Shown here piece by piece: positions 1-41,259 of a stretch of 41,259 bases of DNA. The translations under genes and the position numbers were made by a program. How positions within the stretch are numbered: position 1 is the first letter of the stretch; each line of letters begins with the position of its first letter. Source of the stretch: Verrucomicrobiota bacterium (lineage in GTDB: Bacteria; Verrucomicrobiota; Verrucomicrobiia; Opitutales; UBA953); NCBI GenBank assembly GCA_026397955.1, contig JAPLTV010000013.1:1-41259 (forward strand), written 5' to 3'. The notes beneath the pieces were generated by a model. The model was not told the DNA's origin, ran no database searches, and saw only the letters and a program-made list of their open reading frames with translations.

Positions 1-209
1 TGGTCGGCGTGGTTCTTGAAGACGAAGAACTCGGCGAAGTCGTAGGAGGTGTCGATAATCGGGCGGACGGCGTGGGTGCTGGGGATGCCGACGTAGCCGC
101 TGTGGATGCTCTTGATGGCGAGCAGGCCGCGGAGCTTGGTCTCAAATTCCGCGCGCTGGGCGGCGGTGATGTCCTTTTTCAGGTAGAAGAAGACGATGTG
201 GTGGAACAT
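1..209 (-). CDS. Dabb (stress-responsive A/B barrel) domain protein, partial
   Basis: The 69 visible N-terminal residues (MFHHIVFFYLKKD onward, then a segment ending in FAEFFVFKNHADQ) match the start of a stress-responsive alpha/beta-barrel (Dabb) domain: a beta strand opening with H-x-V-x-F-x-L-K, a helix with 'AQRAEFETKLRGL', and a later 'DFAEFFVFKNHAD' strand. Dabb proteins are small dimeric ferredoxin-like barrels, and most bacterial ones have no assigned reaction. The gene runs off the left edge, so its C-terminus is unseen. The ATG at 207-209 is the only good start. It is divergent from rsmG across about 105 bp, in which I see no clear promoter. Confidence 0.7.
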   Translation of the reverse strand, partial: MFHHIVFFYLKKDITAAQRAEFETKLRGLLAIKSIHSGYVGIPSTHAVRPIIDTSYDFAEFFVFKNHAD

Positions 210-314
210 GGGACGGCTAGGTTTGGCCAAGTCCCGGCCGAAGGAAACAGCAAAGTGCGCGGGTCAAAGGCGTCCTTGCCTCAGGACGGCCGCGGGACAC
301 GCTGGCGCCCTCGC

Positions 315-989
315 ATGCAGTCCCTTGTTCCCCTCTTTCCGGAAGTCACGCCCGCCCAGTGGGAACAGCTGACCGCCATGGCCGCGCTCCACCGCGAGTG
401 GAACGAGAAGATCAACCTGGTCTCGCGCAAGGACATCGAGAACCTCGAGCGCCACCACTACGCCCCGTGCATCGCGGCGGTGAAATTCCTCAAGCTCATG
501 GACGGCTGCCGCGTCATGGACGTCGGCACCGGCGGCGGCTTCCCCGGCCTCATCCTCGCCGTCCTTTACCCCAAGGCCCGCTTCACACTCGTCGACTCCG
601 TCGGCAAGAAGATCACGGTCGTCACCGACATCGCCGAACGCCTCGGCCTCAAGAACGTCGACGTCAAGAACGCCCGCGCCGAGACGATGAACCACGAGCA
701 CGACTTCGTCACCGGCCGCGCCGTGGCGGATCTCCGCACGTTCGTACACAACACCCGCCAGCTCCTGTGCAAGGGCGCGAAGCATTCCCTGCCCAACGGC
801 ATCCTCTACTGGCAGGGCGGCGACCCCGCGGTCGAGGCGGAGCTTTCCTTTTTGAACCCGGTCTTCAGTTTTGAACTCCGCCCGCTCCTCTGGAACGACG
901 AGAAATTCGAGGGTAAGCGGATTGTGCTCTACCGCAGCCAGGACCTCCTCCGCTGCAAGAAGCCCGACCTGCCGGGGATGACACAATAG
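315..989 (+). CDS. rsmG: 16S rRNA (guanine-527-N7)-methyltransferase RsmG
   Basis: RsmG (GidB) methylates N7 of G527 in 16S rRNA, using S-adenosylmethionine. The 224-residue protein has the family layout: '[16 protein letters not shown]' near residues 33-48, the SAM-binding loop '[11 protein letters not shown]' at 69-79, an acidic strand-end '[10 protein letters not shown]', and 'RAVADL' further on. Length is normal for the family (about 210-240). The frame is open upstream to position 9, but that part reads as non-conserved sequence, so I place the start at the ATG at 315. No Shine-Dalgarno sequence precedes it. metH follows after 49 bp on the same strand and may be co-transcribed; both enzymes belong to methyl-group metabolism, though the link is probably incidental. 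Confidence 0.93.
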
Positions 990-1038
990 TCCCGCCCCGT
1001 GCCTTGACCCTTGGGCGGCAACCCGCACGGTAAGGGCG

Positions 1039-4731
<3,693 letters not shown>

Positions 4732-4733
4732 CC

Positions 4734-5057
4734 ATGGAAGCGCGCGAACGCGAGAAGCTCGTCGCGATCGTCGGCGCAGAAGACGCCGCGGCGGTCGAAC
4801 GCTTCCTCGGCGGCTGCGCCTTGTGCACGTTGGTCGAGGCCGCGGATGGCGCCGACAGCGACTGGCCCGAGTGGGCGCGCGCGGCTGCCGTGCTCCAGCG
4901 CTGGCTGGAAGCCGCCGGCCGTGACGCGGATGCCGAACGCAAGCTCGGCTACCTGCATTGCACCGTCGAGGCCCAGAAGGTCGTACCGACCGCGATTCGC
5001 CCCGCCCTCCCGCAAGCCGTGGCGCGGATGTTGAAAGAGCACGGGTTTGCGGAGTGA
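4734..5057 (+). CDS. Small protein of unknown function downstream of metH
   Basis: A 107-residue ORF starts 2 bp after the metH stop codon, so it is almost certainly translated from the metH message. The protein is soluble-looking and mostly helical, with a charged N-terminus (MEAREREK), two cysteines close together ('GGCALC', about residues 26-31), a Trp-rich stretch 'DWPEWARAA' and a C-terminal helix ending 'MLKEHGFAE'. I do not recognise the family. Codon use and GC content match metH, which supports real coding. No signal peptide or membrane segment. Its close coupling to metH is the only hint about role. The first repeat island begins a few bases after the stop. Confidence 0.7.
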   Translation: MEAREREKLVAIVGAEDAAAVERFLGGCALCTLVEAADGADSDWPEWARAAAVLQRWLEAAGRDADAERKLGYLHCTVEAQKVVPTAIRPALPQAVARMLKEHGFAE

Positions 5058-5061
5058 GGCC

Positions 5062-5152
5062 GCGTTCGCCGCACGGTGAACGCAAAGGTAGGGGCGAGGC
5101 TACGCCGCGCCCTTTTGGGGCTAACAGGGCATGACGTAGTCCTGCCCCTACC
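5062..5152. repeat. Short inverted pair of GTAG-foot hairpins with leader hairpin (island A)
   Basis: A leader stem (5062-5070 with 5075-5083, GCGTTCGCC against GGTGAACGC, loop GCAC) is followed by an inverted pair of units. The left unit has GGTAG at 5087-5091 and a hairpin at 5092-5112 (GGGCGAGGC / TAC / GCCGCGCCC). The right unit, on the minus strand, has GGTAG at 5152-5148 and a hairpin at 5147-5127 (GGGCAGGAC / TAC / GTCATGCCC). The outer 9 bp GGTAGGGGC and GCCCCTACC are exact inverted repeats. The arms differ between the two units, yet each pairs 8 of 9. The same leader-plus-pair layout recurs at 18616-18699. Form resembles REP/SMAG elements; function unknown. Confidence 0.85.
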
Positions 5153-5183
5153 CTGCGGCCACCATCCGGCGGCCACGGGCTAA

Positions 5184-5309
5184 GGTAGGGGCGCGACGGC
5201 GTCGCGACCGTTCGCAAGGAGGCACATGCGATCTCAATGAGCCTGGCTAAGGGCCGACGACTTCCCGCCAGCGGGTTCGAACGGCGGTGATGGCAATCAC
5301 CGCCCTGCC
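5184..5309. repeat. Long (126 bp) composite GTAG-hairpin element, copy 1
   Basis: The left end is GGTAG (5184-5188) plus hairpin 5189-5209 (GGGCGCGAC / GGC / GTCGCGACC). The right end, read on the minus strand, is GGCAG (5309-5305) plus a perfect 9-bp hairpin at 5304-5283 (GGCGGTGAT / TGCC / ATCACCGCC). Between them are the blocks CCGTTCGC, ACATGCG and GCTAAGGGCCGA-C-GACTT. The element at 10610-10734 (125 bp) shares these blocks in the same order, and the two right-end hairpins are identical. Because the internal sequence is shared as well as the ends, this is a defined element and not just two nearby hairpins. Confidence 0.85.
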
Positions 5310-5321
5310 CGAGGCAGACGA

Positions 5322-5386
5322 GGACAGCACATGGTGCGGTCCCTACCCTCGATACAGCTATGTCGTGACGCGGTCCCGACCCTACC
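5322..5386 (-). repeat. Two tandem GTAG-foot hairpin units (island A)
   Basis: Read on the minus strand, two further units stand head-to-tail behind the long element. The first has GGTAG 5386-5382 and hairpin 5381-5361 (GGTCGGGAC / CGC / GTCACGACA; 7 of 9 pairs). The second has GGTAG 5347-5343 and hairpin 5342-5322 (GGACCGCAC / CAT / GTGCTGTCC; 8 of 9 pairs). The first foot begins 2 nt after the stop codon of the Gfo/Idh/MocA gene, so an mRNA of that gene would carry this hairpin immediately at its 3' end. The whole 331-bp gap 5058-5388 is filled by these repeats; I see no gene in it. Confidence 0.82.
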
Positions 5387-5388
5387 AA

Positions 5389-6411
5389 TTACTTTCCGGC
5401 GGCGACTTCGGCGCGGGCTTTGGCGAGGACGTCAGCGAGCTTCACTTCGGCGCCGCCCTGGCGTTTGCTCTCATCGGCGGCTTCCATGAAGGCGTAAAGT
5501 TCGAGGGTCTCTTCGGCGGAGACCTGCGGCTTGCCCGTGCGGAACATCTTCACGACGGATTCAAGCAGGACTTCGTAGCCGTCAAACTTGCCGATATCGG
5601 CTTCGCCTTTGTCGCCGACGGCTTTGCCGCCGTAGGGTCCGCCCTTGGCCTTACGATCCGCTTCGCGATAGATACCCACGCGGCCTTCGCCCCAGTTGCC
5701 CGTGACCTGGATCATACCCGCGGCGGACTTGTCGCGCTTCACCGAGAGGCAGCCCGTGCCCATGACGGTGTAAAGGCTTTCGCAACCGTGGACGCCATAC
5801 CAGTAGAGGTCAGGGTGATGCGGCTCGAGGCTGGCTGGGCTGGTGGTGTAAGCCGTCTTCACCTTACCGACAGAACCATTATGCACCGCTTGGGTGCCGG
5901 CCGCGAAGCGGAGGGACGAGGAGCAGAAATACACCACGCCGGCTTTCTTCGCGGCTTCCTGGATACGGATGACGTCGGCCAGCGAGCCGCCGATCGGCTT
6001 GTCGATAAAGACCGTCTTGCCGGCCTTCAGCACCGGCAGGATCTGCTCGAGGTGGACGCGGCCGTCGTTGGATTCCAGCATCACGAAGTCGACCTGCGCG
6101 CAGAGCTTCTCGATCGAATCGACGATTTCGACGCCCATGCCCTGGAGCTTGGCCGTGTAGTCGGGCACGTGGACGGTGCTTTCCGGGATGTCCTTGCTGC
6201 CTTGGGCGAAGGCGGCCGTCACGCGGAAGCCGGCGAACTTCGCGGCGTCGGCGGGGTTCTTCGGACCCTTGTTGAAGACCGTGGTGAACGCCACGACGTG
6301 CGACGTATCGAGGCCGATGATGCCAATCCTCTTCGGGGCTTCTTCGGCGAAGAGCGAGGAGACAAAGACGGACGCGACGGCGACCATGCGGGCAAGACTG
6401 GGGAGGGTCAT
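5389..6411 (-). CDS. Exported Gfo/Idh/MocA-family oxidoreductase
   Basis: The 340-residue protein begins with a probable Sec signal (hydrophobic 'MVAVASVFVSSLFA', cleavage near residue 22-24), followed by 'RIGIIGLDTSHV', the first strand and turn of the NAD(P)-binding fold in an atypical form with a DTSH loop. It continues with 'VDFVMLESNDGRVHLEQ' and the family hallmark 'FIDKPIGGS' (the E/D-K-P motif). Members oxidise or rearrange sugars and polyols, and exported versions are frequent in Verrucomicrobiota and Planctomycetota. The substrate cannot be read from the sequence. It is last in a minus-strand run after the LysE-type gene, with a 50-bp gap, and its 3' end abuts repeat island A. A second ATG at codon 9 is an alternative start. 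Confidence 0.85.
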   Translation of the reverse strand: MTLPSLARMVAVASVFVSSLFAEEAPKRIGIIGLDTSHVVAFTTVFNKGPKNPADAAKFAGFRVTAAFAQGSKDIPESTVHVPDYTAKLQGMGVEIVDSIEKLCAQVDFVMLESNDGRVHLEQILPVLKAGKTVFIDKPIGGSLADVIRIQEAAKKAGVVYFCSSSLRFAAGTQAVHNGSVGKVKTAYTTSPASLEPHHPDLYWYGVHGCESLYTVMGTGCLSVKRDKSAAGMIQVTGNWGEGRVGIYREADRKAKGGPYGGKAVGDKGEADIGKFDGYEVLLESVVKMFRTGKPQVSAEETLELYAFMEAADESKRQGGAEVKLADVLAKARAEVAAGK

Positions 6412-6461
6412 GCCTCTTTATAAATCGGCGACTGACAGCTTACAAGCACCCGGGGCGTCGG

Positions 6462-7094
6462 TTAATGCTGACCTTCGAGCAATTGCCAGACTCGCCAGGC
6501 CATTAGTACGCCCAGTGCCAGCCATAGTAGACCGAGCACGCGATCGACCCAACGGATGGTCGCCGCGTCCTTTAGTCGAACCCGGAGACGATCCCCGATG
6601 AAGGCGTAGAAACTCATCACGCCGATCTCCGATCCCAAAGTGCAGAGCAGGAACACGCCCGTCGTCAACCAAGCGAAGGCATCGGTGGGCACATTCGCCG
6701 CCTGGATGATGATGAGGAAGAACGGGATGGTCTTCGGGTTCGAGAAGTTCACCCACGTGCCGCGCAGGAAAAGTCCGAGCGCCCCACCCTCTAGCCCGGC
6801 GGATTCCGGCAAGCTCGAGCGCGGGTGCGTGAGATGGGTGAACGCGAGATAGAGGAAGTAAGCCAGCCCGGAGACGGCGATGGCAGTCATCGCATAAGGC
6901 ACATGCTGCGCGAGCCAGTGCGTACCGAAAAGCGCCAGGAACAGGTGCGGCGTCTCGCCGACCGCGAGGCCGAGCGTGTGCCAAAAGGCGCGACGCTGTC
7001 CGTAGCGGAGTGACGTCTCGATTGTCGACAGCGCCGCCGGCCCGGGCGAGAGGCTCGCGGTCAGGCAGGAGGCGATGAGCAGGCCGACGTTCAT
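6462..7094 (-). CDS. LysE/RhtB-family amino-acid exporter
   Basis: This is a 210-residue membrane protein with about six hydrophobic segments and the N-terminal family signature 'LTASLSPGPAALSTIETSLRYG' (residues about 11-32; the S-P-G-P motif is diagnostic). It also has 'GLAVGETPHLFLALFG', 'WVNFSNPKTIPFFL' (the conserved N-P-K motif) and a C-terminal 'WVDRVLGLLWLALGVLMAW'. LysE/RhtB proteins export amino acids such as lysine, arginine, threonine or homoserine lactones across the inner membrane. The start is 6 bp after the argH stop codon, so the two are almost certainly co-transcribed. That makes arginine or a related basic amino acid a reasonable guess for the cargo, but this is inference from position. 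Confidence 0.9.
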   Translation of the reverse strand: MNVGLLIASCLTASLSPGPAALSTIETSLRYGQRRAFWHTLGLAVGETPHLFLALFGTHWLAQHVPYAMTAIAVSGLAYFLYLAFTHLTHPRSSLPESAGLEGGALGLFLRGTWVNFSNPKTIPFFLIIIQAANVPTDAFAWLTTGVFLLCTLGSEIGVMSFYAFIGDRLRVRLKDAATIRWVDRVLGLLWLALGVLMAWRVWQLLEGQH

Positions 7095-7100
7095 CCGCGC

Positions 7101-8507
7101 TTAGCGGAGGGACTGCTTCCAGCGCGCGATCTCGCGGGCGACGGCCTTGGGGCCGGGCATGCCCGTGTTCTCGCGTGCGGCGAAGCCACGCTTGAGGCTG
7201 AAGACCTCGCGCCAGCCCTTCGTGAACGCCTGGTCAGCGGTCAACGCAGCGGCGTCGGAAAGTTTGTCGAGCGGCACACCGGACTTCTCGGCAAGCGCGA
7301 CGAGGCGGCCGACCGCATGGTGGGCGTGGCGGAATGGCATACCCTTGCGAACGAGCCAATCGGCGAGGTCGGTGGCGAGGAGCGCGGGATCGGAGGCAGC
7401 GGCGAGGCAGCGGGCCTGGTGGAACTTCGTGCCCGCAAGCGTGGCGTCGGCCACGGCGACGGACAGGATGAGCTGGTCGGCGGCGTCGAAGAGCGGCGGC
7501 TTGTCGTCCTGCAGGTCGCGATTATAGGTGAGCGGCAGGCCTTTCGTGAGCGTGAGCAGGTGCGTGAGCGAAGCCTGGAAGCGCGCGGCCTTGCCACGCA
7601 GCAGCTCCATCGAGTCAGGATTGCGCTTCTGCGGCATCAGCGAAGAACCCGTCGAGAATTCGTCGGGCATGCGCGCGAAGCCGAACTCCGCGGAGGACCA
7701 GAGGACCATGTCCTCGGCCAGGCGGGAGAGGTGGACGCCGCAGAGGGCGGCGGCGAAGCAGAACTCCGTGGCCGGATCGCGGTCGGCGACGGCGTCCATC
7801 GAATTACGGGTGACCTGCGGGCGGCCTTTCGCGTCGACGAAGCCGAGGAGCTTCGCCGTCACTTCGCGGCGGATCGGGAGGGTCGTGCCGGCGATGGCGC
7901 CAGAGCCCAGCGGGCACCAGTTAGCGGAAGCCTTGGCGGCGGCGAGACGGACGCGGTCGCGGCCGAACATCTCGGCGTAGGCGAGGAGATGGTGGGCGGC
8001 GGAGACCGGCTGGGCGCGCTGCAGGTGCGTGTAGCCAGGCAGGATCACATCGGCGTTGGCCTCGGCGAGCTTCACCAAAGTCTTGAGCAGCGAGACGAGG
8101 GCTTCATCGGCGGCGTCGCACTGGTCCTTGATCCACAGACGGACGTCGGTGGCGACCTGGTCGTTACGTGAGCGGGCCGTGTGCAGCTTGGCGGCGGCCG
8201 GGACGCGCTTCGTGAGCGCGCTTTCGATGTTCATGTGCACGTCCTCGAGGTCGCGGCTCCAGGTGAACTTGCCGGCGGCGATCTCCTTGGCGATGGCGTC
8301 GAGGCCGCGCAGGATCGCGTCACGCTCCTTCTTCGTCAGAATACCCGCCTGGGCGAGCATCGTGGCATGGGCCTTCGAGCCGCGGATATCCTGGGCCCAG
8401 AGACGATGGTCGAACGAGACCGACTCGCCGAAACGCAGCATCAATTCGGCAGGACCGGCGCTGAACCGGCCGCCCCAGGTGGCCTGGGCTTTCTTCCGTG
8501 CGGACAT
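7101..8507 (-). CDS. argH: Argininosuccinate lyase ArgH
   Basis: ArgH cleaves argininosuccinate to arginine and fumarate, the last step of arginine synthesis. The 468-residue protein begins '[19 protein letters not shown]', with the typical 'WGGRF'. It carries 'EDVHMNIE', '[12 protein letters not shown]', '[12 protein letters not shown]'-like sequence ('[13 protein letters not shown]'), and the flexible catalytic loop '[12 protein letters not shown]' at about 287-298. Length is typical (about 460). The frame is open 13 codons further upstream, but the ATG at 8507 begins the conserved sequence. The LysE-type exporter follows after 6 bp; the FtsB-like gene lies 45 bp upstream. Confidence 0.97.
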
Positions 8508-8552
8508 GACCAAGGAATGCCCCCGGAAAGGCGGGCAGGCAAGCAAGGATGC

Positions 8553-8927
8553 TCAGCGGCTGGCTTGAGCGGGAGCAACCGGAGCCGGTGCGGGCTTCTG
8601 CGGCGTCGCCATGTTGCGAGCGCCGTCGAGGCGGATCACGACCTCGCCGGGCTCGGCGACGCCCATGCGTTCGCGGGCCTGGTCACGGACGAATTCAGGG
8701 TCGCGGCCAAAACGTTCGACGTAGCGTTCGGTCTGGGCGCGCGTGCGTTCGAGGGCGGCGTAAGCCTGCTCCTTCTGATACTCGTTGGCGCGGATGCCGG
8801 CCAAGCGAGCGGTCTCGTCGCCATAGGTCGACCAGGTGAACGCAAGGACCGTGCAAAAGAGAATGAACGCGGCCCAGAGAAACAGCTTCTCCGTCTGAGG
8901 ATTCCGGGACGTGGGCTCGCTTTCCAT
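8553..8927 (-). CDS. FtsB/DivIC-like septum formation initiator protein
   Basis: The 124-residue protein has a short cytoplasmic N-terminus, one membrane span (about 15-33, 'LFLWAAFILFCTVLAFTW') and then a helical segment with coiled-coil character ('EYQKEQAYAALERTRAQTERYVERFGRDPEFVRDQARERMG'). It closes with 'MGVAEPGEVVIRLD', the family's typical 'R-x-x-x-G-x-x-x-P-G-E' tail, and a Pro/Ala-rich end. FtsB/DivIC proteins link FtsL and FtsQ/DivIB in the divisome and help activate septal peptidoglycan synthesis. The gene lies between a DUF420 gene and argH on the minus strand. The Pro/Ala-rich tail of about 20 residues looks like an unstructured extension. Confidence 0.82.
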   Translation of the reverse strand: MESEPTSRNPQTEKLFLWAAFILFCTVLAFTWSTYGDETARLAGIRANEYQKEQAYAALERTRAQTERYVERFGRDPEFVRDQARERMGVAEPGEVVIRLDGARNMATPQKPAPAPVAPAQASR

Positions 8928-8984
8928 GACGACCGCGCGAGTGAAAGCGGAAATCGAATACGGAGCGAGGGGAAAATCGCCGGC

Positions 8985-9473
8985 CTACTTCGTCGCCAGC
9001 TGAGCCGCGGCGGCGAGGGAGCCGCTGAACTCCATGAAGGCCCAGACGATGACGCCGGTGACCGAGACGTAGAGCCAGACGGGGAAGACCCAGCGGACGA
9101 GCTTCTTGTGCTCCTCGAGGCGATCGTGCTTGGCCAGCCAGACGGCGCGGACGATGAAGGGGGTGACCAGGATCGCCAGGATGACGTGCGGGATCAGGAT
9201 CAGGAGGTAGAGAGACTTGAGACCGACCCAAGCCGAGTTCGGCTCAGGCGCATAAGTGATGTTGGTGCGACCTAAAGCGACCCAGAGGTGGACCTTCGAG
9301 GCCAGGTAGAGCGCCAGGAACAGGGCTGAGGTCAGTACGGCCGCGCCCATCGCCTTGCCGTGGCCGGCGCGGTCGCCCGCCTTGATTTTGGCGAAGCCAA
9401 TCAGGAGGAAGACCGTGGCCAGGGCGTTCATGCCGGCGACGGAGCGGGAAAGGAGTTCGGTGGTAGAGGCCAT
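8985..9473 (-). CDS. DUF420 integral membrane protein
   Basis: This 162-residue protein has four hydrophobic segments: 'GMNALATVFLLIGFAKI', 'AAVLTSALFLALYLASKVH', 'LYLLILIPHVILAILVTPFIV' and 'WVFPVWLYVSVTGVIVWAFM'. It carries spaced histidines (in 'DRAGHGKAM', 'SKVHLWV', 'IPHVILA', 'LEEHKKLVRW') in the pattern of DUF420 (YozB/CtaM-related) proteins. Members are often found near cytochrome oxidase genes and have been linked to heme-copper oxidase maturation; no oxidase gene is visible here. The ATG at 9473 begins the recognisable protein; the open frame six codons further upstream is less likely. It is divergent from the YHYH gene. Confidence 0.82.
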   Translation of the reverse strand: MASTTELLSRSVAGMNALATVFLLIGFAKIKAGDRAGHGKAMGAAVLTSALFLALYLASKVHLWVALGRTNITYAPEPNSAWVGLKSLYLLILIPHVILAILVTPFIVRAVWLAKHDRLEEHKKLVRWVFPVWLYVSVTGVIVWAFMEFSGSLAAAAQLATK

Positions 9474-9548
9474 GGGGCCAAGGAGAACCACTTTTAAGGA
9501 AAAGCCAACCTCAGGCCGCCCTTAACCTTCACTTAAGGCTAAATCTGG

Positions 9549-9554
9549 TATCAT
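9549..9554 (+). promoter_or_regulatory. Possible -10 element (TATCAT) for the YHYH gene
   Basis: TATCAT matches the sigma-70 -10 consensus in five of six positions and lies 14 nt before the YHYH start codon. No convincing -35 box is visible at 16-18 nt spacing. If it is used, the 5' leader would be only a few nucleotides of pyrimidine-rich sequence. Confidence 0.35.
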
Positions 9555-9568
9555 TCCCCCCACGCCCC

Positions 9569-10597
9569 ATGAACCCGACCCTCTGCCTTCTCCTCACCGC
9601 CGCCGCGCTGGTCGCCGCCGACGCCCCTAAGGGCCCTGCCCTCAAGGAAGCCGACGCCAAGCCGCCCGGCCAGAACAAGGTCACCTTCACCGTCAAGGGC
9701 GACAAGCGCGTCATCGAGTCCAATGGGATCCCCGACCACAAGGTCGCGACCTTCCCTAACCGCGGCAACCCCAACGCCATCTCGGAGCAGAAGTATCGCC
9801 TCGAAGTTCCGGCCAACCCTCAGCCGCTCACCGGCGGCGCGACCGGCCGGATGATGTCGGCCTGGGGCGTCGCCCTGAACGGCGTCGTCTTTGATCCGGG
9901 CACTGCCGAAGTCTACAATGACGGCGATCGCAGCAACCCGTGGCACTACGAGGCACTGATGAGCAACACCGAGATGGGCACGACCCCGAAGATCAAGGTC
10001 GGTCTGGGCCTCGACCAGAATCACGGGCACGTCCAACCCAACGGCGCCTACCACTATCACGGCATCCCCTCCCTGCTCTTCGAACGCCTCTCCGGCGGAG
10101 AAAAGAAGATGACCCAGGTCGGCTGGGCCGCGGACGGCTTCCCGGTCTATGCCGTCTACGCCTTCGCCAAATCCGAGGATCCCAAGAGCGAGCTGAAGAA
10201 GATGAAGAGCAGCTATCGCCTCAAGACCGCCGACCGCGGGGGCGACGGCAAGGAGACCCCGACCGGCAAGCCCGACGGCGCGTTCGGCCTCGACTTCGAA
10301 TACGTCGCCGGCTCGGGCGACCTCGACGAGTTCGGTGGTCGCGCCGGCGTGACCCCGGAATTCCCGAAGGGCACCTACTACTACGTGATGACCGAGGAAT
10401 ACCCGTTCATCCCCCGTAAGTTCAAGGGCACGCCTGACCCCTCTTTCAGCAAACAGAAGATGGATCCCCACTCCAACCTCGGCGGCCAGGGCGGCCCCGG
10501 CGCCAAGGGCGGTAAGAAGGGCAAGAAGGGCCCGCCTCCTGGCGGCTCGGGCGCCCCTCCCCAGGACGGCCCGCCTCCCGAAGGCGCGGCGAAATAA
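9569..10597 (+). CDS. Secreted YHYH-domain protein
   Basis: The 342-residue protein starts with a short Sec signal (about 1-18, 'LCLLLTAAALVAADA'). The family motif Y161-H162-Y163-H164 occurs in 'NGAYHYHGIP', preceded by 'LGLDQNHGHVQPN' and followed by 'VGWAADGFPVYAVYAF'. The C-terminal domain contains 'GDLDEFGGRAGVTPEFPKGTYYYVMTEEYPF', characteristic of YHYH proteins. The last 45 or so residues are a low-complexity Gly/Pro/Lys tail ('GGKKGKKGPPPGG'), probably disordered. The clustered His and Tyr suggest metal binding, but YHYH proteins have no established reaction that I can name. It is divergent from the DUF420 gene, and its 3' end is followed 12 bp later by repeat island B. The start has no Shine-Dalgarno sequence. 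Confidence 0.88.
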   Translation: MNPTLCLLLTAAALVAADAPKGPALKEADAKPPGQNKVTFTVKGDKRVIESNGIPDHKVATFPNRGNPNAISEQKYRLEVPANPQPLTGGATGRMMSAWGVALNGVVFDPGTAEVYNDGDRSNPWHYEALMSNTEMGTTPKIKVGLGLDQNHGHVQPNGAYHYHGIPSLLFERLSGGEKKMTQVGWAADGFPVYAVYAFAKSEDPKSELKKMKSSYRLKTADRGGDGKETPTGKPDGAFGLDFEYVAGSGDLDEFGGRAGVTPEFPKGTYYYVMTEEYPFIPRKFKGTPDPSFSKQKMDPHSNLGGQGGPGAKGGKKGKKGPPPGGSGAPPQDGPPPEGAAK

Positions 10598-10609
10598 TCC
10601 GGCTTTCAA

Positions 10610-10734
10610 GGTAGGGACGTGGTTGCCATCACGTCCGTTCGCGGGCGGACATGCGGGGTCAGTGCCCTTAGCTAAGGGCCGATGACTTGCCGACCACGGA
10701 CTCAAACGGCGGTGATGGCAATCACCGCCCTACC
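10610..10734. repeat. Long (125 bp) composite GTAG-hairpin element, copy 2
   Basis: The left end is GGTAG (10610-10614) plus hairpin 10615-10636 (GGACGTGG / TTGCCA / TCACGTCC). The right end on the minus strand is GGTAG (10734-10730) plus a perfect hairpin at 10729-10708, the same 22 nt as in the 5184-5309 copy. The interior shares CCGTTCGC, GGACATGCG and GCTAAGGGCCGA-T-GACTT with that copy, and includes the 14-bp palindrome CCCTTAGCTAAGGG. The left hairpins of the two copies have unrelated stems. The element begins 12 bp after the YHYH stop codon. Confidence 0.85.
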
Positions 10735-10763
10735 CCACTTCGCGACCTAACTGCCTCTGCCTT

Positions 10764-10827
10764 GGTTAGGGCGCGGCTCTCCGAGCCAGCCGCCATCAGA
10801 CGGACGGCTCGGAGAGCCGTCCCTACC
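10764..10827. repeat. Short (64 bp) inverted pair of GTAG-foot hairpins (island B)
   Basis: The left unit has GGTTAG (10764-10769, a one-base variant foot) and hairpin 10770-10791 (GGCGCGGCTC / TCC / GAGCCAGCC). The right unit on the minus strand has GGTAG 10827-10823 and hairpin 10822-10802 (GGACGGCTC / TCC / GAGCCGTCC, 9 of 9 pairs). The two inner stems share GGCTC/GAGCC, so the pair could also fold as one longer cruciform. It lies 17 bp beyond the stop codon of the PDZ gene. The 247-bp gap 10598-10844 otherwise holds nothing recognisable. Confidence 0.82.
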
Positions 10828-10844
10828 TGAGGCGGCGAGAAGAC

Positions 10845-11786
10845 TTACGCGCCCTGCTTGGGGTCGTATTTCTTCTTCGGCTCTTCGGTGGGAGCCGGCG
10901 TCGCGTTGCCTGGAAAGCCCGGCAGGGTGAAGTTCTTGCCCTCGACGAGCTTCAGGCGGCGACGGACGTCGGCCGGCAATTTCTCGACCGCAGACTTATC
11001 GGTGACATCGCCGTCGAAGAGCGTCTTGCCGTCGCGATCTTTCACGACGGCGTGCTTCTTGCCGTCCTTCTCCTCGAGCGAGACCGTGCCCTCGGCATCC
11101 GAAGCCATCGAGGTAGAGGAAGATTTCGCGCCATTACCGAAGCTGAACGAGAACGAATGCGAAGAAGACGAACGGGCGCCGGACTGCGCGCGAAGCTCAT
11201 CCGCCGAAGGATTCGGCGCACGGGCGGGCGTCGGGATTGCGCCAGACTGGAGATCCTGCAACTGCTTGAGCAATTCAGGCGGGATCGCGCCGCCCGGCGT
11301 AATCGTAATACCATTGGGCGTCTCGATGACGCCGGCACGACCGGCGCGAGCACCGGAGCGGTCGGCGGAAGCCAGCTTCTCCGCCGGCCTGGAGCCGAGC
11401 GCGAAATCGACGATCATCGGCTCGACGCCACGGACGAGAGTGAGCTTCACCTTTTCGCCCGGTTTACGCGTGCGCACGAGCGCGCGGAACTGCTCAGCGT
11501 TGAACAGCATCTGGTCGTCGAGGCGCGTGAGGATATCGCCTTCCTCGACCTTACCCGCGGACGGGCCCTTCGGATCGATGAAGCCAACTTGGATGCCAAC
11601 GCCCGCGGGCACCGTGGTGTTGGCCGTTTCGATGCGCGGTCCGACGTTAAGGCCGGCATAGGCGACCTCGCCGGAAGCGGCGAGCTTGGCGGCGGGGGTC
11701 TCGTTATCCTTGTCCTTGGCCTGCATCGGACAGACGAGTCCGGCGAGCAGGAGCATGTGGAGCGGAATCTGGCGGAGGGAGTTCAT
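10845..11786 (-). CDS. Secreted PDZ-domain protein of the ECF sigma operon
   Basis: The 313-residue protein has a Sec signal (about 1-23, 'LHMLLLAGLVCPMQA') and a single PDZ domain at about 50-130, seen as 'GVGIQVGFIDPKGPSAGKVEEGDILTRLDDQMLFNAEQFRALVRTRKPGEKVKLTLVR'. After it comes a long, Ser- and Pro-rich, probably flexible region and a short folded-looking end ('DKSAVEKLPADVRRRLKLVEGKNFTLPGFPG'). There is no protease domain. It follows the anti-sigma candidate by 44 bp and has its own AAAGGA 6 nt before the ATG, the only strong Shine-Dalgarno I noticed among the starts I compared; that decides the start. PDZ domains bind exposed C-termini, so a periplasmic sensor or adaptor role for the sigma system is possible, but unproven. 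Confidence 0.8.
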   Translation of the reverse strand: MNSLRQIPLHMLLLAGLVCPMQAKDKDNETPAAKLAASGEVAYAGLNVGPRIETANTTVPAGVGIQVGFIDPKGPSAGKVEEGDILTRLDDQMLFNAEQFRALVRTRKPGEKVKLTLVRGVEPMIVDFALGSRPAEKLASADRSGARAGRAGVIETPNGITITPGGAIPPELLKQLQDLQSGAIPTPARAPNPSADELRAQSGARSSSSHSFSFSFGNGAKSSSTSMASDAEGTVSLEEKDGKKHAVVKDRDGKTLFDGDVTDKSAVEKLPADVRRRLKLVEGKNFTLPGFPGNATPAPTEEPKKKYDPKQGA

Positions 11787-11830
11787 GGCGGGTCCTTTGT
11801 AAGTTAAGCGACGGAGGTCGGCGGATTTGT

Positions 11831-12250
11831 TCAATTGGTCTCGAGCGGCAGCAGCGTGAGCTGGTCGTTCGGGCGATAGTTGATCAGGCGGGTGTTGCTG
11901 CGAGCATCTTCCCAGCGGGTCGTGTCCTGCCAGCGCACGCGCACCGGGCGGGCGAATGATCCGTCGTCCATCTGGACCGGGCGAAAGAACTGCACGTCTG
12001 GGCGGGACTGCTCGACGCGCACGAGCTGATACTGCGGGGCCTCGGATTCGACGACGCCACCGAGGAAGATGAAGGCGGCGACGAGAGCGGCCGCGGCCGA
12101 CGCGAGACCAGCGGACCAGGCGATAATGAGGCCGCGACGAGACGACGCAGCGTCGAGTTCGCGGGCGAGGCGCTCCGTCACGGCGGGGCTGGGCGGGCGC
12201 GGGCGAAGCGAAGCTAGGGCCTCGGCGATATCGTGGTCGGGATCAGTCAT
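11831..12250 (-). CDS. Single-span membrane protein, candidate anti-sigma factor
   Basis: A 139-residue protein with a cytoplasmic N-terminus of about 40 residues (helical, 'DHDIAEALASLRPRPPSPAVTERLARELDAA'), one membrane span (about 42-64, 'LIIAWSAGLASAAAALVAAFIFLGG') and a periplasmic domain of about 75 residues. The ATG lies inside the end of the ECF sigma gene (overlap of 8 nt, ATGACTGA), which is typical for sigma/anti-sigma pairs. There is no zinc-binding H-x3-C-x2-C motif, and sequence alone does not place it in a named anti-sigma family; the call rests on topology and gene order. The frame extends 31 codons further upstream, but only the internal ATG gives sensible topology. Confidence 0.7.
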   Translation of the reverse strand: MTDPDHDIAEALASLRPRPPSPAVTERLARELDAASSRRGLIIAWSAGLASAAAALVAAFIFLGGVVESEAPQYQLVRVEQSRPDVQFFRPVQMDDGSFARPVRVRWQDTTRWEDARSNTRLINYRPNDQLTLLPLETN

Positions 12251-12746
12251 GGGTGCGGGCGGTGATGTGTTTGCGCAGGGCCTCCATGGCGTAGCGCCAC
12301 CGCGAGGCCGCGGTGTTGGGGGAAATCGAAAGTTGTTCGCCAATCTCGTCGAAGGTCAGTTCACCCCACACCTTGAGCACGACGACCTCGCGTTGCTCGG
12401 TGGGCAGGAGCTTCAACGAATCGACTAGGGCAGCCAGCCGCGGATCGGCTTCGGGCTCAAACCAGCTCACCGTCTCCATGTCGTCGCCGACGACCTTCTC
12501 GCGGGCCGCGCGCCGGTCGCCGCGACGCAGGAGATCAAGGGCGGCGCGGCGGAGGGAGGTCACCACGAGGGCGTTCGGGTTACCGGGCAGGTGACGTTGA
12601 TGTTTCCAAAAGCGAACAAATGCCTCCTGCAAGACGTCGTCCGCATCGGCCTCACACCGGGTCCACTGACGCGCGATCAGCCGGAGCCTGGCGCCGTGTT
12701 CGGCGAACCAGGCCCGCCAATCCTGATCGGCATGGGCATCGGGCAT
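12243..12746 (-). CDS. ECF-type RNA polymerase sigma factor
   Basis: The 167-residue protein has the two-domain ECF layout. Region 2 is at about 15-80 ('ARLRLIARQWTRCEADADDVLQEAFVRFWKHQ', with the D-x-L-Q-E-x-F motif) and region 4 at about 105-160 ('LPTEQREVVVLKVWGELTFDEIGEQLSISPNTAASRWRYAMEALRKH', a clear helix-turn-helix). There is no region 1 or 3, as expected for this group. It redirects RNA polymerase to a small regulon and is usually held inactive by a co-encoded anti-sigma factor, here the overlapping downstream gene. It is transcribed away from the desaturase operon across a 118-bp shared region containing a dyad. Confidence 0.93.
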   Translation of the reverse strand: MPDAHADQDWRAWFAEHGARLRLIARQWTRCEADADDVLQEAFVRFWKHQRHLPGNPNALVVTSLRRAALDLLRRGDRRAAREKVVGDDMETVSWFEPEADPRLAALVDSLKLLPTEQREVVVLKVWGELTFDEIGEQLSISPNTAASRWRYAMEALRKHITARTHD

Positions 12747-12774
12747 CTTGTAATAGAGGGCGTCGCGGGCGGGC

Positions 12775-12798
12775 GGATTTGTCTACCCGGGACAATCC
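12775..12798. promoter_or_regulatory. Dyad in the sigma factor/desaturase intergenic region
   Basis: GGATTTGTC and GACAATCC form an inverted repeat of 8 pairs with one bulged base around a TACCCGG spacer. It sits in the 118-bp space between two divergent operons, 29 bp upstream of the sigma factor start and 67 bp upstream of the desaturase start. It could be an operator or promoter element acting on both sides. No motif match to a known regulator is claimed. Confidence 0.4.
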
Positions 12799-12864
12799 TG
12801 GCGGGCGGGGCAAAAGCGTCAAAGCAGTTGCGAAACGCCCCCTCCCCTTCTAACTGCAAACCAG

Positions 12865-13845
12865 ATGCCCACCCCCCTTGCCCAGCGCCCCGAGGACGGA
12901 TTCTTCCGATCCCTGATCCGCTGGTTCGATGCGGACCACATCCCGGAAGGGGTCGAGGCCCTCCAAAGCTCCCCCAAGAAGGTGGATTGGCTCCGTTCCA
13001 TCCCCTTCATCCTCCTCCACTTGGTCTGCTTCGCCGTCATCTGGGTCGGGGTCAGCCCGATCGCCGTCTGGACCGCTGTCGGCCTCTACTTCTTCCGGAT
13101 GTTCGCGATCACCGGCTTCCTCCACCGCTACTTCTCGCACAAGACCTACTCCACCTCGCGCGCCTTCCAGTTCGTGATGGCCGTCTGGGCCGCCTTGGCC
13201 GTCCAGCGCGGCGCGCTCTGGTGGGCCTGCACGCACCGCCACCACCACAAGCATTCCGACGAAGAAGAGGACAAGCACTCCCCGGTCGTCGACGGTTTCT
13301 GGTGGTCGCACATCGGCTGGATCACCGCCAAGCGGAATTTCCCGACCGATTACTCGAAGATTCCCGATCTCGCGAAATACCCCGAGCTGGTCTTCCTTAA
13401 CCGCTTTGACATCCTCATCCCACTGCTCGCGGGCGGCCTGACCTACGGCGCCGGCGCCTGGCTCGGCGCGCATGGCTACGACACCAACGGCCCCCAGCTC
13501 CTCGTCTGGGGGATCATCTCGACCGTCGTGCTCTTCCACGGCACCGGCTGCATCAACTCCCTCGCCCACGTCTTCGGCACCAAGCGCTTCCAGACCACCG
13601 GTGACGAGTCCCGCAATTCGCTGATCCTCACGCTCATCACCCTCGGTGAAGGCTGGCACAACAACCACCACCGCTATCAGGCCACGACGAAGCAGGGCTT
13701 CTACTGGTGGGAGTTCGATCCGACCTATTACGGCCTCAAGGTTATGTCATGGATGGGATTGATCTGGGGCCTCAAGGGCGTGCCGGCTTCGGTCTACGAG
13801 GAGGCGGAACGCACCAAGGCGGAGGCCTCCTCTTCGCGTGCGTGA
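12865..13845 (+). CDS. Membrane fatty-acid (acyl-CoA-type) desaturase
   Basis: The 326-residue integral membrane di-iron desaturase has all three histidine boxes: H87-R-Y-F-S-H92, H124-R-H-H-H128 and H265-N-N-H-H269. About four membrane spans flank them ('FILLHLVCFAVIWVGV', 'VGLYFFRMFAITGF', 'ILIPLLAGGLTYGAGAWL', 'LLVWGIISTVVLF'). The pattern matches the delta-9 stearoyl-CoA desaturase-like family. Such enzymes insert a cis double bond into acyl chains, which would give the substrate for the methyltransferase encoded downstream. It overlaps the FAD oxidoreductase gene by 8 nt. It lies divergent from the ECF sigma operon, so it may belong to that regulon. The start has no Shine-Dalgarno. Confidence 0.93.
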   Translation: MPTPLAQRPEDGFFRSLIRWFDADHIPEGVEALQSSPKKVDWLRSIPFILLHLVCFAVIWVGVSPIAVWTAVGLYFFRMFAITGFLHRYFSHKTYSTSRAFQFVMAVWAALAVQRGALWWACTHRHHHKHSDEEEDKHSPVVDGFWWSHIGWITAKRNFPTDYSKIPDLAKYPELVFLNRFDILIPLLAGGLTYGAGAWLGAHGYDTNGPQLLVWGIISTVVLFHGTGCINSLAHVFGTKRFQTTGDESRNSLILTLITLGEGWHNNHHRYQATTKQGFYWWEFDPTYYGLKVMSWMGLIWGLKGVPASVYEEAERTKAEASSSRA

Positions 13846-15115
13846 ACGCATCGCCATCGTCGGCTCGGGCGTGAGCGGCCTCGGTTGCCTTCGCTTCCTG
13901 CGTGCGCATCACGACGTCACCGTCTTCGACCACGATACCCGCCCCGGCGGCCACGCGCACACCATCGACGTCACCGAACCCGGCACCGGGCGGGCGCTGC
14001 CGATGGACACCGGCTTCATGGTCTTCAACGAGGTGACGTACCCGCACCTCTGCCGGCTCTTCAAGGAACTCGGCGTGAAGCCCAAGCAGACCTCGATGTC
14101 CTTCGCGGTCCGCCACGACCCGACCGGGCTGGAATGGTGCGGTAGCTCGCTTAATCACCTCTTCGCCCAACGCCGTAACCTCTTCAACCTGCGCTTCTGG
14201 AAGCTGCTGCTCCAGATCAATAAATTCAACAAGGTCGCCAAGACTGAGTGGCGATCCACCGAGGCCGAGACGACCTCGCTCCGCGATTGGTGCGCCCGCA
14301 AGGGTTTTGGCCAAGACTTCCTCGACCTCTACCTGATTCCCATGTCGGCCGCGGTCTGGTCGACGCCGGCGGACAAGATGCTTGGCTTCCCGGCCGCGGC
14401 GCTGATGCGCTTCTTCCATAACCATGGCTTCCTCGGCCTCGACACCCAGCACCAGTGGCTCACGCTCGAGGGCGGTTCACGGACTTACGTCAACGCGTTG
14501 CTCAAGGCGCACCCGGCCGATTTTCGTTTTGGTCAAGGCGTCACCTCCGTCCGCCGCGACGGCCAGCAGGTCATCGTGACGACGGCCAACGGAGAGGAAC
14601 GCTTCGATCGCGTGATCATGGCCTCGCATGCCGATACCACACTGAAGCTGTTGTCCGATGCCGACGCCGAGGAGCGCCGCCTGCTCGGCGCCTTCACCTA
14701 TAATCAGAACGTCGCCATCGTGCATACCGACACGGGGCCGCTCCCTCGCTCCGCGAAGGCGCGCTCCTCTTGGAACTACCGCACCTGGGCCAAGGACGGC
14801 GGCCTCGCGACCTCGACGCACTACTGGATGAATTCGCTGCAGGGCCTCACGGACAAAGGCGACTTCGTTGTCACGATCAACCACCCCGAACAGGTCGACC
14901 CCGTGAAGGTCCTCCGCACCATCCCGACCGAGCACCCGCTCTTCTCGCTCGAGGCCGTCGCGGCGCAGGCCGAGATCCCCACCCTCAACGCCCGGACCGG
15001 CGCACGCACGCACTTCGTCGGCGCGTGGCAACGCTACGGTTTCCACGAAGACGGCTTCTGGTCGGCCCACCGGCTCTGCTCGCAACTCCTCGGGCGCGAC
15101 GCTTGGACGGCCTGA
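13838..15115 (+). CDS. NAD/FAD-binding oxidoreductase of the cyclopropane-lipid cluster (COG2907 type)
   Basis: The 425-residue flavoprotein begins with a GTG codon inside the end of the desaturase gene (8-nt overlap). The dinucleotide-binding fold is at the N-terminus ('IAIVGSGVSGLG', residues about 5-16), followed by 'TVFDHDTRPGGHAHTIDV', the FAD-contact G-G-H motif. Proteins of this amine-oxidase-like group typically sit next to a DUF1365 gene and a cyclopropane-fatty-acid-synthase-like gene, exactly as here. In Rhodobacter, related genes in a comparable cluster take part in furan fatty acid formation; whether this protein does the same is inference. No signal peptide, so probably cytoplasmic, at the membrane face. 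Its stop codon shares a TGATCA hexamer with the stop of the next, opposite-strand gene. Confidence 0.88.
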   Translation: MRERIAIVGSGVSGLGCLRFLRAHHDVTVFDHDTRPGGHAHTIDVTEPGTGRALPMDTGFMVFNEVTYPHLCRLFKELGVKPKQTSMSFAVRHDPTGLEWCGSSLNHLFAQRRNLFNLRFWKLLLQINKFNKVAKTEWRSTEAETTSLRDWCARKGFGQDFLDLYLIPMSAAVWSTPADKMLGFPAAALMRFFHNHGFLGLDTQHQWLTLEGGSRTYVNALLKAHPADFRFGQGVTSVRRDGQQVIVTTANGEERFDRVIMASHADTTLKLLSDADAEERRLLGAFTYNQNVAIVHTDTGPLPRSAKARSSWNYRTWAKDGGLATSTHYWMNSLQGLTDKGDFVVTINHPEQVDPVKVLRTIPTEHPLFSLEAVAAQAEIPTLNARTGARTHFVGAWQRYGFHEDGFWSAHRLCSQLLGRDAWTA

Positions 15116-16405
15116 TCAGAAGGCGATCTTCTGGGTCTGACGTTCAAAGCCTTCGGCCTGGAAAAGAGGCTCCGGATTCATCTTCACGATATCAGCCACA
15201 TAACGATCCGGTACGCGCTCAAGGCGGATGTTATAGAACGTCGCAATATTCGCATGGTAGGCGCGGGCGAGCGCGATGCGATCCTCGGTCTCGACAAGGT
15301 TCTTACTGAGTTCAGCGAAGACCTGCTGCCCCTTGAGCTCCGGATACTGTTCGGCCACCGCAACCAGCATCGGCCCCACGGCGGAAGGCCTGGCCCCGGC
15401 CGCCTGCGCGCGGAGCGCAGCGACCAGCGTCTGCACCGACGCCTCGTGGGCGCGGAAACCCTGCACGCACCCGACCAGCGGAGGAATCAGATCGGCCCGA
15501 CGCTTCAGCTGGATATCAATCAATGAAGACGCCTGCCGGACGCGATTGCGCAGGCCGGTGATGCTGTTGAAGACCATCCAGACCCAGCCAGCGCCGGCCG
15601 CGAATAGGTAGAGGCCGAGGCCAATAAATAACCCGATCGGCGCGACGTCGGGACGGGCCCCGGCCATAAGGGCAGCGCCGAAGCCAGCGGCGCAGGCGGC
15701 CCCGACGACATGCCAAAGGACGAAGGCGGTAGCTTTCCCTTCGCTGACCTCATGCGCCTTGCGCGTCGTGATAATGAACATATCCGCCTTGTCCTCGTGC
15801 TTGATCTGGGCGGCGACGATGTCGGGGCGCTCGCTCGCGCGACCGCGGACGAAGAGCGGCGTGCCGATGACGAGACCGTACTCGGTGAAGCTGCGTTCGC
15901 CGGTCGAACCTTCGACGGCATCGTCGGGACCCTTGTCGTAGTAAAGCGGGTCGTCGCGATCGACGTCGCGCTCGAACATCGTGAGCGTGTCCATGTCGGC
16001 GCCCTCGGGGTTGACCCAGACGTAGCCGGTGTCGTCCTGGATATAGAAGCCGCCCGACTCGCCGCCGGAGGCGACGGTATCCGATCCCGTATCGATCACC
16101 GTGCGGGTCCTCGTGTTACCCTTATCATCGGTATAGGTCTCTTGCCGGGCGCGGCGCCAATGTTCGTCCACTGACCAGCGGTAGACGACGCAGGGCTTCT
16201 CGGCCAGGTAGCTGATAAACGGGTCGCGGCGGACGCAGACGCCCTCGACCTCGACCTCCCCGACGAAGACGCCCAGCGCCTTCGAGATCGGGGTGTCGTC
16301 GAGCAGGCGACGCTTACGGCCGGCGTTCAACGCAAGGAGCATGCACCCGCCGGAGGCAAGGAGAGCGATCAGACCGGCTCCGGAGGCATCTTGGGACACG
16401 GTCAT
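15116..16405 (-). CDS. GIDE-LemA fusion membrane protein
   Basis: The 429-residue protein joins two known modules. After an N-terminal membrane span (about 9-28), residues about 35-225 resemble the GIDE/MULAN domain ('GVFVGEVEVEGVC', 'CVVYRWSVDEHWRR', 'GGFYIQDDTGYVWVNPEGADMD', 'EYGLVIGTPLFVRGRA'). Two spans follow at about 236-285. The rest is a LemA domain ('LRNRVRQASSLIDIQLKRRADLIPPLVGCVQGF', 'ETEDRIALARAYHANIATFYN'). LemA proteins are membrane-anchored helical bundles of unclear role; GIDE takes its name from mitochondrial ubiquitin ligases, but no RING finger is present here. It is coded against the surrounding lipid genes. Start set at the internal ATG at 16405; an 18-codon upstream extension is possible. 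Confidence 0.85.
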   Translation of the reverse strand: MTVSQDASGAGLIALLASGGCMLLALNAGRKRRLLDDTPISKALGVFVGEVEVEGVCVRRDPFISYLAEKPCVVYRWSVDEHWRRARQETYTDDKGNTRTRTVIDTGSDTVASGGESGGFYIQDDTGYVWVNPEGADMDTLTMFERDVDRDDPLYYDKGPDDAVEGSTGERSFTEYGLVIGTPLFVRGRASERPDIVAAQIKHEDKADMFIITTRKAHEVSEGKATAFVLWHVVGAACAAGFGAALMAGARPDVAPIGLFIGLGLYLFAAGAGWVWMVFNSITGLRNRVRQASSLIDIQLKRRADLIPPLVGCVQGFRAHEASVQTLVAALRAQAAGARPSAVGPMLVAVAEQYPELKGQQVFAELSKNLVETEDRIALARAYHANIATFYNIRLERVPDRYVADIVKMNPEPLFQAEGFERQTQKIAF

Positions 16406-16489
16406 CGTTATGCCCAGGCCGGACGGTTTAGCAAGGTTTCGGCGAGGGGACGCTTGCACCTGACCCTGTTCCTTTCACCCTGCGGACAG

Positions 16490-17341
16490 ATGCCCCGACT
16501 GTACGATGCGGAAGTGATGCACGCCCGGCTCCGGCCGAAGCGTCATGACTTCACGCATGCAGCCTTCGCCGTGGCCGTGGACGCCGCGACCCTCGGGTCC
16601 GTGCGCGGCGGCCGATTCATGCTGGGTCGGCGATACTCGCCGTACTGTTTTCGCGACCAGGATTTCCTGCCGGCCGCGGAACTCTTCCAGCCGGAAGGCG
16701 TGGCGCAGAATTTTGGCCAAGCGGGCGATTCGCTAGACAGGCGCTTCCGAGCCTTCGTCGCCGCCCAAGGCGAACCCCTGCCGGCCCACGCCCAGATTAC
16801 CTTAGTCGCGATGCCCCGCGCCTTCGGAAAATCCTACAACCCCGCCGTCTTCATGATGGCGACCGTGGATGGCGAGCTCACCTGCGGCGTCGCCGAGGTC
16901 CATAATACCTTCGGCGAACGCAAGGCATGGTTCTTGGGTAAGGCGTGCCTAAAGCGAGATCATGATGGCGACACGTTCCTACAGCTCCGCACCCCGAAAC
17001 GTTTCTACGTCTCCCCTTTCTCGAAACTCGATACTGAATTCGAATTCACCCTGCGCCTACCGGACGGCCGGCTGGCATTGACGGTCGATCACTACGAAGA
17101 CGGCGACCGGTCTCTGACTAGCGCCTGGACGGGCAGGCTGGTGCCGCTGACGGACCTCCGCCTGCTCTGGCTGACCCTCAAGTCGCCCTTGCTGATCCTC
17201 AAGGTCATCACGCTGATCCATCTACACGCCGCCTGGCTTTGGCTGGTGAAGAAACTTCCCTTCCGCCGAAAAGGGGCTGACATTCCCGACCAACGCAACC
17301 TGCGGCACCCTACCCCTGAACTTACTGGACGACATGACTAA
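16490..17341 (+). CDS. DUF1365 protein of the lipid-modification cluster
   Basis: The 283-residue protein matches the DUF1365 (COG3496) pattern: 'LYDAEVMHARLRPKRHDFTHAAF' at the start (the conserved R-H-x-F after a short strand), 'RRYSPYCFRDQDF', 'VTLVAMPRAFGKSYNPAVFM'-like sequence ('ITLVAMPRAFGKSYNPAVF', a conserved S-Y-N-P-V block), 'EVHNTFGERKAWFL' and 'FYVSPFSKLDTEFEF'. Family members nearly always neighbour COG2907 and cyclopropane-synthase-like genes, but their reaction is not established. It overlaps the methyltransferase start by 8 nt, so the two are translationally coupled. The frame is open 33 codons upstream of the chosen ATG, but that part reads as non-conserved and runs over the GIDE-LemA leader. 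Confidence 0.9.
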   Translation: MPRLYDAEVMHARLRPKRHDFTHAAFAVAVDAATLGSVRGGRFMLGRRYSPYCFRDQDFLPAAELFQPEGVAQNFGQAGDSLDRRFRAFVAAQGEPLPAHAQITLVAMPRAFGKSYNPAVFMMATVDGELTCGVAEVHNTFGERKAWFLGKACLKRDHDGDTFLQLRTPKRFYVSPFSKLDTEFEFTLRLPDGRLALTVDHYEDGDRSLTSAWTGRLVPLTDLRLLWLTLKSPLLILKVITLIHLHAAWLWLVKKLPFRRKGADIPDQRNLRHPTPELTGRHD

Positions 17342-18545
17342 GCCTTCCCTCGCCCGCCGCCTCGTCCTGGGAGAACTTGCGAAGCTCTCCAAAGGCCGCC
17401 TTTCATTGCGCCTGCCCGAAGGCACGGAGCTCATCCTCGGCGACCCGCAGGCCAAGTCCGGAGCGCGCATCGAGATCGCGGACGAGAATGCCTTCCGCCG
17501 CATCATGCTCGCGGCCGACATCGGCCTCACCGAGGGCTACATGGAAGGCGAATGGGATTCTCCCGACCTCAACGCCCTCATCGGCTTCTTCATCGAGAAC
17601 ATCGACCAGACCCCTGGCATGTCCGGCTCGGCCCGCAAGGCCCTCGGAGTCGGCCTCTTCCGCATCGCCGACCGCATCGGCCACCTCCTGCGTCCGAACG
17701 ACAAGAAGACCGTCCGACGTAATATCTCGGAGCACTACGACGTCTCCAACGATTTCTTCCGCCTCTTCCTGGATCCGTCGATGATGTATTCGTCGGCGCG
17801 CTGGGAAGGCACGGACTCGCTCGAACAGGCGCAGACGAATAAGAATGACGCCCTCTGCCGATTCCTGCAGCTCAAGCCGACCGACCATGTCATCGAGATT
17901 GGCACCGGCTGGGGTGGCTGGGCGCTACATGCCGTCAAGAAGTACGGCTGCCGCGTGACCTCTCTCACGATCTCAAAGGCGCAGCACGACCTCGCCGTCG
18001 AGCGCATCCAAGCCGCCGGCCTCTCCGATCGCATCACCGTGAAGCTCGAGGACTTCCGCGACCATCAAGGCCTGTATGACAAGTGCGTCTCCATCGAGAT
18101 GATGGAAGCCCTTGGACACAACTACCTGTCCGCCTTCTGCGCCTCCATCGGCCGCCTGCTGAAGCCCGATGGCATCGCCGCGTTCCAATACATCACCTGC
18201 CCGGACAGCCGCTACGCGCAGTTCCGTGACGGCGTGGACTTCATCCAGAAGCACATCTTCCCCGGATCGCTCCTGCTCTCGATCAACCGCGTCGGCGACC
18301 TCATGACCAGCGAGAGCGGCTTCCAGCTCGACCGCGTCGAGGAGTTCGGCCGTGACTACGCGCGCACGCTCGATGCGTGGTGCCAGGCCTTCGAAGCCAA
18401 CCTCGGCAAGGTGCGCGGCATGGGCTTCGACGAGCGCTTCATCCGCAAGTGGCGCCTCTACTTCCGCTACTGCCAGGCCGCGTTCGAGCACCGCAACATC
18501 GGCGTCGTCCAGGCCGTGTACGTCCGCCCGAACAGGAAGGGGTAA
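17334..18545 (+). CDS. Cyclopropane-fatty-acid-synthase-family methyltransferase
   Basis: The 403-residue SAM-dependent methyltransferase is of the Cfa/CmaA type. Residues 1-130 are the N-terminal lipid-facing part, then 'RRNISEHYDVSNDFFRLFLDPSMMYSSARW', the family's hallmark entry to the catalytic domain. The SAM loop 'VIEIGTGWGGWALHA' is at 186-200, and later come 'LTISKAQHDLAVERI', 'SIEMMEALGHNY' and 'CPDSRYAQFRDGVDFIQKHIFPGS'. Such enzymes add a methylene or methyl group from SAM to the cis double bond of phospholipid acyl chains. With the linked desaturase, FAD enzyme and DUF1365 protein, the product could be a cyclopropane, branched or furan fatty acid; sequence does not decide. Its 3' end is followed by repeat island C. 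Confidence 0.92.
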   Translation: MTKPSLARRLVLGELAKLSKGRLSLRLPEGTELILGDPQAKSGARIEIADENAFRRIMLAADIGLTEGYMEGEWDSPDLNALIGFFIENIDQTPGMSGSARKALGVGLFRIADRIGHLLRPNDKKTVRRNISEHYDVSNDFFRLFLDPSMMYSSARWEGTDSLEQAQTNKNDALCRFLQLKPTDHVIEIGTGWGGWALHAVKKYGCRVTSLTISKAQHDLAVERIQAAGLSDRITVKLEDFRDHQGLYDKCVSIEMMEALGHNYLSAFCASIGRLLKPDGIAAFQYITCPDSRYAQFRDGVDFIQKHIFPGSLLLSINRVGDLMTSESGFQLDRVEEFGRDYARTLDAWCQAFEANLGKVRGMGFDERFIRKWRLYFRYCQAAFEHRNIGVVQAVYVRPNRKG

Positions 18546-18615
18546 CGCGACGCTTCGCGAGGGGACACGTGGGTAAGTTGACACGTGGACAAGGGGAAGT
18601 GACGGTGTCGCGTCC

Positions 18616-18699
18616 GTTCGCCGCAGGGCGAACCATGGTAGGGGCACGATTCATCGTGCACTCCGCAACAGGAGGGCGCGGCGAAGCCACGCCCCTACC
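18616..18699. repeat. Short inverted pair of GTAG-foot hairpins with leader hairpin (island C)
   Basis: The leader stem is 18616-18622 with 18627-18633 (GTTCGCC / GCAG / GGCGAAC). It precedes a left unit with GGTAG 18637-18641 and a hairpin within 18642-18662 (core GCACGA / TTCA / TCGTGC). The right unit on the minus strand has GGTAG 18699-18695 and hairpin 18694-18674 (GGGCGTGGC / TTC / GCCGCGCCC, one G-T pair). The leader and its spacing match the element at 5062-5152; a G-C pair here replaces a G-T pair there. Just upstream, at 18565-18588, ACACGTGG occurs twice, 16 bp apart; meaning unknown. Confidence 0.83.
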
Positions 18700-18713
18700 C
18701 CAGGCCGCCCTAC

Positions 18714-18776
18714 GGCGGCCCGAGGAGGTCGGCCCTACCCGAGAGACCTAGGACAGCACGTGGTGCTGTCCCTACC
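18714..18776 (-). repeat. Two tandem GTAG-foot hairpin units (island C)
   Basis: Read on the minus strand, the unit nearest proS has GGTAG 18776-18772 and a perfect hairpin 18771-18751 (GGACAGCAC / CAC / GTGCTGTCC). Behind it is a degenerate unit, GGTAG 18739-18735 with hairpin 18734-18714 (about 6 of 9 pairs). The first closely resembles the unit at 5322-5347, including the spacer that leads into a TCGGGYAGGG of the next unit. It begins 4 nt after the proS stop codon. The 235-bp gap 18546-18780 holds no gene. Confidence 0.8.
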
Positions 18777-18780
18777 TTTA

Positions 18781-20310
18781 TTAGTAGGCCTTGGCCATCA
18801 CCACGCGGCGGGGGCTGGGCTCGCCGGTGACGACACACTTGCCGGGCTCGTCCTTGGCATCGAGCGGGATGCAACGGATGGTGACCTTGAGCTCGTCCTT
18901 GAGGCGCTTCTCGACGGCCTTGGAGCCGTTCCAGTGGCACATTGCGAAACCGCCATGGATTTCCGGACGCTCCGGGGTCTTGGCGGTGAAGTAGGCTTTC
19001 AGTTCTTCAAAGGTATCGATGTCGCGGGTGTTAGCGGCGCGGTGGGCCTTGGCGCGAGCGAGGAGGTTATCCTGGATGGCCTGCAGGCGTTCGACGACGG
19101 TGGCGACGAACTCGGCGCGCGGGATACCGGCCTTCTCGCCGGTGTCGCGACGGGCGACGAAGACGGCGTTGGCCGCGAAATCGCGCGGGCCGACTTCGAC
19201 GCGCAGGGGGACGCCCTTCTTAATCCAGCCCCAGGCCTTGTCGCCGCCGCGGATATCACGATTGTCGACGGTCACGACGACCTTGCGGTCATGGAAGCGC
19301 TGAGTGGACAGTTCTTTCTGGAGCGACTGGCAATAGGCGAGGATGTCGGCCTTGGTGGCGTCGTCCTTGTAGATCGGGCAGATGACCACGTGCTGCGGGG
19401 CGAGGCGGGGCGGAGCCACGAAGCCGTCGTCGTCGGAGTGAGTCATGATCATGCCGCCGATGAGGCGGGTGGACACGCCCCACGAGGTCGTGTGCGCGAA
19501 CTGCTGGGTGCCCTTCTCGTCCTGGAACTGGATATTGCAGGACTTGGAGAAATTCTGGCCGAGGTAGTGGGAGGTGCCGGCCTGGAGAGCCTTGCGGTCC
19601 TGCATCATCGATTCGATGCAAAGCGTGTCGACGGCGCCGGGGAAGCGTTCGCCTTCGGTCTTACGACCCTTGATGACCGGCATCGCCATGTGGTTCTCGG
19701 CAAAGTCGGCATACACCTCGAGCATCTTGTTCGTCTCCTCGACGGCTTCGGCCTCGGTCGCATGGACCGTGTGGCCTTCCTGCCAGAGGAACTCGGCGGT
19801 GCGGAGGAAGAGGCGCGTGCGCATCTCCCAGCGGACGACGTTGGCCCACTGGTTGATCAGGATCGGCAGGTCGCGGTAGGACTGGACCCACTTGGAGTAA
19901 GTCTCGCCGATGATGGTCTCGGAAGTCGGGCGGACGATGAGCGGCTCTTCGAGCTCGCCGGCGGGGATGAGTTTACCGTCGGGGCCCATCTCGAGACGCG
20001 AGTGGGTGACCACGGCGCACTCCTTGGCGAAGCCATCGACGTGCGCGGCTTCCTTCTGAATGTAGCTGACCGGGATGAAGAGCGGGAAGTAGGCGTTCAC
20101 GTGGCCGGTCTCCTTGAACTTCTCGTCGAGGTCGCGGTGGATGTTTTCCCAAAGGGCGTAGCCCCAAGGCTTGATCACCATGCAACCTCGGACCGGGCTA
20201 TTCTCGGCCAGGTCGGCGTGCTTGATCACCTGGAGGTACCACTCCGGATAGTCATCCTGGCGGGTGGGGGTGATGGCGGTCTTCGGTTTGGCGGCGGGCT
20301 GCTGGGACAT
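18781..20310 (-). CDS. proS: Prolyl-tRNA synthetase, archaeal/eukaryote-type
   Basis: ProS charges tRNA-Pro with proline. The 509-residue protein is the shorter type without the editing insertion of E. coli ProS. It begins 'ITPTRQDDYPEWYLQVIKHADLAENSPVRGCMVIKPWGYALWENI', typical of archaeal/eukaryotic-style enzymes that also occur in some bacteria. Class II motifs are visible: 'PLIVRPTSETIIGETYSKW' (with the T-S-E substrate loop), 'RWEMRTRLFLRTAEFLWQEGHT' (motif 2) and 'GGMIMTHSDDDGFVAPPRLAPQHVVI' (motif 3 region), then an anticodon-binding domain and a C-terminal extension ending in Tyr, also usual for this type. Start at the ATG at 20310; the frame is open 19 codons upstream without conserved sequence. 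Confidence 0.96.
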   Translation of the reverse strand: MSQQPAAKPKTAITPTRQDDYPEWYLQVIKHADLAENSPVRGCMVIKPWGYALWENIHRDLDEKFKETGHVNAYFPLFIPVSYIQKEAAHVDGFAKECAVVTHSRLEMGPDGKLIPAGELEEPLIVRPTSETIIGETYSKWVQSYRDLPILINQWANVVRWEMRTRLFLRTAEFLWQEGHTVHATEAEAVEETNKMLEVYADFAENHMAMPVIKGRKTEGERFPGAVDTLCIESMMQDRKALQAGTSHYLGQNFSKSCNIQFQDEKGTQQFAHTTSWGVSTRLIGGMIMTHSDDDGFVAPPRLAPQHVVICPIYKDDATKADILAYCQSLQKELSTQRFHDRKVVVTVDNRDIRGGDKAWGWIKKGVPLRVEVGPRDFAANAVFVARRDTGEKAGIPRAEFVATVVERLQAIQDNLLARAKAHRAANTRDIDTFEELKAYFTAKTPERPEIHGGFAMCHWNGSKAVEKRLKDELKVTIRCIPLDAKDEPGKCVVTGEPSPRRVVMAKAY

Positions 20311-20391
20311 AAGGTCAGTAAAGAGGAAAGGCGGGTCGAAGGGCAAGACGGGAGGGCTGTGCCTCACAGGGCCAGGGCTAGGGCCAGTCAG

Positions 20392-21237
20392 TTACACTTT
20401 CTTCGCTTTCCAGAAACGCGGGCGCCCGCTCATGTCAGGAAGGCCGGCGGACTCGGCGTAGCCGAGCTTCGCGGACAAGTCCGCCAAGGCGGCATGCTGA
20501 TCGATGCCGGTCTCGCAGATCACCCAACCGCCGGCGCGCAGGAACTTCGGGGCGTCGGTCAGGATACGGCGTAGGTCGGCGAGGCCTTCTTCGGGAGCGA
20601 TGAGCGCGGACTTCGGATCGAACTCCCGGACTTCCGGATCGGCCTCGGCCACTTCGGCTTCGGTGAGATACGGCGGGTTCGAGACAATCAGGTCGTAGGC
20701 GTCGGTGACGGCGGCGAACCAATCCGACTCCGCGAAGTTGACGCGCTCCGTTAAGTTACACTGCGTGGCGTTCTCGCGGGCCAGCGCGAGTGCATCGGCC
20801 GAACGATCGACCGCGTCGACCTTCCAAAGCGGACGCTCGGAGGCGAGGGCCAGCGCGATGGCGCCGGAGCCCGTACCGAGGTCGAGCACGCGCACGGCCT
20901 GGTCTTCCGGAAAAAGAGCGAGCGCAAGGTCGATGAGCTCTTCGGTCTCCGGACGCGGGATCAGCGCCCGCTTATCGGACTTCAGGACAAGGTCGCGGAA
21001 CTCCACCTTGCCGACGATGTGCTGGAGTGGTTCACGGTTGCCGCGGCGGACGGTGAGGTCACGCAGGCCCTTCACTTCCTCGTCGGTGAGCAGCCGTTCG
21101 AACTGCAGATAAAGGTCGAGGCGTTTCAGGCCTAGGCCGGCGGCGAAGAGGTGTTCGGCTTCGACGCGCGGTTTTTCCAATCCTTTACGGGCGAGGAATT
21201 CCGCGGCCTTCTTCAGCGTGTCGAGGAGGTTCTGCAT
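20392..21237 (-). CDS. prmC: Peptide chain release factor glutamine methyltransferase PrmC
   Basis: PrmC methylates the glutamine of the GGQ motif in RF1/RF2 and so raises termination efficiency. The 281-residue protein has the helical N-terminal domain, 'REPLQHIVGKVEF' at 68-80, 'RPETEELI' at 95-102, the SAM loop 'DLGTGSG' at 119-125 and the catalytic 'NPPY' at 187-190. Its ATG overlaps the stop codon of the upstream Sua5-type gene (TAATG), so the two are translationally coupled. The 81-bp gap to proS downstream carries a short G-rich stretch (20354-20383) with GGGCCAGGGCTAGGG. Confidence 0.95.
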   Translation of the reverse strand: MQNLLDTLKKAAEFLARKGLEKPRVEAEHLFAAGLGLKRLDLYLQFERLLTDEEVKGLRDLTVRRGNREPLQHIVGKVEFRDLVLKSDKRALIPRPETEELIDLALALFPEDQAVRVLDLGTGSGAIALALASERPLWKVDAVDRSADALALARENATQCNLTERVNFAESDWFAAVTDAYDLIVSNPPYLTEAEVAEADPEVREFDPKSALIAPEEGLADLRRILTDAPKFLRAGGWVICETGIDQHAALADLSAKLGYAESAGLPDMSGRPRFWKAKKV

Positions 21238-22292
21238 TAGCGGGCGGAGGCGCGGGTCAGGCGATCGTTATAGGCGGCGCCGATACCGGCGGGAGGAGCG
21301 AGCTCGGCGTGGATTGTCTCATAGCCGCGGCCGTCGAGCTGGCGGAGCAGGTCGAAGAGATTGCGGGCGGCTTCTTCGGTGGAGCCGCTTTCGGAAAGCA
21401 GGAACACGTCGGCGTTGCCAGGCGGTGCGGTGCGGCGGCCGATAAATAACACTGCCGAGCGGAGATTGGCGATGACGGGCAGCGTGCCGTGCGGGAAAAG
21501 CGCGACACGGGTGGCCGGGCTATAATGGCGCTCCAACATGCCCGGGGCGTCCTGCGCGGCCTGCTGGCTCGCGGCGCGGGTGACCACTTCGACGTCGCCG
21601 AGCAATTCGCGCAAGGCCTCCAGCGGAATCGGGCCAGGGCGAAGCAGACGGGCGCGGCCGGGGACCGAAAGATCGAGAATCGTGGATTCCACTCCGTGGG
21701 CGCAGGCGCCACCGTCGACAATCCATGGGCAGCGTTCACCGAGGGAATCGCGGACGTGCGCGGCCTTGGTCGGGCTGACATAACCGAAAGGGTTAGCGCT
21801 CGGCGCGGCGAGCGGGCGACCCGAGAGACGCAGCACCTCACGAAAGAGCGGGTTGGCCGGGATACGGACGGCCACGGTATCCTTGCCGGCGGTGACGAGA
21901 TCCGGCACGACGGATTTGCGTCGCAACACCACCGTCAACGGCCCCGGCCAAAGGTGGGCAATCTTGGCGAGCCGCGGGTCCGGTTCGGAGACTTCGGCGA
22001 GCGCAGCCTGATCGAGCACATGGACGATCAGCGGGTCCAGGAGTGGGCGGCCCTTGATCGCGAAGACCTGGGCGAGCGCGGCGGGGTTGGTCGCGTCGGC
22101 GGCGAGGCCATAGACCGTCTCAGTCGGGAGGGCCACGCAGGCGCCCTGACGCAAGAGCTCGGCCGCGCGAGCGAGGTCGGCGGGAGCGGAGGTCAGAAAA
22201 CTGGAGGCGGACGGAGACAAGGGAGACGGGACTTTACGGGACGAGGCGGCAGGAGTCCCGTCCGATTTACCTCGGGGTGCCGGCGGGGGCAA
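21237..22292 (-). CDS. Threonylcarbamoyl-AMP synthase (Sua5/YwlC type)
   Basis: This enzyme makes threonylcarbamoyl-AMP from threonine, bicarbonate and ATP, the first step of the t6A37 tRNA modification. The YrdC domain begins at about residue 38 ('LARAAELLRQGACVALPTETVYGLAADA') with 'AIKGRPLLDPLIVH', 'GPLTVVLRRK' and 'VAVRIPANPLFREVL', followed by 'PLAAPSANPFGYVSPT'. A C-terminal Sua5 domain ('EEAARNLFDLLRQLDGRGYETIHAELAP') makes it the long type. The start is uncertain: the frame opens with a TTG at 22292, right beside the rpsR terminator, and another TTG at 22220 would give 327 residues. The 3' end overlaps prmC. Confidence 0.9.
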   Translation of the reverse strand: MPPPAPRGKSDGTPAASSRKVPSPLSPSASSFLTSAPADLARAAELLRQGACVALPTETVYGLAADATNPAALAQVFAIKGRPLLDPLIVHVLDQAALAEVSEPDPRLAKIAHLWPGPLTVVLRRKSVVPDLVTAGKDTVAVRIPANPLFREVLRLSGRPLAAPSANPFGYVSPTKAAHVRDSLGERCPWIVDGGACAHGVESTILDLSVPGRARLLRPGPIPLEALRELLGDVEVVTRAASQQAAQDAPGMLERHYSPATRVALFPHGTLPVIANLRSAVLFIGRRTAPPGNADVFLLSESGSTEEAARNLFDLLRQLDGRGYETIHAELAPPAGIGAAYNDRLTRASAR

Positions 22293-22309
22293 CCTCCCAG
22301 ACCGGCAAC

Positions 22310-22334
22310 AAAAAGGCCGCCTGAAAAGGCGGCC
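22310..22334 (-). terminator. Rho-independent terminator downstream of rpsR
   Basis: On the minus strand, an 8-bp stem GGCCGCCT/AGGCGGCC with a TTTC loop (22334-22315) is followed by five T residues (22314-22310). It lies 23 bp past the rpsR stop codon and separates rpsR from the Sua5-type gene, so the latter needs its own promoter or readthrough. Confidence 0.85.
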
Positions 22335-22357
22335 CGGGAAAGTCGTCGCGAGGACGA

Positions 22358-22552
22358 TTACTTCATCGTGATCATATTGCGGGCGCGCTTCACGGCCTTG
22401 GCAATATGACGCTGCTGGCGGGCGGTGAGGCCGGTCAGTTTGCGGGGCAGGATCTTGCCCGTCTCGGTGACGTAGCGCGTCAGGGCCTCGGGTTCGGTGA
22501 AATCGAAGTCGAGGGGGTTGCGGGAGCGCTTGAGCTTACCTTCGGTGGTCAT
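22358..22552 (-). CDS. rpsR: Small ribosomal subunit protein bS18
   Basis: This 64-residue protein is bS18: '[64 protein letters not shown]'-type sequence, with the conserved core '[14 protein letters not shown]' and '[12 protein letters not shown]'. bS18 binds 16S rRNA on the platform, next to bS6. Here it stands alone, without rpsF, ssb or rplI next to it, unlike the usual cluster. The chosen ATG at 22552 is preceded by CCTCCC rather than a Shine-Dalgarno. A terminator follows directly. The frame extends 39 codons further upstream over the G-rich tract, but that part is clearly not coding. Confidence 0.95.
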
Positions 22553-22616
22553 GGGAGGTTTGGAAGTAAGAGGAGCAGGGCCGAGGGCAAGGAGAAATGG
22601 GGTGCGCCAGAGGCGC

Positions 22617-22722
22617 GGGGGTAGGGGCAGGGATAGGGGTAGGGGTAGAAATGAAAGAAATAGCCGCAATTTGCCTCTTTTCTAAAATAACCTAGCCCTA
22701 GCCCAAGCCCTGGCCCTAGCCC
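22617..22722. repeat. Opposed G-rich and C-rich runs (potential quadruplex pair)
   Basis: On the plus strand, five G-runs (22617-22621, 22624-22627, 22630-22632, 22636-22639, 22642-22645) are separated by 2, 2, 3 and 2 nt, meeting the standard G-quadruplex pattern. From 22691 to 22722 there are five CCC runs spaced by 3 nt, so the minus strand also has a quadruplex pattern. The C-rich part reads as hexamers of the type CCCTAG. It lies between tlyA and rpsR, a 173-bp gap that must also hold the rpsR promoter. A shorter related tract lies at 20354-20383. Confidence 0.7.
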
Positions 22723-22725
22723 TTC

Positions 22726-23481
22726 TTAGGCCCTTTTGACGGCGATCAGGAACTCTTTATTCCCATCCCGGCCTTCGATTGGAGAGGGAATCACCCCGAG
22801 GACCTGGGCGCCGGGAAGCGACTGAATGGAGGCGGTCAGGCCATCGACCACGCGGGCATGGATGACTGGGTCCCTGATGATCCCCTGCGCCTTGTCGGCC
22901 TCGGCCCGCGTCGCCTCGAACTGCGGCTTGATGAGCGCGATCAGATACCCGCCCTTCCCCACCCGTTCCCAGGCGGCCGGCAGCACCAGCCTCAAAGAGA
23001 TGAACGAGAGATCCATGACCACGATGCCGTAAGTCCGGTGCGGCAGCTCGACGGTATTGATTTCCCGTGCGTTGAACTTCTCGAGGTTCTTGATGCGCGG
23101 ATCATTGCGGAGCTTCGAGTGGAGCTGAGCCGTGCCGACATCCACGCACGTCATGCTGACGACGCCACGCTGGAGCAAGCAGTCGGTGAAGCCACCGGTC
23201 GACGCGCCGACGTCGAGACCGTGGAGGCCTTCGACGGGGATCTTAAAATGGTCGAGCGCCCCTTCGAGCTTCTCGCCACCGCGCGAGACGAAGCGCGGAG
23301 GCTGATCGACGATGAGCACCGTATCTTCGGGGAAAGACTGCGAGGGCTTATTGACGACGGCGTCAGGACCAGAGCGGACCTTGCCGGCGAGGATGAGCGC
23401 TTGGGCAACCGAACGGGACGGGGCGAGCGCAAGCTTCAGCAGCAATTCGTCCGCACGCATCCTGCCGGGCTTCGCGGCCAT
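22726..23481 (-). CDS. tlyA: TlyA-family rRNA 2'-O-methyltransferase
   Basis: The 251-residue protein has an S4 RNA-binding domain (about 8-68, '[31 protein letters not shown]') and an FtsJ-type methyltransferase domain with '[12 protein letters not shown]' at 65-76 and the SAM loop '[16 protein letters not shown]' at 88-103, then '[15 protein letters not shown]' and 'LIKPQFEA'. In mycobacteria TlyA methylates 16S C1409 and 23S C1920; many homologues are labelled hemolysin A. I infer an rRNA cytidine 2'-O-methyltransferase. It starts 3 bp after the thiG stop codon, so it is read from the thiamine operon although functionally unrelated. Confidence 0.92.
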
Positions 23482-23484
23482 CGG

Positions 23485-24252
23485 TCAGTCGAGGAAGCCC
23501 GTAAGGGGCGAGGTCGGTTCAGCCTTATCGGAACCGATGCCCAGGCCTGCTTCGCGGGCGGTGCGGCCGGCTTCAACCGCGAGGCGGAAGGCACGGGCCA
23601 TCGCGACAGGATCACCCGAGGAGGCGATGGCGGTGTTCACCAGCACGGCATCGGCACCCATCTCGAGGGCTTCGGCGGCATGCGAAGGTGCACCCAAGCC
23701 GGCATCGACGATGACCGGCACGCGGGCCTGTTCGATGATGATGCGCAGGAAGTCACGGGAGAGCAGGCCGCGATTCGAACCGATCGGGGCGCCGAGCGGC
23801 ATGACCGCGGCGGCACCGACTTCTTCAAGGCGCTTCGCGAGCACCGGGTCGGCGTGGATATAGGGCAGAACCGTGAAACCCTTCTTCACCAGTTCGCGAC
23901 AGGCCTCAAGGGTCTCGATCGGATCGGGCATCAGATACTTCGGGTCCGGATGAATCTCGAGCTTCAGCCAGGAAGTACCGAGGGCTTCGCGCGCGAGTTC
24001 GGCGGCGAAGATCGCCTCCTTGGCCGTGCGCACGCCGGACGTGTTCGGCAAGATGAGATGCTTCTTCGGGTCGAGCGCGGAGAGGATACCGTCATCCTTC
24101 GCACCGAAGCGAACGCGCTTGATCGCCATCGTCACCACCTCGGCGCCACAGGCGTCGAGTACCGCGCGGAGCTGCGCGGCGGAAGCGTACTTGCCCGTGC
24201 CTGTGAAGAGGCGCGAGGCGAAGGTACGGTCGGCGATACGGAGCGAGGACAT
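23485..24252 (-). CDS. thiG: Thiazole synthase ThiG
   Basis: ThiG forms the thiazole phosphate ring of thiamine from 1-deoxy-xylulose 5-phosphate, dehydroglycine and sulfur on ThiS thiocarboxylate. The 255-residue barrel shows 'FTGTGKYAS' near the N-terminus, '[22 protein letters not shown]', and the Schiff-base lysine K97 in '[18 protein letters not shown]'. It also has '[12 protein letters not shown]' and '[31 protein letters not shown]' for phosphate binding. Length is typical. Start at the ATG at 24252; the upstream in-frame stretch is not conserved. Second to last in a thiS - TenI/ThiE-like - thiE - thiG - tlyA run. No thiF, thiH or thiO in the window. Confidence 0.96.
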
Positions 24253-24307
24253 CGTTGCTTGCACAATCCGAACGGAGGCGGACTTGTCCAGCCCTCGCCT
24301 CTGAAAC

Positions 24308-24922
24308 CTAGGCGGACACCGCTTCGACCAACGATTTCGCGGCCGAAACGGGGTCGGTCGCCAAGGCGATAGCGCCGCTGACCGCGATGCCATGGGCGCC
24401 CAGGGCGCGGAGCGACGGCCAGTCAGCGGCGGTCACGCCACCGATGGCGTAGCATGGCAGCGGAGCGGCGGCGGCGATGAGGGTCGCGAGGGATTCGGCG
24501 GTGTGGATCGCCGCGAGCTTCTGCTTGCTCGCCGTGGGGCGGAAAGGACCGACGCCCGCGTAGTCGACACGCACGCCGGCGAAGCGGGCGAGATGCGCGG
24601 GCTCATTGAGCGTCACGCCCACGATGGCGAAGTCGCCGAGCAAGGCGCGGGCCGCAGCGGGCGAGGCGTCGTCACCACCGAGATGTACGCCATCGGCTTC
24701 GGCGCGAAGCGCCACCTGCGGCGAGTCGTTGACGATGAACGTCGCACCATAGTCGCGGCAGAGTTCGGCGATCGCGGAGGCCTCGGCGACCCAGACGTCC
24801 TCACGCAGATGCTTCGCGCGGAGCTGGATCCAGCGCACCCCGCCTTCGAGGGCCGCGAGGGCCTGCGCCCGATGCGTGAGCGGCGAAGCGTCGAGCGTCA
24901 GGAACTGCAGGCGCGGGAACAC
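24308..24922 (-). CDS. thiE: Thiamine-phosphate synthase ThiE
   Basis: ThiE couples the pyrimidine diphosphate with thiazole phosphate to give thiamine phosphate. The 204-residue barrel has 'WIQLRAKHL' (about 31-39), '[24 protein letters not shown]' (the N-D and H-L-G/Q motifs), '[10 protein letters not shown]', '[14 protein letters not shown]' (the phosphate-binding G-P-F-x-T-x-S-K) and '[11 protein letters not shown]' near the C-terminus. It begins with GTG, 3 bp after the stop codon of the other ThiE-like gene. The 55-bp gap to thiG holds no obvious promoter. Confidence 0.93.
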
Positions 24923-24925
24923 GGC

Positions 24926-25603
24926 CTAGTACTTGCGCTTGAGCTTGCGCGCTTCCTTGCCGTACCAGGCGCGCTCGAGGTCGAGGAACGCGCGGACGGG
25001 GTCGGGCTGCTTCCAGACCGAGCCGATGAAAGCGATGCCATCGAAGCCCATCTCACGGGCCTGCGCGGCGTTCTTCGGGGTGATGCCGCCGAGCGCATGG
25101 ACCGGGGCGCCGCCTTCGGCCTTCCAGCGCTGGAGGATGACCTCGTATTCGCGGAGCGTACGGCGGGGGCGATGATCCTTCTTCGAGACGGACTCGAAGA
25201 TCGGCGTCAAGAAGACGTAACCACAGGCCTTGTCGGTCGAGCGCAGTTCTTCGTAGTCATGGCACTTGGCGCTGACCGGGGCGTGCTTGGGCCAGCGGCG
25301 CGGGATGCGCTCGCCGGGGTGCATCTGGAAACCGCCGAGCTTGTTGGCCTCGACCAGTTCCGGTTCTTCGCCGAGGACGATCCGAGGCCAGAAGGCTTCC
25401 GGCACCGCGCGAAGGAACTGCTCGTAGTGGCGGCGATCCCAGTCCTTGCGGACTTGGATGTGAAGGCGGCCCAGGCCGGCGTCGAAGAGGCGGCGGACCT
25501 GCTTGGTATCCCAGCTGCCGTCGTTGGGCGTGAAGAGCACGAGGTTCTCCGGGGCCGGGGCTTCCGGCTCGCTGACGAAGAGTCCTTTGATGAATTTGAA
25601 CAT
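24926..25603 (-). CDS. ThiE/TenI-like protein, candidate thiazole tautomerase
   Basis: The 225-residue protein has the same barrel fold as ThiE but with changed motifs: 'LGRLHIQVRKDW' in place of Q-L-R-x-K, 'GGFQMHPGERIPRRW' in place of the G-V-H-L-G block, 'VSAKCHDYEELR', 'GYVFLTPIFESVSKKDHRP' in the phosphate-loop position, and 'VHALGGITPKNAAQAREMGFDGIAFIGSVW'. It lies between thiS and thiE. A second, divergent ThiE copy beside thiG is often TenI, which converts the ThiG product to the aromatic thiazole; I infer that role here. The altered pyrimidine-side residues make a true second synthase less likely. Start at 25603, preceded by pyrimidines. Confidence 0.75.
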   Translation of the reverse strand: MFKFIKGLFVSEPEAPAPENLVLFTPNDGSWDTKQVRRLFDAGLGRLHIQVRKDWDRRHYEQFLRAVPEAFWPRIVLGEEPELVEANKLGGFQMHPGERIPRRWPKHAPVSAKCHDYEELRSTDKACGYVFLTPIFESVSKKDHRPRRTLREYEVILQRWKAEGGAPVHALGGITPKNAAQAREMGFDGIAFIGSVWKQPDPVRAFLDLERAWYGKEARKLKRKY

Positions 25604-25614
25604 GAGAGGGGGGA

Positions 25615-25815
25615 TTAGCCGCCTTGGGCGGCGCGGATGACAAGGATGCGGGCGCCCTCGGCGAGGGCGTGGGCGGACCAGCGGGAACGCGGGACGACCT
25701 GTTCGTCGACCGCGGCGGCGACGGCCGGCTCCTGGGCGACGCCCAGTTCGGCGAGCAGGTCCGACAGCGTCGAGGCGGCGGTCTCCTTGGGCTCATCGTT
25801 GACGGTCACGCGCAT
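25615..25815 (-). CDS. thiS: Sulfur carrier protein ThiS
   Basis: This 66-residue ubiquitin-fold protein has the ThiS pattern 'MRVTVNDEPKETAASTLSDLL', a central 'VAAAVDEQVVPRSRWSAHALAEGARI', and the obligatory C-terminal Gly-Gly ('IRAAQGG') that is adenylated and thiocarboxylated for delivery of sulfur to ThiG. First gene of the thiamine run, transcribed away from the cyclophilin gene. No TPP riboswitch features are visible in the 87-bp divergent space. The ATG at 25815 gives the usual size; the longer open frame upstream covers the divergent region and is not coding. Confidence 0.9.
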   Translation of the reverse strand: MRVTVNDEPKETAASTLSDLLAELGVAQEPAVAAAVDEQVVPRSRWSAHALAEGARILVIRAAQGG

Positions 25816-25902
25816 GTGGGAGCGACCCTGTCCCGCGGGGGGCGGGCTGGCAAGCGGAGGTTTGGGGTTGCGAGGGCGGGCCGGCGGTCTTGGCTTATTC
25901 CC

Positions 25903-26502
25903 ATGAAAACCCTGCGCCTGTGCCTGCTCTCTGCCTTGGCCGTCGTGGCCGCCCTCACCCTTTCCTCCTGCAATAACAAAGAACAAATGAAAGACTCACC
26001 CGCCGCCGGCACCCCTCGTGCCATCATCCACACCAACTACGGCGACATGACCGTCGAGTTCTGGCCCGACGTCGCCCCGCGCACCGTGGACAACTTCCTA
26101 AAGCTCTCCCGCGAGAAGTTCTATGACGGCTCGGCCTTCCACCGCATCATCAAGGGCTTCATGATCCAGGGCGGCTGCCCGAACTCCAAGATCGGCGCCC
26201 GCGGCACCCCGGGCACCGGCGGCCCCGGCTACATGGTCAAGGCCGAGTTCAACAATCGCGCCCACGTGAAGGGCGTGCTCTCCATGGCCCGCTCCAGCGA
26301 CCCGGACAGCGCCGGCAGCCAGTTCTTCGTCTGCCATGGCGACGCCTCCTTCCTTAATAATAAATATACGGCCTTCGGAAAGCTCGTGGCCGGCGAGGAG
26401 GTCCTCAACAAGATCGCGAACATCCGCTGCGTCGGCCAGGAGGGGTCCACCCCCACCGAACGCGTGGAAATCACTAGCATTGAACTGGTTGAGGCTAAGT
26501 AA
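25903..26502 (+). CDS. Cyclophilin-type peptidyl-prolyl isomerase lipoprotein
   Basis: The 199-residue protein starts with a lipoprotein signal ending 'LTLSSC', so Cys23 is the likely lipid-modified residue. After a short linker comes a cyclophilin domain from about 39: 'IIHTNYGDMTVEFWPDVAPRTVDNFLKL', 'YDGSAFHRIIKGFMIQGG' (catalytic Arg in F-H-R), 'GYMVKAEFNN', 'GVLSMARSSDPDSAGSQFFVCHGDASFLNNKYTAFGKLV'. It accelerates cis-trans isomerisation of prolyl bonds and probably helps fold exported proteins in the periplasm. Upstream sequence in the same frame overlaps thiS and is not coding. Divergent from the thiamine run. Confidence 0.94.
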   Translation: MKTLRLCLLSALAVVAALTLSSCNNKEQMKDSPAAGTPRAIIHTNYGDMTVEFWPDVAPRTVDNFLKLSREKFYDGSAFHRIIKGFMIQGGCPNSKIGARGTPGTGGPGYMVKAEFNNRAHVKGVLSMARSSDPDSAGSQFFVCHGDASFLNNKYTAFGKLVAGEEVLNKIANIRCVGQEGSTPTERVEITSIELVEAK

Positions 26503-26551
26503 TCGTTCCCTCTTTACAGACCCGCCGAGCCACCTAGCCTAACGTCTCCCC

Positions 26552-27058
26552 ATGAAAACCCTCAGCACTATCGCCCTCCTCACCGCCGCCACCGCCGCCC
26601 AGGCCTACACCCTGGACGTCAACGTCGGCCACTCCCGCCTCGATAACTACGACAACGTCAGCGTCGTCGGTCTCGGTATCGGCACCCACCTCAACAACGA
26701 GTACCACCTCGGCCTGAACTTCGGTCGCAAGAACATCTCGAGCACCGCCGCCCTCGTCGACGCCAAGGCCACCAGCGCCACCCTCGACCTGACCTACAAC
26801 CTGTCCCAGAGCAACGGCATCCGTCCGTTCATCGGCGCCGGCATCGGCGGTGTCCACTTCAGCGGCGCCAGCATCGACACCAAGACCGCCTTCGCCACGA
26901 AGCTCTTCGTCGGCATCGCCTTCCCGATCACCCAGAACGTCGAGTTCTCCGTGTCCGCCCAGAACTCCAAGTTCTACAGCGTCCAGGAACTCGCCGGCGG
27001 CGCCAAGACCACCGTGTCGAGCTGGGACGGCATCGCCGCCCTCCGCTTCAACTTCTAA
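26552..27058 (+). CDS. Small outer-membrane beta-barrel protein
   Basis: The 168-residue protein has a signal peptide (about 1-18, ending 'TAAQA') and then alternating amphipathic strands: 'YTLDVNVGHSRLD', 'VSVVGLGIGTHLN', 'YHLGLNFGRKN', 'ATLDLTYNLS', 'IRPFIGAGIGGVHF', 'FATKLFVGIAFPI', 'VEFSVSAQNSKFY'. It closes with 'GIAALRFNF', ending in the C-terminal aromatic residue typical of outer-membrane barrels. It looks like an eight-stranded OmpX/OmpA-barrel-like protein. Specific role unknown. It is 49 bp downstream of the cyclophilin gene, and a strong terminator follows. Start preceded by CTCCCC. Confidence 0.8.
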   Translation: MKTLSTIALLTAATAAQAYTLDVNVGHSRLDNYDNVSVVGLGIGTHLNNEYHLGLNFGRKNISSTAALVDAKATSATLDLTYNLSQSNGIRPFIGAGIGGVHFSGASIDTKTAFATKLFVGIAFPITQNVEFSVSAQNSKFYSVQELAGGAKTTVSSWDGIAALRFNF

Positions 27059-27077
27059 GCGGAGTCTGAGCCCAAAC

Positions 27078-27106
27078 AAAAGCCGCCCATCCGGGCGGCT
27101 TTTTTA
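27078..27106. terminator. Bidirectional rho-independent terminator
   Basis: An 8-bp stem AGCCGCCC/GGGCGGCT with an ATCC loop (27081-27100) is followed by a T-run to 27105, and it is preceded by AAAA for the other strand. It lies between two converging genes: the barrel gene, ending at 27058, and the hydrolase gene, ending at 27128. Unlike three other convergent gaps in the window, this one has an ordinary terminator and no GTAG hairpins. Confidence 0.85.
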
Positions 27107-27127
27107 TTGGCCGGATGCCGGCGGAGC

Positions 27128-27979
27128 TCAGGGCGCGAGCAGGCCGCGGTCCTTCATCCAGGCCCCGAGCAGATCCGTCCACTTCTTCGCGGCTTCGCAG
27201 CGATCGGACGCGCCCCAGCCGTGGCCGCCCTTGGCCCAGACATGGACTTCGGCGGAGCCACCCATCGACTTAAGCGCCTTGGCGAAGGCCATCGAGCCTT
27301 CGGCCGGGTAAGGATCGTCGGCGCTGTGCGCGAAGAAGGCCGGCACGGGCTTCGTGCCCTTGGGCGGAATCACGCCTTCCGGACCGTCGCGCAAGGTGCT
27401 GTCCGGTTTATCCTTCACGAAGAGATAGGCCGGGTAGACCATCACGGCGAAGTCCGGGCGGGCGGCATCGGCCTCGGCCGGCGAGTAGGCCACGCGGGCG
27501 GCGAGGTTGCCGCCGGCGGAGAAACCGAGGATGCCGACCTTGGCCGGATCGGCGTTCCATTCCTTGGCATGTTCGCGGACGAGCTGGATCGTGCGACGGG
27601 CGTCCATGACCGGGACGATCCAAGGCTTGTCGTTGTCGCGACGCGGCACGCGATAACGGAGCACCACGGCGGCGCTGCCGAAAGCGTTCAGCCGCCGGGC
27701 GACTTCGGCGCCTTCATGCTCTTCGGCCAGGATGCCGTACCCGCCGCCGGGACAGACGATGACGATCGGCGCGCCCGGCTTGGCGGCTGGGTAGACCACG
27801 AACTCGGGGATCATCACGTCGGTGCGGTGACCGTTCTTGTTGATGATGCCCTTCGGGTCCTGGCCGGGCTTGGCCTTCAGGGTTTCCGCGGGCGGCGCGC
27901 CTTCCCACACCGGGGCGGGCGGGAGCGCAGCGGCGCCGAGGGAAACGCCGAGCAGGCCGAGGAGGAGCGTGGTCTTCAT
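27128..27979 (-). CDS. Secreted alpha/beta hydrolase (esterase-like), paralogue 1
   Basis: The 283-residue exported protein has a signal peptide (about 1-18), the oxyanion-hole segment 'IVIVCPGGGYGILA' at 72-85, the nucleophile Ser154 in 'GFSAGGN', a likely acid in 'HSADD' and a catalytic His in 'KGGHGWG'. It belongs to the BD-FAE/acetylxylan-esterase-like lineage common in polysaccharide-degrading bacteria. It is the last gene of the exporter run and aligns end to end with the preceding gene (same length, same motif spacing, roughly two-thirds identical by eye), so it is a tandem duplicate. Natural substrate unknown; carbohydrate ester deacylation is a guess from the family. Confidence 0.87.
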   Translation of the reverse strand: MKTTLLLGLLGVSLGAAALPPAPVWEGAPPAETLKAKPGQDPKGIINKNGHRTDVMIPEFVVYPAAKPGAPIVIVCPGGGYGILAEEHEGAEVARRLNAFGSAAVVLRYRVPRRDNDKPWIVPVMDARRTIQLVREHAKEWNADPAKVGILGFSAGGNLAARVAYSPAEADAARPDFAVMVYPAYLFVKDKPDSTLRDGPEGVIPPKGTKPVPAFFAHSADDPYPAEGSMAFAKALKSMGGSAEVHVWAKGGHGWGASDRCEAAKKWTDLLGAWMKDRGLLAP

Positions 27980-27987
27980 AGGAAAGT

Positions 27988-28839
27988 TCAGAGAGGGGCG
28001 AGCAGCTTCTGGTCGACGAGCCACGCGCGGAGAGTCTCCGTCCAGACCTTCGCGGCTTCGCAACGGTCGGTGGCGCCCCAGCCATGGCCACCTTTGGCCC
28101 AGACATGGACCTCGGCCGAGCCGCCGAGGGACTTGAGCTTCGCGGCGAGGGCCATCGAGCCTTCGGCCGGAATGCGGTCGTCGGCGCTATGGGCGAAAAA
28201 AGCCGGCACGGGCTTCGGGCCCTTCGTCGGCACCACGCCTTCCGGGCCTTCGCGCAGGATACTGTCGGGCTGATCCTTTTCGAAGAGGTAGGCCGGGTAG
28301 ATCATCACGGCGAAATCCGGGCGAGGCACGGCGACGTCCGAAGGCGAATAGGCGGCGCGGGCGGCGAGGTTGCCGCCGGCGGAGAAGCCCAGGATGCCCA
28401 CCTTGGCGGGGTCGGCGTTCCATTCCTGTGCACGGGCGCGCACAATCTCGAGCGAGGCGCGGGCATCGATGAGCGGCACGATCCAGGGGCGCTGCGGATC
28501 GCGACGCGGGACGCGGTAACGCAGGACGACGGCGCCGCAGCCATAAGCGTTGAGACGTTTCGCGACCTCGTCGCCCTCGTGACCGTCGGCGAGTCCGCTG
28601 TAACCGCCGCCGGGGCAGATCAGGATGATCGGCGAATTCGGGCGAGCGGACGGCCAAGGCGTCAGTTCCGGCGTGAAGACGTTGCCGCGATGGCCCGGCG
28701 TGCGCGTGCCGTGCGGGTCCTGACCTTCCTTCATCTTGAGCGTCTCGCCCGGCGGCTTGCCCGGAAAGACGTCGAAGGACGGCAGAGGGTCGGCCGTGAG
28801 TGTGAGGACGGCGAGGAACGCGGGGAGTAGGGATCTCAT
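27988..28839 (-). CDS. Secreted alpha/beta hydrolase (esterase-like), paralogue 2
   Basis: Like its neighbour, a 283-residue exported hydrolase: signal peptide about 1-16, 'IILICPGGGYSGLA' at 71-84, nucleophile Ser153 in 'GFSAGGN', acid near 220-221 in 'HSADD', His252 in 'KGGHGWG'. Its ATG overlaps the stop codon of the MacB-like permease gene by 4 nt (ATGA), and the second hydrolase follows after 8 bp. The tight junctions mean that both hydrolases are produced with the exporter. The two differ most between the signal peptide and the first strand, where substrate or partner contacts may lie. Confidence 0.88.
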   Translation of the reverse strand: MRSLLPAFLAVLTLTADPLPSFDVFPGKPPGETLKMKEGQDPHGTRTPGHRGNVFTPELTPWPSARPNSPIILICPGGGYSGLADGHEGDEVAKRLNAYGCGAVVLRYRVPRRDPQRPWIVPLIDARASLEIVRARAQEWNADPAKVGILGFSAGGNLAARAAYSPSDVAVPRPDFAVMIYPAYLFEKDQPDSILREGPEGVVPTKGPKPVPAFFAHSADDRIPAEGSMALAAKLKSLGGSAEVHVWAKGGHGWGATDRCEAAKVWTETLRAWLVDQKLLAPL

Positions 28840-30122
28840 TCGTGTCGAAGGGCTTCGATCGGGTCGAGTTTGGCGGCGCGGAGCGCCGGGTAGACGCCGG
28901 CGACCAGGCCGACGATGACGGAGAAGGCGAGGCCCTGGGACATGATCACCCAGTCGAGCGTGGCGACCGCGCCGGTGGGGAGCGCCTGCGTCAGGATGTA
29001 GTTCATCAGCGCGACGATGCCCATCGAGACCACCAGGCCGATGAGACCGCCGACGACGGAGATGACCGCGGCCTCGGAGAGGAACTGCAGGAAGAGGTCG
29101 GAGCCGCGCGCGCCGACGGCCTTGCGGACGCCGATCTCGCGGATGCGCTCGTTGATGGAGGCGAGCATCACGTTCATGATGCCGATGCCGCCGACGAAGA
29201 GGGAGATCCCGGCCACGCCGCCGAGCGAGAGCTTGAAGGCGGCCTCCGTCTTACGGAAGTCCTCGAGCGTCTGCTCGTTGGTCGTGATTGCAAAATCGCG
29301 GAGGCCCTTGTGGGCGGCCAGCATCGTTCGCTCCGTCTGCTCGACCGCGTCATGCAGGCGTTCGGCGTCGCCGATACGTAAGCCGAGGCCGCTCAGGCGG
29401 TCGTTGCCGATAAATTTCGCCTGGGCAGTCGAGACCGGGATGAAAGCGCCGCTGTTACGCCAGCGCCACGCGCCGCCGCCACTGCGCGAATTCGCAGAAC
29501 GGATCTGCATACCGCTACCCTCAATGTTATTGAGTACGCCGATGACCGTGAAGCGGCGGCCACGAATCTTGATTACCTTGCCGACGGGATCCACGTTGGC
29601 GCCGAAGAGTTCCGGCACGACGGCCGAACCCAGGACGATGACGTCGTTCATGTTGAGACCGTCGAGGTCGCTGATGAATCGGCCAAAGCCGGGGTCGACC
29701 CAGCGCTTGGCGACCGGTAGATAGTCAGCCGTGACCCCGGTGACGTAGGTACTGGTCTCGCGACCGTCGATAATCAGGCGCTCGTAACCGACGCGCGCTT
29801 CCGGCGAGATATTGTCGACGAGCGGTACCGTCTTACGGATGCGGTCGACGTCGCGCATGGTGATCCCTTCAGAAAGCTCGGCTAGGTGCTCCTGCTCCTT
29901 GGGTAATTGCTCGCGCGTGACGGTGATCTTCTCGATGCCGCCCATGGCGTCGACGAACTGACGGAAGTTGCCGACCATCCCTTGGACGACGGTGACCATC
30001 GCGACCAGCGAGGCCACACCGAGGATGATGCCCGACATCGAGAGGAGCGAACGGATCTTGTTGGCCTGGAGTTCACGCAGGCCGTTGATGATCGCGGGGC
30101 GGACGCGGTCGAAGAGCTTCAT
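28836..30122 (-). CDS. MacB-type ABC transporter permease
   Basis: The 428-residue protein has the MacB permease layout without a fused ATPase: a first span after 'LRELQANKIRSLLSMSGIILGVASLVAMVTVVQGM', a large periplasmic domain (about 60-300, with 'VLGSAVVPELFGANVDPVGKVIKIRGRRFTVIGVL'), and three C-terminal spans of the FtsX fold, including 'RIREIGVRKAVGARGSDLFLQFLSEAAVIS'. MacB-type proteins are mechanotransducers that drive export of substrates from the periplasm through a TolC duct rather than moving them across the inner membrane. Overlaps the ATPase gene by 4 nt upstream and the first hydrolase gene by 4 nt downstream. Confidence 0.93.
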   Translation of the reverse strand: MKLFDRVRPAIINGLRELQANKIRSLLSMSGIILGVASLVAMVTVVQGMVGNFRQFVDAMGGIEKITVTREQLPKEQEHLAELSEGITMRDVDRIRKTVPLVDNISPEARVGYERLIIDGRETSTYVTGVTADYLPVAKRWVDPGFGRFISDLDGLNMNDVIVLGSAVVPELFGANVDPVGKVIKIRGRRFTVIGVLNNIEGSGMQIRSANSRSGGGAWRWRNSGAFIPVSTAQAKFIGNDRLSGLGLRIGDAERLHDAVEQTERTMLAAHKGLRDFAITTNEQTLEDFRKTEAAFKLSLGGVAGISLFVGGIGIMNVMLASINERIREIGVRKAVGARGSDLFLQFLSEAAVISVVGGLIGLVVSMGIVALMNYILTQALPTGAVATLDWVIMSQGLAFSVIVGLVAGVYPALRAAKLDPIEALRHE

Positions 30123-30805
30123 TTTGTGCGGTCCTCCTGGACAAGACCAGCGCGCATCGAGATGATCCGGTGAGCATTCTCGGCGACGGAAAGGTCGTGG
30201 GTGACGAGTACGACGGTGATGCCCTCCTTGATGAGCGATCCAAGGAGATCGAGGATGCGATCGACGTTCTTCACGTCGAGGTTGCCCGTCGGTTCGTCGG
30301 CGAAGATGATCGAGGGCGAACCCACGATGGCACGGGCAATGGCGACGCGCTGCCGTTCGCCGCCGGAAAGCTGGCTCGGGCGGTGGTCGAGACGATGCGA
30401 CATCCCGACGCGCTCCAGCGCGATAGCCGCCGCCGCTGCATTGGCGGCCGGGTCGGAGTTCTCGCGATACAGCAACGGCAAGGCCACGTTCTCGAGAACC
30501 GTGAGGCGGGGTAGTAGATTAAAAGACTGGAAGACGAAGCCGACACGGTTGGAGCGGTACCAGGCGCGGAGGTCGGGCTCGAGCTTGGCGACTTCCTGGC
30601 CATCGAACACGATACTGCCTTCGCTCGGCGTATCCATGAAGCCCAGGATATGCATCAGGGTCGACTTGCCGGAACCCGACGGACCGAGGATGGCGACGAA
30701 TTCGCCTTTCTGGAAATCAAGGTCGACGCCCGCAAGCGCATGGACGGTCTCGTCGCCCATGACGTAGGCCTTGCGCAGACCGCGAATGGCGATGAGCGCA
30801 GGCAT
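30119..30805 (-). CDS. MacB-type ABC transporter ATP-binding protein
   Basis: The 228-residue ATPase of the LolD/MacB/FtsE group has Walker A 'GPSGSGKST' at 41-49, Q-loop 'VFQSFNLLPRLTVLENVALPLLY', signature 'LSGGERQ' at 146-152, Walker B 'IIFADE' at 166-171 followed by 'PTGNLD', and the switch His203. It powers the permease encoded next (4-nt overlap). Start at the ATG at 30805, one base after the adaptor gene's stop codon; the upstream extension in frame is part of the adaptor gene and not conserved. Confidence 0.95.
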   Translation of the reverse strand: MPALIAIRGLRKAYVMGDETVHALAGVDLDFQKGEFVAILGPSGSGKSTLMHILGFMDTPSEGSIVFDGQEVAKLEPDLRAWYRSNRVGFVFQSFNLLPRLTVLENVALPLLYRENSDPAANAAAAAIALERVGMSHRLDHRPSQLSGGERQRVAIARAIVGSPSIIFADEPTGNLDVKNVDRILDLLGSLIKEGITVVLVTHDLSVAENAHRIISMRAGLVQEDRTK

Positions 30806-30806
30806 C

Positions 30807-31883
30807 TCAGCGGACGGCGGCGGGACGGACGAGGCTGACGACGTCGCCTGGCGCAACGCCTTCCTTGATCTGGGACCAACCGGCGTCACTGAGACCCAGC
30901 TTCACCTGACGGGCGTCCCATTCGCCGTTGGCATTCCGTACGTAGACGAGACGATCGGCACCGTCGATGAAGACGGCCGATACTGGCACGGCGACACAGC
31001 CTTTGACGCTATCGACGGTCACCGTGACATTGGCGCTGATACCCGGGCGCACGCCCTCGCCAGCCGTGAAGGAAACCTGCGTCGGGAAGACGCGTAGGTC
31101 GGGCACCTTGAGGTCGGCCGTCCCAAACGGGGTCATGAAAGTGATCTTGCCAGGTTTACGCAGGCTAGGAATGGAGTCGAAGGTCACCTGTGCTTCCTTG
31201 CCGATATCGACGCGCGTGGCGGCGAACTCGTTGAGGTTGACGTCAACGCGCAGGATCGAGGTATCGGAGATTGTCATGATGAGCGTGCCGCTGTTGATCG
31301 ACTGCGCGCCAATGACGATTTGGCCCTCAAGGATAGTACAATCAGAGACCTGGCCATCGTGCGGGGCGCGGATGACCGTCTTACGGACATTCTCCGAGGC
31401 CTTATCCAGGCGGGATTGGGCAATCTCGCTCTGGAGCTTGGATACCTCGAAGGCCGTCTTGGCATCGAGCATCTCGCGCTCGGAGACGAAGCCCTTGGCA
31501 CGCAGAGCCTCGGAGCGTCGCAGGTCGCGGGTGACCTTCTCCAGGGTGAACTTCTGCAGCTGCAGGGTGCGGCCAGCCTCGTCCTCGTCGGCCTTAGCGA
31601 GTACCGGGTCGAGTTCAGCAAGGATTTGATCCTTCTTCACCATATCACCCGTCTGGACGTAGAGCTTCTGGAGCTTGCCGCTCACTTCCGCGCGGATGTT
31701 GCTGTAAATCACGGCGCGGACGAAGCCCGCAGCTTCGACTGTCTCGAGGATATCGCGCTTCTCGGCCTTGGCTTCGAAGGCGGGGGCGAGCGGCTGACGG
31801 CCGCCGCTTTTCTTGTTAGGCCAGAAGGTGAAAGTTAATCCGCCGATGACGGCGAGGATGGCAAGGGGCTTGAGAAATTTCAT
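30807..31883 (-). CDS. MacA/HlyD-type periplasmic adaptor protein
   Basis: The 358-residue membrane-fusion protein has an N-terminal anchor (about 5-21, 'PLAILAVIGGLTFTFW'), the first lipoyl half 'NIRAEVSGKLQKLYVQTGDMVKKDQILAELD', a long helical hairpin ('EDEAGRTLQLQKFTLEKVTRDLRRSEALRAKGFVSEREMLDAKTAFEVSKLQSEIAQSRLDKASENVRKTV'), the second lipoyl half 'IRAPHDGQVSDCTILEGQIV', and beta-barrel plus membrane-proximal domains. It bridges the inner-membrane permease to the TolC-type duct. Its start overlaps the TolC-like gene's stop by 4 nt. Confidence 0.93.
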   Translation of the reverse strand: MKFLKPLAILAVIGGLTFTFWPNKKSGGRQPLAPAFEAKAEKRDILETVEAAGFVRAVIYSNIRAEVSGKLQKLYVQTGDMVKKDQILAELDPVLAKADEDEAGRTLQLQKFTLEKVTRDLRRSEALRAKGFVSEREMLDAKTAFEVSKLQSEIAQSRLDKASENVRKTVIRAPHDGQVSDCTILEGQIVIGAQSINSGTLIMTISDTSILRVDVNLNEFAATRVDIGKEAQVTFDSIPSLRKPGKITFMTPFGTADLKVPDLRVFPTQVSFTAGEGVRPGISANVTVTVDSVKGCVAVPVSAVFIDGADRLVYVRNANGEWDARQVKLGLSDAGWSQIKEGVAPGDVVSLVRPAAVR

Positions 31884-33439
31884 GGGGTGACGGTCAGAGG
31901 GGGGAGTGGGTCTTCGGAGCCAAGGCCAGCACCGATCTTCTGCTCAATAGCGTCCATCGTGAAGCCGTGACGAGGGAGGATAGATCCGTCGAGGCGGGCG
32001 ACCTTCGCGGAGGCCGCGCGGGCGTCGAGATGGGACTGCACCCAATTGAGCTGCGCCGAGTCGAGGGCGGCCTGCGCCTGGAGCACGCGGAGGACGTCGG
32101 ACTGACCGGCGTCGTAGCGCGCGCGTTCGCCTTCGTAGGACTTGCGCTGAAGCTCAAGGGAAGACGTGGCGGCTTCGACGCGGGCGCGGGCGGCTTCGAG
32201 CTCACGCCAGGAAGCGCGGGCGCTGAAGACGAGATTCTGGCGGGCGTCGGCGAGGCGGAGTTCGGCCTGGCGACGGGCGCGGACGGCGGAACGCAGGTTC
32301 GCCTCGGATTCGCGAAAACCCAGCGGGAAGCTCAGTTTAAGTTCGGCGTAGTTGTTCCAGCCCGCCTGCTGGCGATAGGCGTCGTAGCCGCCCGAGACGC
32401 CGGCGCCGGGGCTCCCGAAGCGGGAGCTGCCCACGGAGAGATTGAGGCTGGGCTGGTCGTTCTGCTCGGCCTGCGCGACGACGGCTTCGGCTTGCGTGAT
32501 GCTTGAAAGCTGGATGGCCGTGCCGAAATCGAAGTCGGCGACCGTACGGATCCAGGAGGAGAACGTCTGCGGAGCCGGCACGGTGGTCGTCGGCAACGCC
32601 TCGACGAGCAAGGCCTGCTCGACCGCGGCGGCGTCGCCCTGGCCGAGGAGCCGGCGCAGGTTCATCTCGGCGCTGTCGAGCGACTGGCGCGCGTTGAGCA
32701 CCGAGACGCGCTGGCTGGAGACATCGGCGTCGGCCTGCAGTTCTTCGAGCACCGTGGCGTCGCCGAGGGCGCGCTTGGCGCGGATCTGGGCGAGCAAGGA
32801 TTCCGCCGAGCGCAGGCTCGTCTCGCGCAGGGAGACCAAGGTGCGGGCCCCGGCGAGGGACCAATAGGCGACTTCGGCGTCGCGGATGAGATCGAGCGAA
32901 GCCGCGCGCAAGGAGAGCCGGCTTCGATAGGCCGTCTGGCGGGCGGAGATGAGCGCGCTGAGGTTCACCGCGCGCCAGCCGCCGGCGAGCAAGGGCTGCG
33001 TATAGGCGACGTTCGTGCCGAGGTCATACGTGGACGCGGTGGCGAGGTTGCCGGAGTCGCCCCAGCCACGCGTCAGGCCGGCGCCGACCGAGAGCGTGCC
33101 GCCCCAGGTGAACTTCTGGCTCAGCGCCACGTCGGAGTCGTGCGCACGGTCGGCGGGATCTCCGCCCGTGATCTGGGTATAAAGATGGGAGCCGCTCAGG
33201 CGATTGGTCCAGGAGAGGGTCGGATCGAAGACCGACTCCGAGATGTCGACCGAGTCCAAGGAGCGGAGGGCTTCGAGGCGGGTGACCGTCAGCCCGAGAT
33301 TGAAGAGCAGGGTCCGATCGATGGCCTTCTCCAAGGAAAGCGGGACGGACGGGGCGGGAGCGGTCGACACGGGCAAGCCCAGCTCGGCGCCCCGGAGGGA
33401 GGCCGTGGCTAGAAATGCCAGGGTGAGGACAAGACGCAT
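31880..33439 (-). CDS. TolC-family outer-membrane efflux protein
   Basis: The 519-residue protein has a signal peptide (about 1-18) and the two-fold repeated helical/beta layout of TolC proteins: 'VPLSLEKAIDRTLLFNLGLTVTRLEALRS' at the start of the first repeat, 'VAYTQPLLAGGWRAVNLSALISARQTAYRSRLSLRAASLDLIRDAEVAYW' with long helices, and in the second repeat 'SFPLGFRESEANLRSAVRARRQAELRLADARQNLVFSARASWRELEAARARVEAA'. First gene of the operon; a promoter-like sequence lies just upstream. It forms the outer-membrane duct for the MacA/MacB-like parts encoded downstream. Confidence 0.93.
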   Translation of the reverse strand: MRLVLTLAFLATASLRGAELGLPVSTAPAPSVPLSLEKAIDRTLLFNLGLTVTRLEALRSLDSVDISESVFDPTLSWTNRLSGSHLYTQITGGDPADRAHDSDVALSQKFTWGGTLSVGAGLTRGWGDSGNLATASTYDLGTNVAYTQPLLAGGWRAVNLSALISARQTAYRSRLSLRAASLDLIRDAEVAYWSLAGARTLVSLRETSLRSAESLLAQIRAKRALGDATVLEELQADADVSSQRVSVLNARQSLDSAEMNLRRLLGQGDAAAVEQALLVEALPTTTVPAPQTFSSWIRTVADFDFGTAIQLSSITQAEAVVAQAEQNDQPSLNLSVGSSRFGSPGAGVSGGYDAYRQQAGWNNYAELKLSFPLGFRESEANLRSAVRARRQAELRLADARQNLVFSARASWRELEAARARVEAATSSLELQRKSYEGERARYDAGQSDVLRVLQAQAALDSAQLNWVQSHLDARAASAKVARLDGSILPRHGFTMDAIEQKIGAGLGSEDPLPPLTVTP

Positions 33440-33458
33440 GAGTTAGGGTAAGTACCTC

Positions 33459-33486
33459 ATAATAGGGAGTTTGTTCCCACTGCAAA
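33459..33486 (-). promoter_or_regulatory. Possible sigma-70 promoter of the exporter operon
   Basis: On the minus strand, TTTGCA (33486-33481) and TATTAT (33464-33459) are spaced by 16 nt and lie just upstream of the TolC-type gene. The -10 matches the consensus in five of six positions; the -35 is weaker. The position fits a promoter for the six-gene run. Confidence 0.45.
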
Positions 33487-33515
33487 GCAAAGCGGCGCAC
33501 CTTTCGGTGCGCCGC
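33487..33515 (-). terminator. Hairpin terminator after the FKBP-type gene
   Basis: On the minus strand, a 10-bp stem GCGGCGCACC/GGTGCGCCGC with a GAAA loop (33515-33492) is followed by a broken T-run (TTTGCTTTG). It ends the carB-FKBP transcript ahead of the exporter promoter. A second small stem (AAGGAC/GTCCTT, 33521-33540) overlaps the end of the FKBP gene. Confidence 0.65.
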
Positions 33516-33538
33516 GAGAAAAGGACTGGAAACCGTCC

Positions 33539-34285
33539 TTACTTGGCCTTCGAGATCTCGACCAGCTCGACCTCGAACTCGAGGACGGACTTCGCGGGGA
33601 TCGGGCCCTGGCCCTGTTCGCCGTAGGCGATGGAGGACGGGCAGTAGAGGACGATCTTGCCGCCGACGCCGATGAGCTGGACGCCTTCGGTCCAAGCCGG
33701 GATCACGCCGCTGAGCGGGAATTCAGTCGGCTCGTTGTTACGGGTCTTGGTGGAGTCGAAGACCTTGCCGTCGACGAGCTTACCTTCGTAGCGGCACTTC
33801 ACGGTCGAAGCCGCGGTCGGCTTCACGTCGGAACCCGGAGCGAGGATCTTGTAGCGGAGACCCGAGGCGGTCTTCGTCACCGACTTGTCGGCGTCGATCT
33901 TGGCGAGGAACTCGTCGTTCTGCTTGCCCCACTTGCCGGCCTTGGCGTTGACGCGTTCCTGGAACATGGCGTCGGCGCCTTCGCCGAGCTCGGCAGGGTT
34001 GAACTTCGGCTTTTCAGCGCGCATGGCCTGACGCACGCCGGCGAGGAAGAGTTCGATCTCCTCGTCGGTGAGCTCGAGCTGCGAGTTCACTTGGGGCATG
34101 GGAGATTGGCTGGCGATGGAGAAGCCAAGCATGGTCCAAGCCTGTTTGACTTGATCGGGGGTGAGCGGTTTCACGATTTTTGCGGGGGGAGGAGTGGGGA
34201 TCGCGGCGGCGGCGGGCTTCGGCGCGTCAGCGGCATGGAGAGATGCGACGGCGACGGCCAGCGCGGCGAGGACGGGGTATTTCAT
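33539..34285 (-). CDS. Exported FKBP-type peptidyl-prolyl isomerase
   Basis: The 248-residue protein has a signal peptide (about 1-18), an Ala/Pro-rich linker and an N-terminal helical domain (about 45-140, 'TPDQVKQAWTMLGFSIASQSPM', 'LTDEEIELFLAGVRQAM') of the FkpA/Mip dimerisation type. A C-terminal FKBP domain spans about 155-246: 'SGLRYKILAPGSDVKPTAASTVKCRYEGKLVDGKVFDST', 'FPLSGVIPAWTEGVQLIGVGGKIVLYCPSSIAYGEQGQGPIPAKSVLEFEVELVEI'. It isomerises prolyl bonds and probably serves as a periplasmic folding helper. It lies 22 bp after carB on the same strand, so co-transcription is likely despite unrelated functions. Start at the ATG at 34285, preceded by CTCTCCC. Confidence 0.93.
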   Translation of the reverse strand: MKYPVLAALAVAVASLHAADAPKPAAAAIPTPPPAKIVKPLTPDQVKQAWTMLGFSIASQSPMPQVNSQLELTDEEIELFLAGVRQAMRAEKPKFNPAELGEGADAMFQERVNAKAGKWGKQNDEFLAKIDADKSVTKTASGLRYKILAPGSDVKPTAASTVKCRYEGKLVDGKVFDSTKTRNNEPTEFPLSGVIPAWTEGVQLIGVGGKIVLYCPSSIAYGEQGQGPIPAKSVLEFEVELVEISKAK

Positions 34286-34307
34286 GGGAGAGGGTTTCGT
34301 AGCCGAA

Positions 34308-37300
34308 TCAGGCCTTCGGGGGAAGCACCTTTGCGTGCTCCTGCAAAGAACTGACCGTGAGGGGGTGTTCACGCAGGGAACGGATACCCAGTACGGCCGC
34401 GCGGGCCGCGTTCATCGTCGAGGCCATGTACACGCCACGCAGCACGGCTTCGGAACGCATCGCGTTCTCGTCCTTGCGGGGGAGCATGCCGGCGGCGGTG
34501 TTCACGATCATCTGCAGCTGGCCGTTCTTCAGGAGGTCGAGCGCGTTGGGGCGGGCGCCTTCGGAGATCTTGCCGAGTTTGATGACCTTGACGCCGGCGG
34601 CCTCGATGGCCGCGGCGGTGCCGCTGGTGGAGTAGATATTGAAGCCGAGCGAGGCCAGGTCGCGGGCGACGGCGACGGCGCCGTCCTTGTCACGGTCCTT
34701 GACGGAGAGGAAGGCGTTGCCGGCGACCGGGAGCGCCGGCTGCGCGGCCATCTGCGCCTTGGCGTAGGCCATGCCGAGGTCGTCGTCGCAACCCATGACT
34801 TCGCCGGTAGAACGCATCTCGGGCGAGAGCGCGACGGGGGCGCCAGGGAAGCGGCTGAACGGGAAGACGGATTCCTTGACGGACCAGTAAGGCGGACGGA
34901 TTTCGCGGGTGAAGCCGAGGTCCTTGAGCTTGGCGCCGAGCATGCAGAGCGAAGCGAGCTTCGCGAGCGGCACACCGATGGCCTTCGAGACGAACGGGAT
35001 CGTGCGCGAGGCGCGCGGGTTGACCTCCAGCATGAAAACGATGCCATCCTTGATCGCGAACTGGATGTTCATCAGTCCGATCACCTTGAGGCGCTTGGCG
35101 AGGGAATGGGTGATGCGACGGACTTCGTCGACGAGGGCCGGCGAGAGCGTATGCGGAGGCAGCACCATACCGGCGTCGCCGGAGTGGACGCCCGCGTGCT
35201 CGACGTGCTCGAGCATGCCGCCGATGACGGTGGTCTCGCCGTCGGAGATCGCGTCGACGTCGAGCTCGATGGCGTCCTCGAGGAACTTGTCGAGCAACAC
35301 CGGCTTACCGGGAGCGACGTCGAAGGCTTCGCGGACGACGGACTTCAACTCGTCCATGCCGTAGACGATGAACATACCACGGCCACCGAGGACGAAGGAG
35401 GGACGGAGCAGCACCGGGAAGCCAATCTCTTCGGCGGCCTGGTAGGCTTCTTCGGCCGAGAGGGCGGTCTTATTGACAGGCTGGCGGATGCCGAGCTCGA
35501 TGAGGATGTCCTTGAACTGCTGGCGGTCCTCGGCGAGCGCGATGCTCGCAGGCGTGGTGCCGACGACCGTGACGCCGGCGGCTTCGAGGTCCGCGGCGAG
35601 ATTGAGCGGGGTCTGGCCGCCGAACTGGACGATCGCGCCGATACACTGCTCGGTGCGGTAGATTTCAAGGATGTCCTCGAGGGTGAGCGGCTCGAAGTAA
35701 AGGCGGTCGGAAGTGTCGTAGTCGGTCGAGACCGTCTCGGGATTGGAGTTCACCATCACCGTCTCATAGCCCGCGGCGCGGAGCGCATAGGAGGCGTGGA
35801 CACAACAGTAGTCGAACTCGATACCCTGACCAATGCGGTTCGGGCCGCCGCCGAGGATCATCACCTTCTTCTTCGGGGACGGGCGGACCTCGGACTCGTC
35901 GCCGTAGGTGGAGTAGAAGTAAGGCGTGAAGGATTCGAATTCAGCGGCGCAGGTGTCGACGAGGCGGAAGACCGTCTTGATGCCGGCGGCGTTACGCTGC
36001 GAGTAGACCGCGGCGGGCGCCATGCCGGTCGCATGGGCGATCTGGCGATCGGCGAAGCCGGCTTCCTTGGCCTGGCGGAGCAGGTCGGCGCCGACGGACT
36101 TGCCGGCAGCCTTGAGGGCGAGCTCGATGTCGACGATGCCACGCAGCTGGCGGAGGAACCACGGGTCGATCTTGGAGAGGTCGAAGATCTCCTTCTCGGT
36201 CAGGCCGGCGAGCATTGCGTAGCGGACGAAGAACGGACGTTCCGGATTCGGGCGAGCGAGGCGCGCGCGGATCTCGGTGAGATCGGTGAAGGCGGCGTCG
36301 CCGAACTTACCGCCGCAGCCGAAGCCCCAGGCGCCAATCTCAAGGGAGCGAAGGGCCTTCTGGAAGGATTCCTTGAACGTGCGGCCGATGGCCATCGCCT
36401 CGCCGACGGACTTCATCGCGGAGGTGAGGGTCGTGTCGGCGCCAACGAACTTCTCAAACGTGAAACGCGGGACCTTCGTGACGACGTAGTCGATGGTCGG
36501 CTCAAAGCAGGCCGTCGTAGACTTGGTGATGTCGTTCTGCAGCTCGTCGAGCGAGTAGCCCACCGCGAGCTTGGCAGCGATCTTCGCGATGGGGAAGCCG
36601 GTGGCCTTGGAGGCGAGGGCGGACGAACGCGACACGCGCGGGTTCATCTCGATGACGATCATGCGACCGTTGGCCGGGTTGACGGAGAACTGGATGTTCG
36701 AACCGCCGGTCTCGACGCCGACGGCGCGGATGACGGCGAACGAGGCGTCGCGCATCAGCTGGTATTCCTTGTCGGTCAGCGTGAGGGCGGGGGCGACGGT
36801 GATGGAGTCGCCCGTGTGGACGCCCATCGGATCGAAGTTCTCGATCGAGCAGATGATGACGCACTGGTCCTTATGGTCGCGCATCACTTCCATCTCGTAT
36901 TCCTTCCAGCCCAGGAGGCATTCCTCGATGAGGACCTCATGGACGGGCGAGGCGTCGAGGCCGGCCTGGGCCATGCGCTCGAATTCTTCCTTGTTGTAGG
37001 CGATACCGCCACCGGTGCCGCCGAGCGTGTAGGACGGGCGGATGATGACCGGGAACTCGCCGCCGATGAGGGCGATGGTCTCGCGCGCGGCGTCGAGGGT
37101 CTTCACGACGCGGGAGCGCGGGACGTCGAGGCCGATCTCCAGCATCAGCTTCTTGAAGATCTCGCGGTCTTCGCCGCGCTCGATCGCGTCTTCCTTCGCG
37201 CCGATGAGTTCGACGCCGTATTTCTTCAGCACGCCGGTACGGGCGAGCTTGAGGGAAAGATTGAGCGCCGTCTGGCCGCCAAGCGTCGGAAGCAGCGCGT

Positions 37301-37550
37301 CCGGCTTTTCCTTCGCAATGATACGTTCCACGGATTCGACCGTGAGGGGTTCCACGTAGGTGACGTCCGCCGTCTCCGGGTCCGTCATGATCGTGGCCGG
37401 ATTGGAATTCACCAGGATGACGCGGTAGCCTTCTTCGCGGAGCGACCGGCAGGCCTGGGTGCCGGAATAATCGAACTCGCAGGCTTGGCCGATGATGATC
37501 GGTCCCGAGCCGATGATGAGGATTGAGCGGATATCGGTCCTCTTAGGCAT
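34308..37550 (-). CDS. carB: Carbamoyl-phosphate synthase large subunit
   Basis: CarB makes carbamoyl phosphate from bicarbonate, ATP and ammonia passed from CarA; the product feeds arginine and pyrimidine synthesis. The 1080-residue protein has the duplicated ATP-grasp halves: '[33 protein letters not shown]' and '[33 protein letters not shown]' open the two halves, and '[21 protein letters not shown]' and '[21 protein letters not shown]' are matching loops. The oligomerisation domain lies between them, and a C-terminal MGS-like regulatory domain (about 950-1080) follows. carA is not in the window. The start at 37550 gives '[11 protein letters not shown]', the conserved N-terminus. Confidence 0.97.
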
Positions 37551-37669
37551 AGTGTTCCGCGGACTGTCAGCGACCGCTGGAAGGGTGGTCAAGTGGGGAC
37601 TTCTAACAATTGCGGGCGCGCCACGGGAAGGCGCTTGCAGGGTCGCCCCGGGCGGGCATTCATCGGGGC

Positions 37670-38032
37670 GTGGACATCATCAGGATAGCCGGCATCAAGT
37701 CCTTCGGACACCATGGCGCCCTGCCCGAAGAGAAGCGGCTCGGCCAGCGGTTCACCGTCTCCGTGGACCTCGAGGTCGACACCCGTCCCGCGGCCGCCGC
37801 CGACGACCTGAAGCTGACCGTCGATTACGCCCAAGTCATCCGCACGGTGGAAGCCCAGCTGACCGGTGCGCCGGTCTACCTGATCGAGACCTTGGCCCAG
37901 CAGATCGCTGCCCGTATTCTGGGCACTTTTGGGGTAGTCAAGGCCGTCACGGTCGAGGTCAATAAACCCTTCGCCCCAGTGGCCGCCGAGTTCGACGCCA
38001 TTTCGGTGAAGATTCGTCGCGAGCGGGCGTGA
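37670..38032 (+). CDS. folB: Dihydroneopterin aldolase FolB
   Basis: FolB converts dihydroneopterin to 6-hydroxymethyl-dihydropterin in folate synthesis. From a GTG start the protein has 120 residues: '[36 protein letters not shown]' (with the conserved G-x-H-G and Q-x-F), 'LTVDYAQV', the substrate-binding Glu in '[11 protein letters not shown]' and the catalytic Lys in '[11 protein letters not shown]'. The usual family length is about 120, which supports the GTG at 37670 over an ATG 20 codons upstream. The stop codon overlaps the folK start (GTGA). Divergent from carB. Confidence 0.92.
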
Positions 38033-38565
38033 AGGGGAGCCCCCATCAGGTTATCCTCGGCCTAGGCAGCAACCTCGGCGACCGGGCCGATATCCTCGGC
38101 CAAGCCATCGGGCTTCTCGGTAAACTCCCCGAAACCCGCATTTTGGCTATTTCCGAGGCCGTGGACTCGGATCCAGTAGGGTATGCCGACCAGCCTAAAT
38201 TCTTAAATCTCTGTCTGGCAATTACTTGTGATTTAAATCCCGACGAGCTCTTAGCCGAAACCCTCAAAATCGAGCACCAGCTGGGCAGGGAACGGACCGC
38301 TAACCGTAACGGCCCACGGACCTTGGACATCGACCTGCTCTTCTATGAAGGGGGCGCGTGGGACAGCCCGACGGTCACCCTCCCCCACCCTAGGTGGTCC
38401 TCCCGTGGTTTTGTCGTGATCCCCCTAGGAAATCTCCTTCAGGACCCCGTCCTCGCCAAGCACCCCGCCTGGACTTCGCTCGCCGCGGAGGTCCGGTCCC
38501 TGCCCGTCGGAGGCCAAGGCCTCCGCGCATGGCAAGGCCCGACCCCCTGGAGCAAGACTCCCTGA
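38029..38565 (+). CDS. folK: HPPK, 2-amino-4-hydroxy-6-hydroxymethyl-dihydropteridine diphosphokinase FolK
   Basis: FolK pyrophosphorylates the product of FolB. The 178-residue protein shows 'VILGLGSNLGDRADILGQAI', 'SDPVGYADQPKFLNLCLAI', 'LLAETLKIEHQLGRERTANRNGPRTLDIDLLFY' (the magnesium-binding D-x-D) and 'LPHPRWSSRGFVVIPL'. The GTG start lies within the end of folB (4-nt overlap). A stretch at about 38150-38280 is unusually AT-rich for the window but keeps the reading frame and motifs. The last 37 nt overlap the start of comEC. Confidence 0.95.
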   Translation: MKGSPHQVILGLGSNLGDRADILGQAIGLLGKLPETRILAISEAVDSDPVGYADQPKFLNLCLAITCDLNPDELLAETLKIEHQLGRERTANRNGPRTLDIDLLFYEGGAWDSPTVTLPHPRWSSRGFVVIPLGNLLQDPVLAKHPAWTSLAAEVRSLPVGGQGLRAWQGPTPWSKTP

Positions 38566-40163
38566 CCCCCGACCGCTTCGGACACTGTCCGGCGCTCTGG
38601 CTCGCCCTTCCCCTTCTGCTCGGCGGCGCGATCGACGCGGCCGCCGGAGTCTCACCCGGCCCCTGGCTTCTCATTGGCGGACTCGCCGCTGCGCTCGCTT
38701 GGTTCACCCGACGTCAGGCGATCGTCGCCGGCGTCGCGATCGTGATCGCGGGCACGGCCCTCGGCGCGGCGTGGCATCAGCTGCGGACACCGCCGCAGAC
38801 ACCGGCCCTCGTCCGGCGACCGTTCGTCGAACTACCGATTCTCGTCGAACGCGCGATGCCGCGCAAAGAGGGCGACGGATGGACGGGGCTCGGCTGGATC
38901 ACGGACCGTGACGGGGGGTATTTCCGACGACGCATCGCGCTCTCGGCACACGGAGCCTGTCCCGCCGAAGGCGTCGAACTGATAATGTCCGGCGGACTGA
39001 CGCCGATTCCCATCGCAGCGGACGGCTATGACGCCTGGCTGCGCTCCCAAGGCGCGACGCTCAAGCTACGCGGCGGTCGCGTCCTCGGCGAACTCGCGCC
39101 ACCCTCGCGCTTCGCGGTCTGGCGACAAGCGCAGCAATCGCGACTGGAGGCCTGGCTGCGGGCACTCCCATGGGAAGATCCGGACGGCGGCGCGATGCTC
39201 GCCGCGACGATGCTGGGACGGACCGCGCTGCTACCGGCGGACGCGAAGGAGGCGTTTATGACGACAGGCACGCTACACCTGTTCGCCATCAGTGGCCTGC
39301 ACATCGCCGGCATGGCGGCGGCCTTGCTCTGGCTGACCAAGCGGGCGCGCCTGCCAGAACTCCCGTCCGGCTTGGTCATCCTCGCGCTACTCTGGCTCTA
39401 CGTGCAGGTGACCGGCGCTTCACCATCGTCGGTCCGTGCCTGGATCATGGCGGCCTTCCTCTGGGGTGGCCGCGCGAGTGAACGCGACACGCCTGCACTA
39501 CAATCGCTCGCCCTCGCCTGCGCCGTCACGCTCATCCTCTCGCCCGAAGCCTGCACCGACGCCGGCTTCCAATTGAGTTATGCGGCGGTGCTCGGAATTA
39601 TCGCGGCCGGCGGGCCAGCTGCGAATCTCTGCGCGCAATCGACGGAAGAAGAACGCCTGACGCCGGCCGACGCGCAGACCGCGTCGCAGAAACTTCGCTG
39701 GCGGGTGCGAAAGTTCCTGCTCGGCGGCCTGTGCGTCTCGCTCGCGGCCACATTCGCGGGGACACCGCTGACGCTCGGGCTCTTCGGGTCGGCGAGCTGG
39801 GGCGGCGTCTTCGTCAACCTCGTGCTCGTGCCGCTCTCGGAGATCCCGCTCATGCTCGGGATGGCGTCGGTCGCCTGCAGCGTCAGCAATTGGCTCGCGT
39901 GGCCGGCGACGTGGCTCAACGGCCTCGCGGCCGCACTGCTTCACCTGATGACCTGGATCGCACAGGTATGTGCGCTCATGCCGTCGATAAATCTGGAGCT
40001 GGCCCTCCCGCATCGCTGGCTCGGGCCGCTGGGCGGCGCACTTATCGCGCTCGCCTTCCTCTCTCAGGCCCAATCCCAAAGCCTGCTACGCCTGCTCGGG
40101 ATTCCGGCGGTAGTGCTGACAGGCTGGCTACTACTCGTCTTTCTTCTGCGTCTCGTATCCTGA
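38529..40163 (+). CDS. comEC: ComEC/Rec2-family membrane protein, short form
   Basis: The 544-residue polytopic protein has N-terminal spans ('LWLALPLLLGGAIDAAAG', 'LLIGGLAAALAW', 'AIVAGVAIVIAG'), an extracytoplasmic DUF4131-like part (about 95-220), and a ComEC core with the signature 'HLFAISGLHIAGMAAALLWL', 'ASPSSVRAWIMAAFLWGG' and 'DAGFQLSYAAVLGIIAAGG', followed by several spans. ComEC is the inner-membrane channel for single-stranded DNA in natural transformation. The C-terminal metallo-beta-lactamase domain of longer homologues is absent; the protein ends in a membrane span. Start taken at the ATG inside folK (37-nt overlap), as the upstream frame is not conserved. Confidence 0.88.
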   Translation: MARPDPLEQDSLTPDRFGHCPALWLALPLLLGGAIDAAAGVSPGPWLLIGGLAAALAWFTRRQAIVAGVAIVIAGTALGAAWHQLRTPPQTPALVRRPFVELPILVERAMPRKEGDGWTGLGWITDRDGGYFRRRIALSAHGACPAEGVELIMSGGLTPIPIAADGYDAWLRSQGATLKLRGGRVLGELAPPSRFAVWRQAQQSRLEAWLRALPWEDPDGGAMLAATMLGRTALLPADAKEAFMTTGTLHLFAISGLHIAGMAAALLWLTKRARLPELPSGLVILALLWLYVQVTGASPSSVRAWIMAAFLWGGRASERDTPALQSLALACAVTLILSPEACTDAGFQLSYAAVLGIIAAGGPAANLCAQSTEEERLTPADAQTASQKLRWRVRKFLLGGLCVSLAATFAGTPLTLGLFGSASWGGVFVNLVLVPLSEIPLMLGMASVACSVSNWLAWPATWLNGLAAALLHLMTWIAQVCALMPSINLELALPHRWLGPLGGALIALAFLSQAQSQSLLRLLGIPAVVLTGWLLLVFLLRLVS

Positions 40164-40199
40164 CCTTGCCAGCCTCCGGCCAGAGAGAAAAGTCTGGGC

Positions 40200-41259
40200 A
40201 TGTCCCCGACCTCCCTTCGCTCGCTCGCCGCGCTCGCGCTGGCCGCACTCTCCGCTTCCGCCGCACCCCAAGAATGGTCCGGCATCTATCCCGAGCTCGC
40301 TTACTTTAACAACGAAGGCGAATGTGGTACGGGCGCGGTCGTGCCCTGGGCTGACCGCCTCTGGGTCATCACCTACGGGCCGCACCTGCCGTATGGCTCG
40401 AGCGACAAACTCTACGAGATCACGCCCGACCTGAAACAAATCGTCCGCCCTGAAAGCGTCGGCGGCACGCCGGCGAACCGCATGATTCACAAGGAGTCCA
40501 ACCAGCTCATCATCGGGCCTTACTTCATCGGCGCGAACCGCGATGTGCGTGTCATCCCGCCGAAGCTCATGCCCGGACGACTCACCGGCAACGCCCGCCA
40601 CCTGACCCGAAGCCCGGCCAGACCGCGGAGGTCAGCCCGGCGACCATCACCTCCACGTTATCCGGCTATCACGGCAAGGGACTCTATTCCGGCCAAGGCC
40701 TCGTCATCCTCGCCAATAACGGTGAACGCAGCCCCAAGGCCCTCGTCGACCCCACGATCGTCAGCGGCGGCCTCGGTTCGTTCAACGGCGAAGGCAACTG
40801 GTCGCTTATCCGCCGCAACCAGTTCACCGAAGTCACCGGCCCCGGCGGCCTGACCGGCAACGCCGACCCAGCGAAGGACCCCGTCTGGACGATTGGCTGG
40901 GACTACCGCTCGCTGATCCTGATGGCGATGGAAGACGGCAAGTGGACGAGCTATCGCCTGCCCAAGGGCAGCCACTCGTATGACGGTGCGCACGGCTGGA
41001 ACACCGAGTGGCCCCGTATCCGCGACATCGGCGAAGAAGGGTCGCGCCTGATGACCATGCACGGCCTCTTCTGGAAATTCCCCGCGAACTTCTCGTCGAA
41101 GCACCTGACCGGCATCACGCCGCGCTCCGCCTACCTCAAGGTCATCGGCGACTTCACGCGCTGGCAGGACCGCCTCGTCTTCGGCTGCGACGACACCGCG
41201 AAATCCGAATTCCTGAACAAGCGCCCCGGCAAAGGCGCGCTCGCCGGCCCGGGCCAGTC
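40200..41259 (+). pseudogene. Secreted protein gene interrupted by a frameshift, partial at the window edge
   Basis: The first frame (from ATG 40200) gives a signal peptide (about 1-22) and 'EWSGIYPELAYFNNEGECGTGAVVPWADRLWVITYGPHLPYGSSDKLYEITPDL', up to 'MPGRLTGNARHL' near 40604. It then turns into low-complexity Arg/Ser/Pro sequence. From about 40604 another frame continues the protein to the window end: 'DPKPGQTAEVSPATITSTLSGYHGKGLYSGQGLVILANNGE', 'FTEVTGPGGLTGNADPAKDPVWTIGWDYRSLILMAMEDGKW', 'DGAHGWNTEWPRIRDIGEEGSRLMTMHG', 'FGCDDTAKSEFLNKRPGKG'. This looks like one gene with a frameshift, either real or a sequencing error. It resembles secreted proteins from Planctomycetota/Verrucomicrobiota that I recall but cannot name functionally. 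Confidence 0.75.

Follow-up and report, generated by a model that had tools for sequence, protein, structure and literature searches.

REPs, small mobile repeats of DNA, are well known as a kind of element, and GTAG families are already on record in the Verrucomicrobiota. According to the portion of Di Nocera 2013 (PMC3733652) used here, Opitutus terrae is rich in GTAG families, among them GTAG-17, GTAG-19 and GTAG-20. The initial annotation of the DNA presented above was aware of no such family in this phylum, with the reservation that this could not be verified from the sequence alone, a view contradicted by that report; among the literature matches listed, judged by title, it is the only one on such repeats in Verrucomicrobia. 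In Stenotrophomonas, the REPs (SMAG) have been divided into 13 RAYT-linked classes, as given in the sections consulted of Nunvar 2013 (PMC3686654), and three systems were compared in PMC8266576 with regard to the way RAYTs distinguish their hairpins.

The window analysed here, a stretch of 41,259 nucleotides from a bacterium of the freshwater Verrucomicrobiota, contains 14 hairpins with a GGTAG-type foot, all of those reported initially, which are spread over three islands. By the list of open reading frames, each of the three islands is bordered by convergent genes, and within the window the islands are extragenic. Ten of the hairpins form five head-to-head pairs (REPINs), and the remaining four stand singly. 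The foot is an exact GGTAG in 12 of the 14 copies (five, three and four per gap), GGCAG in one (5309, minus strand) and GGTTAG in one (10764-10769). The scan used 9-nt arms, and the GGTTAG copy was registered by hand; among the 13 hairpins scored, Watson-Crick pairing reaches at least 8 of 9 in 11, 7 of 9 in one (5386) and 6 of 9 in one (18739). The folding z values of the five REPINs range from -2.4 to -5.4 (the fourth folded minus its first five bases), and those of the three single REPs that were folded are -1.4 and -1.9 (5347, one base short, and 5386) and -4.8. We are highly confident that the three islands are mosaics of GTAG-type REPs and REPINs of about seven classes (A, B', C, D, D2, F and one class with conserved mismatches), each class being the substrate of its own RAYT lineage. 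The individual elements are as follows, with matches to hairpins near RAYT genes given out of 20:

5087 to 5152, plus strand: REPIN 1, class D2, with hairpins at 5087-5112 (+) and 5127-5152 (-) and GGTAG at the outer sides; nearest RAYT-flanking hairpins 18/20 and 16/20 (L272 and others).
5184 to 5309, plus strand: REPIN 2, class A, 126 nt with a structured spacer; hairpins at 5184-5209 (+) and 5283-5309 (-, foot GGCAG); best RAYT-side matches 18/20 (L164) and 16/20 (L271, L256, L003); orthologous copies in L111 and L112.
5322 to 5347, minus strand: single REP, class B' (diverged), 17/20 to B' hairpins near RAYTs.
5361 to 5386, minus strand: single REP with conserved mismatches, 7/9 pairs, 20/20 to hairpins beside RAYTs L266 and L267; identical in L111 and L114, and with the same stem and the foot changed to GGTGG in L112.
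10610 to 10734, plus strand: REPIN 3, class A, with hairpins at 10610-10636 (+) and 10708-10734 (-), 19/20 and 16/20 to the hairpins of RAYT L003 of the same genome.
10764 to 10827, plus strand: REPIN 4, class F, with hairpins at 10764-10791 (+, foot GGTTAG) and 10802-10827 (-); the 10827 copy is 20/20 to a hairpin beside RAYT L170 and the hand-registered 10764 copy 13/20; at the orthologous site in L054 the partner has an intact GGTAG.
18590 to 18622, plus strand: possible truncated remnant of a class A REP beside island 3, with a weak R1 match at 18594-18615 (E 0.12).
18637 to 18699, plus strand: REPIN 5, class D, with hairpins at 18637-18661 (+) and 18674-18699 (-), both 20/20 to hairpins of RAYT L137; orthologous copies in L124, L127, L129 and L130.
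18714 to 18739, minus strand: decayed single REP, probably class C, 6/9 pairs, 16/20 to hairpins beside RAYTs L098 and L094; L124 has a C-class REPIN at the corresponding place.
18751 to 18776, minus strand: single REP, class B', identical to hairpins beside RAYTs L108, L135, L154, L156, L161 and L157.

These elements resemble the GTAG families of O. terrae, as the consulted part of PMC3733652 describes them, in belonging to the same phylum and probably the same class, in being GTAG-tagged short palindromes, and in the presence of several families per genome and of dimers, with heterodimers in many families. Nevertheless, GTAG-20 mostly carries GTGG whereas the foot here is GGTAG, a comparison made by description, and the dimer partners of GTAG-17 and GTAG-19 are 1-2 bp apart, while the spacers found here are longer. 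The Stenotrophomonas REPs, in the sections used of PMC3686654, likewise have 8-9 perfect pairs adjoining GT(A/G)G, occur mostly as REPINs, and form many classes per genus, each near a RAYT, with a common foot and class-specific stems; they differ in phylum, and in the present elements the foot is GGTAG with few exceptions, and about 17 RAYT clusters were distinguished in one genus at the threshold applied. With the REP/BIME elements of E. coli and their TnpA_REP (4er8) the elements have in common the GTAG foot, the pairing of unlike hairpins and an HUH/Y1 protein. However, the E. coli REPs are longer and have a required bulge, in the consulted text of PMC8266576, whereas most of the stems described here are short and near-perfect, which brings them nearer to the group 3 REPs in the same paper.

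Chance palindromes were ruled out by shuffle counts and by the ranking of pentamers. The window has 10 hairpins with an exact GGTAG and at least 8 of 9 pairs; 100 dinucleotide shuffles gave 0.02 on average (maximum 1), and 1000 shuffles restricted to the three gaps gave 0.001. In 342 kb of the same genome, of the pentamers that had 8 or more hairpins, GGTAG showed the highest rate, 150 of 677 (22%) versus 0.19% over all positions, a rate that is inflated because this sample was picked around pattern hits. The covariation of the arms is also established, and the matched substitutions noticed at first sight are confirmed: 15 GGTAGG sites of the window, taken with no pairing criterion, have on average 7.0 of 9 positions paired versus 4.91 (maximum 6.0) with permuted arms, and 141 distinct GGTAGG sites in the own-genome sample have a mean of 6.19 pairs versus 4.32 (maximum 4.58). 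For nine window copies alone, the covariation score was 0.528 versus 0.167, with none of 500 shuffles as high; for the same nine copies, the pair-count and pair-type measures did not stand out, since 99 and 79 of 500 shuffles were as high. A comparison with the Rfam RNA families gave no match in the window at gathering scores.

For the genome-wide count, the pattern GGTAGGGN{8,30}CCC was too loose, with 221 matches in the own genome versus 115 for its reversed control, and it fell below that control in some genomes of this genus and in the majority of those from other genera; therefore a covariance model, already suggested in the initial annotation and built here from own-genome hairpins, was used instead. 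Since at most 140 candidate stretches were scored per genome, copy counts close to 150 are to be read as minima and the E-values as rough. The own genome (2.45 Mb) contains at least 161 matches at E up to 0.1, and 53 of the 55 genomes examined in the genus, itself among them, have matches. Where a strong RAYT match is present (28 genomes), the median is at least 144.5 copies, versus 51 in the 27 genomes that lack one (p 2.8e-6); copies per Mb are likewise higher (p 4.7e-5; relatedness and completeness uncorrected). Three genomes without a strong RAYT match have many copies all the same, i.e., G044 (at least 146), G063 (at least 151) and G069 (at least 149).

The REP-type identity, proposed at the outset from the foot and the stem, is supported by the RAYT genes of this genome, three intact and one broken, which are flanked by such hairpins. 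The HUH motif and the catalytic tyrosine are invariant in the 16 sequences aligned. As a point against the assignment of the proteins, the two own-genome RAYTs compared with NF047646 (REP_Tyr_transpos) score 78.2 and 67.2 bits, below its cut-off of 80, and the Y1 protein L002, which has no GGTAG hairpins, scores 58.9, so that this model fails to discriminate; PF01797 recovered 21 of the 54 strong RAYT places of the genus (E below 1e-20; 55 genomes). Hairpins were found within 400 bp at all 53 strong places examined, which comprise 44 motif-picked frames (44/44 with a GGTAG or GGCAG hairpin) and nine checked by position (9/9), the 54th, a contig-edge fragment (G034:C17), having been left out. 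The other Y1 groups of the genus had such hairpins at none of 15 frames (at least 14 genes), and seven of nine further Y1 places outside the frame filter had no hairpin in the scanned stretch; at L087 there was one poor match (7/9, arm start not GG), and L083 was scanned on the downstream side only. The intact RAYTs of the own assembly belong only to classes E, A and D2, so that most window classes are without an intact cognate there, and loss or assembly gaps must be assumed.

Regarding the variable stems, two explanations had been offered, many subfamilies sharing one foot or a stem free to change. The first of these is correct, since hairpin type follows RAYT lineage. Mantel tests, label-free and with relatedness not removed, gave a rho of -0.77 for 21 RAYTs (0 of 10000 permutations) and of -0.53 for a larger set of 44 (0 of 2000). 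On a 22-row tree, class labels given after the flanks had been seen require the minimum possible number of changes, and none of 200 shuffles was as low; classes D and F are not clades on this tree (8 and 36% of bootstrap trees). Common to the classes are the GGTAG foot and, with rare exceptions, base pairs 1 and 2, GG/CC, while the inner pairs and the loop vary between classes, following the RAYT lineage. In class D2, one hairpin type is nearest upstream and the other nearest downstream in all six RAYT units, with single-letter variants in two. In total, about 17 RAYT clusters with their hairpins were distinguished in the genus, a number that depends on the threshold.

Beyond the genus, GT[AG]G hairpins occur at 72 of 80 wider RAYT loci, nearly all from Verrucomicrobiota, and GGTAG hairpins at 71; eight loci have no hairpin. 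The foot is GGTAG in 229 of 237 cases, and GTAG gives more such hairpins than any other tetramer at these loci (229 of 545 sites). Across the phylum, a per-pair covariation test, which took in some spurious sites and settled ambiguous loop registers by inner pairing, gave support for pairs 3 to 8 but none for pair 9 (1015 of 5000 permutations as high).

It could be argued that the hairpins are selected for an RNA function where convergent genes have their 3' ends, either as terminators or as mRNA protectors, and that the link with RAYTs is incidental, which we consider improbable. The position of the three islands agrees with this proposal, and so does the outcome of a consensus scan, which detected no terminator-like site in any island, while the congener L056, which has no REPs at the island 2 site, carries a bidirectional intrinsic terminator there; likewise, four of the ten base pairs changed at orthologous sites go to or from G-T. 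The silence of the scan in the islands is weak, however, because throughout the window neither the terminator scan nor the promoter scan gave a clear excess over shuffles, the former yielding no more sites than these. A purely RNA role also leaves unexplained the single common foot, the stems that follow RAYT lineages and the RAYT genes flanked by the same hairpins. A 3'-end role could in any case be compatible with mobility.

The second explanation offered for the stems is not supported, and it is very improbable that they change without constraint, with the pairing regained on the spot through compensatory substitutions or template-switch repair. Such a process would account for the strong covariation between classes, for a seemingly compensated pair in island 1 of L111, and for the innermost pair beside C-class RAYTs, also seemingly compensated (L094 and L098 versus L095 and others). 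However, the pair counts at orthologous island sites led to its rejection: 152 of 162 base pairs are unchanged, in a comparison restricted to copies still recognisable as hairpins, which favours conservation, and of the ten changed pairs only one is compensated, four are wobbles, four have the pairing broken (at one position, probably one event) and one is changed on both sides without both pairing. The L111 change could, moreover, be a replacement by another copy. Even an imperfect stem is preserved exactly between the 5386 copy and the copies beside RAYTs L266 and L267. What does change is the set of elements, and REP turnover between orthologous sites is observed: orthologous islands have overlapping but different REP sets, and in L113 a RAYT flanked by two REPINs occupies the orthologue of island 1, with both flanks aligning to the window.

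An origin of the hairpins as MITEs of an ordinary IS200/IS605 insertion sequence is far-fetched and was rejected, since, in spite of the common Y1 transposase fold and of Pfam Y1_Tnp matching L001 above its cut-off and L003 just under it, the closest solved structure to the RAYT profile is TnpA_REP (4er8 at 5.3e-18, versus 5.7e-6 or weaker for IS200/IS605 transposases), the other Y1 groups of the genus are without such hairpins, and the RAYTs compared within classes C, E, B' and 3/4 of class B are largely vertical, because they have flanking DNA in common (by blastn, no common flanks were seen for RAYT pairs of classes A, D and F).

Returning to mosaics of REPs and REPINs served by RAYT lineages, we infer that a RAYT, a small HUH/Y1 single-strand transposase, would bind the folded single strand through the foot and the class-specific stem and loop, and would cut beside the bound hairpin; by analogy with studied RAYTs, the foot would act in cutting and strand choice. 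Within the 12 bases preceding the foot, CT occurs in 115 of 176 copies and TC in 92 of 176, which is weakly suggestive of strand-specific cleavage. REPINs would then spread in trans by the action of the RAYT and may pile up as mosaics between convergent genes. As a tentative proposal, the stem may be a lineage-specific address for each RAYT and the GGTAG foot a common cutting guide, the unlike hairpins of a REPIN possibly being what is left of the two ends, left and right, of an earlier RAYT unit, as the arrangement in class D2 would suggest.

What is new here is the collection of RAYT clusters with their hairpins in a single genus, together with the GGTAG hairpins at the wider loci, and the record for Verrucomicrobia is thereby widened, now with RAYT genes attached. 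Given that these clusters come with hairpins on a nearly constant foot, stem specificity is testable by swapping. If the reading of the stem as an address is true, the phylum would offer dozens of RAYTs paired with their hairpins, a natural library in which the foot stays the same and the stem varies.

All 14 hairpin copies reported in the initial annotation were found in the window, which is contig 27 of its own assembly (2.45 Mb, 126 contigs). According to the ORF list, convergent genes flank each of the three hairpin-bearing gaps (islands 1 to 3); four of the six flanking ORFs had Pfam matches above the cut-off (GFO/IDH/MocA oxidoreductase, YHYH protein, CMAS methyltransferase and prolyl-tRNA synthetase), another showed a PDZ match just below it, and the Pfam search gave no match for the remaining one. 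Island 3 is followed by a conserved tract containing two CACGTG motifs, which is also found after the island in loci L124 and L129.

Hairpin-bearing gaps and hairpins of the window
5058-5388: gap, island 1
10598-10844: gap, island 2
18546-18780: gap, island 3
5087/5152: head-to-head pair
5184/5309: head-to-head pair
10610/10734: head-to-head pair
10764/10827: head-to-head pair
18637/18699: head-to-head pair
5347: single hairpin
5386: single hairpin
18739: single hairpin
18776: single hairpin

The proposal that stem pairing is kept was borne out, since pairing is far above chance and the arms covary even for sites chosen by GGTAGG alone. Among 33 distinct hairpins sampled from the own genome, 95.6% of the cells are paired and the covariation score is 0.660 versus 0.180 in shuffles (0 of 500 as high), and sliding the register lowers it to 0.143 or less; two-sided changes occur at 7 of the 9 pairs, which is within the shuffle range (79/500). 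Because this set had been preselected at ≥7/9 pairs, the sites picked by GGTAGG provide the fairer test of covariation.

Exact stems recur in 342 kb of the own genome: GGTCGGGAC-CGC-GTCACGACA and GGACGTGAT-TGCC-ATCACGTCC are present in 21 copies each and GGCGGCCAT-TGCC-ATGGCCGCC in 17, while many other stems occur only once in this sample. Stem variety is largely variety between discrete classes with their variants, named here according to the stem, the loop and the bases 3' of the stem.

A profile search for RAYTs, the HUH/Y1 transposases linked to REPs, gave matches in 35 of the 55 genomes of the genus; the match is strong (E below 1e-20) in 28 of the 55, at 54 places in total. Of these places, 44 were analysed as frames and 9 were examined by position. 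The matches that were not strong correspond to other Y1 groups or short pieces. GGTAG or GGCAG hairpins lie within 400 bp of the RAYT in all 53 strong places examined of the 54; they were found beside none of the 15 frames of other Y1 groups whose flanks were scanned, nor beside a 45th frame, L131, from another Y1 group. At a tree distance of 0.9 the 44 frames form approx. 17 clusters, and the flanking hairpins are nearly constant inside each one. For instance, GGACAGCAC-CAC-GTGCTGTCC is found beside 5/5 class B' RAYTs, and all six D2 RAYTs have one hairpin type nearest upstream and another nearest downstream, two of the six showing single-letter variants. A further class, GGGCAGCAC-CGC-GTGCTGCCC, with five copies in the own-genome sample, is present at six of the nine strong places examined by position. 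Hairpin similarity tracks RAYT distance in the genus, as was likewise described for Stenotrophomonas (Nunvar 2010, PMC2817692). In locus L262 (1313-1551), class C hairpins adjoining a RAYT are arranged in tandem with a period of ~40 bp.

The window hairpins were scored against those flanking the 44 RAYTs, with 18 points for the stem letters and 2 for the loop. Of the 14, five (5386, 10827, 18637, 18699 and 18776) were identical to a RAYT-adjacent hairpin; the best scores of the others were 19 (one), 18 (two), 17 (one) and 16 (four), and the GGTTAG copy, registered by hand, scored 13. In the genomes searched, the cognate RAYTs of classes C, D, F and B' and of the mismatched class (5386) are present only in relatives; those of classes A, D2 and E occur in the own genome as well, and no class E hairpin was found in the window. 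In the own genome, contigs 72, 58 and 1 carry RAYTs, while contig 107 holds a broken one (L271, G000:C107) in two pieces, with a TGA in one of them.

The suggestion that the stem is free to change did not hold at orthologous sites. In seven hand-picked sets of positional homologues, giving 18 comparisons with the window, 152 of 162 pairs were unchanged; this comparison is biased toward conservation, since it took only copies recognised by the scan and excluded those that had decayed or were missing, as well as the counterpart of 5386 in L112, whose foot is altered. The changed pairs comprise four wobbles, four one-sided breaks, one compensated and one two-sided change; all four breaks fall at one position of the 18637 copy, and thus are probably a single event. 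The mismatched hairpin is identical, including its mismatches, in L111 and L114 and beside the RAYTs L266 and L267, and the aligned DNA around the island 1 orthologues is 84 to 91% identical. From these results, lost pairing is not restored everywhere, and class identity is preserved.

Orthologous islands have some REPs in common and differ in others. In L113 (G043:C32), the island 1 site is occupied by a REPIN-RAYT-REPIN arrangement with a class B RAYT (2521-3233). The DNA bordering this arrangement aligns to window 5393-7500 and, at its opposite end, to 4273-5059. Three other class B RAYTs (L103, L104 and L132) share a common locus different from that of L113, which suggests relocation of the RAYT unit; homologous exchange between REPINs could possibly have produced the same arrangement. 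In L114 (~2591-3097), ~500 bp unmatched in the window stretch compared lie between REPs of the orthologous island, as though such islands acquire DNA. A lone hairpin in L054 (2539-2570) has GGTAG at both ends, a form termed 'double foot' in PMC6006769, and looks as if it were a class A REPIN minus its middle.

In studied TnpA_REP (PMC8266576), cutting at CT requires the foot, which also aids strand choice, and specificity comes from loop or stem irregularities. By analogy, the GGTAG foot would here serve in cutting at CT and in strand choice, with specificity likewise residing in loop or stem irregularities. G or A immediately precedes the foot in 157/176 copies, and CT occurs within 12 bases upstream in 115 of the 176 versus 92 for TC, a weak signal. 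The terminator scan detected no terminator-like site in the three islands. In L056, the orthologue of window 10598-10844, a bidirectional intrinsic terminator and no REP is found between the convergent genes just after the end of the match; from this single comparison, REPs may have a role at transcript ends. Two strong terminator-like hairpins of the window, 22314-22335 and 33492-33515 (minus), lie outside the islands.

Beyond the genus, the best 80 of 439 relatives found in a public genome set were scanned, up to 450 bp from the RAYT, for GT[AG]G-footed hairpins pairing at ≥8/9 positions. Such hairpins were present at 72 of these 80 loci, with GGTAG at 71, and the 237 feet comprise 229 GGTAG, 6 GGTGG and 2 CGTGG; the loci are not independent, because many come from the genus of the window. 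The records are labelled Verrucomicrobiota (76), Lentisphaerota (2), unassigned (1) and Polynucleobacter (1; L216). The L216 contig equals G068:C129 of the genus in length, and its label is probably a binning error. In a set of 32 hairpins that differ from one another by at least 6/18 letters, covariation was seen for pairs 3 to 8, where 0 to 9 of 5000 permutations reached the observed value, and not for pair 9. The window belongs to a REP/RAYT system that is ordinary in kind and rich in number, with many lineages in a phylum that has received little study.

Follow-up and report, generated by a model that had tools for sequence, protein, structure and literature searches.

REP elements are widespread genomic parasites of bacteria, and the RAYT, a small HUH/Y1 single-strand endonuclease, is encoded by a gene with copies of its own REPs on either side; in the BIMEs of E. 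coli, the REPs are named Y and Z. REP recognition by RAYTs has been studied for three RAYT/REP pairs, and for the group-3 TnpA-REP that study reports that loop bases are required, that changes in the bottom of the stem are tolerated and that a stem mismatch is harmful (PMC8266576). Bertels and Rainey proposed the two-hairpin form as what is recognised by RAYTs (PMC3116915). Di Nocera et al. reported in 2013 that GTAG repeats are highly enriched in Opitutus terrae, where several families coexist and dimers occur (PMC3733652), a publication that corrects an earlier note on the present DNA, which knew of no such description in Verrucomicrobiota. In the open-access literature, where absence is a weak indication, none of the papers listed dealt with the RAYTs of Opitutae, and none was found on TnpAREP in Verrucomicrobia.

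Here, we analysed a stretch of 41,259 nt from a verrucomicrobial genome (hereafter the window) that carries GTAG-foot hairpins in three intergenic islands. With a probability of around 90 %, these hairpins are GTAG-type REPs, mostly arranged as REPINs and spread by RAYTs, and several systems with the same foot and different loops coexist in the genus. The hairpins are real, belong to a known kind of element, are unusually diverse and provide a useful natural experiment.

All 14 hairpins claimed for the window were found. As described earlier, the foot is exactly GGTAG in 12 copies, i.e. those with GGTAGG at 5087, 5184, 10610 and 18637 on the + strand and at 5152, 5347, 5386, 10734, 10827, 18699, 18739 and 18776 on the − strand, and occurs once each as GGCAG [5309 (−)] and GGTTAG [10764 (+)]. 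The 9 nt arms also stood, as a nearly fixed 9 bp stem, whereas the loop of 3 nt is not universal, its length varying from 2 to 4 nt. Among the 12 exact-foot copies, all nine positions form Watson–Crick pairs in three, eight in seven, seven in one and six in one (18739), while the 5309 copy forms nine and the stem of the 10764 copy, judged by eye, contains indels. With filters off, a covariance model that had three window copies among the sequences used to build it recovered 14/14 copies at E≤1, 12 of them at E≤0.024 and the two odd-foot copies at 0.26 (5309) and 0.6 (10764). Four further matches in the window (E 0.25–0.5) comprised the opposite strand of copies in three cases and a low-complexity sequence at 22638.

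Except for the copy at 18739, all window copies (13/14) could be assigned to seven RAYT–REPIN systems. The first island begins with a 66 bp REPIN (5087–5152), the left end of which is a REP of loop family TAC (GGGCGAGGC.TAC.GCCGCGCCC; 5087..5112, +) and the right end a second TAC REP (5127..5152, −), with an outer hairpin GGCCGCC.GGAT.GGTGGCC (5157..5174, −) placed beyond the GGTAG foot of the TAC REP at a distance of 4 nt. A REP of loop family GGC (5184..5209, +) then forms a composite, as its left end, with the weakly matching GGCAG-foot REP of loop family TGCC (5283..5309, −), and this pair of ends recurs at the orthologous site in another genome (L200). Two REPs follow, one of the CAC family with its own loop CAT (5322..5347, −) and one of the CGC family (GGTCGGGAC.CGC.GTCACGACA; 5361..5386, −), the latter separated by 2 bp from the stop codon of the following gene; all CAC and CGC REPs in the window occur as singlets. 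In the second island, two TGCC-family REPs (10610..10636, + and 10708..10734, −) are the left and right ends of a 125 bp REPIN (10610–10734), and a degenerate TCC-family REP with the GGTTAG foot, weakly matched and assigned by eye (10764..10791, +), is the left end of a decayed REPIN, next to a TCC-family REP (GGACGGCTC.TCC.GAGCCGTCC; 10802..10827, −). The third island harbours an outer hairpin GTTCGCC.GCAG.GGCGAAC (18616..18633, +) 3 nt ahead of the foot of a TC-family REP (18637..18661, +), which forms a 63 bp REPIN (18637–18699) with a right-end REP with loop TTC (18674..18699, −). A further outer hairpin, GGCCGCC.GTAG.GGCGGCC (18703..18720, −), overlaps a degenerate REP (18703..18739, −; 6/9 pairs, E 0.024) whose foot at 18739 is exactly GGTAG, and a CAC-family singlet (GGACAGCAC.CAC.GTGCTGTCC; 18751..18776, −) comes last.

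Since short stems are common at the GC content of this genome (64 %; 0.639 in the sample), such GC-rich inverted repeats might have arisen by chance, a reading of negligible probability that is refuted by the foot, reversed-pattern, re-dealt-half, shuffle and covariation controls. In 409 kb of sampled genome sequence, 58/242 GGTAGG sites paired at eight or more of nine positions in the fixed register, compared with 0/414 GGTAG[ACT] sites and 0–2 paired sites for each of 19 permuted feet, save the register-shifted GTAGG (24). Moreover, when distinct ends were picked by their feet alone, i.e. without selection on pairing, 102 of 122 paired at eight or nine of nine positions versus 5.1 % in re-dealt halves and 0.25 % in shuffled sequences, which bears out the view that the pairing and not the sequence is kept; in agreement with the definition of GTAG-type REPs (a palindrome of 20–40 nt), the GTAG (GTRG) tetranucleotide stands directly 5′ of the palindrome, and the conserved mid-stem mismatch bulge of E. 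coli-type REPs is absent, these 102 ends having 8–9 Watson–Crick pairs. The covariation score on 45 aligned ends was 0.762 versus 0.200 when shuffled, with 0/500 shuffles as high and values of at most 0.148 in slid registers. Two coarser measures on the same ends separated poorly from the shuffles, i.e. pairs changed on both sides (7, a number reached in 370/500 shuffles) and pair types (24, reached in 32/500).

The same form is abundant beyond the window. A foot-to-foot inverted doublet was matched 71 times genome-wide, at least two of the listed matches looking like low-complexity sequence rather than hairpins, versus 0 matches of the reversed control, and a genome-wide covariance-model search returned at least 164 matches at E≤0.1 (model R1; 150 of 2109 first-look candidates scored). 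Two inverted REPs thus recur as one unit, and the elements are extragenic, with 51/58 sampled REPs in intergenic gaps, one genic and six at stretch edges. The doublet pattern was present in 33/37 genomes of the genus, with 7–81 copies where present and 0–3 in the control. Outside the genus, exact GGTAGGG...CCCTACC was matched in only 3/20 order-level genomes, with one, three and five matches, and the genome with three had seven control matches; therefore, this exact form is mainly found at the genus level.

A Y1 HUH gene flanked by GGTAG hairpins, which the earlier note had proposed to look for, was found in this genome, which has four RAYT genes, and across the genus. Taking as a flank a hairpin after GGYAG with at least 7/9 pairs, G–T allowed, 48/48 distinct RAYTs examined in the genus had a hairpin on at least one side, 44 on both, and 19 had inverted doublets on both sides; the best flank pairing was nine in 40, eight in six and seven in two. 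Because nine of the 48 were seeds picked for their REP flanks, the independent figure is 39/39. In the best 80 RAYT loci of a named collection, which include some members of the genus, a GTAG hairpin lay within 300 bp in 63 (control feet 0–3/80), and in 31 of the 40 more distant loci among them (four control feet, 0–2/40); none was found within this distance in 17 of the 80, or in 23/80 under another criterion.

These proteins are Y1 HUH transposases of the RAYT family, in which PDHxH, WQ and FDHR are invariant. All nine seeds matched Pfam Y1_Tnp and NCBIfam REP_Tyr_transpos (NF047646) at E≤1e-3, member 1 falling just below the curated cut-off of the latter (77.8 of 80), and the TnpArep structure PDB 4er8 was matched at E 1e-16. 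A weak NCBIfam match of 2/9 seeds to an unrelated hydrolase model was taken as spurious. A very improbable alternative is that an IS200-type TnpA, instead of a RAYT, moves the hairpins as ends of ordinary IS200/IS605-type transposons or of their MITEs: although RAYTs also carry the Y1_Tnp domain, 7/9 seeds matched NCBIfam transpos_IS200 and there were weak profile matches to IS200-type structures, the best E was 2e-24 for the RAYT model versus 7e-5 for the IS200 model, GTAG stands directly ahead of the palindrome, the 71 doublet matches face only four RAYT genes in the genome, and a second Y1_Tnp group of the genus has, as judged by eye, no paired GTAG hairpins alongside.

Spread by RAYTs is also indicated by the association of loop families with RAYT clades. 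Mapped on the RAYT tree, the loop label with its 15 states required 16 changes, compared with a mean of 35.6 and a minimum of 31 in 1000 shuffles, which ignore relatedness; REP type therefore follows RAYT phylogeny. Given the flanking hairpins as well, many RAYT–REPIN systems share one foot, so that of the two options considered earlier, i.e. many subfamilies with one foot or a stem free to change, the first is borne out. The address goes beyond the loop, since two separate RAYT clades have TGC, and CGC is seen alongside two stem types. For the window families, an open RAYT was found in the same genome for TGCC (L003) and TAC (L098), and in sister genomes for CAC (L066), CGC (L111/L116), TCC (L093), TC/TTC (L112) and GGC (L085), none being present for these five of the seven families in the assembly, which is 93.6 % complete. 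The 20 genus genomes that have a RAYT contain more REPINs than the 17 that lack one (p 0.0025; rho 0.61), although at least 25 pattern matches persist in 8 of these 17, which counts against the model.

REPs concentrate between convergent genes, being present in 11/44 convergent gaps versus 10/306 other gaps (p 5e-6) at a density of 6.0 versus 0.75–0.97 per kb, according to scripted gene calls, and convergent genes flank all three window islands. Both the density and the position of the islands would suit structures selected by the host at gene ends, such as bidirectional terminators or mRNA stabilisers, with a merely secondary RAYT association. We consider this unlikely as the origin of the hairpins, given that REP families and numbers vary widely at one orthologous gap, that loop families track RAYT clades and that an Rfam search of the window gave no match at gathering scores; a secondary host role may nevertheless exist. 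At the site orthologous to island 1, REPs occurred in 12/13 genomes having both flanking genes, with 0–10 copies of differing families, and in one genome (G016) the gap contains a RAYT gene. No single target-site motif was apparent in 58 upstream flanks, in which CT was commonest at −4/−3 (13/58) and C directly preceded the foot in 1/58.

For GTAG-type REPs spread by RAYTs, the biochemistry of relatives suggests how this may proceed. The RAYT would bind the folded single-stranded REP, reading the GTAG guide and the loop and tolerating changes in the lower stem while pairing holds, and its cutting and rejoining would carry REPs to the ends of genes, with the greatest density between convergent ones. 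In the genus, several such systems with one foot and differing loops exist side by side, and after loss of a RAYT its REPs would remain as orphans, which could explain the presence of seven REP families in one 41 kb window.

In most REPINs, the two ends share a single loop but differ in their stems, and the pair at stem position 7 is often flipped. Comparing the left and right ends of 48 distinct stem/loop combinations, which group into few families and are therefore not independent events, position 7 showed a transversion (the flipped pair) in 23, a transition in two and identity in 23, while position 8 was identical in 39 and position 9 in 36; in 10/89 REPINs, the loops of the two ends were more than one change apart. 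Because the stems differ, minimum-energy folding gave two hairpins in 27/47 short REPINs, versus the long form in 47/47 homodimer controls, and the two-hairpin form stays competitive with the long hairpin. It is tempting to speculate, if only as a tentative possibility, that the ends carry a two-part code, in which loop and stem top are the address for one RAYT clade, common to both ends, and the middle stem marks the left versus the right end. A second hairpin outside the foot was seen in 31/41 REPs of the TAC and TC/TTC-type families versus around three in shuffled sequences (18/23 TAC/TACG REPs in a scan with a fixed 7+4 form and G–T allowed, 1/16 TAC REPs with perfect pairs and no G–T), and is not general, since other families gave 33/320 versus 18 shuffled.

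The genus combines 15 loop classes linked to RAYT clades with a common foot and stem length and with varied loops and stems. It amounts to a natural mutagenesis series, in which the residues used by RAYTs to read the loop become predictable and testable, and the diverse hairpins are a good means of finding out which of them is read by which transposase. It may also help to explain the heterodimer preference, called unexplained in 2013 (PMC3733652).

Compared with known systems, the REPINs of Pseudomonas fluorescens SBW25 likewise consist of an inverted REP doublet as a unit, with RAYTs in the genome, and the prediction for them is a single long hairpin made by both ends (PMC3116915), whereas the ends of the present REPINs have differing stems. 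E. coli BIMEs are similarly dimers of two unlike REPs (PMC3733652), and the RAYTs are homologous to TnpA-REP 4er8, but E. coli REPs are described with a stem bulge and dimer partners of unequal loop lengths, while most stems here are perfect or have one mismatch. The Stenotrophomonas maltophilia REP of a group-3 TnpA-REP likewise combines the GTAG motif with a short palindrome that pairs perfectly, of 8 bp with a 3 nt loop, and is cut by reading foot and loop (PMC8266576); the present hairpins differ in having 9 bp, a loop of 2–4 nt, GG at the stem base and doublets with two different stems. Finally, the GTAG-17, -19 and -20 families of Opitutus terrae, from the same phylum, resemble the present elements in that their palindromes are short and have a GTAG-type foot, that several families coexist and that head-to-head and tail-to-tail dimers occur, a likeness to their description rather than to consensus sequences (PMC3733652). 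In the available part of that 2013 description loops are not linked to RAYT clades (PMC3733652), whereas in the present genus they are.

All 14 hairpins described in the earlier note are present in the window, by reading and by script scan, and 12/14 follow an exact GGTAG, as claimed; 9-nt arms were found in nearly all copies (9 bp stems), whereas a 3-nt loop held only in part, the loops being 2-4 nt long. The three gaps holding them are each flanked by convergent genes (stop codons at 5057/5389, 10597/10845 and 18545/18781). We call the foot plus hairpin a REP, two inverted REPs a REPIN and the associated Y1 HUH transposase a RAYT; families are named by loop sequence. Taken pairwise, the copies form inverted doublets at 5087/5152 (66 bp), 10610/10734 (125 bp), 18637/18699 (63 bp) and, combining two different families, 5184/5309 (126 bp); a decayed doublet was recognised by eye at 10764/10827, the REPs at 5347, 5386 and 18776 are singlets, and the copy at 18739 is degenerate. 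The composite at 5184-5309 joins a GGC-family left end to a TGCC-family right end, the same site is occupied likewise at locus L200 (two genomes), and a TGC/TGCC composite at L031 12787-12910 resembles it. At 22620-22650, a short low-complexity tract of GGTAGGGGCAGGGATAGGGGTAGGGGTAG resembles the foot but lacks a good hairpin.

In the source genome (2.45 Mb in 126 contigs, 93.6 % complete), the pattern GGTAGGGN{9,60}CCCTACC occurs 71 times (reversed control 0), and a covariance model built from 45 ends gave at least 164 hits (E≤0.1), the scoring having covered 150 of 2109 candidates. In a 409 kb sample, i.e. the window plus 20 stretches partly picked for holding RAYTs, 58/242 GGTAGG sites show 8-9 Watson-Crick pairs in fixed register, as opposed to 0/414 sites where GGTAG precedes a base other than G. 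Permuted feet yielded 0-2 paired sites each in this sample, except GTAGG (24), which is the same element shifted by one base.

The proposal that pairing rather than stem sequence is conserved is borne out by 122 distinct ends from loci of the genus, chosen by their feet alone: 102 pair at 8-9 of 9 positions, a proportion that falls to 5.1 % with re-dealt 3' halves and to 0.25 % with shuffling, while the covariation score (45 ends with a 3-nt loop) is 0.762 vs 0.200 for shuffles and at most 0.148 for slid registers, the shuffle tests being inflated by kinship among the sequences and the slid-register control retaining it. Two-sided changes occur in 7/9 stem pairs, which shuffles equalled in 370/500 cases.

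RAYT genes were searched with PF01797 and then with a profile of nine REP-flanked proteins, these seeds matching Y1_Tnp, NCBIfam REP_Tyr_transpos and the TnpArep structure 4er8. The profile gave matches at E≤1e-3 in 35/55 genus genomes, partly via a second Y1_Tnp group, and at E<1e-20 in 54 places in 28 genomes. The flank survey covered 49/54 places, i.e. 48 distinct proteins, and each of the 48 has, within 500 bp, one or more hairpins that follow GGYAG (at least 7/9 pairs, G-T allowed), in agreement with the earlier REP/RAYT reading; hairpins stand on both sides in 44/48 and inverted doublets on both sides in 19/48. Beside proteins of the second group (L002, L046-L050, L052, L057-L059, L063 and L065; many of about 300 aa, with an xNHFH motif), inspection by eye revealed no paired GTAG hairpin. 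The window's own genome harbours open RAYTs at L001 (loop GCC), L003 (TGCC) and L098 (TAC), as well as a broken one, L099 (G000:C107:12136-12572), split over two frames with TGC-type REPs remaining downstream, which is likely a RAYT loss under way.

Each RAYT was labelled by the loop of its nearest upstream REP, or of the downstream REP where the former was absent. On the RAYT tree, the 15 label states require 16 changes (15 when L099 takes the label of its nearer downstream REP), compared with a shuffled mean of 35.6 and a minimum of 31 in 1000. Therefore, each loop is tied to one RAYT clade with few exceptions, i.e. TGC is found in two separate clades and CGC adjoins two stem types. The suspicion that many subfamilies share one foot was thus well founded: seven window families, comprising 13/14 copies (all but the degenerate 18739), each have a RAYT. 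For TGCC and TAC it lies within the window's own genome; for CAC, CGC, TCC and TC/TTC an identical stem-loop, and for GGC a near-identical one, adjoins RAYTs of sister genomes.

The two ends were compared in the 89 REPINs of genus loci in which each end forms 8-9 pairs. The loop is identical in 51/89 and the same or changed once in 79/89, whereas the stems are unlike in 88/89 (17 of these by one position), most frequently at positions 3, 4, 6 and 7. At position 7, 48 distinct combinations comprise 23 transversions, 2 transitions and 23 agreements, and a flipped pair there may also mark the REPIN ends. DNA energies for 47 short REPINs favour two hairpins in 27, one long hairpin in 16 and a mixture in 4; with one end swapped for the inverse of the other, all 47 adopt the long form. 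Bertels and Rainey (PMC3116915) propose the two-hairpin form as what RAYTs recognise, and we infer that unequal stems keep it available. An extra 7-bp hairpin lies 0-4 nt (mostly 3) beyond the foot in 31/41 REPs of the TAC and TC/TTC-type families (shuffled about 3; G-T allowed) and in 33/320 of other families (shuffled 18); in the window, it is found at 18616-18633, 18703-18720 and 5157-5174 (7 bp, 4-nt loop). The outer stems of TAC and TC/TTC are compensated, left and right versions differ, and the two RAYT clades of these families are non-sister on the RAYT tree.

The gene right of the first hairpin gap (5389-6411) has high-identity counterparts at 23 loci, its own genome counted, with the left neighbour also present at 13. 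This orthologous gap contains 0-10 REPs of differing families, at least one in 12/13, and in genome G016 a RAYT gene sits inside it with TGC REPINs. REP position was viewed in orthologues of 5058-5388 (L198, L201, L202, L204, L206, L212 and L218); in several genomes feet begin 0-2 bp from the flanking gene's stop codon, as if insertion favoured extreme gene ends.

The best 80 of 438 RAYT loci in named genomes include some genus members and come almost entirely from records titled Verrucomicrobiota, Lentisphaerae or Kiritimatiellae; 63/80 carry GTAG plus a paired hairpin of 8-9 bp no more than 300 bp away (control feet 0-3/80, except register-shifted GGTA, 47, and TAGG, 43). For the 40 more distant of these loci the count is 31/40 (four control feet, 0-2).

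RAYTs would move the REPINs of this genus. For the TnpA-REPs of S. maltophilia and Marinomonas, PMC8266576 reports that loop bases and GTAG influence cutting, that a stem mismatch is harmful and that the lower stem accepts, or even profits from, some changes. These rules predict the pattern observed in this genus, with its constant foot, free but paired stem and clade-specific loop. Contrary to the supposed lack of a description in Verrucomicrobiota, sections of Di Nocera et al. 2013 (PMC3733652) report O. terrae (Verrucomicrobia) as highly enriched in GTAG repeats. That paper also sets out 24 families of GTAG repeats, with sub-families whose stems carry alternative but complementary residues, and describes homodimers, heterodimers and repeat-specific REPtrons. 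RAYT-REP coevolution is treated in portions of Nunvar et al. 2010 (PMC2817692), and abundant REPs with the RAYT absent, for which RAYT loss was proposed, in portions of Nunvar et al. 2013 (PMC3686654). Since GTAG families, REPtrons, coevolution and a proposed RAYT loss are published, the REPs of this genus are a rich further case of a kind that is not new.
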